Positions 1-64,000 of a stretch of DNA of 64,000 nucleotides are shown here, one piece after another (position 1 is the first letter of the stretch; every line of letters starts with the position of its first letter). Source of the stretch: Gentiana macrophylla (lineage: Eukaryota; Streptophyta; Magnoliopsida; Gentianales; Gentianaceae); NCBI GenBank assembly GCA_026214975.1, contig JAOBSW010000523.1, positions 143,064 through 207,063 of the forward strand. Reading direction: 5' to 3'. The notes below the pieces were generated by a model. That model was not told where the DNA came from and searched no databases. It saw nothing but the letters and a program-made list of their open reading frames with translations. A program made the translations under genes and the position numbers.

Positions 1-441
1 AGATTCAACTTGAACTTTGATCTTTAAGTTGAAGTTAAATCCAACTTGGACTTGTTTTTGAAGTTTGGTTCCACCTCGAACTTGTATAAAACCTCCGGTG
101 AGCGGTGGTTTCCGGCAACCGGTAGTCAAAGTTTCAGATCTACTACTCTTCTGTAAGGATCTACTATTCTTCTATAAAGGTAGCTTCTTTACCTAAATAC
201 TATCATCTAATACATGTGGTTGCGATTATAAGCACCACATTTTTCTTTTCTTTTCCTGTTTGCCGGAAATCTGTCAAAGTCATATATGTCTATCGCTACG
301 CGGACTACCACATGAGATAAACGTGGCTCCGACGAATGAACAGTTGTTTCCGTCAACAGACTAATTACTGTTCCGCGAGATCTGTGGTGACTCTTTTAAA
401 TAAGATTGGGGGTTCTCACAATCGTTTAATATTGTTCCGTC

Positions 442-463
442 CAACTGGTCCTTAATCCAGTTG
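442..463 (+). other. Leader hairpin with CAACTGG/CCAGTTG stem
   Basis: A perfect 7-bp inverted repeat, CAACTGG (442-448) and CCAGTTG (457-463), around loop TCCTTAAT. The same hairpin is readable in most other leader copies. Function unknown; RNA structure in the transcript leader is inferred. Confidence 0.6.
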
Positions 464-547
464 TTACTTTTTTGTTATTTTATTTTTGTCATTTTATTTT
501 TGTTATTTTATTTCTGTTATTTTATTTTATGTTTATACAACTAATCC

Positions 548-566
548 ACTGAGTTATCTTCTCAGT
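548..566 (+). other. Leader hairpin, loop TTATCTT, first of series
   Basis: ACTGAG (548-553), loop TTATCTT, CTCAGT (561-566): a perfect 6-bp stem. It recurs at 43751-43769 and, inverted, near 14236. It lies on the 5' side of the TA-rich centre of the leader. Confidence 0.65.
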
Positions 567-715
567 CGTGATTATAGTATATATGATTATTATATTATAT
601 ATATATATACACTACTTATAATATAAAAAATATAAAAAATAATAAATAAAAAATATAAAAAAGAAGTTCGGTAATTACCGACATATTTACTATTCATATT
701 TATATTTATTATTCC

Positions 716-734
716 GCTGGGTTATCTTCCCAGC
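716..734 (+). other. Leader hairpin, loop TTATCTT, second of series
   Basis: GCTGGG (716-721), loop TTATCTT, CCCAGC (729-734): a perfect 6-bp stem with the same seven-base loop as the hairpin at 548-566 but a different stem. It lies 3' of the TA-rich centre. Confidence 0.65.
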
Positions 735-837
735 TGGGCTCATAACTAGTCATCTTCTAGGTTATTGTTTATGTTCTTACTTTCTTTTTAATTTTTGTGC
801 TTATTAATTGTATCTTTATATATCGTTCTATAAATGT

Positions 838-1130
838 GGGTCCCATGTTGTAAATATCTTTGGTAGTAAATTTTTTGTAGTAAATGGTAATTTTGATGTA
901 GTAACTTTTCATTACCATCAGGGTAATCACGTAAGCGACCAAATTGTTGTTTTCTTGTAATTCCTTCGGAGTATAGATAATAATACTACATTTATCTTGG
1001 TCAAATTGTTTGATTTATCCCTTCTTGTTCATATCCCTCAGACTTATACTAGTTGACAAGCTGATGATACTTGGTCTTTGCTCTTATTTATAGGTGAATA
1101 AGAGACATTTTTTATAGGATTGTCGGGATC
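838..1130 (-). pseudogene. Inverted fragment of component B 3' end
   Basis: Minus-strand match to the end of B2 (about 33611-33920): the last codons of the C-terminal domain and the 3' non-coding stretch that follows. It is fused on the left to leader L1 (838) and on the right directly to inverted leader (1131). Read on the minus strand this is a defective B unit in which everything between the middle of the leader and the last 40 or so codons is missing. An equivalent fragment with the same two joints lies at 50348-50647. No intact ORF. Confidence 0.75.
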
Positions 1131-1327
1131 TAAAGAAAGTAACAACATAAACAATAAACTGGAAGAGGACCAGTTATGAGCCCAGCTGGGAAGATAACCC
1201 AGCGGAATAATAAATATAAATATGAATAGTAAATATGTCGGTAATTACCGAACTTCTTTTTTATATTTTTTATTTTTTATTTTTTAAGTAGTGTATATAT
1301 ATATATAATATAATAATAATATATACT
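1131..1327 (-). promoter_or_regulatory. Inverted leader piece, cut by Athila 1
   Basis: Reverse complement of the 3' half of the leader (the hairpin series, CGGTAATTACCG and the TA-rich run). It is interrupted at 1327 by the retrotransposon and continues at 14226. The flanking ATACT (1323-1327 and 14221-14225) is the target-site duplication. Confidence 0.8.
1323..1327. repeat. Left target-site duplication of Athila 1 (ATACT)
   Basis: ATACT immediately before the terminal TGTCTC of the LTR; the second copy is at 14221-14225, immediately after the terminal TTAACA. A 5-bp duplication is usual for Ty3/gypsy integrases. Confidence 0.9.
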
Positions 1328-3580
1328 TGTCTCGGATTTTATAGCAAAGCAAAACAAACAAGTAATAAATAAATCCGGTTTACCCCAAAGTGCGAGGATT
1401 GTAGTATAGAGGTTAATACCGGAGTCGATCCACAGGAATCGAGGTTGGTCTAGTTCTTAATTTTTGAAAGTTTGTCACGGAAAATAAAAACAAAAAGCAA
1501 TTAAAAGCGAAAACAATAAACCGGACAGAGGGTTGTCAATCCAAAGCAGGAAAGATAATTCTGAACTAAGTTATTTCTACTTTATAACTAAAACTACAAT
1601 TTCTACGATTACTACGATGAAGACGAAAGCAAGACACACAACGATTTCTTTTCAATTAATTTAACAACGAACAAGCAATGATCCACCGATTCCACAACAC
1701 TCAATTTCTTCTCTGGATTATCTTGTAGTGATTTAACGAAAATTGTGATTCACCCATCAAAGGTATGAATTTCTACTTTCGTAGATAATTCGCCTATCAA
1801 TCTTTTATCTTTCGATCTTAAAGATTAACGCTTTCATAACAAAGGTGTGAAATCTCTCAATTTCGTAATCTAGATATTCAACCTAACAACTCTCGTTATT
1901 TTAGATCAAAAATCCAATCTTTAATATGGTGATCTAAGTTTAACAACGACTCTCGTCAAACGTTAAACATCAAATATGCAACGATCTCTCGATATAATTG
2001 CATAAAAACGAATAAAGCATAATAAAGATACAACTTTTATTAAAACTTACAAGATAATCCAAATTCGAAATCGAGATGTGCTAAGAATCGGCTTCACAAG
2101 GCTTGTTCCAACGTGCTTTAGCTTCTCATCATCGTTTTATTACAACTTTATTTATACATACAAGCATATACATATACATACATAGACATATGCATATATA
2201 TATGGCCCAAAACTAAAAAGAAAGAAGAAAGAAGCTTGTATGTATGCTTACATATAGATATACATAGACATATATGTATATATACATACACACATCTTCA
2301 ATTCTTCAACAAAATGATAGAAAAAAGTGGAGAAACTACATGGAGAAAGGGATGGACATGGAGGCCATGAGAGGGGCGGCCAAGGCCTTCTTTAGGTGAA
2401 TGGGTGGTGTTATGATGGATATGTTCTCTCCATGTATGGTGATGGATGTGTGTATATAATGGGAGGTGATATAAGGGAGGTATCATTTGGGGGAGGCTAG
2501 GAGGTTGTTATGGAGGCTTGGGAGTAATGATGAGTTTGTTGGGGAGGCTTGGGAGTTTGTTAGGTAGGCTTGGGAGAGCAAATAAATATCTCCGGTTCGT
2601 CCGTTTTTTCAGCTGTTCGGAAAAAAAATCATAACTTGAGTTGTAGACCTCCAATTGACGTGATTCAAAATGAGTTGGAAAGCTCGTTTGAATATCTACA
2701 ACTTTCATCAAGACCTCGTCCCCTGAAAATGCCTCTAAGTCAGGTAAAATTTCCATCGAAAACAGGTTACGGTAGAAGCTCGTTGGACAAAATTGATCCC
2801 TTTAACTCGTAAACTCGTAGCATCTTCTTCTCTTCCTCAAAATCCATCTTTTAGGATTCCAAAACATGCCTTCTTCATCAAATATTCTCTTTGTCTCAAA
2901 ATATTCTCTTTGTCCCCCAAATATTCTCTTTGTCCCCTCTTAGATTTTTTCTTGCTTGATCGAGCAAAACTCTCGTCTCGTGATTCGAGTCTTTAGTTCC
3001 GTCTCCATGATAATTCTTATCTTTTTACTCGAACACAAAGAAACGAACCACAGTATTTACGACTACAACAGATTTTAATGATGCAAAGATATGTATACAT
3101 ATATATATATATATATGTATACATATATATATATATATATACATAGATATCATCGAGAGAAAAAAAAAAAACAAAAGAGACAAGCAAAAGACAAAGGGAA
3201 TATATGGGGGGCCCAAGGAATATTTTTATTCCTTTGAAGATATATATAAATATATGGATAGATAGATAACTACTACTTATACATTTTAGTAATTATGACT
3301 TGAGTTGATATAATAATGCTCAAAATCCGAACCTTATCATCTTTTAATCATTTTTTAGATCGAAAATATGTATCTACAAGACATCAAAACATTGCAAAGT
3401 GTAATCACATATAAAACCAACGATAAAACACATAAATCAACCACTTTTGCAATTAAACCGTTTAAAACCTCACTTGCTCAATAAATCGATTAAACGCTCA
3501 TTTTCTATGCAAATTATATAAATGTGGAGGAAATCATTATAAAATATATCATTAGAAATCGTATAAAATCACCCTTAACA
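1328..3580 (-). repeat. 3' LTR of Athila 1
   Basis: In element orientation this is the downstream LTR. On the plus strand it runs from TGTCTCGG to CCCTTAACA and matches 11973-14220 closely. It contains TA/CATA microsatellite tracts (about 2150-2290 and 3095-3145). Short open frames inside it (for example 2298-2486) have no support as genes. Confidence 0.92.
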
Positions 3581-3594
3581 ACTCCCCACACTTA
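3581..3594 (-). other. Polypurine tract of Athila 1
   Basis: On the minus strand AAGTGTGGGGAGT abuts the 3' LTR. This is the expected place and composition for the plus-strand primer of a Ty3/gypsy element. Confidence 0.75.
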
Positions 3595-5701
3595 GCTTTT
3601 GCTCGTCCCGAGCAAAACAAAACAAGAATCAAGGCTCGAGAAAAGATAGACACCTCAGCAAATATAACATATATTCAATAAATCAGAGGTTCACCCTGGT
3701 GTGTGTGCATAGCCATAGAAAACTTCCACTAAGTCCAAACTTGAAAAATTCAAAGCAAACTAGCTAATACCCCCTTCAAGCTAGTAATAAATGATACTTA
3801 TAAGATGCACCCTACAAACGTGACATATCCCGAAAGGATAATAGAATGTATCTAGGAACTTTCGATATACTCGAGAGGATAATCCTCTGACATATCTCAT
3901 CGGTTTATCTTGGGGATAAGGTATACGATAACTAAGTCTTTCACCCATGTTCTATTTTTTTATAGAATACTAACATATCCGAACTCATTGCCAAAATCGA
4001 CTATCTTGCAAGTGTCATGAGGTGAGATCGAATACATTAATACCTATCTAACTCTTTTTTTTCTTCTCTTTTTTTCAACACACATCAGAATGAGCTCTTG
4101 CCCGTCATAGCAGAATAGGATATTCGAGATATACCCTACCTTACTCAAATCATAAGGCAGCTTCTTCTGACTGTCGTGAGCTTTTGGTCATCATAGTGGT
4201 ATAGGACATTCGAGATATGACCTACCGCACTCAAATCATCGACCAGCTTCCGACACACACAATTAATTCTATTAAATTCAACTTTTCTTTTTCTTTTTCA
4301 AAGCACAATAGTTACGCTTTACTTATCACATTCAAACCTAAGATATTCACAGTATAACATACTTTGGATCTAAACACAAACTATCATAATTGTCACGATA
4401 TATACGTTAGCACTAAGCACATGACTTATAAGATAATCAACTATCACTAATCCAAAGGGGTATAGCTTTATATTTTAGCTCATCATTCACTATGGCTTGT
4501 GAAAAATATATCGGGTGAAACAACCAACTTACTGAACATACGGAATACAGCATCAATGACTATAAAGAACCGAACAAAGATATGCATTGCTTACTCGGAA
4601 CTAAACAAAAAAACTAAAAATTTTGAAAAATTTAGCTCTTTTTTTTTTTTTTTTTGCATAGAATCATAATGAATTATGCAAATGGTAGATACACATAACC
4701 GACTATTCCTCCCCACACTTAAATCACAAGCGTGTCCTCAAGTTGTGCAGAAAGTAAAAGAAAAAGAACACTTAGTGATTGTAGTCGAAAGAGGCAGTGC
4801 GGAAGTGCTTCAAATCGAGATCGAAATGTCGTAAAGCGATGAGGCGTGGACCATCCACCGGAAAAGCGACATCGTGCGAAAGCGCACAATCACTATCGCA
4901 AATATCCACGCACACTTGACAAACACGAAAATATCTCGGGGATACGGGGGAATATAACATGTTACACAGAAAAATCTGATACAAGCACAGGAAATAATCG
5001 CTCAGATGGAAAAATCACCATACAGGGAAAACATAGGACATCTAAGCATATACGTATCATAGAGAGTATCACATGAGCATAAATCATCAACTCATAGTCA
5101 GATATTCCTACTAGATCATAAAATGAAATGTAGTGAGTCTTTTATACCCAGATCCTCAAGGGTTCAACAACCTAAGTCCAAGAAATGATGTATTTGAATT
5201 TTCTCTTTGTTATACCTCGGGATTTTCGGATAACCACCTAATCGTTCCCTCTTTAATGAAATTCAAACATTCATCCTAGGACTTAGTTGTGTTTTTTTTT
5301 TTTTTTTTTTTTTTTACAGGAAAATGTCTATCCTAAAAAAAAACATCCAGTTCTTTAATGTCTGACTGGTAAAAGACTAACCTAATGAAAATTAAATCAC
5401 GAAATTTAATATTTTTACGGGCTGCCTCCCGGTAGCGCTTTTGGTTAACGTCGTTTGCTCGACAAATCAATTCTCAGCCTGGATCAGGCCACTTCACCTT
5501 CCTTCCTTCCACCACTATATCGTAAGCTCGATCATTGGTGTTCTTTGCGAAGCAAGACATCAAACACATGGGGTCAAGTTTACGATTGTTTTCCAAACAC
5601 TTTTAATCCTCCCCATTGTAGACTTCTTCTTTTCAGCTTTCTCTTTAATTGTGCCTCCCTTTTGAGTTCTTCCATATCCCAACTACCGGCTATAACTTCC
5701 T
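3595..5701 (-). other. 3' non-coding region of Athila 1
   Basis: About 2.1 kb between integrase and the 3' LTR with no convincing coding frame. It holds a two-copy imperfect tandem repeat (about 4100-4160 and 4190-4255, each with the string ATTCGAGATAT and a CTCAAATCAT block), T-rich runs near 4630 and 5290, and a second purine-tract-like motif (minus strand of 4711-4723). Athila elements often carry an env-like frame here; I cannot find one. Confidence 0.6.
4711..4723 (-). other. Second polypurine-like tract in Athila 1
   Basis: The minus strand reads TTAAGTGTGGGGAGG, almost the same as the terminal tract at 3581-3594 but 1.1 kb inside the element. It may be an internal (central) plus-strand primer or a duplicated remnant. 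Confidence 0.4.
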
Positions 5702-6907
5702 CTAATGAACCCTTGCCCGTGATCCTCGAGAAAACAAGTCGGGTGAAAATTCGTCAAACTTAGTGACTTCGGTCATACCACACCCGAGGATGTCGAGGAA
5801 ATGAACAATCAAAGGTTTCTCTTTGATTTGACCTACATAATGCTTGCACCTTTGACCATTCACTCTGAACGGCTGGTCACCATGACCTCTTAGTTCTAAA
5901 ACACCTCCAGGAATGATTTGCAGAATTTCAAAGGGGCCGGACCAATGTGTCCTTAACTTTCCAGGAAACAGATGTAACCTGGAATTGTACAATAAAACTT
6001 GCTCCCCAACTTGAAATTCTCGCTTCTTGATCTTTGCATCATGAAGGAGTTTCATTCTATCCTTACTCATCCTGGCACTTTCGTGAGGCTCGAGTCTAAA
6101 CTCATCTAACTCATGCAAGCTGCTGCAATCGATGTTCACCACATGATTGGGTATCGAAGTTTAAGAACTTAGTAGCCCAATACGCCTTATGCTCCAACTC
6201 AGCGGCAAGTGGCATGGTTTTCCATATACCATCTCGATAGGGTGATGTACCCATGGGGGTCTTATAGGCGATTCGGTATGCCCATAGCACATCATCCAAC
6301 TTAAGACTCAAGTCTTTCTGTATTTCATTTACAACTTTTTCCAGGATCTTCTTTAAACTCGATTGCTTCTCTCGACACGGCCACTAGTCATAGGATGATA
6401 CGGTGTGCCAATTTTATGCCGGACACCATATTTCTCAAGGACTTTCTCTAGTGGTCGGTTGCGAAAGTGTGTTCCTCATCACTAATTAAAAAGCGGGGAC
6501 ATCCAAATCTCACAAAGATATTTTTCTTAAGAAAGCTCATGACCGTTTGTGGTCATTGCGAGAAGTGGCTTGAGCCTCCACCCATTTTGACACATAGTCA
6601 ACACAGACTAAGATGTATTTGTTTCCACAGGAAGATGGAAACGGACCCATAAAATCAATACCCCACACATCAAAGACCTCACATTCTAAAATGGGCTTTA
6701 ATGGCATGTCAAAACGCCTAGTTAGAGTACCGGTTCGTTGGCACCTATCACAAGCCTTGCGAAGGCTTCAATCCTTGAAGATCGTGGGCCAATAGAAACC
6801 GGATGAAAAGATTTTAGCAACGGTTTTCCAGGGACCAAAGTGGCCACCAAGAGGCCCTTTGTGGCATTGTTTAATGATATCACGTTGCTCTCGATTCGAG
6901 AACACAT
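5702..6907 (-). pseudogene. Athila 1 integrase, broken
   Basis: Minus-strand frames at 6111-6311 and 5702-6142 encode the end of the integrase core and its C-terminal part. The first has the Ty3/gypsy string [21 protein letters not shown]; the second has [19 protein letters not shown] and a GPF-type motif (SGPFEILQI). They align well with the Athila 2 integrase at 61435-62250. The zinc-binding and first catalytic parts (about 6320-6907) are recognisable only in fragments across frameshifts. The integrase would insert the cDNA into the genome; this copy cannot be functional as read. Confidence 0.8.
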
Positions 6908-6968
6908 CTTCTCAACAATCCATCTTTACTGATTTTAAAGAGGTAAGGTTCATCCCACACGAAGGTTT

Positions 6969-7502
6969 TCAAATCGAGAAAAATTTCTTCTTCTCCCGAT
7001 ATGAAAATTTCGGATTTAAATATGGGAATGCGGTGTAGTTGACGATTGAGGCAAACCATGAAACATCTGGAGTGCACTCGTCTATATGCATAACATGCTC
7101 GAGAGGAAAGTAAAGGTCTATCTCTTCAGGTTCTTTCTTCTCATCATTCTGCATTCTAGAAACATGATCTGCTACTACGTTTTCACTGCCCTTTTTATCC
7201 TTAATTTGAACATCGAATTCTTGCAGGATCAGTATCCAACGTAGTAAGCGCGGTTTAGCATCTTTCTTTGTCATAAGATAGCGCAGAGCAGCGTGGTCAG
7301 TCCAAACAATGACTGATGCGCCCAACAAGTAACTCACTGAAATTTGTCCATAGCAAAGACTACGCCAATAATTCCTTTTCGTAGTGGTGTAGTTAACTTG
7401 AGTAGGTTTTAGTGTGTGATCAAGGTAAGATATAGGCTGGAATTTCCCCTTAATTCGTTGTCCTAAGACGCGCACTAACAAAGATAGTTGGATGCATCGC
7501 AT
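6969..7502 (-). pseudogene. Athila 1 RNase H domain
   Basis: A 177-codon minus-strand frame. It contains [20 protein letters not shown] and [16 protein letters not shown], the signature end of Ty3/gypsy RNase H, followed by the linker into integrase. RNase H removes the RNA strand of the RNA-DNA hybrid. The frame does not connect cleanly to reverse transcriptase upstream, where a frameshift lies near 7490. The same region of Athila 2 (60600-61100) is colinear. Confidence 0.85.
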
Positions 7503-8646
7503 ATAAGTTCGAAGGGTAGATTCCAGTCAGGAGAGATAAGAATCGGTGCAGAAATCAATTGACTTTTAAGCTCCTCAAACGCTTGCTTGCAACTATCATC
7601 AAAATTAAAAACGACGTCTTCTTTAAGTAAAGTAGAAAGGGGCTTGGCTATCTTGGAAAAGTCCTTAATGAATCTCCTATAAAAACCGACATGTCCAAGA
7701 AAACCTCTAACTTCACGCACATTTCTAGGAAAATTCATCTTCTCTATAGCTTCCACTTTTGCCTTATCTACTTCCATTCCTTTTGCTTGAGATCTTGTGG
7801 CCAAGAACTATTCCTTCATCTACCATAAAATGGCACTTTTCCCAATTTAGGACTAAGTTCTTTTCCACACAGCGGGATAACACTTGGTCAAGATTATCAA
7901 GACAGTCATCAAAGGATTGACCAACGACTGAGAAATCATCCATGAATATTTCCATACACTTTTCAACAAGCCCATCAAAGATTGCCAGCATACATCTTTG
8001 GAATGTAGTGCAGGGCATTACAAAGACCAAATGGCATTCGCTCACAAAAAGCGAATGTACCATAAGGCGGTGAAAGTGGTCTTTTCTTGGTCAATTTGGG
8101 TCTATGGGTATCTGGAAATATCCCGAATATCCATCAAGGAAACGATAGAATGCATGTCCCGCCAGACGTTCTAGCATCCGGTCAATGAAAGGAAGGGGAA
8201 ATGATCTTTCATTGTAACTTCATTGAGCTTTCTATAGTCGATACAAACTCTATAACCCGATGTGAGCCTCAATGCTACTTCTTCGCCTTCTCATTCTTCT
8301 CAATAGTAATTCCTCCTTTCTTAGGAACTACTTGAGTAGGGGACACCCATTCACGCATCGACAATTGCAAAAATAATACCCATGTCCAAAAGCTTAATAA
8401 TCTCCTTTTGACCACCTCTTGCATATGAGGGTTGAGCCTCCTCTGGGGCTGTCTAACACACTTGGCACCCTCTTCGGTCTTAATCTTATGCATACAAATG
8501 TTAGGAGATATCCCTCTGATGTCTCCTACTTGCCAACCAAAGGCTTTCTCATTCTTTCTTAAGACGTCCAATAACTTCATCTCTTCTAATCGAGATAGCT
8601 TGGCAGAAATAATCAACGGAAGCTTGTCACCTTCTCTTAAGAACAC
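7475..8646 (-). pseudogene. Athila 1 reverse transcriptase, broken
   Basis: Pieces lie at 8275-8646, 7764-8063 and 7475-7804 on the minus strand. The catalytic motif reads FMDDFSVVG, the FMDD form typical of Athila/Tat elements, with NWEKCHFMVDEGIVLGHKIS downstream. The connection subdomain is RGFLGHVGFYRRFIKDFSKI. The upstream piece carries EWVSPTQVVPKKGG. The palm region around 8070-8270 is scrambled by frameshifts. Function would be copying element RNA to DNA; inactive as read. Confidence 0.85.
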
Positions 8647-8743
8647 GTATTTGGATGCTTAGGTAACGGCTTGAGTACCAAATCAGCAGGGATCTTCTAA
8701 ACTCGATTTAAGCTCCCCACTTTTCAACTCAACATCATCGAGT

Positions 8744-9341
8744 CTACTTAGTGGTCCCACTTGCCAAAGCTTCTCCTTTCAACAAATCTTTATCAAATTC
8801 GACTTCTAATTGTTCTAGATTCACCCAACCATGATTATTCAAGTTCTCTATTAATCGCTCATATTCGATTTCAATGACCATGACTTGCTTTTCCATGTAA
8901 TCATTAAAATCATCGAGATATATCTTATATAGAAGCCGGTTGGATAATCGAGGGTCTCGAATAGCTTTGGAGACACTATAGCTCACCTCCGATCACCAAC
9001 TCGGATGGTCACTTGGCCACCATCACGGTCAATGAGGGCTCTGTTTGCTAGAAAAAGCGGTCTTCCAAGTATCAAAGGAGCATTCTCATCCTTCCCAGTG
9101 TCTAGGACGTGCACCAAGCGGGAAAGTGAATCTATCAATTTGAACTAGAACATCCTTTAATATCCCCGCAGCTTTCTGGAAGATCTATCGGGAATTGAAG
9201 GTTCATGGTTGTGGGTTCTAAAAGATCATTCAAACCAAGTTTGTTTCTGATGCCAGAGACAATGGCATCGAGACTTATGGATGCACCTAGGTCACATAAA
9301 GAATTTGGAAAGACTAAGCCTCCCATCAACAATGTGAGCAC
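8744..9341 (-). pseudogene. Athila 1 aspartic protease and linker
   Basis: The frame at 9135-9341 contains the retropepsin active-site string CDLGASIS. In Athila proteases DLGA stands in for DTGA. The frame at 8744-8986 is the linker between protease and reverse transcriptase. Both are separated by frameshifts. The protease would mature the polyprotein. Confidence 0.7.
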
Positions 9342-9472
9342 GAATTTCCTGGGTCACCCCTCTTGATTGGTAGATCATCATAACTTATCATAGAGCGAGT
9401 CCTCACCAATCAACCGATCCATGTCTTGAGCTTCTTTTAGAAGAAACAACATCCTTGATGAACTTAGTATAC

Positions 9473-10655
9473 TTAGGCATCTCTACCAAAACATCGAGAT
9501 AATGGAAGATCAACTTGAGTATTTTTCGGAAGATTAAGCACTTTTTCATATTTCTTGTCCTCATGCAATGAAATGTTGCTTTTTCTAGGTGGAAAAGGAA
9601 GTTTCTTTAAATCACTCTTAAAAGACTTTCTTCGAGGATGAACCCGATGACTTTGTCTTCCAAGTCTTTCCACCTCACTACTTTCTCATTTTTCTTACTA
9701 GTCGGGGATCACCCACGACCTCACTTGAATTCTCATTACTTGGGGTTCGACCACCGAGGTCTTTCGATCTCGTTACTTCTCGGGATCAGCCACTGAGTGC
9801 TCTCTTTGCGATAAAGGGGAACGTGGGTGCTCTACTTCCCTCTGCCTCTTTCGCTGGCAGGAGGGGTTAGTGGTTTCCCTGGTTCGGGGGACCACTTAGT
9901 TGAGTACCAGACCTTAAGTTCATTGCACTGGCCTCTTCTCTACCGTAAGGAATTGAAGGTACCAAGTCAGTGAGTTGGCAATTATTCAAATCGGTCTGAG
10001 CAACTTGACCGTCCTTTAGATTCTTTTCGTGGCTGGCGGTACCACTGGGTCTGAAGCTAATCTGTCCGACCAATTGTCCGATTTGCCTCTCAAGATTTTT
10101 CATTGATCTATTTTGCTCCTCCTAAAGGAGTCCCATTGAGCTTTGATATCACTTGAGTGCGAGGGCCTTGAGAGTTTTGGTAGTTTCGCGAATAAGGTTT
10201 GGACCAATTTTGAAATGTAGAATTAGAATTGTTAGGCCAATTATGATTGAACCTTTGATTTGTATTGGAAAAATTGGAGTTCTGGTTCTGATTGTAACTA
10301 GGGTTTTGATTGAAGTTTTGATTTTGATTAAAATTTGAATTTAGATTGAAATTTTGATTTCGATCGAAACCCTGGTTTTGAAGATTACTCGGCCGAAGAA
10401 TTGATTATTGAATCTCGATTGGGTGGCCAAAGAATGCATTCACTTGACATTCTCGTCCATTCATAGGACGTAAACGAGATGTGTGCCCCAAATTGTCTGA
10501 TTCGACATGTGATTTGGATTATCTTGTCCATGATTCGGACGAAGATTAACTTGATTGGTCAAAGGGAAATGAATTGACTTTGGCCAACCATATGGCCGAT
10601 TTGACAACAATTTTCGCAAAAGCGTAACTTGAGAGTTCGTGAAAATGAAGGATTC
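9473..10655 (-). pseudogene. Athila 1 gag C-terminal region
   Basis: Minus-strand fragments at 9473-9673 (basic, precedes protease) and 9867-10103 (begins MKNLERQIGQLVGQISFRP and includes EASAMNLRSG, a string usual at the end of Athila gag). Between about 10160 and 10420 the minus strand encodes an Asn/Gln/Phe-rich low-complexity tract, also present in the Athila 2 gag. Several frameshifts. Confidence 0.65.
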
Positions 10656-11418
10656 TTATTCTTTTGATTTAGAGGCGTGGTAAGAGCGACCATCTGCTTT
10701 GTTTGACATGGCGATTTCATTTTGATTATTCACCTCCTCGATCCTAGGAGGAGGAAGTGGTGCTTGAATAGCTTGATACGAGGGGACATAGTTATATTTG
10801 GCAATATCCTCGAATAATGCCCACCCTCTTGGTGTTTTTTCAGAATGCCCCACTGAAGAAGCGCTGACCATGCCCTTAGTGAGCTCGGTCAAGCATTTGA
10901 AAAATGTGTTGACTTGCCTCTGCAAGTCCAAACCATGATGGGGGCATTTTCTAAGGAGAGCTTTGAATCTCTTCCAATGATCGAAGAAAGACTCATTTTC
11001 CTTTTGATAGAAAGTGAATATTTCACTTAGACACTGGGCTGTCTTAGATGGTGGAAAGTATTGACTCAGGAACTCTTTCTCGAGTTCAGCCCAGGGGGAA
11101 ATTGATTCAGCAGGGAGAGAGTTGTACCACTCTTTAGCCTCCTCGTAAGGAAAATGGAAAAAGTTTCAATTTTATCGCATCCTCACCGACTCTTGGATGC
11201 GAGTCGTACTACATATCTCCGTAAATGTGTGTATGTGAGTATGAGGATTCTCAGATCGAAAACCATGGAAAATAGATGCATGTTGCATCATTTGTATGAG
11301 ACCAGGTTTAAGTTCGAAGGTTGGTGCATTAATGACGGGTAAAAGCGATTGCCGGGTTGACCTTGACTTCACCAGGCATGGCGTGAGTCACCAACGACGC
11401 GTCATCGTCTGCAGCCAT
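10656..11418 (-). pseudogene. Athila 1 gag N-terminal and core
   Basis: A start is visible at 11418 on the minus strand (MAADDDASLVTHAM). A frameshift near 11345 leads into the core, with TFELKPGLIQMMQHASIFHG, typical of Athila/Ogre gag. The remainder (10656-10931) encodes HHGLDLQRQVNTFF and a tail. Gag would form the virus-like particle. Frameshifted and short for the family. Confidence 0.75.
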
Positions 11419-11948
11419 TATGACTATTTCTTCGATCTCGTCCACCAGGCGTTCTCAAGATCTTGATCGGCCTCACTCCGCTTCGTCGGGAGGAACGCGG
11501 GGACGGACTCTTCGCTGTTTGGTTTGACTATGGTTCGCTCGAGGTCGAGGGTGTAAAGCGGTGGACCTTTTCGACTCGAGTTTGCATATAAACATTTCGA
11601 ACACCAACACCTAAATCACGAGGTTTCGGGATTTTTTTCCTTATGCTTTCGCAGAGTGGGATTCACCGAGAATCCTTCACCCAACCTCGACGATTGAAAC
11701 GTGTTCCTTGGTTCTTTAATTATTATATATATATTTTTTTTTATTTTTTTAGAAAAGATACAGAAACAGGAACAAAAACCTACCTACGAAAAACTTGATA
11801 ACAAAAACTAGAAAAATTAATAAAACTAGACAACCGTACCGATTCCCCGGCAACGGCGCCAAAAACTTGTTTTTGGTTCCGTTGGCGGGAACACTCACCA
11901 CTATACTACCTTAGAAAAATTAATAATGAACTGGACAACCGAACCGAT
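11419..11948 (-). other. Athila 1 leader between primer site and gag
   Basis: About 530 bp of non-coding sequence between the primer site and the gag start. It contains a tandem duplication (about 11812-11870 and 11918-11975) that copies the primer site and the first LTR bases. Confidence 0.6.
11844..11861 (-). repeat. Duplicated tRNA-Asp primer site
   Basis: The plus strand here reads TCCCCGGCAACGGCGCCA, identical to the true primer site at 11949-11966, followed by AAAAACTTGT instead of the full LTR start. It is part of a tandem duplication of roughly 105 bp. Confidence 0.75.
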
Positions 11949-11966
11949 TCCCCGGCAACGGCGCCA
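11949..11966 (-). other. Primer-binding site, tRNA-Asp
   Basis: The plus strand TCCCCGGCAACGGCGCCA equals the 3' end of plant tRNA-Asp(GTC) with CCA, so the element strand is complementary to it. It lies 6 nt from the 5' LTR (11973). tRNA-Asp priming is known for Athila-type elements. Confidence 0.9.
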
Positions 11967-11972
11967 ACAACT

Positions 11973-13743
11973 TGTCTCGGATTTTATAGCAAAGCAAAAC
12001 AAACAAGTAATAAATAAATCCGGTTTACCCCAAGTGCAGGGATTGTAGTATAGAGGTTAATACCGGAGTCGATCCACAGGGAATCGAGGTTGGTCTAGTT
12101 CTTAATTTTCGAAAGTTTGTCACGGAAAATAAAAACAAAAGCAGAATTAAAAGCGAAAACAATAAAGCGGATGAGAGGTTGTCAATCCAAAGCCAGGAAA
12201 GATAATTACTGAACTAAGTTATTTCTACTTTATAACTAAAACTACAATTTCTACGATTACTACGATGAAGGCGAAAGCAAGACACACAACGATTTCTTTT
12301 CAATTAATTTAACAACGAACAAGCAATGATCCACCGATTCCACAACACTCAATTTCTTCTCTGGATTATCTTGTAGTGATTTAACGAAAATTGTGATTCA
12401 CCCATCAAAGGTATGAATTTCTACTTTCGTAGATAATTCGCCTATCAATCTTTTATCTTTCGATCTTAAAGATTAACGCTTTCATAACAAAGGTGTGAAA
12501 TCTCTCAATTTCGTAATCTAGATATTCAACCTAACAACTCTCGTTATTTTAGATCAAAAATCCAATCTTTAATATGGTGATCTAAGTTTAACAACGACTC
12601 GTCAAACGTTAAACATCAAATATGCAACGATCTCTCGATATAATTGCATAAAAGCGAATAAAGCATAATAAAGATACAACTTTTATTAAAACTTACAAGA
12701 TAATCCAAATTCGAAATCGAGATGTGCTAAGAATCGGCTTCACAAGGCTTGTTCCAACGTGCTTTAGCTTCTCATCATCGTTTTATTACAACTTTATTTA
12801 TACATACAAGCATATACATATACATACATACATAGACATATGCATATATATATGGCCCAAAACTAAAAAGAAAGAAGAAAGAAGCTTGTATGTATGCTTA
12901 CATATAGATATACATAGACATATATGTATATATACATACACACATCTTCAATTCTTCAACAAAATGATAGAAAAAAGTGGAGAAACTACATGGAGAAAGG
13001 GATGGACATGGAGGCCATGAGAGGGGCGGCCAAGGCCTTCTTTAGGTGAATGGGTGGTGTTATGATGGATATGTTCTCTCCATGTATGATGATGGATGTG
13101 TGTATATAATGGGAGGTGATATAAGGGAGCTATCATTTGGGGGAGGCTAGGAGGTTGTTATGGAGGCTTGGGAGTAATGATGAGTTTGTTGGGGAGGCTT
13201 GGGAGTTTGTTAGGTAGGCTTGGGAGAGCAAATAAATATCTCCGGTTCGTCCGTTTTTTCAGCTGTTCGGAAAAAAAATCATAACTTGAGTTGTAGACCT
13301 CCAATTGACGTGATTCAAAATGCGTTGGAAAGCTCGTTTGAATATATAAAACTTTCATCAAGACCTCGTCCCCTGAAAATGTCTCTAAGTCAGGTCAAAT
13401 TTCCATCGAAAACAGGTTACGGTAGAAGCTCGTTGGACAAAATTGATCCCTTTAACTCGTAAACTCGTAGCATCTTCTTCTCTTCCTCAAAATCCATCTT
13501 TTAGGATTCCAAAACATGCCTTCTTCATCAAATATTCTCTTTGTCTCAAAATATTCTCTTTGTCCCCCAAATATTCTCTTTGTCCCCTCTTAGATTTTTC
13601 TTGCTTGATCGAGGCAAAACTCTCGTCTCGTGATTCGATCTTTAGTTCCGTCTTCTTGCATAATTCTTATCTTTTTACACGAACACAAAGAAACGAACCA
13701 CGAGTATTTCTGACCACAACAGTTTTAACAGTACAGTATATGT

Positions 13744-13795
<52 letters not shown>

Positions 13796-14220
13796 TCGAG
13801 AGAAAAAAAAACAAAAGAGACAAGCAAAAGACAAAGGGAATATATGGGGAGCCCAAGGAATATTTTTATTCCTTTGAAGATATATATAAATATATGGATA
13901 GATAGATAACTACTACTTATACATTTTAGTAATTATGACTTGAGTTGGTATAATAATGCTCAAAATCCGAACCTTATCATCTTTTAATCATTTTTTAGAT
14001 CGAAAATATGTATCTACAAGACATCAAAACATTGCAAAGTGTAATCACATATAAAACCAACGATAAAACACATAAATCAACCACTTTTGCAATTAAACCG
14101 TTTAAAACCTCACTTGCTCAATAAATCGATTAAACGCTCATTTTCTATGCAAATTATATAAATGTGGAGGAAATCATTATAAAATATATCATTAGAAATC
14201 GTATAAAATCACCCTTAACA
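11973..14220 (-). repeat. 5' LTR of Athila 1
   Basis: In element orientation this is the upstream LTR. On the plus strand it runs TGTCTCGG to CTTAACA. Compared with 1328-3580 it has a longer pure TA tract (about 13747-13793), a few indels and scattered substitutions. The open frame 13443-13877 is chance coding through the TA tract. Confidence 0.92.
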
Positions 14221-14225
14221 ATACT
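14221..14225. repeat. Right target-site duplication of Athila 1 (ATACT)
   Basis: ATACT directly follows the LTR end and matches 1323-1327. Confidence 0.9.
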
Positions 14226-14805
14226 ATAATCACGACTGAGAAGATAACTCAGTGGATTTGTTGTATAAACATAAAATAAAATACTAGAAATAAAATAACA
14301 AAAATAAATTGACAAAAATAAAATAACAAAAAAAGTAACAAATGGATTAAGGACCAGTTGGACGGAACAGTATTAAACGATAGTGAGAACCCCAAATCTT
14401 ATTTGAAAGAATCACCACAGATCTCGCGGAACAAAAAGTAGTCTGTTGACGGAAACAACTGTTCATTCGTCAGAGCCACGTTTATCTCATGCGGTAGTCC
14501 GCGTAGCGATAGACATGTATGACTTTGACAGATGTCCGGTAAACAGAAAAAGAAAAGAAAAAGGTGGTGCTTATAATTGCAACCACATGTATTAGATGAT
14601 AGTATTTAGGTAAAGAAGCTACCTTTATAGAAGAATAGTAGATCTTTACAGAAGAGTAGTAGATCTGAAACTTTGACTACCGGTTGCCGGAAACCACTGC
14701 TCACCGGAGTTGTTATACAAGTTCCAGGTGGAACCAAACTTCAAAAACAAGTCCAAGTTGGACTTAACTTCAACTTAAAGATCAAAGTTCAAGTTGAATC
14801 TATCT
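14226..14805 (-). promoter_or_regulatory. Inverted leader, continuation of 1131-1327
   Basis: Reverse complement of the 5' half of the viral leader, ending at the TTCAACTT hairpin. Together with 1131-1327 it makes one complete inverted leader belonging to the defective minus-strand B unit. It carries the inverted ACTGAG-TTATCTT-CTCAGT hairpin near its left end. Confidence 0.85.
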
Positions 14806-15167
14806 TCTTTATAGTATAGAAGAAAGATCAATCAAGAACATTACAAAGATTTATAGTATTGAAAGAAGAAATTTGGAAGTTGGAAACTACAAAAGAGTTG
14901 GAGGTTTTCTTCAAAGAAAATTTTCTTTCTTTATCTAGCTTTCTCTCTCTCTTTTGACAACTTCTGAATGAGCCCCCAAGGTGTGCTTATATAGGCGGTT
15001 GGGTGCCAGATAGGTCCAAATATGAATAGTAATCGAATCTTTCTTTTACTATTTGAACAGTAAAAGTCATGATATAATGGACGACATGGGTCCCATGTAT
15101 CTTTTACTTGTCAACTAGTCACAGTAAATTTTGTTTTTATTGAGCACTTTTTACCAATGTTAAAAGA
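14806..15167 (-). promoter_or_regulatory. Viral promoter and R-like region downstream of A1 (minus)
   Basis: The minus strand carries the TATA box TATATAAG (14986-14993) about 170 nt after the end of the A1 coding region. It is followed by an AG-rich stretch, then a CTATAAATCTTTGTAATG-like stretch that may act as polyadenylation signal, then the leader. The layout (coding end, TATA, short R, leader, primer site) is that of a caulimovirid 35S-type promoter whose transcript is terminally redundant; this function is inferred from position. Equivalent blocks are at 27608-28019, 33731-34325, 49107-49470, 51471-51743 (inverted) and 52491-52850. Confidence 0.7.
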
Positions 15168-16475
15168 TCAAATCCTTCCCGGTTTTCTTTCCTTTGGAAA
15201 AGAGTCTGTTTCCTCTTTTATGAAATATTCCGCCTGATACCAATTCACCAGGTCTGTGAACTTGGTTTGTATATTGTACGGAATACATATATCCTGATTC
15301 TTTTCCTCATCTTCTTGTATATATATTTTGTAGATGTGGTTTTGATATATTAATTCATGACGCAGCCATGAGAATGTGAGATGGTTCTTTTCCCAAAGAT
15401 TGAAGGCGATGGTTCTACTTCTCCATCTATCTATCTGTAGTCTTTTTGGATAATTGCATTTTATCATATATTCTAACTCTCCATTGTACCAGTTTCGTGT
15501 TGCTTGGTTGACCTGATATTTTTCTAGGAATATGATATGCTTTGCAGGTTCAAAGATATGATCTATCCATTCTGGAGATTTTGATTCGATGTTTGCCACC
15601 ACGCCACATTGGACAGAGCTGGAGGAGGATTGTTGTGATAGTATTTGGAAATCATTGATGATTTGTTTAAATTTGCTCCCCAGACAGCAGTTAGATATTG
15701 TATTAGGATGGAAGAGAATAAAATCGATCAATCCAAAGTCTAGGAGAGTTTGTATTGTAATTGTTTCTCCTTTGAACATTGTTCCATCTTGGTGGTGTAT
15801 ATTAAATTGCTAAAAGTCAATTGCACACTTATTTATCTTGTAATCTAGCGTGCAGCTACATGGTTGTCGTATACATTACGAATTTGTGGCATTCTTTTGT
15901 CCTGCTATGGTAGTATTCTTGTTGTATGAAGATTCCTTTAATACATAACTTTTTTTTAAGATGAAATCAAGAAATTCATGTATCTTTTCTTCCCTTGCTT
16001 CGAAGTTTTGTCGTGCAATGTTGAAGATATGTTGCCTTATTGTAACTGGTAATCCGAGTATTTGTGAATGAGGATGAAAAAATGTTTTTACTGGATCAAG
16101 AGGAGCTGATCCATAATCTTTTGATAGGTTTATGACAAGTCTATTTTTGAGATCAAGTATCTCTTTTTGTAGTTTATGATAGTATATTTGGAGGGAATTT
16201 TTCTTAAAACTCACCAGCGGCATATCGGACAAGTCACTGATCTCAGTTCTAATGACTTTCTCAATATAGAAATTGGCTCTATGTTTTCTAAATGCCAATT
16301 TTTTAGCTGGTGCTATTGTATGAAATCCGTAGAATATAGGATCAGGAACATTAATTGATTCTTTCACATGTGACCATGTTTTATATATTCCAGGGGTTTT
16401 ACCCTTCAATACCACAAAGTATTTAAAGTTACTTTTGGTGATAAAATATTTCTCAACATCTTGTAGACCTTTCAT
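15168..16475 (-). pseudogene. Component A1: viroplasmin-like domain and C-terminal domain
   Basis: Minus-strand frames at 15876-16475 and 15168-15779. The first (about 16290-16425) has the viroplasmin/RNase H1 N-terminal-like signature: YFVVLKGKTPGIYKTW followed by FYGFHT. This fold is known from caulimovirus inclusion-body proteins and binds nucleic acid. The second part has TIQTLLDFGLIDFILF, ESKSPEWIDHIFEPAKHIIF and RWRSRTIAFNLWE. It is shared with component B but unlike any family I recognise. An in-frame TAA at 16524-16526 separates protease and viroplasmin in this copy; copy A2 has a sense codon there. A frameshift lies near 15870. No reverse transcriptase is found between protease and viroplasmin, or after it. 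Confidence 0.75.
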
Positions 16476-16523
16476 GTATCTATCTTTATCATCCCTGCTT
16501 TGGTTAAGATGGTCAAGCAGGTT

Positions 16524-17093
16524 TTATTGATCTTTTGTTAATATATTGCCTTTTGTGCTTCTATATTTTCTTCTATGCTTGGAAACTTTGAAGACTGGTT
16601 TCATCTGTAATGAATTTTGCTCTTTAGCCAAAAGTTTTGGCTGAGATGCTTTATTATTATTAGGACTTTGTATCAACGGTTTGTCTTTTGTGGGTGTTTC
16701 AACAAAATCAAAATTTATAGTTTCGCTTCCAATATCAAAGTAAACAGATTTATTTCTGACTGTGTATGGTGTTATTAGTGCAATGAATGGTGTTCCTAAT
16801 ATTACTTTGTGATTCATATTTTTGATGAGGACGAAAGATATTTTTAACAAAAATCCATCTTTAGATTTTGATGCCTCAACCTTGGAATCAATTTGTAATT
16901 TAGAATTATTAGCAGTAGATAATTGATCAATGGTCTTTTGTCGGAAGTTTTTGGGTACTAGATCTGGTTGTATGCAATTAAGATCTGCCCCTGTATCAAA
17001 TAACGAAATTGTTTCGATATGGAAGTCTTTAGAGAAATATATTTTGATTTTCATTAAATATTGTTTTGATGTAATTTCTTTAAGGATGAACAA
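16524..17093 (-). pseudogene. Component A1: aspartic protease and linker
   Basis: A 189-codon minus-strand frame. The active site is SLFDTGADLNCIQPDL (Asp codon at 16995-16997), followed by a flap-region equivalent and the closing retropepsin motif HKVILGTPFIAL. It is expected to cleave the A polyprotein. About 75 basic residues follow and lead, after an in-frame stop, into the viroplasmin-like domain. In other caulimovirids reverse transcriptase and RNase H follow the protease directly; here they do not. The protease core itself looks intact. Confidence 0.85.
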
Positions 17094-17346
17094 GAAGTTT
17101 TCTGTAACTTTCTCAATTTCAGGATCATCATCCTTATCAGAAAGATTGTTATTATCGTTATTTAAGAAAAGGATATTTTTTATTTCTTCAACCTCTCATT
17201 TTCTATAATCCCATAAATCCTTCAATTCCTCTTTAATTTCCATTATTTGTTCTTGGAGTTTATTAAGTGTAACGTCATCCTTGGGTTTCGTTTTAAGGAT
17301 CTCTGTTAAGTCATAAGGTTTTCTTGGACTAACAGCTAACCTATTT

Positions 17347-19111
17347 TCATTTTTTCCTTATGGGGTCTAAGATTTTTTCAAGGTAGATTTGTTGAAGGTT
17401 AGGATCACTTAGATTTTTTAACACTTCAATTTGGAATTCCTGGTCCTTGGTAAGAACATAAATATGTTCTCCAGAGTTAGAGGCATCATGTTGACGTGTT
17501 TCCTCATTATCAGAAGAAGAATCCGTCTCAGACAAGTCATTGAGTAGTACTGATAACTTATTTGCTACCTCTTCCTCTATATTTAACTCTTGTAGTTTTT
17601 TATTAAACCTACAGTAGTTTTTCAGTATGTCCTTTTTTATGACATTTATAACATTCAATATCTTTATACCACGGTTTGGTATCTTGTCTTGGTTTGGCAT
17701 CTTGGTGCCTCTGGTGATAATCCCCTTTAGGCTTTTGAGGCTTCCTCTTCGGGTATTTCTTTTTGAAAGGTTCTTTGTATTGTTTGTTGCTACAATCCCC
17801 TTTAAATTTTAAAACAGGTTTTTGTTGATCTATATCAGACCGTGTACAAAATGTTCCTAGTTCTTGTTTAGTTTGCTTTAGCTCCCATTTTAGGTGCTTT
17901 TGAAGTTTTAAGTCTTGACATATTTTTAATCCTTCTTGCTGGGTTAAACAAACTAACTGTCCGTAGGTGAACTCATCATAGGGAATTATTTGTTTACAAC
18001 AATTTTCTCGGATCTTATTTCTGACCTTCTCTCCAAGGAGTGTTTGTAATCCGGCTAAGAATTTTTCTTTCCAAAATGGTTGGTTGGAGTCTTCTCTAAG
18101 CATTACTCTTGTTAGGAAGGTATTCTTGTAATACTGGAAATCACTTAGTTTTCTGCACCTAAGGTTAGATAGTAATTCCGCATTTTTATGCCTTATGTGA
18201 GATGGATCTCCTATGAAATATATAGAAATTGATAGAATAAGGGTGTCAACAGCATTTCGCTCCGCAAACCCACTAGAATTAATGTAAGTTTCTCCTCTGT
18301 CATTAGTTTTTACAGAATTGAGAATTCCATCTTGGTTTGTTGGGGTTAGGTAGAAATCCCACCATCCTTTTAGTTGTCCCGAAAAACCTGATATAATTGT
18401 TTCTGCTATGGTTTTATCAGATACATTTATATCATGTTTTCTAAAAATTTTAGCATACATGGTCATCTGTTGTAGTATGCCAAGTATCTCATATTCTTAT
18501 TTTCCATTTATGTTCCAATCATATATATAATCACTGCTAAACTGTGGTTGTGATATTGGTTTGACAGTGTATAGATCTCGAACAGAATCCCATTCAATCT
18601 TATTGATCAAATTTTCTCCTTCTTGGAACTGTTCTATTGTTTTATCAGAATCTGAACTGGAACCATGGTCTAGGGTATTTATCCTTTTATTTGAAGAGAT
18701 TTCAGCTGTGTCAGGAACCACATTGGTGTGACTATTAGTCATAGCCTCATTATATAGTTCCTCTTTAATCTTTTTTATAGTTTCCAGATATTCAGAATGA
18801 TTATCATTGAATTTTTTTCTACCCTCTTTAGATATTTGGAATGGTTTGAAGACGGGGTCTTGGTGTCTATTGGTAGAAGTCGTAATAATAGACTGGTTTT
18901 GAACAAGATCCTCAATCCTGTCAAGAAGTTTTCCTACTGTTTTGAGATGGATGTTGGTATAATTTAGTTGTTTGACTATATCCTTCCCCTCCTTATCACT
19001 AGGATCTGTTGGGTTACTAATAGGTATAGCTTCAACTTGTTCCTTCTCTATTCGTAAGATTATTCCTTGTAAAGGAGGATGAATAGACGAGACCTTTATA
19101 GCTTTATCCAT
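17347..19111 (-). pseudogene. Component A1: capsid-like region with CCHC zinc knuckle
   Basis: Three minus-strand frames. 18497-19111 starts after the WFxKNF domain and includes coiled-coil-like sequence (TVGKLLDRIEDLVQNQ) and an acidic Ser-rich linker. 17609-18466 is the capsid core, with SGFSGQLKGWWDFYL, a helix-rich segment similar in layout to caulimovirid/Ty3 capsid, and a Lys/Arg-rich stretch ending in CYKCHKKGH of a CCHC knuckle (about 17610-17652). 17347-17700 continues past the knuckle into an acidic tail. The last Cys of the knuckle falls in the next frame, so a frameshift sits at the knuckle. Copy A2 has the knuckle in one frame but lacks much of the core. Inferred role: coat protein that packages nucleic acid. 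Confidence 0.75.
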
Positions 19112-19114
19112 GGT

Positions 19115-19400
19115 TTCCCATTATACAATTCCTTTTTTCTCAGATACTGGATTAACAGTATTATTAAAAGGATAATCAATGGAGTTTTCAGAACAATATA
19201 TTTTAAACCAATTGAAGAACAATATATTGACTTTTTGTTTTATCACAAAATCATAAAATTGTTCTTGAATATATTGTCTTGTTTTTATGAAATTTTTTAA
19301 GAACCATATTCTTTTGATGTGGTTATGTTTAGCAACAAAATCATCATGGAAAAACTTCTTGTCGATCTTGAACTCCTTTTCTAGTACATTTAAAATTTTC
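19115..19400 (-). pseudogene. Component A1: conserved WFxKNF domain
   Basis: The minus strand here encodes RIWFLKNF, then DFVIKQKVNILFFNWFK and a short SIDYPF motif, with frameshifts at both sides. The same domain is in A2 (about 45440-45605), B1 (21060-21260) and B2 (29340-29520), placed after the movement protein in A and right after the N-terminus in B. I do not recognise the family. Because both components keep it, it probably serves a function each product needs. Confidence 0.65.
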
Positions 19401-19746
19401 CCAATATTTTCTGATACAGAGGAATAAGAGGGACTAGTGGGAGTATTACTGAGATCTTCATTAGATGTTAATTTGGAATAGGTAGTTTACTAGAGTAATC
19501 AATCTTCCTAATATGGGAATTTGGTATAACGGAGGTTGATTTCCTATGCTTGATTAGCGTGTTTGGTTGAAAAGTTTCTTGTGGGTTAAGAATACCTTGG
19601 TCAGAGATGACTTCAGGTTCCCTATGGCTTTGAGATTTTGTGAAAGAAATACCAACTCTTCCATCTTCATATTCCGTAACATAACTAAGTTGATTGTTTG
19701 GCCTTAAGTTGTTACTAGAAGATGGTTTGGTTTCTCCTTCGAGGAA
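19401..19746 (-). pseudogene. Component A1: spacer after the movement protein
   Basis: Minus-strand coding remnant linking movement protein to the WFxKNF domain, colinear with A2 45100-45440 but frameshifted. It is Ser/Thr-rich with no recognised motif. Confidence 0.55.
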
Positions 19747-20136
19747 TCATTCATCAGGAATAGTTATGTCTTTCCATTGAATAGTTCTAGGAATATTAGC
19801 ATTTTCACGAGAAAAGTCTGTTTGTAACAAAAGGGTTGATCCTTTTGGACATGTATTTCTTGCCCTGGTTGCAAAAGCTGTCATCATTGTCTTATAGTAT
19901 AATCTATAGATGATTGCAATAGGTATAGATCCTTCAAGCATTCTATAATTATGAGTCTTTATTTGGAAGACTAGACTTTTAAGAACATTTTTGTCTGAGA
20001 GTGATACTGATAGGTTTGGAAAACAATTAAAAGATATAGGTCTTGTACAAAGACTAGACTCAATTGAACTGAGAAGGGAATCTTCATAGCTTGTATGCCT
20101 AGCGTCCCTGAGCATGACCAGAATAGGAGTATTCAA
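19747..20136 (-). pseudogene. Component A1: movement protein core (30K superfamily)
   Basis: A 129-codon minus-strand frame. It carries RDARHTSYEDSLLSSIES, PISFNCFPNLSVSLSDKN, LEGSIPIAIIYRLYYKTM and then NIPRTIQWKDITIPDEW. Order and spacing match the 30K movement proteins of caulimovirids (Pfam MP type), which let virus pass through plasmodesmata. The protein continues upstream through 20137-20277 after a frameshift. It is nearly identical to A2 44453-45100. Its presence argues for an ancestor that was a plant virus rather than an ordinary retrotransposon. Confidence 0.88.
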
Positions 20137-20277
20137 GCCTTCTTTTGTGAGGGGTTTAATTCCAACCTAAACTAAACCAATATTTTTATATCCATACTTT
20201 CGTTCCCTGTGTTTTTGTATAGTTTTGGGAGTAAGTAGGCTAATAGTTTCAGAGGGGTTTTGTATTAGTATATCCAT

Positions 20278-20487
20278 TTATTCTATTTTAACGGTATAAT
20301 CAGATATTATAGGACACCAGGTTTTATAGATATGTTTTTTACTTACCATAGGAATTTTCCAATTATCAATTGACTCATTAAAATCTTCTATAACGTATTC
20401 TTCACTGTTTATTATCTTAGTTGAACGATTACTAGACTGAATTGAAACAGAATCAGACGAAGTAGAGCCAGAGTGGTGCGAATCCAT
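20278..20487 (-). pseudogene. Component A1: N-terminus of polyprotein
   Basis: Begins MDSHHSGSTSSDSVS at 20487 on the minus strand; the same first 15 or so residues open A2 (except one change) and B2. The stretch continues to about residue 69 and stops by frameshift before the movement protein. A splice-donor-like GTAAGT lies on the minus strand at 20341-20346. Confidence 0.8.
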
Positions 20488-20916
20488 CTATGCTTCTCAA
20501 CCTATTATATGGGGCTTGATTCTTACTACGGTTCTGAACAAAATAAGGATAAAATGCCTTCACCGAGGACTTACTACGCTTTTATACCGTTCGGGGCAAA
20601 TATGCTTATAAGAACACAATCCTTTCTACAACAAGGACGAGACGCGGTATGCAGACCTCTACACCACACACACACTACCCGCCGTGGCTCGATGCGAGCG
20701 GATTGAGCCACGATGGGGTAGTGTTGTGTGTGGTGTAGAGGTCTGGTATAGCCTGCGTCTCGTCCTTGTTGTAGAAAGGATTGTGTTCCTGCGAGCATAT
20801 TTGCCCCGAACGATACAGAAGGTGTTGTAAGTCCTCAAGTGAAGGCAGTTTATCCTTATTTTGATCAGGGACCGTAGTAAGAATACAAGCACCATATAAT
20901 AGGTTGAGAAGCAGAG
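20488..20916. repeat. Head-to-head inverted junction of A1 and B1 at the primer site
   Basis: Two arms of about 205-215 bp, near-mirror copies of the stretch between primer site and start codon, meet around 20695. The left arm runs on the minus strand to the A1 start; the right arm runs on the plus strand to the B1 start (20917). At the centre only remnants of the primer site remain (CGTGGCTC and GAGCCACG back to back). The leader proper is missing from both sides. Short frames inside (for example 20473-20706) are not genes. Confidence 0.85.
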
Positions 20917-21714
20917 ATGGATTCGCACCACTCTGGCTCTACTTCGTAGATCTAACTAGGAAGATAACGAACGGAGAAAATATTGATATATAAGATTATC
21001 AATTTACGATTGGTAAACTGCTAAAAATTGAACAGTCCTGAGAATAATAAAGAGTTCAAACCTGATAAACAATTCATTCACAATGATTTTTGTGCTGATT
21101 ATAACCTAGAGAAAAGAATATGGTTTTTCAAAAACTTCCTTAAAACTAGACAATATGTTCAAGACAAGTTCTATGAAATTGTCTTCGAATATAGGGTCAA
21201 TATTCTATTCTTTCAATGGTTTGAAATCTATCCATATGAAAATTCTATCAATTATCCTTTTAAAAACTCTCTTGATTTTTCTATTCCTTCATGGAAGATA
21301 ATTATTGATTCTAAGAAAAAATCGTATCATCATTTAGCTTTACATAAAGCGATGAGTAACGGCAAAACCTATTACACAGAATCAACAAAGAAAGAATCAT
21401 ATGTCTGTGAGAAAAAGGATAGAATAAATAAACAATCTTTAGGTCAAAAGGCCATCCCTATTCCTCCAACTTTCCAAAGTGAAATAATTAAAACAGGAAT
21501 AGAAACGACTGAGCCAATTAGAAAGGTTTTGGAGAATACTGTAAACTCTGTAGAAACCTCACAAGGCAATCATTCCTTTATGAACAGATAACTACTAGAG
21601 CAATTCTAGTTGAATATACATAAGTAATAATACACATGATGAGAAGATAATTCAAATTCCAACACAATCGTTGTTGATAGAGTTGGCTAATAAGGAAACT
21701 AAGAAAGATAATAC
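20917..21714 (+). pseudogene. Component B1: N-terminus and WFxKNF domain
   Basis: ATG at 20917 opens MDSHHSGSTSS and then hits TAG, because about 28 nt present in B2 are missing. Coding resumes by 21028 (187 codons to 21591) with NDFCADYNLEKRIWFFKNFL and YRVNILFFQWFEIYPY, the domain also found in component A. A Ser/Lys-rich stretch follows, with PIPPTFQSEIIKTG. There is no movement protein: the region that lies between N-terminus and WFxKNF domain in A is absent. The frame breaks before the solo LTR. Confidence 0.75.
21710..21714. repeat. Left target-site duplication of solo LTR (AATAC)
   Basis: AATAC before the insert; the second copy is at 23577-23581. Removing the insert plus one copy restores continuity with B2 (about 29990). 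Confidence 0.8.
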
Positions 21715-23576
21715 CGTTGGTCCCTTAGAAAGGCTAACACAAGGTTAGAGGGGGGGGGGGTGAATAAACTTGTCACCAAAAACATTCCTTAAGCTGGATT
21801 TTAAACAAATTATGGTTCAGTTAAAACTTGTGTGGAGTTAGGCTGACTGAGCTGAGTTTAAGTCAAACTGACTTAATCAAAACCGAGTCAACCGGTAGCG
21901 GATATAATTCTAGCCTTTTTCTTGATCTTGTTATTCTTTTATGAAAACTGAGTGTGGTAAATCGAATTACGATGAATGTCGGTTTAGAACTGTGAAGTGT
22001 ATAACAATCAATTATTAAAATGTTGTAAGTAAATGCTGAGTAAGTAAATAAATGCGTAAAGTAAATAAGGCAAATATTATAGAGTTTCCAGGTAGTGTAA
22101 TCCTGTACGTCCTCTCTTCCCCTGTGGTGTGGAGGAAAATTCCACTAGAACTTCTTGAGGTGAACTGTTACAAAAAGTCCTAAACAATAGTCCTTGGCTA
22201 ATCCCTAGCTTCTCTATCTAAACAGTTGTAGAATAGGTAGAGTTGTTGTTCTTCAAATGCTTGAACACTGGTCCTTAGAGGGTTGAATTGCCTCTTCACC
22301 AGCTACCACCACAAACACACACGCTGATCGTCTGTAATAACTCGCCCTTGACAAAAACCTTCCCGGTTTGCTTCACAGTCTGAACCTTTGATATATAATC
22401 AAGGTTGGATTGAGAATCAATGAATTGATTCTTGTTTGTGGTTCATCAAAGTGTCTGATCCTTGATAAATTCTTTGTAGCTTGAACACTTGAAGAAATTC
22501 TTGATATGATCTTGTTATAGCGCAGAGATGATAGCAATTCGAATGATTAATGCACAAGTTAATTCTAGTTAAATCTCTGTGTATCTATGTATATAATCCT
22601 TGGTGCAAAGTCCTCTATTTATAGTGTGAGGTCCAACGTTCATTTGGCTTGAATTCGAATTGTATCAACGTCTATCTTGTAACGGATATATTTTCTGACC
22701 GTTCTGTTGTGTCAGTATTTCATCCAATAAAATTGCTTCCTTTATAACGTTCGACTGTACTATCAGCTTGTTGGATGACTGACATATAAAACTGAGTTTC
22801 CTTATCAGTTTTATATTGAGATTATCACTTGTCAGTTTCTTGATTGACTTGGAGCATTATCTGAGATTTTACTCTTCTTTAAATATCAGTACTCCAGTTT
22901 TTCATCTGATTATATTTGACTTAATCAGAGTACACCATGACTCATTATCTTCTAAGAATTCATTGTCCTTATAATTCTTAGGTCTTCATACAAGATCCAT
23001 AAAGTCAGTTCAGGTCACCACAATCTTGCCTGAAGTGTAACTTTACAGTCTCAACGTAGTCTTTATAACTGAGTTTGAGCCCTCAGCTCTTCAATCTTCT
23101 GTAACTGAGTCTGTGACCCTCAGTTCTTCAATCTTCTACAACTCAGTCTGTGACCCTCAGTTCTTCAATCTTCTATAACTGAGTCTGTGACCCTTAGTTC
23201 TTCAATCTTCTATAATTGAGTCTGTGACCCTTAGTTCTTCAATCTTCTAGATAAGCCAACTGAGTCTGTGTCCCTCAGCGAGCTTATCTTCTTCAGTTTC
23301 ATATAGATGTAGTCTGAGTCAGTTTGTTTCTCTTGATGATTTCTAGTTTTCTAAATGACTTCCAGTTTTCAGTTTTACGACACACTAACTATTACAGTGC
23401 TTGTCTGATGTAACCTATACAAATATCAGACTCTAGTAAAGCCTAAACATTCAGTTCTAGACATCTTTTAGCTTTTCACTATAACAACTAGCTTCAGCAC
23501 TTCATCAATAAGGTTAAGGTAATACTTAGAATAATTATGATGAATTATCATCAAAACATAAATTTTATTCCCAACA
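21715..23576. mobile_element. Solo LTR of an unidentified LTR retrotransposon
   Basis: An 1862-bp insert in B1 with imperfect terminal repeats (CGTTGG at the left, probably from TGTTGG, and CCAACA at the right) and a 5-bp duplication. It has no coding frame, primer site or second LTR. A poly-G run followed by TGAATAA near 21750 resembles a motif common near the ends of some plant Copia LTRs; family assignment is uncertain. It contains a 37-bp minisatellite. It most likely arose by LTR-LTR recombination. Confidence 0.75.
23064..23284. repeat. 37-bp minisatellite in the solo LTR
   Basis: About five tandem copies of a unit containing AACTGAGTCTGTGACCCTC and CTTCAATCTTCT. The latter string ends at 23100, 23137, 23174, 23211 and 23248, exactly 37 nt apart. 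Confidence 0.9.
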
Positions 23577-24056
23577 AATACCAAAACAATAGTCCTAAAG
23601 CAAGACACTGTTGAAACCGAAGAGTCCAGTAAGGGTCAATTGGTTTCTATTAGCCAACATGTTCCTCCACGAATTCTCATCAGTACAACACCCATGTCTC
23701 TTGACGTGTATGATAATAATCTTACATTTGATGTGAACAAAGGCCTCAATATCAACCGAAAACATATTATGTCCACAAATCTGGACATAGTTATTGGAAA
23801 TAAATTGGATCATTTACAACAAATTAATCCCGACAAGGAAACTTTGAAAGGATCTTTAAACTTTATTAATGATTCATTTATCTTAAATCTTGATGATTTC
23901 CAAACCACTTTTCATTTGGAAACATCATTCAATACTAGACTATTTTGGAAAGTAAGATCTCTGAAGAAATTATTATTTCTTTTAAAAAGAAATTTTGAAA
24001 GATATAAGGTTTTAAATGACTACTTCTTTAAAGCACAATATATTGCACTATAAATG
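23577..24056 (+). pseudogene. Component B1: start of the unknown central module
   Basis: Continues the B1 frame after the solo LTR (137 codons, 23640-24053). It contains MSTNLDIVIGNKLDHLQQ, similar in layout to the KLLDRIEDLV coiled coil of component A, then FQTTFHLETS and a Lys/Phe-rich basic stretch. Aligned with B2 30060-30470. Ends at TAA 24051-24053; B2 reads on. Confidence 0.65.
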
Positions 24057-26347
24057 AAAGAGATAATCACAGTAATACTTATTTTTACTTAATCACCTTT
24101 CTTTCACATAGGCAATATATTAAAATATGTTTTAATAAGATATATAAAACCTCTATTTTTACTAATGTAAGAAACATTCGTCCATCTAACAAAAAGGATG
24201 TTATCCCAAGATTTGTTGGTCTAACTAGGTGCACTAGTTACAATCCTTTTGAATATTGCTTAACAACCTATTATGTTGACAAGAATATTTTTAAAGGATT
24301 TATCTTATACCAAAGTCATACTAGACCAATGAAGGTTCTTTACAATATGCGTCATAACTGGCTTGAAGACGCTAATATACATCAGCCAAATAGATTATGT
24401 GGTCATGATAAATCCAAAATCTTCATAAATTACTTTGGTACTATCAAAGATGAAGAAAGGATTTTTCAAAATACAAAACCACATTATCAAAATAACATTG
24501 GAAAAAACAAAATTCACCATTCGTACTATGTTCAAAATCCCAAAAAAGGACTATATACTTTTCCTAGATTAAACAATTCAACAAGATGTTTAGGAAAATC
24601 CGATAATGATAAAAACACATATTTTCTTAAAAGATATACGATGTTATGTTTTAAGTTAATAAATACCTTGTTACTCATTATCAATTTTATACTTGTTTAT
24701 GATCAAAGAGGAAGGCATGTCCTCTATCATCCCTTCATTATACAAGTTGGTGTCCTTTGTATAAAACGTCATTTTAAGTCTATTAGTAACCTTTACACCG
24801 ACATTATAAATACCTGTATAAGATATCATGTCAGTGCTTTAATAGAAACTTATGAAAGGTTTTCTTTGAAAAAACTTGGATTAAATAAAAAATCTAATAT
24901 CCAAGCCTTAGAGTTAAACAATAATGTTTCTTTAAGAAATATTTGTATCGTTGATTCACTCCAAATATTAATGCTAAAGATACTTATTATAACCTGTAAT
25001 ATCATTAGCATCAATTCAAAGGTTCGGTTATGGATAGCAATTAAACAACAGGCTAGAGTTCCAAAGAACCATTTTATTCATAAACATAACATTGTTAAAA
25101 ATGTAGAATCCACTTCTTTAAAAGTATCAGAAGTGATGAATCAGTCTTTAAGATTCAAAATTCTTCAACTAAAATTACATATCAATATCATCATGAATAG
25201 GTTACTTGTCAAAAAAGTAATTAATATTCAAGGCATGGTCCAACAAAAACATATACTATCCAAAGGTAATAATCCTTTAATTTTCCAAAATATATGTGCT
25301 TTACTACTAAGTCTCTATTCCAAATTCAATATAAAATCAAGATTCTGGAAAAAGCTAAATACTTACAAGAGGAACCATATTCTATTTGGACTATGTAAAC
25401 GGAATATGCATTTTGATTCAAATAACCACTATCAGATAAATATTGGTAAGGGTTTTTTAGATTTCATGAAATTATCTTATACCAATAATCATATAACACC
25501 AAAAAAGGAGAATATTAAATATTTTAAAACATTCCTTTATGACAAAAGGAAAGTTTTGAATATATCAAAACCGAGTTCTGATCAAAAAAATATATCAAAG
25601 ACAATAAGCACGGAGGAAAGGTCTTGTCAATCGCTAAAAGCTTCGTCACATATTTCCTTACAAGATTTGAGGTGTGTTCCTAATTGTGGAAGATATCCCA
25701 ACCATATTCATAATTCCTTTATTTTTTATCAATATGGATTGATTACTATAAACAGGAGACATGGAACATATTACCACAAATCTAATGACAATATTTCAGA
25801 CTCTACGAATAATAGAATCTCTGAGGAAAGAACAAAGCGATCTATTATCATGAAAGATCTGACTTGTATTGTTTATCAAGAACAATACATATTACAAAGA
25901 AATGATTCTATTCAAATAGCTTCCTACTGGTTTATATGGGTTCAAATCCTATTGAACACCTGGCCACTATTGAAATCTAGGATTCAATGTAAGATACATA
26001 TGAAATCCAGATATTGGTTACTAATGAAATCTAGGATTCTATGTAAGATACATATGAAATCCAGATACTGGTTACTTATGAAATCTCGGATTCTATGTGA
26101 AAAACATATGCAACCCAGATACTTGTTACTGATCAAAATCAAAAATACAATTATGATCTTCAGATTTCTGTATCTCCAGAAGGAATACATGATATATTCA
26201 TCTTCTCATGTAATAATGAATACCTTCATACAGATGAAATACAAGGAAGGATTACCATCACTACAATCAGAAGATATTACTTTCACAAGGTCCAAAAAAG
26301 AAATAGATGAGTTCCTCAAAGAATGGGGGAACAAGGAGGAGGCATAA
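24057..26347 (+). CDS. Component B1: large unknown module (672-codon frame)
   Basis: A single open frame from 24329 to 26347; related sequence in B2 (30646-32297) is colinear and in the same frame for its first part. Such length in strongly AT-rich DNA, and conservation of the frame between copies, argue that it is coding. The product is rich in Lys, Asn, Ile, Leu and Tyr. Conserved strings include FKGFxLYQSHTRP (the start reads in from upstream), CGHDKS, NPKKGL and NPLIFQNICALL. I see no YxDD, DTG, CCHC, helicase or movement-protein motif and cannot assign a family. Near the end an 18-residue unit is repeated three times. The frame ends at TAA 26345-26347, directly before the viroplasmin-like domain. 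It may be a pseudogene that happens to keep this frame. Confidence 0.55.
25972..26133 (+). repeat. In-frame 54-bp tandem repeat in B1
   Basis: Three units of 54 bp encoding variants of MKSRILCKIHMKSRYWLL. B2 has one unit at the matching place (about 32244-32297). Within the unit MKSR occurs twice, hinting at an older half-unit duplication. Confidence 0.85.
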
Positions 26348-27607
26348 TACTTTGTAGTTACCGTTGATCAAAACCCAAGAATATACAAAACTTTACCTCT
26401 TATTAAAGAAGCTTTGTCCACTCCAAACTCATCCTCTCGTAAATTTCAAACCCTTTATGAAGACATTAAATTCATATGTGATATCCCAACAACAAACTAC
26501 TCTTTGGAGGATGCTGTCAAAGAAGAGCTAACAGAAACCCAAAAGATTTTGTTACTAACAGCTGAGAAAAAAGCCATTCTAGAATGATGTGATAAACTCA
26601 CCAGCCATGTTCAAACATTCAAAGTCCTTTTACTAGGAGAAAGAAAAAGAAGGAAAGAGGAAGTATTGTCAGAAAGGCAAAAATTACTCCAACATAAAAC
26701 CTTTCCTCTAAATCCAATTAAATTCTTACTTTTTCCCAATCAACAAATCCAATGTTTACCAAGTGAACTTCAAGATCTGATCTTTGAACAGGCAAAAGAG
26801 AAATTTGAAAAAAGGGAAGAAGAGATTCATTGCTTTCTTGAATCAATATCAAAAGAAAGATTATACGCTCCTGCAATATTGATCCAACAAGAGTTCTATC
26901 ATAGCAGACAACGGAAATGTGAAATGTACTATGATGGTTTCATTTATAGATGTACACTTGATTACAAATTCAATAAATGTACTATTGATTTTTACATATT
27001 CCAGACTCTATACCCTGAGGGTTTACCATTTAAGGGACAAACTATTACAATTCAAACTCTCTTGGATTTTGGATTGGTAGATTGTATCCTTTTCCATACA
27101 TCTGAAATACTGCTTAAACAAAGTTGCTTGGGGGAGAATTTTATCACCATGGTTCAAAAATTTCACTCTCAAAAGACTCAAAGACCAGCATGGGTGCTTG
27201 CAAATATTGAATCGAAATCTCCAGAGTGGATTGGTCACAAGTTTGAGCCAGCTAGACACGTTATAATCCTTAAGAGCGTGCCAGTATATTGAAAGCTCCA
27301 TGAATATTATTATTCACTTGAATGCCAACAGCCAAAGAGAAGACAAATTGATAACTGGAGATCACGAACTCTGTCTTTTTATCTATGGGAAATACAACAT
27401 CTTCAAAATTCTTGGATAAACAACAAACTTGCCTTTCAGAACAGGATATACAAATTCTATATGGAAGACCCAAGCAACATTATAAGGAATATGTTTTACT
27501 TTCCTATTGAGGTTGAAACTAGATATTTTGATTTAGTCTACTGGTATAAACATATTGATATCATGGCTCCGCTAGGAGAGATTGATTCCTTTCTTAGAGA
27601 GAGATAA
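26348..27607 (+). pseudogene. Component B1: viroplasmin-like domain and C-terminal domain
   Basis: Directly after TAA 26345-26347 the same frame reads YFVVTVDQNPRIYKTLPL (26348-26480), a weakened viroplasmin-like domain. Then comes 26666-27292 with QCLPSELQDLIFEQAKEKFE, a YHSRQRKC motif, TIQTLLDFGLVDCILF and SKSPEWIGHKFEPARHVI. The last part (27300-27607) continues across frameshifts with the WRSRTL-type motif. The domain is homologous to the end of component A. Stops at about 26587 and 27292 break the frame. Confidence 0.7.
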
Positions 27608-28019
27608 CCAGGAAGACTTCAATTATCTTTACTATCAACTGAAGATCTATTCTATGAAGCGAGTTACCCTTGAAGATAAGTAATAGAAACATGGGACCCT
27701 TGTTTCCAACTATAAGTGCATTTTTCTATTTACGCCTTATTAAAGTAAGATTCCTTTACTATTCATGATTGACTATTTGGAAAAAGTAAGTTTCTCTTAC
27801 TATTCATGCTTGCCTTTATTGGCACCCAACTGCCTATATAAGCACAACTCGGGGCTCATTCAGAAGGAGGCAAAAGAGAGAGAGAAAGCTAGAAAAAGAA
27901 AGAAAGTTTTCTTTGAAAAAAACCTCCAACTCTTTTCTAGTTTCCAACTTCCAAATTTCTTCCTTCAATACTATAAATCTTTGTAATGTTCTTGATTGAT
28001 CTTTCTTCTATACTATAAA
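27608..28019 (+). promoter_or_regulatory. Viral promoter and R-like region after B1
   Basis: TATATAAG at 27835-27842, preceded by CACCCAACTGCC. Downstream come a GAGAGAGAGAAAGCT-rich stretch and CTATAAATCTTTGTAATG (about 27970), a candidate polyadenylation region, then the leader. Upstream of the TATA the sequence differs from the A-type promoters; downstream it is nearly identical. The short frame 27765-27986 is not a gene. Confidence 0.7.
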
Positions 28020-28616
28020 GAAGATAGATTCAACTTGAACGTTGATCTTTAAGTTGAAGTTAAGTCCAACTTGGACTTGTTTTTGAAGTTTGGTTCCACC
28101 TGGAACTTGTATAACAACTCCGGTGAGCGGTGGTTTCCGGCAACCGGTAGTCAAAGTTCCAGATCTACTAATCTTCTGCAAAGATCTACTATTCTTCTAT
28201 AAAGGTAGCTTCTTTACCTAAATAATATCATCTAATACATGTGGTTGTGATTATAAGCACCACCTTTTTCTTTTCTTTTTCTGTTTGCCAGACATCTGTC
28301 AAAGTCATACATGTCTATCGCTACGCGGACTACCGTATGAGATAAACGTGGCTCCGACGAATGAACAGTTGTTTCCGTCAATAGACTACTTACTGTTCTG
28401 CGAGATCTGTGGTGACTTTTTCAAATAAGATTGTGGGTTCTCACGATCGTTTAATACTGTTCCGTCGTACTGGTCCTTAATCCAGTTGTTACTTTTTTGT
28501 TATTTTATTTTTGTCATTTTATTTTTGTTATTTTACTTCTGTTATTTTATTTTATGTTTATACAACTAATCAATGAGTTATCTTCTCGATCATGATTATA
28601 GTATATATTATTATTA

Positions 28617-28678
<62 letters not shown>

Positions 28679-28923
28679 TACTTATAATATAAAAATATAA
28701 AATATAAAAAAGAAGTTCGGTAATTACCGACATATTTACTATTCATATTTATATTTATTATTCCGCTCGGTTATCTTCCCAGCTGATAACTGGTCATCTT
28801 CCAGTTTATGTTCTTACTTTCTTTTTAATTTTTGTACTTATTAATTGTATCTTTATATATCGTTCTATATCCGTATCCTTCCCCGTCCCGTTGTCCCCCT
28901 TTGCTCAATCACTGTGGCCGTTC
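28020..28923 (+). promoter_or_regulatory. 5' leader of component B2
   Basis: A full leader from the TTCAACTT hairpin to the primer site, over 90% identical by eye to the A2 leader. It contains an uninterrupted (TA)n tract at about 28617-28675 and CGGTAATTACCG near 28720. The hairpins of the TTATCTT series are present but with stem mismatches at CAG positions. Confidence 0.8.
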
Positions 28924-28940
28924 TGGTATCAGATCCACGA
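28924..28940 (+). other. Primer-binding site of B2, tRNA-iMet type
   Basis: TGGTATCAGATCCACGA, one mismatch from the consensus TGGTATCAGAGCC complementary to the 3' end of plant initiator tRNA-Met, the usual primer of caulimovirids. Confidence 0.8.
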
Positions 28941-29143
28941 AGGGGTAGTGTTGTGTGTGGTGTAGAGGTCTGGTATAGTCTGCGTCTCATCCTTGTTGTA
29001 GAAAGGATTGTGTTCTTGCGAGCATATTTGCCCCGAACGGTACAGAAGGAATAGTAAGTCCTCAGGTGAATGCAGTTTATCCTTATTTTGTTCAGGGATC
29101 GTAGTAAGAATACAAGCCCCATATAATAGGTTGAGAAGCAGAG
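28941..29143 (+). other. Leader part between primer site and B2 start
   Basis: About 200 nt, non-coding, nearly identical to 44126-44327 before A2 and to both arms of the junction at 20488-20916. Confidence 0.75.
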
Positions 29144-30562
29144 ATGGATTCGCACCACTCTGGCTCTACTTCGTCTGATTCTGTTTCAAGATCGTTATTC
29201 CTAGATCTAACTAGAAAGATAACGAACGGAGAAAATATTGATATAGAAGATTATCAATTTACGATTGGTAAACTGCTAAAATTAAACAGTCCTGAGAATA
29301 ATAAAGAGTTTAAACCTGATAAACAATTCCTTCCGAATGATTTTTGAGCTAAATATAACCTAGAGAAAAGAATATGGTTTTTCAAAAACTTTCTTAAAAC
29401 TAGACAGTATGTTCAAGACAAGTTCTATGTGTTCGTCTTTGAATATAGGGTCAATATTCTATTCTTTCAATGGTGTGAAATCTATGCATATCAAAATTCC
29501 ATCAACTATCCTTTTGAAAACTCTCTTGATTCTTCTATTCCTTCATGGAAGGTAATTATTGATTCTAAGAAAAAACCGTATCATCATTCAGCTTTACATA
29601 AAGCAATGAGTAACGACAAAACATATTTCACAGAATCAATAAAGAAAGAATCCTATGTCAATGAGAAAAGGGATAAAATAGATACGAAATCTTTAAGTCA
29701 AAAGGTCATCCCTATTCCTCCAACTTTCCAAAGTGAAATAATTAAAACAGGAATAGAAAAGACTGAGCCAATCAGGAAGGTTTCAGAGAATACGGTAAAC
29801 TTTGTAGAAACCTTGCAAGGCAACTATTCCTTGTATGAACAGATAACTACTAGAGCAATTCTAGTTGAATCCACTCCTACAATGAACCCTTCTATATCCA
29901 TAAGTAATGATACATATGATGAGAAGATAATTCGATTTCCAACACAATCGTTGTTAACAAAATTGTCTAATAAGGAAACTGAGAAAGATAATACCAAAAC
30001 AATAGTTCCAAAACAAGACACTACTGAAACCCAAGAGTCTAGTAAGGGTCAATTGATTCCTATCAGCCAACAAGTTCCTCCTCAAAATCTCATCAGTACA
30101 ACATCCATGTCTCAAAACGTGTATAACAATAGTCTAGGTTTTAATGTGAACAAAGGTTTCAATATTAACCAAATACATATTATGTCCACAAATCTAGACA
30201 TGATTATTGGAAATAAATTGGATCATTTACAACAAAGTAATCCTGACAAGAAAACCTTGAAAGGGTCTTTAAACATTATAAATGATTCATCCACATCAAT
30301 TTTAAATCTTTATGTTTTCCAAACCACTTTTCATTTGGAAACATCATCCGATATTAGACCTTTTTGGAAAGTAAGATTTCTGAAAAGATTATTATTTCTT
30401 TTAAAAAGAGATTTTGAAAGGCACAATGTTTTAAAATACTACTTCTTTAGAACCCAAATATATTATACTATCAGAGAAAGAGATGATCACAGTAATACTT
30501 ATTTTTACTTAATCACCTTTTTTCACATAGGCAATATATTAGAATATGTCTTAATAAGATAG
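29144..30562 (+). pseudogene. Component B2: N-terminus, WFxKNF domain, start of unknown module
   Basis: ATG 29144 opens MDSHHSGSTSSDSVS, the same start as component A, then RKITNGENIDIEDYQF, which resembles the next part of A. TGA at 29345 breaks the frame just inside the WFxKNF domain. The 377-codon frame 29429-30562 holds the rest (YRVNILFFQWCEIYAY), a Ser/Thr/Gln-rich linker with PIPPTFQSEIIKTG, the KLDHLQQ segment and the basic LLFLLKRDFER stretch. The movement protein, knuckle and protease of component A are all missing. Confidence 0.75.
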
Positions 30563-32498
30563 ATAAAATCTCTATTTTTACTAATCTAAGAAGTATTCGT
30601 CCATCTAACATAAAGGACGTTATCCCAAGATTAGTTGGTCTACCCATGGGCACTGCTTATGATCTTTTTGAATATTGTTTAACATTCTATTTTGTTAACA
30701 AGTATATTTTCAAAGGATTTGACTTATATCAAAGTCATACTAGACCAATCAAGGCTATTTACAATGTACATCATAAATGGCTTGAAGGCGCTAATATAAA
30801 TCTGCTAAATAGGATCTGCGGTCATGATAAATCCCAAACCTTCATAAATTCCTTGTTTTTGGATACAATAAGAGATGAAGAAAGGATTGTTCAAAATACA
30901 AAACCTCATAACATATGCAAAAGCAAAATTCATCGTTCAGACTATATTCGGAATCCCAAAAAAGGATTAAATGCTTTTCCTAGATCAAACAATCCAACAA
31001 GATGTTTAAGAAAATCGGGTAATGATACAAACATATACTTTCTTAAAAGATATTCAAAGTTATCTTTTAAAGTAATAAACACCTTGTTACTCATTATCAA
31101 TTTCATACTTAATCAAAAAGGAAGGCCTCTTATCTACCATATTCTAAAGGCATCCATACGAGTTAATATCTATACAAAAGACTATGTCAATACTTTAATA
31201 GAAACTTATGAAACTTTTTCTTTGAAAAAACTTGGATTAAATAAATATAAGATTCAAGTCTCAGAGTTAAACCAAAATGTTTCTCTAAGATATGCTTTTA
31301 ACATTAATTCACTTCAAATATTAAAAATACTTATTAGCATCAACTCAATGGTTCTGTTGGGGATAGCCATTAAACTGCAGGCTAGGATTCCAAAGAACCT
31401 TTTTATTGGGGAAAATGAAGAAGTGAATCAAGCCCTAAGATCCACCAAAATTCTTCAACTAGAATTACATCTCAATATCAACATGAATGGGTTTCTTGGC
31501 AAAAAAGTAATTAATATTCAGGAAATGGTACAACGAAACCATACACTATGCAAAGGTAATAATCCTTTGATTTTCCAAAACATATGTGCTTTACTTCCAA
31601 GGATCTATTCCCAATTCATTATAAAAATGGCAAAAGAAGCAAATTGAAAATTCAAGTTTCTTCAGCTAACGTTACACTTAAATATTTGTATAATAAACCT
31701 TATAAAGAAAGCCCAACTGATTCAAATACTATTGGATTGGTTGAAAAACTATGGTTTATTGCTTCATCCTGCCTTTATAGGTACCAAATTCGATAGACAA
31801 CCACGATGTTGGCTAAAACAAATAATTGATACGGAGAAGCATACTCATCTTAAACCATCTATATGGCAAATCCCCTATGATCCTAAAAATATCCTTCATC
31901 AATGTCATATGTTTCCTAACAAAAGTTCAATACATAAAATGATAGTCTTATATGAAATATATTTTCTAATATACATAGCTTGGTCGCTAGATTCCTTGAA
32001 AGTTCATGGTTCAATTTATATTCCTTTTCTTTGGTGTATTTATCGAACCAGTTTATTCATGAAACAAGATACGAACATCTCAAAGGGGAAAATTGTTCGC
32101 CACAAGAAAGAACAAAAAAACATGATAAAATTAAACATTATATTCGTTTCCCTAAACGATACGTACTACAGAAAAAGGATGATATTTCAAAATATTCATT
32201 ACATTACATAAGTATTCAGAATTCTGTGAATACTTGGCTATTAATGAAATCTCGGATTCTATGTGGAAAATACATAAAATCCAGATACTGGATATGAAAG
32301 AAATTTGAAACCACATTCGAATATGAAAGGGTTCAAAAGGGAAAGATATTACATCCATTTTCTTACAAAAAAATAAACACCTTCAAACAGATGGATTACA
32401 AGGAAGGGATGCCCCGACGACATCCAAAAGATATCATTTTAATATCCAAAAAAGAAAAAGATGAGTTGGTTAAAAAAATTGAGGGGGTCCAATGAATT
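30563..32498 (+). pseudogene. Component B2: unknown central module
   Basis: After a frameshift near 30560 the frame 30646-31647 (333 codons) carries FKGFDLYQSHTRP, CGHDKS, NPKKGL and NPLIFQNICALL in the same order as B1. After TGA (about 31645) the same frame continues as 31732-32211, with DRQPRCWLKQIID. The second half differs strongly from B1, and one 18-residue repeat unit remains (about 32244-32297). Function unknown; no polymerase, protease or zinc motif is visible. Confidence 0.55.
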
Positions 32499-32631
32499 AC
32501 ATTACTATGTGGTTGTTGAGGGTCACAGACCAGGGATATACAAAACATTGTCTCTGGCAGAAAAATCGTTCTCAGCTATAAACTCCCTTTTTTACAAATT
32601 CCCATCGTTAAATAAAGCCGTTGAATTCTAA
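32499..32631 (+). pseudogene. Component B2: viroplasmin-like domain
   Basis: The frame reads YYVVVEGHRPGIYKTLSL and then FYKFPSL, a clear match to the pattern YxVxxGxxPGIYxTW...F of caulimovirus viroplasmin and RNase H1 N-terminal domains. It ends in TAA at 32629-32631. It is out of frame with the preceding module and is better preserved than in B1. Confidence 0.75.
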
Positions 32632-33730
32632 ATGCACAATGACCCCCATTGATCGACTACTTGAGGAAGATTCAATCAAAGAAGAATTAATACAAAACAA
32701 AAAAATTCTATCTATGACAGGGGCTTCTCAGGAAAAGGGTGATATGACTAATAAAGAAATACAAACCTTTGGAGATTTTATAGCAAAAGAAAGAACAAAA
32801 AGGAGGTACAAAGAAGAAGAACATGAGATACTTCATCAAGTAAAAACATTTTTCTTTCCTCACCAACAAATTCAAAGTTTGCCAAACTCCATTCAAGACC
32901 TTATCTTTGAAAAGGCAAGAGAGAAGTTCAAAAATAAGGAAGAAGATATTCATGACTTCCTAGACTTGTTATGGAAGAGAAGGCTCTATGTACCTGGAAT
33001 AACCATTCAGCATGAGTACTATCATAGCAGACAACGAAAATGCCTGAAGCATTGTCACTACAAACCATGCGGGCGTACATTGGACTACAAAATCAACAAA
33101 TGTGGAATTGATTTTGAAGTATTCCAAACATTTTATCCTGAGGGATTACCATTTGAAGGGAATATAATCACAATACAAACCCTGCTAGATTTTGGTCTAG
33201 TAGACTGGATTCTTTTCAAGACATATGGAAACCTTCTTGAACAAAGCAGCCTGGGGAAAACATTTGTTACCCTTGTCAAGAGATTCCATAGTGAAACATC
33301 ACCCGGTGCATCATGGATCATTGCTGACATTGATTCAAAATCCCCAGAATGGATTGGCGAAAAAATCGAACCAGCATGCCATGTAATATAACTCGAAAGA
33401 ATACAAGAAAATCCACTTGAAAACTATCAGCTAGGTGAATATCATTATAATATGGAGAATATGGATAGTATAAAGACAAGAAGAGAACAAATCAACAATT
33501 GGAGATCTAGAACCTTGGCTTTTGATTCATGGGAAGGACTCCATCTCCACAACACTAAGATAAATAACAAGCTTGTCTTCAAAAATTTGATATACAAATT
33601 CTATGTAGAAGATCCCGACAATCCTATAAAAAATGTCTCTTATTCACCTATAAGAGCAGAGACCAAGTATCATCAGCTTCTCAACCAGTATAAGTCTGAG
33701 GGATATGAACAAGAAGGGATAAATCGTTAA
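32621..33730 (+). pseudogene. Component B2: C-terminal domain
   Basis: The frame 32621-33391 (256 codons) is followed after TAA by 33452-33730, in the order seen in A and B1: a Glu/Lys-rich helix, FFFPHQQIQSLPNSIQDLIF, YYHSRQRKC, GRTLDYKINKCGIDF, TIQTLLDFGLVDWILF, SKSPEWIGEKIEPACHVI and NNWRSRTLAFDSWE. Cys and His residues around 33005-33110 (YHSRQRKC, KHCHYKPC) could bind metal. The domain is found in both components and is not recognised. Confidence 0.65.
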
Positions 33731-34325
33731 TTATCCCTAATCACAAGAATAAACCATTTGACCAAGATAAATGTAGTATTATTATCTATACTCCGAAAGA
33801 ATTACAAGAAAACAGCAATTTGGTCGCTTACGTGATTACCCTGATGGTAATGAAAAGTTACTACATCAAAATTACCATTTACTACAAAACATTTACTACC
33901 AAAGATATTTACAACATAGGACCCAAATTTCCAACAAAATGATGTATTTTGCCATGCTAATTGCAAAAGGCACTATATGGTATCATCGTATCAAAGACTT
34001 AGAAAAAATTACTATCTTACACTATTCATGACTTACTATTTGCACCCAAAATTTTCTATAAATAGCAAGGGTTAGATGACATAGAAAGGAGGAAAAATAA
34101 GGAGGCAAAAGAGAGAGAGAAAGCTAAAGTTTTCTTTGAGGAATACCTCCAACTCTTTTCTAGTTTCCAACTTCCAAATTTCTTCTTTCAATACTATAAA
34201 TCTTTGTAATGTTCTTGATTGATCTTTCTTCTCTACTATAAAGAAGATAGATTAAACTTGAACTTTGATATTTAAGTTGAAGTTAAGTCCAACTTGGACT
34301 TGTTTTTGAAGTTTGGTTCCACCTG
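33731..34325 (+). promoter_or_regulatory. B2 3' region, promoter and start of next leader
   Basis: 33731-33950 is the B-type 3' non-coding stretch, including a TTACGTGA element and the hairpin ATTACC-CTGAT-GGTAAT near 33837. The TATA box here is CTATAAATAG (34056-34065), different from the TATATAAG of other copies. The shared GGAGGCAAAAGAGAGAGAG stretch then leads to CTATAAATCTTTGTAATG and the leader (from about 34250), cut at 34325 by the chromodomain retrotransposon. Confidence 0.7.
34321..34325. repeat. Left target-site duplication of the chromovirus (ACCTG)
   Basis: ACCTG precedes the LTR start TGTAATATCC; the second copy is at 43277-43281. Both flanks are viral leader. Confidence 0.92.
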
Positions 34326-36275
34326 TGTAATATCCCGATTTTTGAAAAAGGGCAATTCAGTCTTTTAGCAAAAAAAATCGGAATATTATGTTATTTTTTT
34401 TTAAAGGATTTTTCGAAAAAAAAATAAAAAGGGATAAACAAGGACTTATCTTTTAAGGAAAATAATTAGATAATTGGGATTATAAAAGGAAAACTAATCC
34501 TAATTTTAACCTAGTTGTTTTTGACAAAAAAAAAAAAGGGGCATATTTTTGAGAAGAGAGGCCATAAGTTTGAAAAAAAAGGAGAAGAAGCTCTCGCCGA
34601 GGCTAATCCGTTGTTCTTTTCATCGACTCATCAAGAGAGAAAGGATCACCGCGAGACGAGGATCGTTTTGATATCAACAATCCTTAAATCCATTAACGTT
34701 TGGATTTAAAGGTTAAACTTTTGACGGGTTGAAGCTTTGGTTCGTTGTACCACGCAATTAAGGTAACGTGGTCTTCTTATCGTATGATTAAGGTTTCGTA
34801 AAGTGGTAGAGCAATTTGTATGATTGTTTTTCATGGTTTTAATTCGTTTAAGTCGAGTTTGGGTTGAATTTATGAAGAAAACGCAGAGCGCAGAAAACTG
34901 TCCTCTGTGGTGCAGGAAAGGAAAACGCGTAACAGGTGCAAGAGGAGGCTCGGTCGACCGAGCCTGTCCATCCGGTCGACCGAGTGTTGGTTCATCCGTA
35001 CGGATGAGTGGTGTATACGTACAGCTATTTCTCAGTATCGGACATAAAGTTTATCCGTCCGGACAGGGACTGTTTCAGTACTGTTTTCCTTTGTTATGTG
35101 TTTAAAGCTCCATAATAACGTATTTACTGCTTAACCTTATGTGACAAAGCTCTGAATTAGCTTTTGGTGCGTTTAGTTCCGGCACCACATGGATTCCCTA
35201 AAAAGACGAAGTGTGGGACCGTCGAAAGCTTTGGATTTGCCTTGTGCTTCGATAAGCTAGAGTTTTATCGATGTCTGTGTAATTGCTAGGCCTTGCCCGT
35301 GTCTAGTGGTCTAGGAAGAGAGTAGGAGATGTGAGGGAGCTTACTTGAAAACACTTAGGTGGCTAGTTAAACATCTAATCAAATGTATGTGTTAGATTAA
35401 TAATATTAAACATCATGTAATGCTTGGTAAGGCTTAGTACAATATCGCGATGTGTTCTCTGACCAGACAAAGTAGACTGTACCCACGCCGGTCAATCGAT
35501 TGGCCAGATAAAGCGTCTGGTGCACTCTGCCGGTCATCACACTATCGGGACTCGAGATATTCCCGGGCTACTAGAGCGTGTCTCTAAGTAGGTTGCACCC
35601 GATTGTCCTAGTACATCCTATTACTAGGCGTAGTGCCCTTGTTATTCATGATGTAACAAACATGAGCTAGGTTAGATACCTTTTGGAACCTCATGTTATG
35701 CTATGAACATAATATGATAGTTAGCTAGGGTTAACAACGGAAATGAATTAATAAAAGACGGCGTTGCTTTTATTTCTTTATGAGATCATAGTTATACGAT
35801 CTTCTACGCGTTACTAAGTACTTTTGTACTTACCCCGTTACTTTTCGTTTGTCTTTCCCTTTCCCCAAAGAAGATGAACAGGTTGCTAATGCTGATGAGT
35901 TCTTTAGCGAGGGCGTGTGAGATGGAGCTCGTGAAGACTTAGTTCTTTTACTTTTGACACTTTCAATAATGTTGTTGACTTAGTTTCAAACAATGTTGTC
36001 TTTCTTTTGGATTAGTTCTGGTTAAGTTCTTTTGAGATCTTTTGGGATTTGAATGTTGGATGATTAGTTTTCTTTATTGGATTTAGTTTCACAGCATTGA
36101 AAACCGTGTGTTCGATCTTTTGTCTTTTGTTTTCCCCGAGTCGTTTTATCTTCCGTGTCGTTTTAATTCTGATGTATGACGTAAGGCTTACGTATATTAT
36201 TGAATTTATTTGATAATATATGTGCCGAGCGCTCTTTCCGGATAAGGACTCGGTGTCCGGGAATGGGGCGTTACA
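34326..36275 (+). repeat. 5' LTR of the chromovirus
   Basis: 1950 bp, TGTAATATCC to GTTACA. A likely TATA box TATAAAAG is at 34481-34488. It contains a cluster of perfect palindromes (34947-35007). The short frames 34515-35105 are not genes. Confidence 0.93.
34947..35007. repeat. Palindrome cluster in the chromovirus LTR
   Basis: GGCTCGGTCGACCGAGCC (34947-34964, perfect 18-bp palindrome), CGGTCGACCG (34973-34982) and TCATCCGTACGGATGA (34992-35007, perfect 16-bp palindrome). All three recur in the 3' LTR (41953-42014). Confidence 0.9.
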
Positions 36276-36277
36276 GT

Positions 36278-36295
36278 TGGTATCGGAGAAAGGTT
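36278..36295 (+). other. Primer-binding site of the chromovirus
   Basis: TGGTATCGGAGAAAGGTT, 2 nt after the LTR. It is close to the tRNA-iMet complement TGGTATCAGAGCC but altered at the CAG; the usual primer for Tekay-type elements is tRNA-Met. Confidence 0.7.
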
Positions 36296-36376
36296 TTTCT
36301 TGCTGTGTAGGACTTGATTTATTCCTTAAGATAAGTTTTAGAGCTTTAGTAACCCCTCTCTTTTCTTAGTAACAGA

Positions 36377-37665
36377 ATGGTTCTTACTAGAGGAGGAGCT
36401 AATACGAGTAACACCGAGGCGGCTAACACCCAGACGGGTAATCTTTGGCGGGATTTACCGAGGTTGTGATTCGAGAAGGAGAAGAAGTGGACTAGCTACC
36501 CAGGGCCCTACAGCTTTCCAAGTTAACACCCGTCTATGAACAACATCATGCGTGGGGTGAATCGGGGACCGACATTGACACCGGTAGAGGAGAGTGGAAC
36601 AAGGGGTCCTTCACGGTTTAACACCCGCGTGCGGTTACTACTTCACTCAAGGACCACGAGTTGGACCGGGTTGGGACTTTCTAATCCACCGGCTAGTCGA
36701 TTTTTCGATTATCCACGGTATCGGCGTTTCCGCCGGCACGCCCGAGTTTTACACCACAACCGACGGTTCTACCTCCACCACCGCCTAGGTCGGATTCTTT
36801 CAGTAGCACTGGCTACACCCATCCACAACAAAACTATCGAGATCGAATGCCCCACCAAAGGTGCGACAACGATGCAAAGATCATCGGTTTGGAGGCTATG
36901 ATGGACGATGGATTGGTATGAAAAGATAAAAAGCACAGTGGTGCCGAGTTCTTTGGCAATCTTGAGCGGCGGCGGCAGCATTTATGGATTCGTGGGTTCG
37001 AGAAGGCGTGCGAGAAATATGAAAGCTCAGAATCCTAGTGGGCTCATTTAGCCATATCCTTGTTGGCAGAGAATGCAGAAAGTTGGATGGAAGCATATGA
37101 GCAAGTTAATCCGAGGATCACGGATTGGGCATTGTTCAAGGATCTGTTCTACAAGGAATACTTTCCTAGGACAGCACAGAATGCGAAGGCTAATGAGTTT
37201 CTAAGTTTAAAACAGGGAAGATATACTACGGTGACTCAGTACTCCCAGAAGTTCCATGAGTGGGGCAGGTTCTACCCGGAGATTATGAAGAGTGAAGAGA
37301 AAAAGATAGACAAGTTCATGGAAGGATTGTCACATGAAGTGGCAAAAGGCATGCTAGGAGATAGACCTACGAGCATGGCAAGCGTCATGGATAGAGCTTT
37401 GACAGCAGAAAGGTTTGCCAGTAGACAGACGGTTGTAGTTGGAGATAAGAGGTCTTTCTCAAATTTTCAAGGAAGTAATAGAGGAGCACCGCAGAAGATT
37501 TTAAGAGGGACAGGAAATCCTGCCACGAAGAGTTCAAACAAGTGGGCGCCATCGGTTTGTGCTAAGTGTAACAAGACACACATAGGAGAGTGCATGGCGT
37601 AGTAGCATGAGTTGTTTCCCTTTGTGGGAAGTGGGACATTACTCGAGAGCGTGTCCTAAGAAAAT
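36377..37665 (+). pseudogene. Chromovirus gag
   Basis: ATG 36377 (MVLTRGGANTSNTEAANT) is followed by a stop after some 23 codons and frameshifts through a Pro-rich region. The core is 37060-37602: ENAESWMEAYEQ, WALFKDLFYKEYFPR, LKQGRYTTVTQYSQKFHEW and a C-terminal basic stretch, typical Retrotrans_gag. The zinc knuckle is split: CAKCNKTHIGEC is in frame, and a second CCHC-like stretch follows the TAG at 37600-37602. Forms the particle and binds RNA. Confidence 0.8.
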
Positions 37666-37873
37666 CTCTCAAGGTAATCGGTAGGAGGACGAGGTAACCA
37701 AAGCAGGTAATCGTACCCACAGTGTGCGCACCGATTCGTGTCTTCGCAGCAGAGATCTGAGAACCGGAAGAGTTAGATGATCTTGTGGTGACTGGTACTT
37801 TTCAGTGTTTGTGTTTCTTATAAATATTTAATATGATATAGCGCGCATATGATATTACATATTTATACGTAAA
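37666..37873 (+). other. Chromovirus gag-pro spacer
   Basis: About 200 bp of frameshifted linker between the knuckle and the protease frame, with a TA-rich segment near 37820. Nothing else recognised. Confidence 0.5.
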
Positions 37874-38548
37874 TTGATTCACTTGTTAGGTACCATAATC
37901 ATAAATAATCTAGCAGTTTCAGCTCTGTTTGATACCGGAGCTTCAAGAACTTTTGTTTCCTCTAAGATAGCTAAGAAGTTGAACCTACCTCTTAAGGAAT
38001 TGGAGAGACCTTTGAGTATAACCACACCTTTGGGCAGAGTCACTAGATGTGCTCAAGTCACACCCCAAGTTGACATTAGAGTTGGGACTTACAAGTGCCA
38101 GCATGTTTTGACGGTGTTGGATTTCTCGGATTTCGATGTTATCCTGGGTATGGACTGGTTGTCCAAGAATTACGTCTACTTGGATTGTAGAGGTAAGAGG
38201 GTGATCTTTAAGGCCCCAGGAAAATCCGCTAAGACATTTATGGGTAACGTATACAAGCCTAGAAAGGGTCGTTATCCGATTATCTCAGCAGTTAAAGCCC
38301 TAAAAGCTTTGAAGAGGAGTTGCCAGGGTTTCGTTGTTTATGCATTAGATAAGGAAAATCATAGGCCCGAGTTAGGAGAGACTCATGTGGTCAAGGACTT
38401 TCCCGAAGTTTTCCCGGAAGATTTGCTAGGACATATGCCTGATAGGGCCATAGAGTTCGAGATCGAATTGATTGCCGGAGCATCACCGATGGCTAAAGCA
38501 CCTTATAGGATGGCACCAAATGAGTTGAAAGAGTTGAAAACTCGGTGA
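37874..38548 (+). pseudogene. Chromovirus aspartic protease and start of reverse transcriptase
   Basis: A 224-codon open frame. The active site ALFDTGASRTFV (Asp codon 37931-37933) and the closing motif DFSDFDVILGMDWL are intact. After the protease comes the N-terminal part of reverse transcriptase: FPEVFPEDLLGHMPDR, IELIAGASPMAKAPYRM. It ends TGA at 38546-38548 after KELKTR, where the family continues QLEEML; a frameshift at a CAG-like position is likely. Confidence 0.85.
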
Positions 38549-39187
38549 AGTAGATGCTAGAGAAAAATCATCCAGCCAAGTACATCACCGTGAGGAGCAC
38601 CGGTCTTGTTTGTGAAGAAGAAAGATGGGAGTATGCGTTTGTGCATCGACTACGAGAGGTTGAATAAACCGACAATCAAGAATAAGTATCCTTTACCAAG
38701 GATTGATGATGTGTTCGATCGATTTGCAAGGTAAGAAGGTGTTTTCTAAGATTGATCTTAGGTCCGGTTATCATCGATTGAAGATCAAGGTGTCGAGATA
38801 TACCTAAGACTGACCTTGATGCGAGATATGGACATTATGAGTTTTTGGTCATGCCGTTTGGACTCACTAATGCTCCATCGAAATTCATGGACTTGATGCA
38901 AAGAGTTTTCATGCCTTATCTCGATAAGTTTGTGATAGTTTTCATAGACGATATCTTGGTATACTCTAAAGATGAGGAAGAGCATGAAGGACACCTAAGG
39001 ATAGTTCTACAGACCTTAAAGGAGAACAAATTGTATGCCAAGTTTTCTAAGTGCGAATTTTGGTTGGACCAGGTTAGTTTTCTTGGGCATATAATTTCTG
39101 GAGAAGGTATTAAGGTGGATCCAGCGAAGATAGAAGCCGTTTCTAAGTGGCCTAGACCGACATCGAGAATATGAGATAAGAAGTTTC
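38549..39187 (+). pseudogene. Chromovirus reverse transcriptase
   Basis: [20 protein letters not shown] is readable at about 38600-38650, with the following residues ERLNK where the family has RELNK. The frame then breaks near 38720-38830. 38845-39174 restores [17 protein letters not shown], the catalytic FIDDILVYS (38941-38967) and [14 protein letters not shown]. Stop near 39172. Catalytic residues are present but the frame is interrupted at least three times. Confidence 0.85.
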
Positions 39188-39720
39188 TTGGGTTTAGCTG
39201 GGTACTACCGGAAGTTTGTAAAGGATTTCTCTAAGATAGCTACACCTCTCACGAGGCTCACTCAAAAGAACGTTAAGTTTGAGTGGACCAATGAATGTGA
39301 GGAAGCTTTTCAGACTTTGAAAGAAAAGTTGACCACAGCACCCGTGTTAGCATTACCAGAAGTTTTTGATAACTATGATGTATATACAGACGCATCGGGT
39401 CAAGGTTTGGGTTGTGTTTTGATGCAATCAGAAAAGGTAATTGCTTATGCATCTAGGCAGTTGAAGGTGCATGAGAAGAATTACCCTACACACGACTTGG
39501 AGTTGGCAGCAGTGGTTTTTGCTCTGAAGCTTTGGAGACACTATTTGTATGGTGTCAAGGCAAGGATCTTCACGGACCATAAGAGTCTTAAGTTCTTCTT
39601 TACTCAGGAGAATCTGAACATGAGACAAAGAAGATGGTTGGAGTTCGTGAAAGATTACGACTTGGACATTCAATACCACCCTGGGTAAAGCTAATGTTGT
39701 AGCCGATGCACTTAGCCGGA
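39188..39720 (+). pseudogene. Chromovirus RNase H
   Basis: The frame 39188-39688 starts in the connection subdomain ([20 protein letters not shown]) and includes [15 protein letters not shown] and [16 protein letters not shown], ending DLDIQYHPG. The conserved ending (LADALSR-like) follows out of frame at about 39690-39720. Confidence 0.85.
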
Positions 39721-41316
39721 GAGCGGTTAATGCTATCACTACCTTGCAAGAAGTTGTGGACCAATTGGATAGGATGCGATTCAAGTAATTGAAAGGAAGG
39801 CGAAGCTCGGACTTTGGCGCCATTGATGGCAAGGTCGATTTGCTAGATGAGATTCGGGCTAAGCGGGATAGAGACCCTATGTTGATTAATTTGAAGCGAG
39901 TGGCCGAGAAAAGCCTACGAGTGGGTTATCGGTTGGACAAGAGTGGTCATCTTTGAGTACGGAGACCGTTTGTGTGTGCCCGATGTGGATGGCCTAGGGA
40001 GAAAGTTATGGATGAAGCCCATAAGATTGCTTTTGCGGTACATCCAGGAGCCACTAAGATGTATAGAGATCTCAAGGAAAGGTATTGGTGGCCTGGTATG
40101 AAGTTAGGGATCGCAGAGTTTGTGGCAAGATGTGATACATGCCGGAGAGTGAAAGCGAGAACATAGAAGACCGGGAGGTTTGTTGAAACCCTTAGAGGTA
40201 CCGGAATGGAAATGGGAGAATATCACGATGGATTTCATCACCGGTTTGCCTAAGACTAAGGGTGGTCATGACATGATTTGGGTGATTGTGGATAGACTCA
40301 CAAAATCAGCCCATTTCTTGCCGTGTAAAGTGGACATGCCTATAAAGAAGTTCGCTACTATGTATATCGACAATATAGTGAAGCTTCATGGTGTGCCTCT
40401 ATCTATTGTATCTGACAGGGATAGTAGATTTATCAGTCACTTCTGGAAGGGTTTGCAGAAAGCTTTTGGGACAAAGACTGATTTGAGTACAGCGTTTCAT
40501 CCGCAGACGGATGGGCAGTCCAAGAGAACAATTCAGACTCTCGAGGATATGCTTAGAGCTTGTGTTTTGGATGCCGGAGGATCATGGATAGATTACCTCA
40601 ACTTGGCTGAGTTTGCTTACAACAATAGTTATCATGCAAGTTTAGGAATGCCACCTTTTGAGGCTTTGTATGGTAGGAAGTGTAGAACTCCCCTTTACTG
40701 GAATGAAGTGGGAGATAAACATATCACAGGGCCAGAGATGGTTCAGCAAGCCAAGGAGAAAATCGAGTTGATAAGGAAAAATCTGAAAGTTGCTCAAGAT
40801 CGTCAGAAGAGTTGGGACAATGTTAGAAGAAGACCGCTAGAGTTTGAGGTCGGGGATAGAGTTTACCTTCGAGCGTCTCCGATGAAGGGTATCAAGAGGT
40901 TCGGACAGAAAGGAAAGCTAAGTCCAAGGTATGTAGGACCTTTTGATGTCATCGAAAGAGTTGGGAAGTTGGCTTATAGACTTCGGTTACCAGAGTCGAT
41001 GTCTAGAGTCCACGATGTTTTCCATGTATCGATGCTTAGGAAGTGTCTATCTAAAGTGGACATGGAATCTGAGATTGACCCGGAAGTTTTGCAAGATAAT
41101 CTAACATACGTGGAGAAGCCGATAAAGATTCTGGATAGGAAAGAGAAGGTGATAAAGAGACGAGTGATTCCGTTAGTATTAGTGCAATGGAGCAAGCATG
41201 CACCGACGGAAGCCACTTGGGAAGTGGAAGGACATGTTCGACGAGTTCCCAGAGTTCCCTCATCTACCAGGTATGTTCTAGTTTCGAGGACGAAACTCCT
41301 CTTAAGGGGGGAGGAA
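39721..41316 (+). pseudogene. Chromovirus integrase with chromodomain
   Basis: The zinc-binding region is at 39972-40166 (HPGATKMYRDLKERYWWPGM and CDTCRRVKA), and one long 385-codon frame runs 40180-41337. The core has [14 protein letters not shown] (first Asp 40231), IVSDRDSRF (second Asp 40414) and [17 protein letters not shown]. The residue 36 positions after the second Asp, Glu in the family, is Lys (AAG 40522-40524). A GPY/F-type module ([15 protein letters not shown]) is followed by a C-terminal chromodomain ([20 protein letters not shown]), which targets such elements to chromatin. The frame stops just inside the 3' LTR. Confidence 0.9.
41301..41316 (+). other. Polypurine tract of the chromovirus
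   Basis: AAGGGGGGAGGAA ends immediately before the 3' LTR at 41317. Confidence 0.85.
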
Positions 41317-43276
41317 TGTAATATCCCGATTTTTTAAAAAGGGCAATTCAGTCTTTTAGCAAAAAAAATCGGAATATTATGTTATTTTTTTTTAAAGGAT
41401 TTTTCGAAAAAAAAAAAAGAAAAAGGGATAACAAGGACTTATCTTTTAAGGAAAATAATTAGATAATTGGGATTATAAAAGGAAAACTAATCCTAATTTT
41501 AACCTAGTTGTTTTTGACAAAAAAAAAAAGAAAGGGGCGCATATTTTTGAGAAGAGAGGCCGCAAGTTTGAAAAAAAAAAGGGAGAAGAAGCTCTCGCTT
41601 TTCGAGGCTAATCCGTTGTTCTTTTCATCAGAATCATCAAGAGAGAAAGGATCACCGTGAGACGAGGATCGTTTTGATATCAACAATCCTTAAATCCATT
41701 AACGTTTGGATTTAAAGGTTAAACTTTTGACGGGTTGAAGCTTTGGTTCGTTGTACCACGCAATTAAGGTAACGTGGTCTTCTTATCGTATGATTAAGGT
41801 TTCGTAAAGTGGTAGAGCAATTTGTATGATTGTTTTTCATGGTTTTAATTCGTTTAAGTCGAGTTTGGGTTGAATTTGAGAAGAAAGCGCAGAGCGCGTA
41901 AAAGCGTCCTCGTGGTGCGAGGAAAGGAAAACGCGTAAGCAGGTGCAGAGGAGGCTCGGTCGACCGAGCCACATCCATTCGGTCGACCGAGTGTTGGTTC
42001 ATCCGTACGGATGAGTGATGTATCCGTACAGCTATTTCTCAGTATCGGACAGAAAGTTTATCCGTCCGGACAGGGACTGTTTCAGTACTGTTTTCCTTTA
42101 TTATGTGTTTAAAGCTCCATAATAGCGTATTTCTTGCTTAACCTTATGTGACAAAGCTCGAATTAGCTTTTGATGCGTTTAGTTCGGCACCACATGGATT
42201 CCCTAAAAGGCGAAGTGTGGGACCGTCGAAAGCTTTGGATTTGCCTTGTGCTTCGATAAGCTAGAGTTTATCGATGTGCGTGTAATTGCTAGGCCTTATG
42301 CGTGTCTAGTGGTCTAGGAAGAGAGTAGGAGATGTGAGGAGCTTACTTGAAAACACTTAGGTGGCTAGTTAAACATCTAATCAAGCGTATGTGTTAGATT
42401 AATAATATTAAACATCATGTAATGCTTGGTAAGGCTTAGTACAATATCGCGATGTGTTCTCTGACCAGACAAAGTAGACTGTACCCACGCCGGTCAATCG
42501 ATTGGCCAGATAAAGCGTCTGGTGCACTCTGCCGGTCATCACACTATAGGGACTCAGATATTCCCGGGGCTACTAGAGCATGTCTCTAAGTAGGTTGCAC
42601 CCAGTTGTCCTAGTACATCCTATTACTAGGCGTAGTGCCCTTGTTATTCATGATGTAACAAACATGAGCTTGGTTAGATACCTTTTGGAACCTCATGTTA
42701 TGCTATGAACATAATATGATAGTTAGCTAGGGTTAACAACGGAAATGAATTAATAAAAAGGCGGCGTTGCTTTTATTTCTTTATGAGATCATAGTTATAC
42801 GATCTTCTACGCGTTACTAAGTACTTTTGTACTTACCCGTTACTTTTCGTTTGTCTTTCCCTTTCCCTAAAGAAGATGAACAGTTGCTAATCTTGATGAG
42901 TTCTTTGACGAGGGCGTGTGAGATGGAGCTCGTGAAGACTTAGTTCTTTTACTTTTGACTCTTTCAATAATGTTGTTGACTTAGTTTCAAACAATGTTGT
43001 CTTTCTTTTGGATTAGTTCTGGTTAAGTTCTTTTGAGATCTTTTGGGATTTGAATGTTGGATGATTAGTTTTCTTTATTGGATTTAGTTTCACAGCATTG
43101 AAAACCGTGTGTTCGATCTTTTGTCTTTTGTTTTCCCCGAGTCGTTTTATCTTCCGTGTCGTTTCAATTCCGATGTATGACGTAAGGCTTACGTATATTA
43201 TAGAATTTATTTGATAATATATGTGCCGAGCGCTCTTTCCGGATAAGGACTCGGTGTCCGGGAATGGGGCGTTACA
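41317..43276 (+). repeat. 3' LTR of the chromovirus
   Basis: 1960 bp, TGTAATATCC to GTTACA, followed by ACCTG (43277-43281). Differences from the 5' LTR cluster at CAG/CTG/CCG trinucleotides. Confidence 0.93.
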
Positions 43277-43750
43277 ACCTGGAACTTGTATAACAACTCT
43301 GGTCAGCGGTGGTTTCCGGCAACCGGTAGTCAAAGTTTCAGATCTACTACTCTTCTGTAAAGATCTACTATTCTTCTATAAATGTGCTTCTTTACCTAAA
43401 TAATATCATCAAATACATGTGTTTGCAATTTTAAGCACCACCTTTTTCTTTTCTTTATCTGTTTGCTGGACATCTGTCAAAGTCATACATGTCTCTCGCT
43501 ACGCGGACTACCGCATGAGATAAACGTGGCTCTGACGAATGAACAGTTGTTTCCGTCAACATACTACTTACTGTTCCACGAGATCTGTGGTGACACTTTC
43601 AAATAAGATTGGGGGTTCTCACGATCGTTTAATAATGTTCCGTCCAACTGGTCCTTAATCCAGTTGTTACTTTTTTGTTATTTTATTTTTGTCATTTTAT
43701 TTTTGTTATTTGATTTCTGTTATTTTATTTTATGTTTATACAACTAATCC

Positions 43751-43769
43751 ACTGAGTTATCTTCTCAGT
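43751..43769 (+). other. Leader hairpin, loop TTATCTT (A2)
   Basis: Perfect 6-bp stem ACTGAG/CTCAGT around TTATCTT, same as 548-566. Confidence 0.65.
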
Positions 43770-43793
43770 CGTGATTATAGTATATATTATTAT

Positions 43794-43845
<52 letters not shown>

Positions 43846-43966
43846 TACTTATAATATAAAAAATATATAAAATATAAAATATAAAAAAGTTCGGTAATTA
43901 CAGACATATTTACTATTCATATTTATATTTATTATTCCCCTGTGTTATCTTCCCAGCTGGGCTCAT

Positions 43967-43985
43967 AACTGGTCATCTTCCAGTT
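43967..43985 (+). other. Leader hairpin, loop TCATCTT (A2)
   Basis: Perfect 6-bp stem AACTGG/CCAGTT around TCATCTT, third member of the series with a near-identical seven-base loop. Confidence 0.65.
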
Positions 43986-44107
43986 TATTGTTTATGTTCT
44001 TACTTTCTTTTTAATTTTTCACTTATTAATTGTATCTTTATGTATCGTTCTATATATGTATCCTTCCCCGTCCCGTTGTCCCCCCTTGCTCGATCACTGT
44101 GGCCATC

Positions 44108-44125
44108 TGGTATCAGAGCCACGAG
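44108..44125 (+). other. Primer-binding site of A2, tRNA-iMet
   Basis: TGGTATCAGAGCCACGAG: the first 13 nt equal the complement of the 3' end of plant initiator tRNA-Met, as in caulimovirids. Best preserved copy in the window. Confidence 0.88.
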
Positions 44126-44327
44126 GGGTTAGTGTTGTGTGTGGTGTAGAGGTCTGGTATAGTTTGCGTCTCGTCCTTGTTGTAGAAAGGATTGTGTTCT
44201 TGCGAGCATATTTTTCCCGAACGGTAAAGAAGGTGTAGTAAGTCCTCAGGTGAAGGAAGTTTATCCTTATTTTGTTCAGGGACCGTAGTAAGAATACAAG
44301 CCCCATATAATAGGTTCAGAAGCAGAG
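44126..44327 (+). other. Leader part between primer site and A2 start
   Basis: About 200 nt with no gene, nearly identical to 28941-29143. Confidence 0.75.
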
Positions 44328-44460
44328 ATGGATTGTCACCACTCTGGCTCTACTTCGTCTGATTCTGTTTCAATTCAGTCTAGTAATCGTTCAACTAAGA
44401 TAATAAACAGTGAAGAATACGCCATAGAAGATTTTAATGAGTCAATTGATAATTGGAAAT
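44328..44460 (+). pseudogene. Component A2: N-terminus of polyprotein
   Basis: ATG 44328, MDCHHSGSTSSDSVS then SSNRSTKIINSEEYAIEDF. One frameshift near 44455 separates it from the movement protein frame. AGGTAAGT at 44466-44473 matches a plant splice-donor consensus. Confidence 0.8.
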
Positions 44461-45610
44461 TCCTAAGGTAAGTAAAAAACATATCTATAAACCCTGCTGT
44501 CCTATCATATCTAATTATACTGTTAAAACAGAAGAAAGGGATATACAAATACAAAACCCCTCTGAAACTATTAGCCTACTTACTCCCAAAACTACACAAA
44601 AACACAGGGAACGAAAGTATGGATACATAAATATTGGTTTAGTTCAGGTTGGAATTAAACCCCACACAAAAGAAGGCTTAAATACTTCTATTATGGTTAT
44701 GCTCAGGGACGCTAGGCATACAAGCTATGAAGATTCCCTTCTCAGTTCAATTGAGTCCAGTCTTTGTACAGGACCTATATCTTTTAATTGTTTTCCAAAC
44801 CTTTCAGTATCACTCTCAGACAAAAATGTTTTGAAAATTCTAGTCTTGCATATAAAGACTCATAATTATAGTATGCTTGAAGGATCTATACCTATTGCAA
44901 TCATCTATAGAGTCTACTACAAGACTATGATGACATCTTTTGCAACTAGAGCAAGAAATACATGTCCAAAAGGCTCAACCCTTTTATTACAGACAGACTT
45001 CTCTCGTGCAAATGCTAATATCCCTAGAACTATTCAATGGAAAAGTATAACTATTCCTGATGAATGGTTCCTCGAAGGAGAAACAGAACCACCTTCTAGT
45101 AAAAACTTAAGGCCGAACAATCATCTTAGTTATGTTACAGAATATGAGGATGGAAGAATCGGTATTTCTTTTACAACATCCCAAAGCGTTATGTATCCCG
45201 AAAACCTCACTGAATCAAGTACTATAGATTTAGGAAGAGTTTCTCAAATTAATACACCAATTAAGCATAGGAGATCAATTTCTATTATACCAAATTCTCA
45301 TATAAGAAAGGTTGATTATTTGGGTGACACTGAAATACCTTCTACTCATGATGCTCCTTCTAGCCTGACTTATTCATCTGTATCAGAAAATATCGGGAAA
45401 AGGATCAATGTTCTAGAAAATGAATTTAGAGTCAACAAAAAGTTTTTTCATGATGATTTTGTGGCTGACCATAATAGCCACAAAAGATTATGGTTCTTAA
45501 AAAACTTTCTAGAAATAAGGCAAAATATCCGAGAACAATTTTATGATTTTGTGATAAAACATAAGGTTAATATATTGTTCTTCAATTGGTTTAAAATATA
45601 TTGCTCATAA
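44453..45610 (+). pseudogene. Component A2: movement protein and WFxKNF domain
   Basis: A 385-codon open frame. The 30K-type movement protein core spans about residues 50-205: SYEDSLLSSIESSLC (from residue 90), ISFNCFPNLSVSLSDKN, GSIPIAIIYRVYYKTM (from 144), PKGSTLLLQTDF (from 171) and IPRTIQW. A Ser/Thr-rich spacer (residues 220-320) leads to the WFxKNF domain (residues 330-384; HKRLWFLKNFLEIRQ, VNILFFNWFK). The movement protein would open plasmodesmata for cell-to-cell spread. This part is intact as read and 85-90% identical by eye to A1. The frame stops at TAA 45608-45610 inside the domain. Confidence 0.88.
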
Positions 45611-46735
45611 AATTCTATTGACTACCCCTTAAAAATATAGCTAATCCAGTCCCAGAGAAAAAAGGAATTATGGAATGGGAGACAAAAAATAGCGCCAAAA
45701 AAGTCCTGTCAAAACACCCACCTTTCCAAGAAATACTATTACCATTAGGAGAGAGAAAGGTTGAAGCAGTACCTATTAATGACCCTTTAGAACCAAATAG
45801 GAGGAGTATTGTATCACTAATAAATTTTACCAATACTTACCTAGGAGCTATAGGAAAACAAATTGAACGAATAGAAAGTCTGGTTCAAACCCATTCAGTC
45901 ATAATTAATAATCCAAACAAAGAGATATTAACTAAGAATATTAAATCCCAAGGTCCTATGTTTAAACCTTACTAGATATCTTCAAAAGGAAACAATGAGT
46001 ATACAGGAAGTAGCTCTACCTAAATTATTCTAGATACTCCTGAACGATATCAAGGAAAGCGAATAAACACTTTGAAACATATTACGATTGATGAGTACCA
46101 ACCATTGAAAAAACTCAAGATCAGGTCAATAAGATCGAGTGGGACTCTGTCCCAGATCTTAGTATTGCTAAACCAGTGTCCCAACCCCGGTTCAGTAGTG
46201 ACTCGATCTATGACTGGAATATCAATGGAAAATCAGAATATGAAATCAGAAGTGTACTACAACAAATGATAATGTATGCTAATGCATTTAGGACAAATAA
46301 TGCCCAAATTAGTGATTTTTTGGATTACAAGAATACTTTCTTAACCAGAATAATGCTAAGGGAAGATTCTAATCAACCTTTTTTGGAAAGAAAAGTTCTT
46401 AGCCGGTTTGCCTAATCTTAAGAGAGAACTAAAACAAACTAATCAGGAATTAGGTAATTTCTGTCAAAAATATGATATCAACTCACAACAACCAGTCACA
46501 AAATGCAAGGAGGAGGGTGGTTGTAGTACAAATAAAACACCCTCAAAAGATCATTTCACAACAAGAAAGAAAGAATCTAGGAAGAGATTCCAAGATAAGG
46601 ATTACTACCGTAATAATCCTTCGAGGAGAAAAAATATGAAGGTAGATACAAAGATATTGAATGCTACAAATGCCATAAGAAAGGACACACAGCAAATTAT
46701 TGTAGACTTAATAAAAGGCTACATGATTTAAACCT
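45611..46735 (+). pseudogene. Component A2: capsid-like region with CCHC knuckle, internally deleted
   Basis: Frames at 45670-45975 (coiled-coil-like, IGKQIERIESLVQTH), 46072-46269, 46176-46415 and 46408-46731. Relative to A1, about 130 residues of the core are missing near 46310 (the GWWDFYL segment) and a further 50 or so near 46412. The knuckle CYKCHKKGHTANYC is complete in one frame at about 46658-46700, preceded by a Lys/Arg-rich stretch. Because most of the capsid core is deleted, this copy could not make a normal coat protein. Confidence 0.75.
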
Positions 46736-47219
46736 AGAAGAGGAATTAACAAATAAAATATCCCTCTTGCTTAATGATACAAACACTGATTTCTCTGATA
46801 TAGAAAAGTGTATTCAGCAAGGTGTTATACTCTCCTCTACTACGGACTCAGGAGAACATATCAATGTTCTTACAAAAAACCAAGAGTTCCGGTTAGGAGG
46901 ATCAAAAGATATACATGATTCTAGCCTTTTTCAAAACTATCTTGAAAAAATCCTTGATCCCCTTAAAAATATGGATCATATAGAAAAAAGGAAACCTTAT
47001 GATCTAACAGAAATTCTCAAATTAAGACCAAATCTTGATATTACAAATGATATTCAGAATATGCTAAAAGACATTAGACTAGAAATAATCTCTTTTAAGG
47101 AATCTCAGGATTAAGAGATTGGTTTCATAAAGGATACTCTCTCAAAAACAGACCATCTAGAAAAGAAGAAAATATCAGATACATCCCTAAGATTTAAAGA
47201 AATATTCGTAAGAAAACAT
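46736..47219 (+). pseudogene. Component A2: acidic segment between knuckle and protease
   Basis: The frame 46767-47114 encodes an acidic, Ser/Asp-rich segment with DSGEHINVLTKNQEF, also in A1 (17347-17540). Its end (EILKLRPNLDITNDIQNMLK) is helix-like. TAA at about 47112 breaks the frame before the protease. Confidence 0.6.
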
Positions 47220-47497
47220 TTGGTAAAAATCACTATCCAATTTTCTGAATGTGTCAAGATTGATACTATCGCACTATTTGATACGTGCGCTGACCTAAAT
47301 TGTATTCAACCAGATTTAGTACCTGAAAATTTTAGGGAAAGAACCATAGATCAATTATCAGCCGCTAACAATTCCAAGTTACACATCGATGCCAAAACAG
47401 AGGCCTCAATAGTAAAAATGGATTTTTATTTAAAACAACTTTTGTCCTTGTTAGAAATATAAACCATACAGTAATCTTAGGAACCCCATTTATTTCT
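47220..47497 (+). pseudogene. Component A2: aspartic protease with altered active site
   Basis: The frame 47220-47462 has the retropepsin active-site region ALFDTCADLNCIQPDL. The catalytic Asp (GAT 47280-47282) and Thr are present, but the invariant Gly is Cys (TGC 47286-47288). The closing motif VILGTPFISL follows in another frame at about 47470. Colinear with A1 16524-17093, where the motif is a normal DTG. Inactive as read. Confidence 0.8.
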
Positions 47498-48361
47498 TTG
47501 ATTACTCCTCATACTGTTGCGTTGAAATCCATTTCATTTGATATTATGAATGAAATAATACAATTTGAATTCCTTGAAACATCTGAGGAAATTAATATAA
47601 AGAACAAAAATTTTGTTCAGAGTCTTGTAAAAAATAAAGGCTTCAGAAAGAAAAAATTATCAATAAATCATGTCTCCACTAAATTATCACAGATGGACTC
47701 ATGCTCCAAGAAAGAAACAAAATGTCAAAGCGCCACGGACAAAAAATTAGCACAAGATAACCAAAACCTTATTGATCAACTTTATCAAAATAGGGAAGAC
47801 AAGGTTGGACACTATAAGTGTCCACAGAATCTTGAAGAATACCTTGTTACTAAAAGTAACTTTATCTATTTTGTGATACTAAGGGGTAAAACCCTAGGAA
47901 TCTACAAAACATGGTCATTAATAAAAGACTCAATAAATGTTCATGATCCTGAATTTTATGGATTTCATACATTAAAAGAAACAAAAGCTTTAGCATCCAA
48001 AAGGCTGCAAAAGGATTACTACATTGAAAATATCATTAAAAACATCGATGATTGCCCAAAAATAAAGTTGCTATGCTTTGAAAGGCACTTATTAAAAATA
48101 GAGTGCCTAAAACTTGAAAAACATGTTCTTGAACTCAAGAACAAATTAACACACATGGATGAGTCATCTACAAAGACTCTTAATCCAGCAAGAATGTTCT
48201 TCTTTACCAACCGTCAGATTGGTGGTCTACCTGAAGAAATCCAGGACTGCATCTTTCAAAAGGTCTACAAAAGTTTTGAAGAAAAAGAGGAACGGATCCA
48301 TATGTTCCTTGAGGAAATCCTACAAAACAAAATCAAAGTCCATGGTATATATATCCAATAG
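47498..48361 (+). pseudogene. Component A2: linker and viroplasmin-like domain
   Basis: A 287-codon open frame. It starts within the end of the protease, then has a basic linker (QSLVKNKGFRKKKLSINH). The viroplasmin-like domain is at about residues 122-166 (47861-47995): YFVILRGKTLGIYKTW, FYGFHTLKETKALA. It then has a helical stretch and FFTNRQIGGLPEEIQDCIF, the start of the C-terminal domain. The protease, linker and viroplasmin order is continuous here with no room for reverse transcriptase. Confidence 0.8.
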
Positions 48362-49106
48362 GAATTTAGAAGAAGCACATGTAGGAATGGTTGTAAGCGT
48401 GATCTCTGTGGATCGCAAAATTGAATATAAAATAAACTTGTGCACCATTGATGCCTGGCTATTTTATGCTTATCACAAGGAGGGAGTTAAATATAGAGGT
48501 GAAAACATTACAGTCCAAACCCTATTTGGCTTTGGAGTTGTTAGCCAAATCGTCATTCCATCCAGTGAAGACCTTTCACATTTCAGTTATTTGGGGAGAA
48601 CATTCAAGAATGCGATCATCAAATACAAAGGGCTAGTCAACAAGGTCCACATCTTGATAAGAATCATTTCGAAATCTCTAGAATGGGTCAAACAAGTATT
48701 TGAACCGTCAACACAACTAGTACTCATTGAAGGCTACTCGCGTACAGATCTTATCCAAAGCATGATCCGGGTCAACAGAAAACATCATGATCCTCGTAAA
48801 GGTACTCTCAGAATTAACATCACTCGCTGGAGAAGTTCTAAAATTGAATCAAATCTAGATGAAGACAGAATACTTCCAGACTCCAATATACTCGTGTCTC
48901 AAAACAAGATATATAAAATATACATGGCATGCAAATTTACAAAAATAAGAAATAGGATGTCTACACACATTGAGGCCAGGACCAACTTCCCAGAGCTAGT
49001 AGAAAAATTTAAAACTGAGGAAAGGGCAACAAGGTGTATAACCTCACAACCAATCTTCATGGACAATGATAGCGATTATGAGAGTGATGATTTAACTCAG
49101 GGATAA
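48362..49106 (+). pseudogene. Component A2: C-terminal domain
   Basis: The last part of the frame 48159-49106, in register with family homology from about 48362 on: EYKINLCTIDAWLFYAYHKE, NITVQTLFGFGVVSQIVI, ISKSLEWVKQVFEPSTQLVL and ITRWRSSKIESN. It ends with an acidic tail (DNDSDYESDDLTQG). Homologous to the end of A1, B1 and B2 but the most diverged of them. Function unknown. Confidence 0.65.
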
Positions 49107-49470
49107 AGACACAGGCATTGGAAATAATATTCACTGTGGCTAATTGACAAGTAAAAGATACATGGGACCCATGTCGTCCATTATATCATGACCTTTACTG
49201 TTCCAATAGTAAAAGAAAGATTCGATTATTGTTCATATTTAGACCTATCTGGCACCCAACTGCCTATATAAGCACACCTTGGGGGCTCATTCAGAAAGGA
49301 GGCAAAAATAGAGAGGCAAAAGAGAGAGAGAAAGCTAGAGAAAGAAAGAAAGTTTTCTTTGAAGAAAACCTCCAACTCTTTTCTAGTTTCCAACTTCCAA
49401 ATTTCTTCTTTCAATACTATAAATCTTTGTAATGTTCTTGATTGATCTTTCTTCTATACTATAAAGAAGA
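49107..49470 (+). promoter_or_regulatory. Viral promoter and R-like region after A2
   Basis: TATATAAG at 49265-49272, preceded by CACCCAACTGCC. Upstream is a CATGGGACCCATG inverted repeat (about 49159-49171). Downstream are the GAGAGAGAGAAAGCT stretch and CTATAAATCTTTGTAATG (about 49418-49435) before the leader. The short frames at 49226-49432 are not genes. Confidence 0.72.
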
Positions 49471-50052
49471 TAGATTCAACTTGAACTTTGATCTTTAAGT
49501 TGAAGTTAAATCCAACTTGGACTTGTTTTTGAAGTTTGGTTCCACCTGGAACTTGTATAAAACCTCCGGTGAGCGGTGGTTTCCGGCAACCGGTTCAGAT
49601 CTACTACTCTTCTGTAAAGATCTACTATTCTTCAATAAAGGTAGCTTCTTTACCTAAATACTATCATCTAATACATGTGGTTGCGATTATAAGAACGACA
49701 TTTTTCTTTTCTTTTTCTGTTTGCCAGACATCTGTCAAAGTCATATATGTCTATCGCTACGCGGACTACCGCATGAGATAAAAGTGGCTCCGACGAATGA
49801 ACAGTTGTTTCCGTCAACAGACTACTTACTGTTCCGCGAGATCTGTGGTGGCTCTTTTAAATAAGATTGGGGGTTCTCACGATCGTTTAATACTGTTCCG
49901 TCCAACTGGTCCTTAATCCAGTTGTTACTTTTTTGTTATTTTATTTTTGTCATTTTATTTTTGTTATTTTATTTACATTTATTTTATTTTATGTTTATAC
50001 AACTAATCCATTGAGTTATCTTCTCAGTCATGATTATAGTATATATGATTAT

Positions 50053-50138
<86 letters not shown>

Positions 50139-50347
50139 TACTTATAATATAAAAATAATAAATATAAAATATAAAAAAGAAGTTCGGTAATTACCGACAT
50201 ATTTACTATTCATATTTATATTTATTATTCCGCTGGGTTATCTTTCCAGCTGGGCTCATAACTGGTCATCTTTCAGGTTAATGTTTATGTTCTTACTTTC
50301 TTTTTAATTTTTGTGCTTATTAATTGTATCTTTATATATCGTTCTAT
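49471..50347 (+). promoter_or_regulatory. Leader copy after A2, truncated before the primer site
   Basis: Same as 1-838, including the joint at its end. A long (TA)n tract spans about 50058-50136 and CGGTAATTACCG is near 50195. The frame 49933-50190 is chance translation of the TA repeat. Confidence 0.8.
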
Positions 50348-50647
50348 AAATGTGGGTCCCATGTTGTAAATATCATTGATAGTAACTTTTTTGTAGTAAA
50401 TGGTAATTTTGATGTAGTAACTTTTCATTACCATCAGGGCAATCACGTAAGCGACCAAATTGTTGTTTTCTTGTAATTCCTTTGGAGTATATATAATAAT
50501 ACTACATTTATCTTTGTCAAATGGTTTGATTTATCCCTTATTGTTCATATCCCTCAGACTTATACTAGTTGACAAGCTGATGATACTTGGTCTCTGCTCT
50601 TATTTATAGGTGAATAAAAGACATTTTTTTATAGGATTGTCGGGATC
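50348..50647 (-). pseudogene. Inverted component B tail fragment (second copy)
   Basis: Same content and same two joints as 838-1130: minus-strand end of the B coding region and 3' non-coding stretch, between plus leader and inverted leader. Confidence 0.75.
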
Positions 50648-50806
50648 TAAAGAAAGTAACAACATAAACAATAAACTGGAAGAGGACCAGTTATGAACCC
50701 AGCTGGGAAGATAACCCAGCGGAATAATAAATATAAATATGAATAGCAAATATGTCGGTAATTACTCGAACTTCTTTTATATATTTTTTATTATTTTTAT
50801 TATAAG

Positions 50807-50870
<64 letters not shown>

Positions 50871-51470
50871 ACAATATAATAATAATATATACTATAATCA
50901 CGACTGAGAAGATAACTCAATGGATTTGTTGTATAAACATAAAATAAAATAATAGAAATAAAATAACAAAAATAAATTGACAAAAATAAAATAACAAAAA
51001 AAGTAACAAATGGATTAAGGGCGGTTGGACGGAACGATATTAAGCGATCATGAGAACCCTCAATCTTATTTGAAAGATTCACCACAGATCTCATGAGCGA
51101 GAAAGTAGTGCATTGGCGGAAACAAGCTGTTCATTAAATCGGAGCCACGTTTATCTCATGCGGTAGTCCGCGCGTAGCGATAGACATGTATGACTTTGTG
51201 GATGTCCGTAAATGTAAAAGAAAAAAAAAAGGTGGTGCTTATAATCGCAACCACATGTATTAGATGATAGTATTTAGGTAAAGAAGCTACCTTTATAGAA
51301 GAATAGTAGATCTTTACAGAAGAGTAGTAGATCTGAAACTTTGACTACCGGTTGCCGGAAACCACCGCTCACCGGAGTTGTTATACAAGTTCCAGGTGGA
51401 ACCAAACTTCAAAAACAAGTCCAAGTTGGACTTAACTTCAACTTAAAGATCAAAGTTCAAGTTGAATCTA
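50648..51470 (-). promoter_or_regulatory. Inverted leader (second copy)
   Basis: Complete inverted leader, uninterrupted here, colinear with 1131-1327 plus 14226-14805. A (TA)n tract lies at about 50817-50866. The stretch 51030-51210 has many differences from other copies at CAG/CTG positions. Confidence 0.8.
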
Positions 51471-51743
51471 TCTTCTTTATAGTATAGAAGAAAGATCAAT
51501 CAAGAACATTACAAAGATTTCTAGTATTGAAAGAAGAAATTTGGATGTTGGAAACTACAAAAGAGTTTGAGGTTTTCTTCAAAGAAAATTTTCTTTCTTT
51601 CTCTAGCTTTCTCTCTCTCTTTTGACTCCTTCTGAATGAGCCCCCAAGGTGTGCTTATATAGGCGGTTGGGTGCCAGATAGGTCCAAATATGAATAGTAA
51701 TCGAATCTTTCTTTTACTATTTGAATAGTAAAAGTCATTATAT
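51471..51743 (-). promoter_or_regulatory. Inverted promoter and R-like region
   Basis: Minus-strand TATATAAG at 51654-51661 and the usual downstream block. It breaks off at about 51744 where the plus-strand A tail fragment begins. Confidence 0.7.
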
Positions 51744-52490
51744 AATGGATTCAGAAGAAGCACATGTAGGAATGGTTGTAGGCAGTATCTCTGTGGCTGA
51801 AAAATTGAATATAAAATAAACTTGTGCACCATTGATGCCTGGCTATTTTATGCTTATCACAAGGAGGGAGTTAAATATAGAGGTGAAAACATTACAGTCC
51901 AAACCTTATTTGACTTTGGAGTTGTTAGCCAAATCGTCATTCCATCCAGTGAAGACCTTTCACATTTCAGTTATTTGGGGAGAACATTCAAGTATGCGAT
52001 CATCAAATACAAAGGGCTAGTCAAAAAGGTCCACATCTTGATAAGAATCATTTCGAAATCTCCAGAATGGGTCAAACAAGTATTTGAACCGTCAACACAT
52101 CTAGTACTCATTGAAGGCTACTCGCGTACAGATCTTATCCAAAGCATGATCCTGGTCAACAGAAAACATCATGAACCTCGTAAAGGTACTCTCATAATTA
52201 ACATCAATCGCTAGAGAAGTTCTAAAATTGCATCAAATCTAGACGAAGTCAGAATACTTCCAGACTCCAATATACTCGTGTATCAAAACAAGATATATAA
52301 AATATACACGGCATGCAAATTTACAAAAATAAGAAATAGGATGTCTACACACATTGAGGCCTGGACCAACTACCCAGAGCTAGTAGAAAATTTTAAAACT
52401 GAGGAAAGGGCAACAAGGTGTATAACCTCACAACCAATCTTCATGGACAATGATAGAGATTATGAGAGTGATGATTTAACTCTGGGATAA
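51744..52490 (+). pseudogene. Component A tail fragment (A3)
   Basis: A near-identical copy of A2 48362-49106, the C-terminal domain of component A, joined at its 5' side to inverted promoter sequence. Two frames, 51822-52214 and 52278-52490, are split by a TAG at about 52212. It probably arose by local duplication of the A2 end. Confidence 0.75.
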
Positions 52491-52850
52491 TGACATAGGC
52501 ATTGGAAATAATATTCATAGTGGCTAATTGACAAGTAAAAGATACATGGGACCCATGTCGTCCATTATATCATGACCTTTACTGTTTAAATAGTAAAAGA
52601 AAGATTCGATTACTGTTCATATTTAGACCTATCTGGCACCCAACTGCCTATATAAGCACACATTGGAGGCTCATTCAGAAAGGAGGCAAAATAGAGTGAG
52701 AAATCTATAGAATGAAAGAAAGTTTTCATTGAAGAAAACCTCCAACTCTTTTCTAGTTTCCAGCTTCCAAATTTCTTCTTTCAATACTATAAATCTTTGT
52801 AATGTTCTTGATTGATCTTTCTTCTATACTATAAAGAAGATAGATTCAAC
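52491..52850 (+). promoter_or_regulatory. Viral promoter and R-like region after A3
   Basis: TATATAAG 52649-52656 with the same flanks as after A2, then the AG-rich stretch and CTATAAATCTTTGTAATG at about 52790. Confidence 0.7.
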
Positions 52851-53735
52851 TTGAACTTTGATCTTTAAGTTGAAGTTAAGTCCAACTTGGACTTGTTTTT
52901 GAAGTTTGGTTCCACCTGGAACTTGTATAACAACTCCGGTGAGCGGTGGTTTCCGGCAACCGGTAGTCAAAGTTTCAGATCTACTACTATTCTGTAAAGA
53001 TCTACTATTCTTCTATAAATGTAGTTTCTTTAGCTAAATAGTATCATCTAATACATGTGGTTGCGATTATAAGCACCACCTTTTTCTTTTCTTTTTCTGT
53101 TTGCCGGACATCTGTCAAAGTCATACATGTCTATCGCTCGCGGACTACGCGTATGAGATAAGCGTGGCTCGACGAATGAGCGATTGTTTCGTCAACAGAC
53201 TACTTACTATTCCGCGAGATCTGTGGTGACTCTTTCAAATAAGATTCGGGGGTTCTCACGATCGTAAAATACTATTCCGTCCAACTGGTCATTAATCCAG
53301 TTGTTACTTTTTTGTTATTTTATTTTTTTGTTATTTTATTTTTGTCATTTTATTTTTGTTATTTTATTTCTGTTATTTTATTTCATGTTTATACAACTAA
53401 TCCACTGAGTTATCTTCTCAGTCGTGATTATAGTATATATTATTATTATATTATATATATACACTACTTATAATATAAAAAATATATAAAATATAAAATA
53501 TAAAATATAAAAAAGATGTTTGGTAATTACCGACATATTTACTATTCATATTTATATTTATTATTCATTTGGTTATCTTCGGTGAGCTATATCTTGGTCA
53601 TCTTCGATTTTTATTGTTTATGTTCTTACTTTCTTTTTAATTTTTGTATTTATTAATTGTATCTTTATATATCGTTCTATATCCGCATCCTTCCCCGTCC
53701 CGTTGTCCCCCCTTGCTCGATCACTGTGGCCGTTC
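52851..53735 (+). promoter_or_regulatory. Leader copy after A3
   Basis: A full leader up to the primer site with a short TA tract (53451-53462). Many CAG/CTG-type differences from other copies around 53130-53220. Confidence 0.78.
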
Positions 53736-53800
53736 GGGTATCGAGCCACGAGGGATAGTACTGCACCTCTACACCACACACAACACTACCCCTCGTGGCT
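53736..53800. repeat. Tail-to-tail inverted junction at the primer site
   Basis: The plus leader runs through a degraded primer site (GGGTATCGAGCCACGAG, 53736-53752) and about 10 nt more, then meets an inverted copy carrying the complement of the primer site (CTCGTGGCTCGATGC, about 53787-53801). The flanking arms (from about 53645 and up to about 53900) are near-perfect inverted repeats. The frames at 53644-53924 are palindrome artefacts. Confidence 0.85.
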
Positions 53801-54391
53801 CGATGCGAACGGCCACAGTGATCGAGCAAGGGGGGACAACGGGACGGGGAAGGATACGGATATAGAACGATATATAAAGATACAATTAATTAGTACAAAA
53901 ATTAAAAAGAAAGTAAGAACATAAACAGTAAACTGGAAGATGACCAGTTATGAGCCAGCTGGGAAGATAACTAAGCGGAATAATAAATATAAATATGAAT
54001 AGTAAATATGTCGATAATTACCGAACTTATTTTTTATATTTTTTATATTATAAGTAGTGTATATATATATATAATATAATAATAATATATACTATAATCA
54101 CGACTGAGAAGATAACTCAGTGGATTAGTTGTATAAACATAAAATAAAATAACAAAAATAAAATGACAAAAATAAAATGACTAAAATAAAATAACAAAAA
54201 ATAAAATAACAAAAAAGTAACAACTGGATTAAGGACCAGTTGGACGGAACAGTATTAAACGATCGTGAGAACCCCCAATCTTATTTGAAAGAGTTACCAC
54301 AGATCTCGCGAAACAGTAAGTAGTCTGTTGACGGAAACAACTGTTCATTCGTCGGAGCCACGTTTATCTCATGCGGTAGTCCGCGTAGTGA
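53801..54391 (-). promoter_or_regulatory. Inverted leader cut by Athila 2
   Basis: Reverse complement of the leader from just upstream of the primer site to the CCGCGTAG stretch, where the LTR of Athila 2 begins. It contains CGGTAATTACCG-like (mutated), TTATCTT hairpins and the TTATTTT repeats on the minus strand. Confidence 0.8.
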
Positions 54392-56022
54392 TGTAAGTCA
54401 ACCTGATTATATAATTCTGATGATTTACCCCATTTTCTGATGCAATTAGCGATATTTTGACATCATCTTGAGCAATTTGAATGATGATGGGCACCATATT
54501 TTGTGTACATAGATTTTCAGAAAAACCACGTTTTAGTTGTATTATATTAGTTATTAGCCGATTTTGTTATCAGATTTACATGTGGTATCTTTGTGTCTAT
54601 TTTGCAGCACAGATATCACGGATTGGAGTGTGGATTCTGACCTCAGGGTGGCTTTTGATTCTTTTGTGATGATTTTGTGCCGTGGCAAGGATTCCAGCCC
54701 ATTGTTTGATACACATTAGAGGGTTCAATCCATGTCAGCCGGGAGAATAAAATTATGATTTCGTGATTTTGTATGTTGATGACATGTGCCATGTCACATT
54801 GACCTATGTACGGAGTGGTTGAGCAATTAATGCAGATGTCATTCAGTCAGTCACCACAACTGGACGTCACGCGCGCCAAGAATCTATGACCTGCGCCACT
54901 AGTGCAATTTTTGGCTGGCGCGTGTCAATTATGTGGTGACGCGCATCAAGAGTGCACAGTCAGCAAAAGTTTAATCTCTTTTATTCTTCCATTCACATTA
55001 TCAACAAAAAATAGACTTTATCTTCTCCAACTCTTCCATCTTGCAGGCACCATTCACCCCAAGGCTCTTATAGCCGAATTTTAGTAGAAATTATCACTTG
55101 CATTTGATTGTAAAGGCTAAGGATTCTAGTTTAGCTTTGATTTCTTGTTGAATTTTAACACATTGTGTTGGCTCCATTAAAGCTTTTGAGGTTGGATGAT
55201 GAACACCAACTCGAATTTCACCATTTGAAGTGGTAATCTCTAATCTTTGTTATCATTCAGTTGTTCTTATGTTTATGAATGTTAATCTTGAGATGATTAT
55301 GTTTGTAGACATGAGTGGCTAGGTTTTTCTTGCTAAGATTATGTTGTAGTATTAGTTTATCCTCTTGTGATTGATTGGGAATGGTTGTTTATGTTGTTAG
55401 TTTTGAGTATTGTGAAGCTTTGCCTACTTGTTTCCATTGTTTCTTGCATTGGAGTAATTTCCTAGTGTTAGCATTTACACGTTAACGGATACCGAAAGGA
55501 GATGTTAATTATGGGAAGAGGGTTGGTGAACCGGAAGGTAAAATCGACCTCTTCGAGGCATTCGATTTCTTATCCGGGGATAGTTGGCTTTGCCATTGCA
55601 TTCACGGGCGTAGCATACCGAATCATTAGGTTTAGTTCGCCTAAACCAAGGAGGGGGTAGAGAGCAACTTCATTCACTCGTATGAGGCGGAATTTCTTGA
55701 TTAGGAATGCACCGTTCGACATTTTCAAGCATGGTAGGATGGTAGGAAGTTGTTCCCATGACGTTGCAAGAGGATAGCTAGACTACACATTATCTTGGTT
55801 AGCTTCTTTTATAATTTATCATCTTCGTTAATTCAGTACTTTATTTATGCTATTGATTAATTTTTCACTAAATTGCGACCTAGATCGAATTAATATAGAC
55901 TCTTTAGTGTGTAACCTTATAAGTGTGTGATCCCCGAGGAGATGACCTTGACTCACCAAACTAGACTACAGCCGACCCGGTACACTGCCGGTTAGATTGG
56001 ACCTCTCGTTTTGGCCACATCA
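54392..56022 (+). repeat. 5' LTR of Athila 2
   Basis: It starts TGTAAGTC where the inverted leader stops and ends ...CACATCA, 7 nt before the primer site. Length about 1.63 kb. Both borders are inferred from one LTR only. A block with several GACGCGC-like words is at about 54860-54950. The frames 54481-55084 are not genes. Confidence 0.75.
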
Positions 56023-56029
56023 AGCTTTT

Positions 56030-56047
56030 TGGCGCCGTTGCCGAGGA
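56030..56047 (+). other. Primer-binding site of Athila 2, tRNA-Asp
   Basis: TGGCGCCGTTGCCGAGGA, one mismatch from the complement of the plant tRNA-Asp 3' end. Same primer as Athila 1. Confidence 0.88.
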
Positions 56048-56217
56048 AAGCTATTTTCATTCTTTTTGAGTAAAAGTTACTACTTGTATCAGTCTTAAAA
56101 TTTTCGAGCATAGGTCAAGTCTCTTTCTAATCACATTTCTGTTTACTTATATGGTACTTACCATTTGGTAAGTTACCAAGTGCATTTGATCGTTTTCTTG
56201 TTGTTTCACTTTTGTAG
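56048..56217 (+). other. Athila 2 untranslated leader
   Basis: 170 bp between primer site and the gag start; no feature recognised. Confidence 0.6.
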
Positions 56218-58031
56218 TTGATGACTCGGTCCCGAACCGGTAAAGCTCCCCTTACTCCATATCGTTCGGACATTAACACGTACGAAAGACAATTGAGAGC
56301 TGAGCATAAGGTTGCTCAGTCTAGTGGAGAATCACTTGGTGAAGAATCATCCCGAGAATCATCGACCCGAGAAGAGATGGCGGAAAATCTTGAGAATGCA
56401 CAAATTGATCCTCTTTTGGAAGATCCAATTCCCCAACCAAATCCCAATAACCAAGTCCACAATAACCAAAATAACCGAAACAACCGAAACCGGCAAAACC
56501 AAAACCACAATCAAAACCAAGGCCAAAATAACCAACTTTTGAGACCTCTTTGTGATCAACCTTTGAGAAGGAATGCACCCAATGATCCTATTAGACTCCC
56601 CAATGAAGGGGCAAATAATTTTGAAGTGAAATGGCATCTTTTTGGGTTGATTGATAACAAATGCCAATTTGCCGGAGAAGATTTCGAAGATCCACATTTT
56701 CACCTCTACTCTTTTGAACAACTTTGTAACACAACCAAGAGTCATGGAATTCAAAAGGAGTTGACAAGATTGTCCATGTTCCCATACTCTTTGCCCGGGA
56801 GAGCTAAGGAATGGTTTGTATCTTTACCCCATCATTCATTGACTACTTGGGATGTAGTACAAAACGAGTTTTTAAAGCAATATTTTACACCCGGGAGAAA
56901 TTTGAAGTTGAAGGTTGAAATAGCTAATTTTGCATAAGGCCCTGATGAAACGTTAGGAAGTGCATGGGAAAGATTCAAAAAATTGTTGAAGGCTTGCCCC
57001 GATCATGGTTATCCATTTGATACACAAATACAACTTTTCTGTAGGAAGTTGAGGACAGAATCCCGTGCTAATATTGACCATGCATGTGGAGGATGTTTGA
57101 TGTCCTGCAATGCTCAAGAAGTTTATGATTCTATCGAGAGAATTTCAAAGAACCATCGGATGTGGGAAGCTGGAGCTAGCACAAGGAAGGTTAGTTTTAC
57201 AGAAGGACCAAAGGAAAATTCCGAGCTTATGGAAAAAATTGATAAGTTATCAAAGAAGTTTGATAATTTGCAGTCAGGCAAGAGAGTGGAAGGAAACTTT
57301 TTGATTGAAAGCAAGAGAGACAATGATTATGGCAATAAGGATGAAATATCTATCGAGACGGAAGAGCCCGGTGATTTACAATCGGAGGAAGTAAGCTTTA
57401 TGCAACAACACCGGAATTTGAACAATGCATACTCTAACTCTTTCAATGCTATTAAGAGAGATCATCCGAATTATCGTTGGAATGAGAGTTCGTACAAGCA
57501 AGGACAACCCCCCTTTGCTCCACAACCACGAAACTCCTATAACACCAACACCTCAGCTCAATTACCAAACACTCGTTCTTATCCTCAACCTACCACACAA
57601 ACTATACCAATAACCGAGAGTTCCAATCAAGCACGAGGAGATAGATGGGACAACAGTTTGGATAAACTATTGGGAGTAGTTGCCACTCAAGCTCAGAACA
57701 TGGAAAATGTGATGACTTCGCTTAGTACAGTCACAAGGGACATGGGAATGATGAAAACGGCTATGAGTGGATATGATGTGAGAATGAAAACGATTGAGGC
57801 ATCGATGAGGAATGTGGAGGAACACTTGAGTAGAGAAGGTGAGAGGAATGCTAGTAGACCACCAGGTGGTTTGCCAAGAAATACAGAAAGGAATCCGAGG
57901 GGAGTGAATGCTATCATAACCCGAAGCGGAAAGGTTTGTGGAAATCGGGAGTTTCTTGAAAATCAAGTTGGAAATGAAGTTGAAAATGATTTGCATGATG
58001 CCGAAAAAGAGAGAAAGTTGAGCGAAGAATA
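56218..58031 (+). pseudogene. Athila 2 gag
   Basis: Starts MMTRSRTGKAPLTPYRSD. An Asn/Gln-rich tract (residues 75-107) precedes the core: FEVKWHLFGLIDNKCQFAGE, MFPYSLPGRAKEWFVSLP and FLKQYFTPGRN. TAA at 56935-56937 interrupts the frame and coding resumes in the same frame (SAWERFKKLLKACPDHGYP, CGGCLMSCNAQEVYDSIER). The C-terminal part (57400-58030) is Asn/Pro/Gln-rich and ends INAIITRSGK-like before TAG. Gag assembles the particle. The single in-frame stop might be a recent mutation. Confidence 0.85.
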
Positions 58032-58799
58032 GGAGGAAATTGTTGTATGTTTTTGCAGAATGACGGATATGTCAATGTTGAAAAAGAAAACGAGGATGTG
58101 GTGAAAGTCCCGAGGATTTTGAAGAATCCGAGAGCAAGTGATTTGAGGACCCTTTTTAAGGAACATCTCTCGGTGACCCCCACCAAGGATGAGATGACGC
58201 GCGCCAGCAGTAAATATTCACATTCAGAGAGTTTTGGGCAAAAATTGACCTACGCCAATAGGACCCTGACGGACGCCAAGGATACCTCGACATGCCTCAA
58301 GGGTGATCCAAATAAGGACATGACGCACGTCAAGCATACTTTGACCCAAGCAAATTCTCAGCTGGCATTTTCTAAGAAAGGTAAAGAGAAAGTAGTGCAC
58401 ACCGACGATGAATGGAGGCCACGAGCAGCTCAAACATTGAGGAAAGCTTCCGATGATGCATCAAGCGACAAAGGTAAGGAAGGTATGAACTCTAAACCTA
58501 AATTTATTGATCTTGAGTCATTACCTTACCCACCTAGAGAAGAAATTAAGAAGAAGAAGCTAGATAAAAAGTATGCTCGCTTCCTTGACACGTTTAGACA
58601 CTTGAATGTTAATATTCCAGTCATAGAAGCACTTACTAACATGCCTGTGTACGGTAAATTTTTGAAGGATATTCTTACTAAGAAGAAGAGGTTAGAGGAA
58701 TATGAGAACATTTGTCTCAATGAGGAATGCTCAGCCGTGTTGCAACATAAGCTTCCACCTAAGCTCAAAGACCCCGGGAGTTTTACCATTCCCATGTGA
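58032..58799 (+). pseudogene. Athila 2 gag-protease linker, frameshifted
   Basis: Coding in a different frame from gag and pol (58047-58799): VPRILKNPRASDLRTLFKEH, FIDLESLPYPPREEIKKKK, VNIPVIEALTNMPVYGKFLK and KLPPKLKDPGSFTIP. These strings are typical for the stretch before Athila protease. It contains three GACGCACG/GACGCGCG-like words also found in the LTR and 3' spacer. Frameshifts at about 58030 and 58790 set it apart. Confidence 0.8.
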
Positions 58800-59260
58800 A
58801 ATTGAGGGCTTTTTGTTTAAGAGGGTGCTTTGCGACCTTGGTGCTAGCATTAACCTCATGTCATATGAGGACTTTATCAAACTAGGAATAGGAAAGTTGA
58901 AAAACACTGAGATGACTCTACAATTAGCAGATAGGTCCATAAAACGTCCTAAAGGAGTCCTAAAAGACGTGTTAGTGAAAGTTGATAAGTTCTACTTCCC
59001 CATGGATTTTGTGGTTATGGATATGGAAGAAGGGTATTCAACGCCCCTTATTCTCGGTCGTCCATTCCTAGCCACGGGAAGGACAATGATTGATGTTCAA
59101 CGTGGAGAATTGATTTTGAGAGTTAACGAGGATGAGGTCACCTTCAATATTTTCAAAGCCATGAAACACCCATATAATTCACAAGAGTCATGTTCTTTTG
59201 TTGATGCAATATCTTGTGTTTGTACGGAAAATGCTAACTTGCAGGTCTTTGAAGATAAGC
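58790..59260 (+). pseudogene. Athila 2 aspartic protease
   Basis: Within the frame 58702-59895. The active site is LCDLGASINLMSYEDF (Asp 58834-58836; DLGA form usual for the clade), and the closing motif is STPLILGRPFLATGRTMIDV. Domain length is normal. Joined in frame to reverse transcriptase. Confidence 0.85.
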
Positions 59261-60560
59261 TTGAAGTGTGCCTAACTTTATCCATATTTGAATGTGAGAG
59301 TGATGATAAGGAAATGCAAGCAGTGATTTCTTATTTGGATATCGGCCATGTATTTAACAAACAACCGTGGCACCGATATCTGGAATTTGAAAATGATGGC
59401 CCGTTGTTGAAACCGTCCATAGAGGAGCCACCAAGGAACCTTGAGTTGAAAATTTTACCTCCTACCTTGAAATATGCTTTTCTTGAAAATGATAATCTAC
59501 TTCCTGTTATTATTTCTGCATCACTAACCAATGTGCAGGAAGACTTACTATTGAGGATGCTAAGGAAACACAAGAAAGCGTTTGGTTGGACTGTGGCTGA
59601 TATTCGGAGAATTAGTCCCGAAATCTGTGTTCACAAGATCATTCTCAACGATGACGCTAAACCATGTGTTCAACCACAACGTCATTTGAATCCCAATATT
59701 AAAGAGGTTGTGAAGAAAGAGGTTATCAAATTACTGGAGATGGGTATTATTTTTCCTATATCTGACAGTGAGTGGGTGAGTCCTACACAAGTCGTGCCTA
59801 AGGAAGGTGGATTTACTGTGAAGGAAAATGATAAAAATGAGTGGATACCAACAAGGGAAGTCACAGGATACCGCATGTGTATTGATTTTCGATGACTCAA
59901 TGACCATACCAAGAAGGATCATTATCCCCTTCCGTATATTGTCCAGATGTTGGAGCGGTTGAGTGGGCATAAATTCTATTGTTTTCTTGATGGTTATTCA
60001 GGCTACTTGCAAATATTCATTGTGGCTGGAGATAGAGAGAAGACGACTTTCACTTGTCCTTATGGAACGTTTGCATACAAGAGAATGCCATTTGGTTTAT
60101 GCAATGCACCTGCTATATTTCAAAGATGTATGACAGCCATTTTTTCTGATATGGTGGAAAAATTTTTGGAGATCTTCATGGATGATTTCAGTGTCTTTGG
60201 GGAATCTTTTGAAGAATGCCTCTCTCATTTGAAGCGTGTGTTGCAAAGATGTGAAGACATGAACATAGTGGTCAATTGGGAGAAATGTCATCTTATGGTA
60301 TCAGAAGGTATTGTGCTGGGTCACAGAATTTCTGAAAGTGGTATTAAGGTGGACAAAGAAAAAATTGATGTGATTGAGAAGTTACCTTCACCGGTTAATT
60401 TGAAGACGTTGAGAGGATTTCTAGGGCACACGGGCTTTTATAGAAGATTTATTGCGGATATCTCCCGTATTGCCAAACCTCTCAGTCATCTTCTTGAGAA
60501 AGAAGTTCCATTTGTTATTGATGAAAAGTGCATAGAGGCTTTTGAGACTTTGAAGCAAAA
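59261..60560 (+). pseudogene. Athila 2 reverse transcriptase
   Basis: It runs from RISPEICVHKIILNDDAKP and EWVSPTQVVPKEGG through RMCIDFR, where TGA 59893-59895 interrupts, then continues in the same frame from [14 protein letters not shown]. It includes the conserved [27 protein letters not shown], the catalytic FMDDFSVFG (60175-60201) and [15 protein letters not shown]. All catalytic Asp residues are present. Apart from one stop the domain is intact. Confidence 0.9.
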
Positions 60561-61120
60561 ACTAGTTAGCGCACCCGTTCTGGTAGCGCCGGATTGGAAA
60601 ATACCTTTCGAGTTAATGTGTGATGCAAGTGATTTAGCAGTTGGGGCTGTGCTTGGCCAACGTCATGGCAAGGTACTCAAAGCCATATATTATGCTTCTC
60701 ACACGTTGAACTCCGCTCAAGTCAAGTATGCAACAACCGAGAAAGAGTTACTCGCTATAGTATTCCCCCTCGACAAGTTTAGATCTTATCTTGTTGGTTC
60801 CAAGGTCATTGTTTATACCGACCATGCGGCTTTGAAATATTTGTTGAACAAGAAAGGTGCTAAACCGAGATTGCTTAGATGGATTCTCCTTCTTCAAGAA
60901 TTTGATATCGAGATCAAGGACAAAAAGGGTAGCGAGAATGTCGTGGCGGATCATTTAAGCCGATTGGATTTCGTTGATGATGAAGGAAAAAGAAGAGAGA
61001 CTGATGATTATTTCCCGGATGAACAACTCATGATGGTGGATGCTCCCCCGAAGATGCAATTTATTCATGATGGTTCGAAACCGAAGGAGAGCTCACCATG
61101 GTTTGCTATTATTGTGAATT
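60561..61120 (+). pseudogene. Athila 2 RNase H
   Basis: Same open frame. [38 protein letters not shown], then [17 protein letters not shown]. Intact as read; followed by an acidic linker into integrase. Confidence 0.9.
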
Positions 61121-62335
61121 ATTTTTCATGTGAGTATGTTCCACCAAATTGGACATGGCAAAAGAAGAAGAAATTCTTCCACGATTTGAAATTTTATTAT
61201 TGGGAAAGACCGAACCTTTTTCGGAGGTGTTCGGATGGTATCATAAGAAAATGCGTCCCCGATAATGAAATCTCAAGCATACTCTCCTTTTGCCATGGCA
61301 AAGATACCGGAGGCCATCACGGAGGATGGAAGACGGCATACAAAGTTTTACAATGCGGATTTTAATGGCCCTCTCTTTACAAAGATGCACATCGTTTTGC
61401 ACAGTCTTGTGTTGCATGCCAAAAGTGGGGAAATGTGTCTAAGAGGTATGAAATGCCCCTCCAACCTATTTTGGAGTGTGAAATATTTGACGTATGGGGC
61501 ATCGACTTCATGGGCCAATTTCCTCACTCATTCGGTTATAAATTCATTTTAGTAATGGTAGATTATGTTTCTAAATTGGTTGAAGCACAAGCCTATCCCA
61601 CTAATGATTCTAAGGTGGTGCTAAAAATTTTAAAGAAGAATATTTTTACTCGATTTGGCACCCCCCGAGCTATCATTAGTGATCGTTGTAATCGACCATT
61701 CACTAAACTTCTTGAGAGCTATGGTGTAAGACACAAATTCGGCACACCGTATCACCCACAAACAAGTGAGGTAAAACGGATTATTGAAAAAACAGTGGAC
61801 ACTAACCGTAAGAATTGGTCGGTGAAGCTTGACGATGCACTTTGGGCCTACCGCACCGCTTTTAAAACACCAATAGGATGTTCACCATACAGATTAGTTT
61901 TTGGCAAGTCTTGTCATTTACCCGTTGAATTGGAGCACCGAGCTTATTGGGCTATAAAGTTTCTTAACTTTGACCCCGAGCTTGTAGGAGATCATAGGTT
62001 ACTCCAACTCACCGAGCTTGACGAGTTTCTCCTTGACGCATATGAGAACGCCCAAATTTACAAGGAACGAACCAAGTCATTCCATGACCGGAAGATTTTT
62101 AATCGAGAGTTCCATGTGAATGATAAAGTGCTCCTGTATAACTCACGTTTGAAATTGTTTCAAGGAAAACTTAGATCGAGGTGGACAGGTCCATTCATTG
62201 TTACGAAGGTGTATAAATCTGGTGCAGTTGAGCTAAATGATGGAAAGTAGACATTTTTTGCCAATGGTCATCGCATTAAGAATTTTATTGAAGGAGAGGG
62301 CATACCTCGTTGGACTGGAAAAAAAAATTTGCATA
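61121..62335 (+). pseudogene. Athila 2 integrase
   Basis: The zinc-binding part begins at [18 protein letters not shown] 61363-61365 interrupts it, and coding resumes in the same frame with CVACQKWGN. The core holds [15 protein letters not shown] (first Asp) and [10 protein letters not shown] (second Asp, 61681-61683). [15 protein letters not shown] follows, where the family has about eight more residues that include the catalytic Glu. The C-terminal module has [23 protein letters not shown] 62248-62250 then interrupts the last 30 codons. Inactive as read because of the missing stretch and stops. Confidence 0.87.
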
Positions 62336-63216
62336 GTCTAGCTAAAGACTATAAATATAGCGCACCATGGGTACTACCTTCCAATTTATCTTTTAAGCAT
62401 TATCTTTTGGGTGTCTTATGTGCTTATTTGCTCGATGCTTACTTGAGTAATTGTGGTGATATCCCAATTTGATAATCTGTATAATTCCATCATCTCTACC
62501 GTATAATCTCGTCGAGCCAACGACGTAAAACAACAGTGCTCTCGGGAGGCAACCCGTTTCATGATAATTGCAGTTATTTTTATTGAATATTTTGATAAGT
62601 TTGGTGAACCTTAGCATTTTATTTTCGGATTAATTGTTTGGTTGAGAGTCTCTTGACTCACGCCAAGTCTTCTTGACGCGCACCAACAACCACTATTCAC
62701 ATACTGAGAGTTTGGGCAAATTGGTGGCGTGCGTCAGTGTGCCTTTGGCGTGCGTCATTGGGTGTTTGACACGCGTCAATAGGGCAGTTTTGAATAAAAC
62801 GGTTTTCCTCTTTTCTCTCCCCTTCATAACTCCCATTTAACTCGAATTCACCTCTTTTTACTTCCCATTTTCTTCAGTTTTCACCCACCACTCCACAAAT
62901 TTCTCCATTTATCACAACCCCTCACAACTTACTCTTTCTCCATTCCTTTTCTTCTTTTGGTTTGAAGAAGTGGAGGCTCATCTTTTTGATTCCAAGGCAT
63001 TTTCTGAATTTCCGGTCATCTCCATAGTTTCCGGCGACCTCTATTTTTGTCTGCGGTGTTCATCATTCCAACAAGGTATTTTGGCTCAACCTCCTTTTGC
63101 AATCTAATCTCTTTTAATCATTGTGATGTTTTGCGCTTTTTCTTTTTTTACAAACCGGAGGAAGGGCTGATTATTTTCTTTTCTAGCTTTTGTTGGGTTG
63201 TTGTGGCACTGCAGCC
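62336..63216 (+). other. Athila 2 spacer between integrase and third frame
   Basis: About 880 bp. It holds a block of GACGCGC/GGCGTGCGTCA-like words (62655-62790) and a pyrimidine-rich stretch (62810-62960). No coding frame is supported; 63047-63523 overlaps the start of the real frame at 63217 in another phase. It might contain an intron acceptor or promoter for the third frame; not demonstrable. Confidence 0.55.
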
Positions 63217-63999
63217 ATGTCTGAATCTTCTGCTCGTTCTAGTGGTCGTCAGGCTGACCAGAATAAGAAGAGGAAAGCCCCTGCCCCTGTTGAGCCTGAA
63301 CCTGTTGTCTCTTTTCCTGCAACACCCTTTGGTAGGAGAGCAAGGAAGCATTTTATGTCGTTCTTTAGTCAGTGCACATTGCATTTCGAGCGCAGTATTG
63401 ATTTCAAGTCGGTCAGTCCTAGAATTCAGAAAATTGTTACAGACCGTAAGTGGGAACTCTTGGCGGCCAACCGTACTTCTACGGTCAATGGCACGATTGT
63501 GGCTGAGTTTTACGCTAATTTAGCCGTTGATCTTGTTGAGGCAGCCAAAGGTTCGGTGACCGTGCGTGGTAAGAACGTTGCTTTTTCAGTCGGGGTTATC
63601 AATAACTTCTTTGGTATTCCCGAGATCCCTGCCGATACTGTCTTTTCTAATGTTTGGAAGTTGAGTGAGGACGGAAATCTGTGCGCTAAGGCTCGAGAGG
63701 CTAAAAACTATCTCTGTCCGTCCACCACTTGGGTAGGTAAGTGTTTCAAATATGGTCACGCGATTAAGAATGTAAGGGTGATGAAGCATTTCATTAGTCA
63801 TAACATCATTCCATCCCACAAGGTTAATACTATTAATTATACCGAGTCCTGCCTAGCCCTTGGCATTTTCACTGGTTTACCTGTGGACATTGGATACTAC
63901 ATGTATCTGCCCCTGCCCTGGCTGATTCATGAGATTTGTGTCCTTGCCGCAGTCCCTACTTTGCCTGATAATCACTTGTTCCCACCAGCTACTCTTATG
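63217..63999 (+). CDS. Athila 2 third open frame (env-position protein), partial
   Basis: ATG 63217 in the context GCAGCCATGT opens a frame of 261 codons that is still open at the window edge. It starts MSESSARSSGRQADQNKKRK (basic, Pro-rich), then has FERSIDFKSV, FYANLAVDLVEAA, VTVRGKNVAFSVGVINNFFG and YMYLPLPWLIHEICVLAAVP. The pattern agrees with the 'putative plant transposon protein' domain found downstream of pol in Athila elements, in the place of an envelope gene. No signal peptide or clear membrane segment is seen in this part. Its function is not known. It is uninterrupted, unlike pol. Confidence 0.78.
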   Translation, partial: MSESSARSSGRQADQNKKRKAPAPVEPEPVVSFPATPFGRRARKHFMSFFSQCTLHFERSIDFKSVSPRIQKIVTDRKWELLAANRTSTVNGTIVAEFYANLAVDLVEAAKGSVTVRGKNVAFSVGVINNFFGIPEIPADTVFSNVWKLSEDGNLCAKAREAKNYLCPSTTWVGKCFKYGHAIKNVRVMKHFISHNIIPSHKVNTINYTESCLALGIFTGLPVDIGYYMYLPLPWLIHEICVLAAVPTLPDNHLFPPATLM

Positions 64000-64000
64000 A

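Follow-up and report, generated by a model that had tools for sequence, protein, structure and literature searches.

Do units of an integrated pararetrovirus that lack a reverse transcriptase (RT) represent parts of a divided genome? This question is raised by a 64,000-nt stretch of the Gentiana macrophylla genome (contig JAOBSW010000523.1, positions 143,064–207,063; hereafter the window), in which a preliminary description had distinguished two types of unit, A and B. In the parts of the literature available to us, to which all our statements on published systems refer, split reverse-transcribing genomes have so far been proposed for a few fossil pararetroviruses, consisting either of two parts or of a virus and its helper. 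Our analyses indicate that, of at least three pararetroviral components that have one control region in common and likely belong to one split virus, two are present in the window as integrated copies: A carries movement protein (MP) and coat, C carries RT and RNase H, and B is probably dependent and satellite-like. A polymerase component absent from the window had thus been anticipated on sequence grounds only before we located it elsewhere in this genome.

Two unit types behind one leader

The four units A1, B1, B2, and A2 lie where they had been placed before (Table 1), and the earlier unit lengths of ~6.2 kb for B2 and ~6.25 kb for A2 agree with IR-to-IR spacings of 6,223 and 6,258, respectively; the ~6.8 kb expected of an intact A recurs in two A leaders that are 6,800 apart elsewhere (C173:130993 and 137793). 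As had been claimed, the common leader and first ~15 codons align in all four units, each of which also has the common promoter/IR region. In this four-unit alignment, the A and B sequences diverge at one single point after the shared start. The tRNA primer site described at the start of the leader is exact in A2 (TGGTATCAGAGC, which we take to be the tRNA-Met primer site of caulimovirids) and has one mismatch in B2; its first bases are missing in A1 and B1 because these units are joined head to head there. When two mismatches are allowed, the 12-mer is not significant alone (six matches were reached in 13 of 100 shuffles), and it is the position of the site that counts.

Table 1. Positions in the window of the A and B units, their domains, and the associated joint, insert, and LTR element
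Feature	Position	Strand	Remarks
Unit A1	20698 down to about 14155	minus	leader, MP, DUF7588, coat region, protease, Cauli_VI, C-terminal domain, IR
C-terminal domain of A1	15168-15776	minus	no Pfam family
Cauli_VI (viroplasmin-like) domain of A1	15879-16475	minus	Pfam
Retropepsin of A1	16527-17093	minus	Pfam
DUF7746 and caulimovirus coat domain of A1	17612-18466	minus	Pfam
DUF7588 of A1	19124-19486	minus	Pfam
A1/B1 head-to-head joint	20684-20712		inside both primer sites
Unit B1	20705-28922	plus	leader, DUF7588, insert, module, VI-like segment, C-terminal domain, IR
DUF7588 of B1	21028-21588	plus	Pfam 2.6e-14
Insert within B1	about 21716-23576		~1.84 kb
Start of B1 module	23562-24050	plus	42% aa to C
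B1 module	24032-26344	plus	771 codons open
VI-like segment of B1	26348-26584	plus	similarity to A; no Pfam match
C-terminal domain of B1	26588-27604	plus	one internal stop
Unit B2, 5' portion up to LTR element	28923-34325	plus	
Primer-binding site of B2	28924-28935	plus	one mismatch to TGGTATCAGAGC
B2 module	29990-32208	plus	frame broken
C-terminal domain of B2	32612-33727	plus	one internal stop
Ty3-type LTR element interrupting B2	34326-43276		duplication ACCTG
Remaining IR of B2, continuing into A2	43277-44106	plus	
Unit A2	44107 to about 50348	plus	layout as A1; deletions in coat region
Primer-binding site of A2	44108-44119	plus	TGGTATCAGAGC, exact
MP domain of A2 (PF01107)	44507-44926	plus	Pfam
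DUF7588 of A2	45437-45604	plus	Pfam
Retropepsin of A2	47115-47459	plus	E 0.0068, below cut-off
Cauli_VI domain of A2	47498-48358	plus	Pfam
C-terminal domain of A2	48360-49103	plus	

The MP, coat region, and protease that had been ascribed to A in addition to the shared parts are confirmed by Pfam matches in A units to MP (1.6e-21), DUF7588 (2.4e-14), DUF7746 (3e-15), Caulimovir_coat (5.9e-12), RVP (3.6e-5), and Cauli_VI (3e-9); for the CCHC motif proposed in the capsid region, the A2 knuckle reaches an E value of only 0.16. B shares the C-terminal domain and DUF7588 with A. Besides DUF7588 in B1, the B pieces have no Pfam match above the cut-off, and the viroplasmin-like domain attributed to both unit types is a Cauli_VI match in A but is recognized in B solely through similarity to the corresponding segment of A (26–41% aa). 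Neither RT, coat, nor MP was found in B with Pfam and tblastn in the window and in further B units, and in A1 and A2 the interval from the protease to Cauli_VI leaves no room for an RT. The possibility that A or B conceals an RT was rejected, given that no match was obtained with Pfam on 30 pieces (E≤0.1 or 1; some pieces overlap and one is a fragment outside the four units) or with tblastn using a Ty3 RT piece, a query that does detect the RT of C at about 40%.

A component with a polymerase in the same genome

The preliminary description had envisaged a third type of unit with RT and RNase H behind the same leader, and such units exist in the genome (C1 and C2). C units encode a protease, RT, RNase H, and an additional ORF, and neither MP nor coat was found in them. 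C1 (in L049) spans 6,040 bp between successive leaders and matches RVT_1 (3e-20), RT_RNaseH (1.5e-12), and DUF7588 (2.9e-8); its protease is 49% aa to that of A although RVP is not reached by Pfam, and an integrase query found no match in C1. C2 (in L046), which was read as far as the end of the RT/RNase H region, has its own leader upstream and is 89% identical to C1 over 3.7 kb, and coordinates alone place a further RT on C8, 2.87 kb downstream of a leader. The view of an RT-less system therefore holds for A and B but not for the system as a whole, since C carries the RT. The Caulimoviridae set of MP, coat, retropepsin, and RT-RNase H without integrase is found in A and C jointly and not in a single unit. 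B is abundant in the genome, and C is much scarcer than A and B among the matches listed; among these, a listed leader lies within 3.5 kb of only two of the seven C-class RT rows, to which C2, read directly, adds one more case.

A leader search over the 1.79-Gb genome to which the window belongs located the leader at 40 or more places (40 of 207 candidates scored). Leader identity is 0.939 between A and B/C; the C1 leader is 94% identical to the shared leader and 0.926 to the A leader, the C2 leader is lower (0.90 to the others), and the C1 IR is 95% identical to the B1 IR. The C1 IR and, apart from that of C2, the leaders exceed the 90% identity between components by which the IRs of bipartite florendoviruses are characterized. 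The leaders are not sorted by component (a difference as large as the one observed arose in 912 of 2000 shuffles of the labels; n=37), although the C-terminal coding parts diverge by 35–50%, and no informative site in the IR copies of the window unites the two B copies. Units of mixed type also adjoin in register, as B-B-A in the window and as A-A, A-B, B-A, and B-C elsewhere; another such neighbor pair in the genome is a C followed by a start of the B/C type.

A, B, and C have their leader and first codons in common, and all three terminate in a common IR. Given that the genome contains a third kind of unit that has the enzyme and shares this control region, the three are likely parts of one virus, and the earlier multipartite reading of A and B is supported with the amendment that the number of components is three or more instead of two. 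We favor a virus of two components, A and C, accompanied by B as a probably dependent third. We posit that A would supply the movement protein and coat, that the RT of C would copy A, B, and C from the common primer site and promoter, that the coat of A would package all three components, and that recombination or template switching would keep the shared region alike.

The B lineage and its module

The C-terminal domains of B form one clade with a support of 0.995 and have a third-position excess in five of five comparisons with B1. On this sequence evidence B is a separate lineage, and its own clade rules out B as a recent deletion product of local A copies. B has no replication or structural gene, shares the cis-acting region, and forms its own lineage, all of which are satellite criteria; its dependence on a helper is suggested by the missing genes. 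B would be a long-lived satellite-like lineage without an enzyme in this virus family.

As had been reported, a large module takes the place of the MP, coat, and protease of A in B, and no Pfam match was found there. This module may code for a fast-evolving protein, engaged for example in a host arms race, in which case B would be a full third genome part. The 771 stop-free codons of B1 (the longest run among 1000 Markov sequences is 179), the module indels, eight of eight of which are in multiples of three, the 3-base periodicity of the 5' half (reached by 1 of 500 null values), and the lasting B lineage would fit such a protein; however, codon-position bias is absent at both 17% and 28–35% divergence, the 3' half has no periodicity (316 of 500 null values reach it), acidic residues are about as frequent as in random DNA without stops (0.061 vs. 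0.060) whereas nine of nine other viral pieces exceed their null values, and no homologue was found at E≤1 among length-matched candidates. We consider a fast-evolving protein unlikely. A test of the whole composition of the module has low power because real domains do not stand out there either, and the join between the upstream frame and the module differs from copy to copy. The module preserves reading frame, not codons.

These properties may be accommodated, at about even odds in our judgment, by a three-component virus in which A provides movement and coat, C provides the polymerase, and B is a stable, long-lived component whose start is of the C type and whose end is of the A type, separated by a frame-kept but sequence-free stuffer that probably derives from a defunct polymerase region. 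In our main reading, the 5' end of B would resemble C, its 3' end would resemble A, and its middle would be mostly filler, which may have arisen by decay or replacement of a polymerase region; we are cautious here, as the evidence for RT ancestry is patchy and the filler nature of the module is not proven. An open frame may serve to let ribosomes get through to the conserved C-terminal domain, or to evade nonsense-mediated decay, and the open middle may also hold the length packageable. The module makes it testable which selection holds a long frame open when the protein sequence seems not to matter.

Relatives, rivals, and known systems

Rather than forming one virus, A, B (and C) could be non-autonomous elements served by a complete monopartite relative, with C incidental. 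A related virus does reside in the same genome: among the matches listed (150 of 27,616 RT candidates and 133 of 825 coat candidates scored), an RT lies within 4.5 kb downstream of 30 of the 75 coat rows below 63% identity, and a coat lies upstream of 27 of the 59 RT rows of 67–76%. A commensal pair of this sort, eRTBVL/eRTBVL2, has also been proposed (Chen 2017, PMC5491270). We nevertheless regard service by such a relative as quite improbable, given that the shared leader, which class C has, is absent within 7 kb upstream of all 143 other RT rows, and it is likewise absent within 3.5 kb of the 75 other coat rows, among the matches listed. An origin of the copies by deletion from a single monopartite virus, during or after integration, would suit the many truncated or rearranged copies and the partly deleted coat region of A2, but is very improbable given that, among the matches listed, none of the 59 A-class coat rows has an RT within 4.5 kb and none of the seven C-class RT rows has a coat, that the protease-to-Cauli_VI arrangement is the same in all 12 A units that could be read, and that B is its own clade. 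Fusion of A or B domains to an RT, which the preliminary description had set against its own proposal, is also absent from the 12 A and six B units readable to the C-terminal domain (window and L031–L050). One candidate for a fused A and RT unit, L032, was rejected because an integrase match follows its RT, which we therefore attribute to an LTR element that inserted downstream of MP.

The components and satellites of nanoviruses and begomoviruses likewise have differing coding parts behind one common control region, but they are single-stranded DNA and have no reverse transcriptase. Non-autonomous LTR retrotransposons are enzyme-free, keep cis-acting sequences, and use the RT of a partner; they differ in that their partners have no MP or caulimovirid coat and in the involvement of LTRs and integrase. 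The bipartite florendoviruses VvinBV, VvinDV, OsatBV, and the Sorghum bicolor virus (Geering et al. 2014, PMC4241990) resemble the split virus proposed here in that one component, like A, has MP, coat, protease, and a C-terminal extension without RT, the other, like C, has RT without coat, and the components have near-identical intergenic regions, compound insertions, and lengths of 5.5–6.9 kb. They have two components instead of three, C gives no MP match in addition to having no coat match, and their C-terminal extension is reported to be homologous to ORF2 of the RT component, whereas no clear resemblance is seen between the extension of A and the C ORF (best z 2.6); the available part of that description contains no counterpart of B. 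Chen et al. (2017, PMC5491270) described ePVCVL/ePVCVL2 and eRTBVL2 of grasses: the former are complementary non-autonomous pararetroviruses with homogenized intergenic regions, nanoviruses being cited for concerted evolution, and the latter is a genome without RT that has an unknown SFKTE domain in its place. In contrast to B, ePVCVL2 retains MP, and eRTBVL2 retains MP, coat, and protease. The pair of A and an RT component is thus of a known kind (Geering 2014; Chen 2017), and B, with no enzyme, coat, or MP, was not met in the available literature on bipartite florendoviruses and ePVCVL-type pairs. Smith-Waterman comparisons of the downstream ORF of C with the C-terminal part of A and B gave z values of -1.2 to 2.6 over 18 piece comparisons; in C1 this ORF follows the RT-RNase H region, and several of the RTs of 67–76% are likewise followed by ORFs that resemble it.

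RT-less units and a polymerase unit behind the same leader

The preliminary description reported RT-less A and B units side by side in the window, and self-comparison together with domain searches bears this out. The window holds a single rearranged viral cluster, at approximately 14.1–54.4 kb, plus a separate piece of the shared intergenic region (IR) at 1–1325. The four large units of the cluster are A1, on the minus strand, and B1, B2, and A2, on the plus strand, which follow one another in that order, head to tail and in register. All four leaders can be aligned and have identical first codons, and the divergence between A and B starts at one position. Piece-by-piece searches identify in A a movement protein (MP), DUF7588, DUF7746, a caulimovirus coat, a retropepsin, and Cauli_VI; B contains DUF7588, a segment resembling the Cauli_VI region of A, and a C-terminal domain common to A. 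No RT or RNase H match was found in any searched piece of either type. Cauli_VI directly follows the protease in A1, A2, and ten other A units found behind leader copies elsewhere in the genome (L031, L033, L034, L035, L036, L037, L038, L041, L042, and L044), and none of the six B units readable through the module, the long middle frame of B, and the C-terminal domain (B1, B2, and those in L040, L043, L046, and L050) has an RT match. The closest counterparts of the A1 coat are coat proteins encoded in plant genomes; 218 proteins match at E ≤ 0.001, and the top one reaches 61% identity over 90%.

Insertions and joints associated with the viral cluster
Feature	Position	Properties	Context
A1/B1 head-to-head joint	20684–20712	Few bases in between	Just inside both primer sites
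Ty3-type LTR element	34326–43276	LTRs 96% identical; 5-base duplication ACCTG	Splits the IR of B2
LTR-type element	1325–14221	Repeats ~2.26 kb, 97% identical	Inside viral cluster
Insert in B1	21716–23576	~1.84 kb; contains a 37-bp tandem repeat at 23060–23249	B2 lacks it

An inverted junction, composed of IR, an inverted piece of the B 3' end, and inverted IR, is present at both 1–1325 and 49472–50845 with 91% identity, which indicates a single rearranged structure that either was duplicated or entered the genome twice. The A1/B1 joint gives the impression of a ligation between two molecules, each of them open at the primer-site discontinuity.

The A2 leader, used as a query against the 1.79-Gb assembly, in which the window is part of contig C173, gave 41 match rows at 40 places (the best 40 of 207 candidates), two of them in the window, and 9.9 kb downstream was read for 20 of the 38 places outside it. 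Most of these 20 stretches are of A or B type. A third type, C1 in stretch L049, opens with the leader and the common first codons, continues with B's DUF7588 segment, a protease, RT, RNase H, and a further ORF, and closes with the IR at 95% identity; 6,040 bp separate its leader from the next one. The C1 protease matches that of A at 49% on the amino acid level (tblastn) and stays below the Pfam RVP threshold. C2, which is 89% identical to C1 over 3.7 kb, sits after a B unit in L046, and a third leader-linked RT, known from coordinates alone, lies 2.87 kb behind a leader on contig C8. A polymerase component with the same leader had been inferred, as one of two possibilities, in the preliminary description; C1 and C2 match it.

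Fused units and previously described systems

A fused parent was sought by a position join of 150 RT rows (best 150 of 27,616), 134 coat rows (best 133 of 825), and 40 leaders (best 40 of 207), with distance and identity limits that were chosen after the lists were seen and with some rows representing two pieces of one copy. Among the matches listed, no coat row at or above 63% identity to the A1 coat (59 rows) has an RT in the 4.5 kb downstream, and no RT row at or above 80% identity to the C1 RT (seven rows) has a coat upstream. Among the same matches, an RT does follow 30 of the 75 remaining coat rows, and a coat is found upstream in 27/59 RT rows of 67–76% identity and 3/84 of 60–66%. These coat-plus-RT rows belong to a monopartite relative that also resides in this genome and serves as a positive control for the position join. 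In one of its many copies (genome G000, C11:84197921–84202484), a single unit combines coat, RT, and, downstream, a C-like ORF. Among the matches listed, no leader stands in the 7 kb upstream of any of the 143 RT rows outside class C or within 3.5 kb of the 75 coat rows outside class A; leaders are listed for 2/7 C-class RT rows and 11/59 A-class coat rows, low counts that are due in part to the leader list being the best 40 of 207.

The A and C pair belongs to a known kind, and B is what is new in this system. Florendovirus components of which some lack RT and others lack coat (Geering 2014, PMC4241990, in excerpt) and complementary pararetroviruses that are non-autonomous and whose intergenic regions are homogenised (Chen 2017, PMC5491270, in excerpt) have been described, and parts of a 2023 review restate the bipartite cases and name beet (PMC10377300). 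We found no paper on a third component in the open-access literature, which misses most subscription journals. We infer circular components, their packaging, and a dependence of B on the others.

A shared control region and the B lineage

Distinct leaders of 200 nt or more number 38: 22 of A, 15 of B or C, and one of unknown type. Leaders of A average 0.937 identity among themselves and those of B/C (C2 apart) 0.942, against 0.939 for pairs across the two groups, and the within-minus-between difference of 0.0002 was reached in 912 of 2000 shuffles of the labels (n = 37); the C1 leader has identities of 0.926 with A and 0.933 with B/C, and that of C2 stands at 0.90. IR pieces in the window are 92–98% identical in their first part (six copies) and 89–96% in their second (seven copies). 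No informative IR site grouping the two B copies was found among these, and the informative sites join mainly pairs with a common rearrangement. Identity in the C-terminal block is 65% for B1/B2, 56–59% for A1/B, and 48–51% for A2 versus the other three. The control region has therefore been kept alike while the coding parts diverged, the pattern that excerpts of Chen et al. (2017, PMC5491270) give for two-partner systems in grasses. A1 and A2 are 5–9% apart from the leader into MP (19500–20698 and 44107–45300) and from there to the IR mostly 30–45%, a pattern resembling an exchange of leader and MP together with the IR. Stretch L045 (reverse strand, 93–1669) carries an A-type leader, MP, part of DUF7588, and then a B-module piece, and is possibly an A/B recombinant.

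In a midpoint-rooted FastTree phylogeny of the C-terminal domain (17 sequences, 278 columns; L031 omitted as too short), the B domains form one clade with support of 0.995 and at least three deep branches, and third positions are the most different in all five comparisons with B1. Together these results indicate that B is a lasting lineage and not a set of fresh deletions. C1 and B2 are 82% identical over their common first 1.57 kb, and in some copies patches of the module resemble the RT region of C; B may thus combine a start of C type with an end of A type, a polymerase region having been lost in between.

The open frame of the B module

The B1 module has 771 stop-free codons versus a maximum of 179 in 1000 Markov sequences, and B1/B2 indels are multiples of three in 17/23 cases across the whole module and in 8/8 at 24105–25327. 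Relative to B1, in-threes indels, many of them events common to several copies, number 7/7 in L043, 7/9 in L041, 8/10 in L050, 5/6 in L040, 6/20 in L046, and 0/5 in L048; the last is the closest relative of B1 and has single-base indels only, as expected after integration. At 17% divergence, compared with about 6% between IR copies, B1/B2 substitutions in the module are spread evenly over the three codon positions (p = 0.92), and the spread is also even at 28–35% divergence in two 3' blocks; in the adjoining C-terminal domain the values by codon position are 0.29, 0.17, and 0.52 (p = 4e-12).

The module may well be mostly filler. Its acidic residues are at the level of stop-free random DNA, while the other nine viral pieces all exceed their null, by 1.4 to 3.8 sd; whole-composition distance, which fails to tell real domains from the null, counts as no support. 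No homologues of the module were found at E ≤ 1. Three-base periodicity exceeds the null in the 5' half (1/500) and not in the 3' half (316/500), and some real domains also do not exceed it (A1 coat, 74/500). The 5'-half periodicity and the join between the module and the upstream frame, which differs from copy to copy, speak against pure filler. At 25966–26137 in the B1 module, a 54-nt unit (18 codons) is tandemly repeated in phase, with 3.2 copies.
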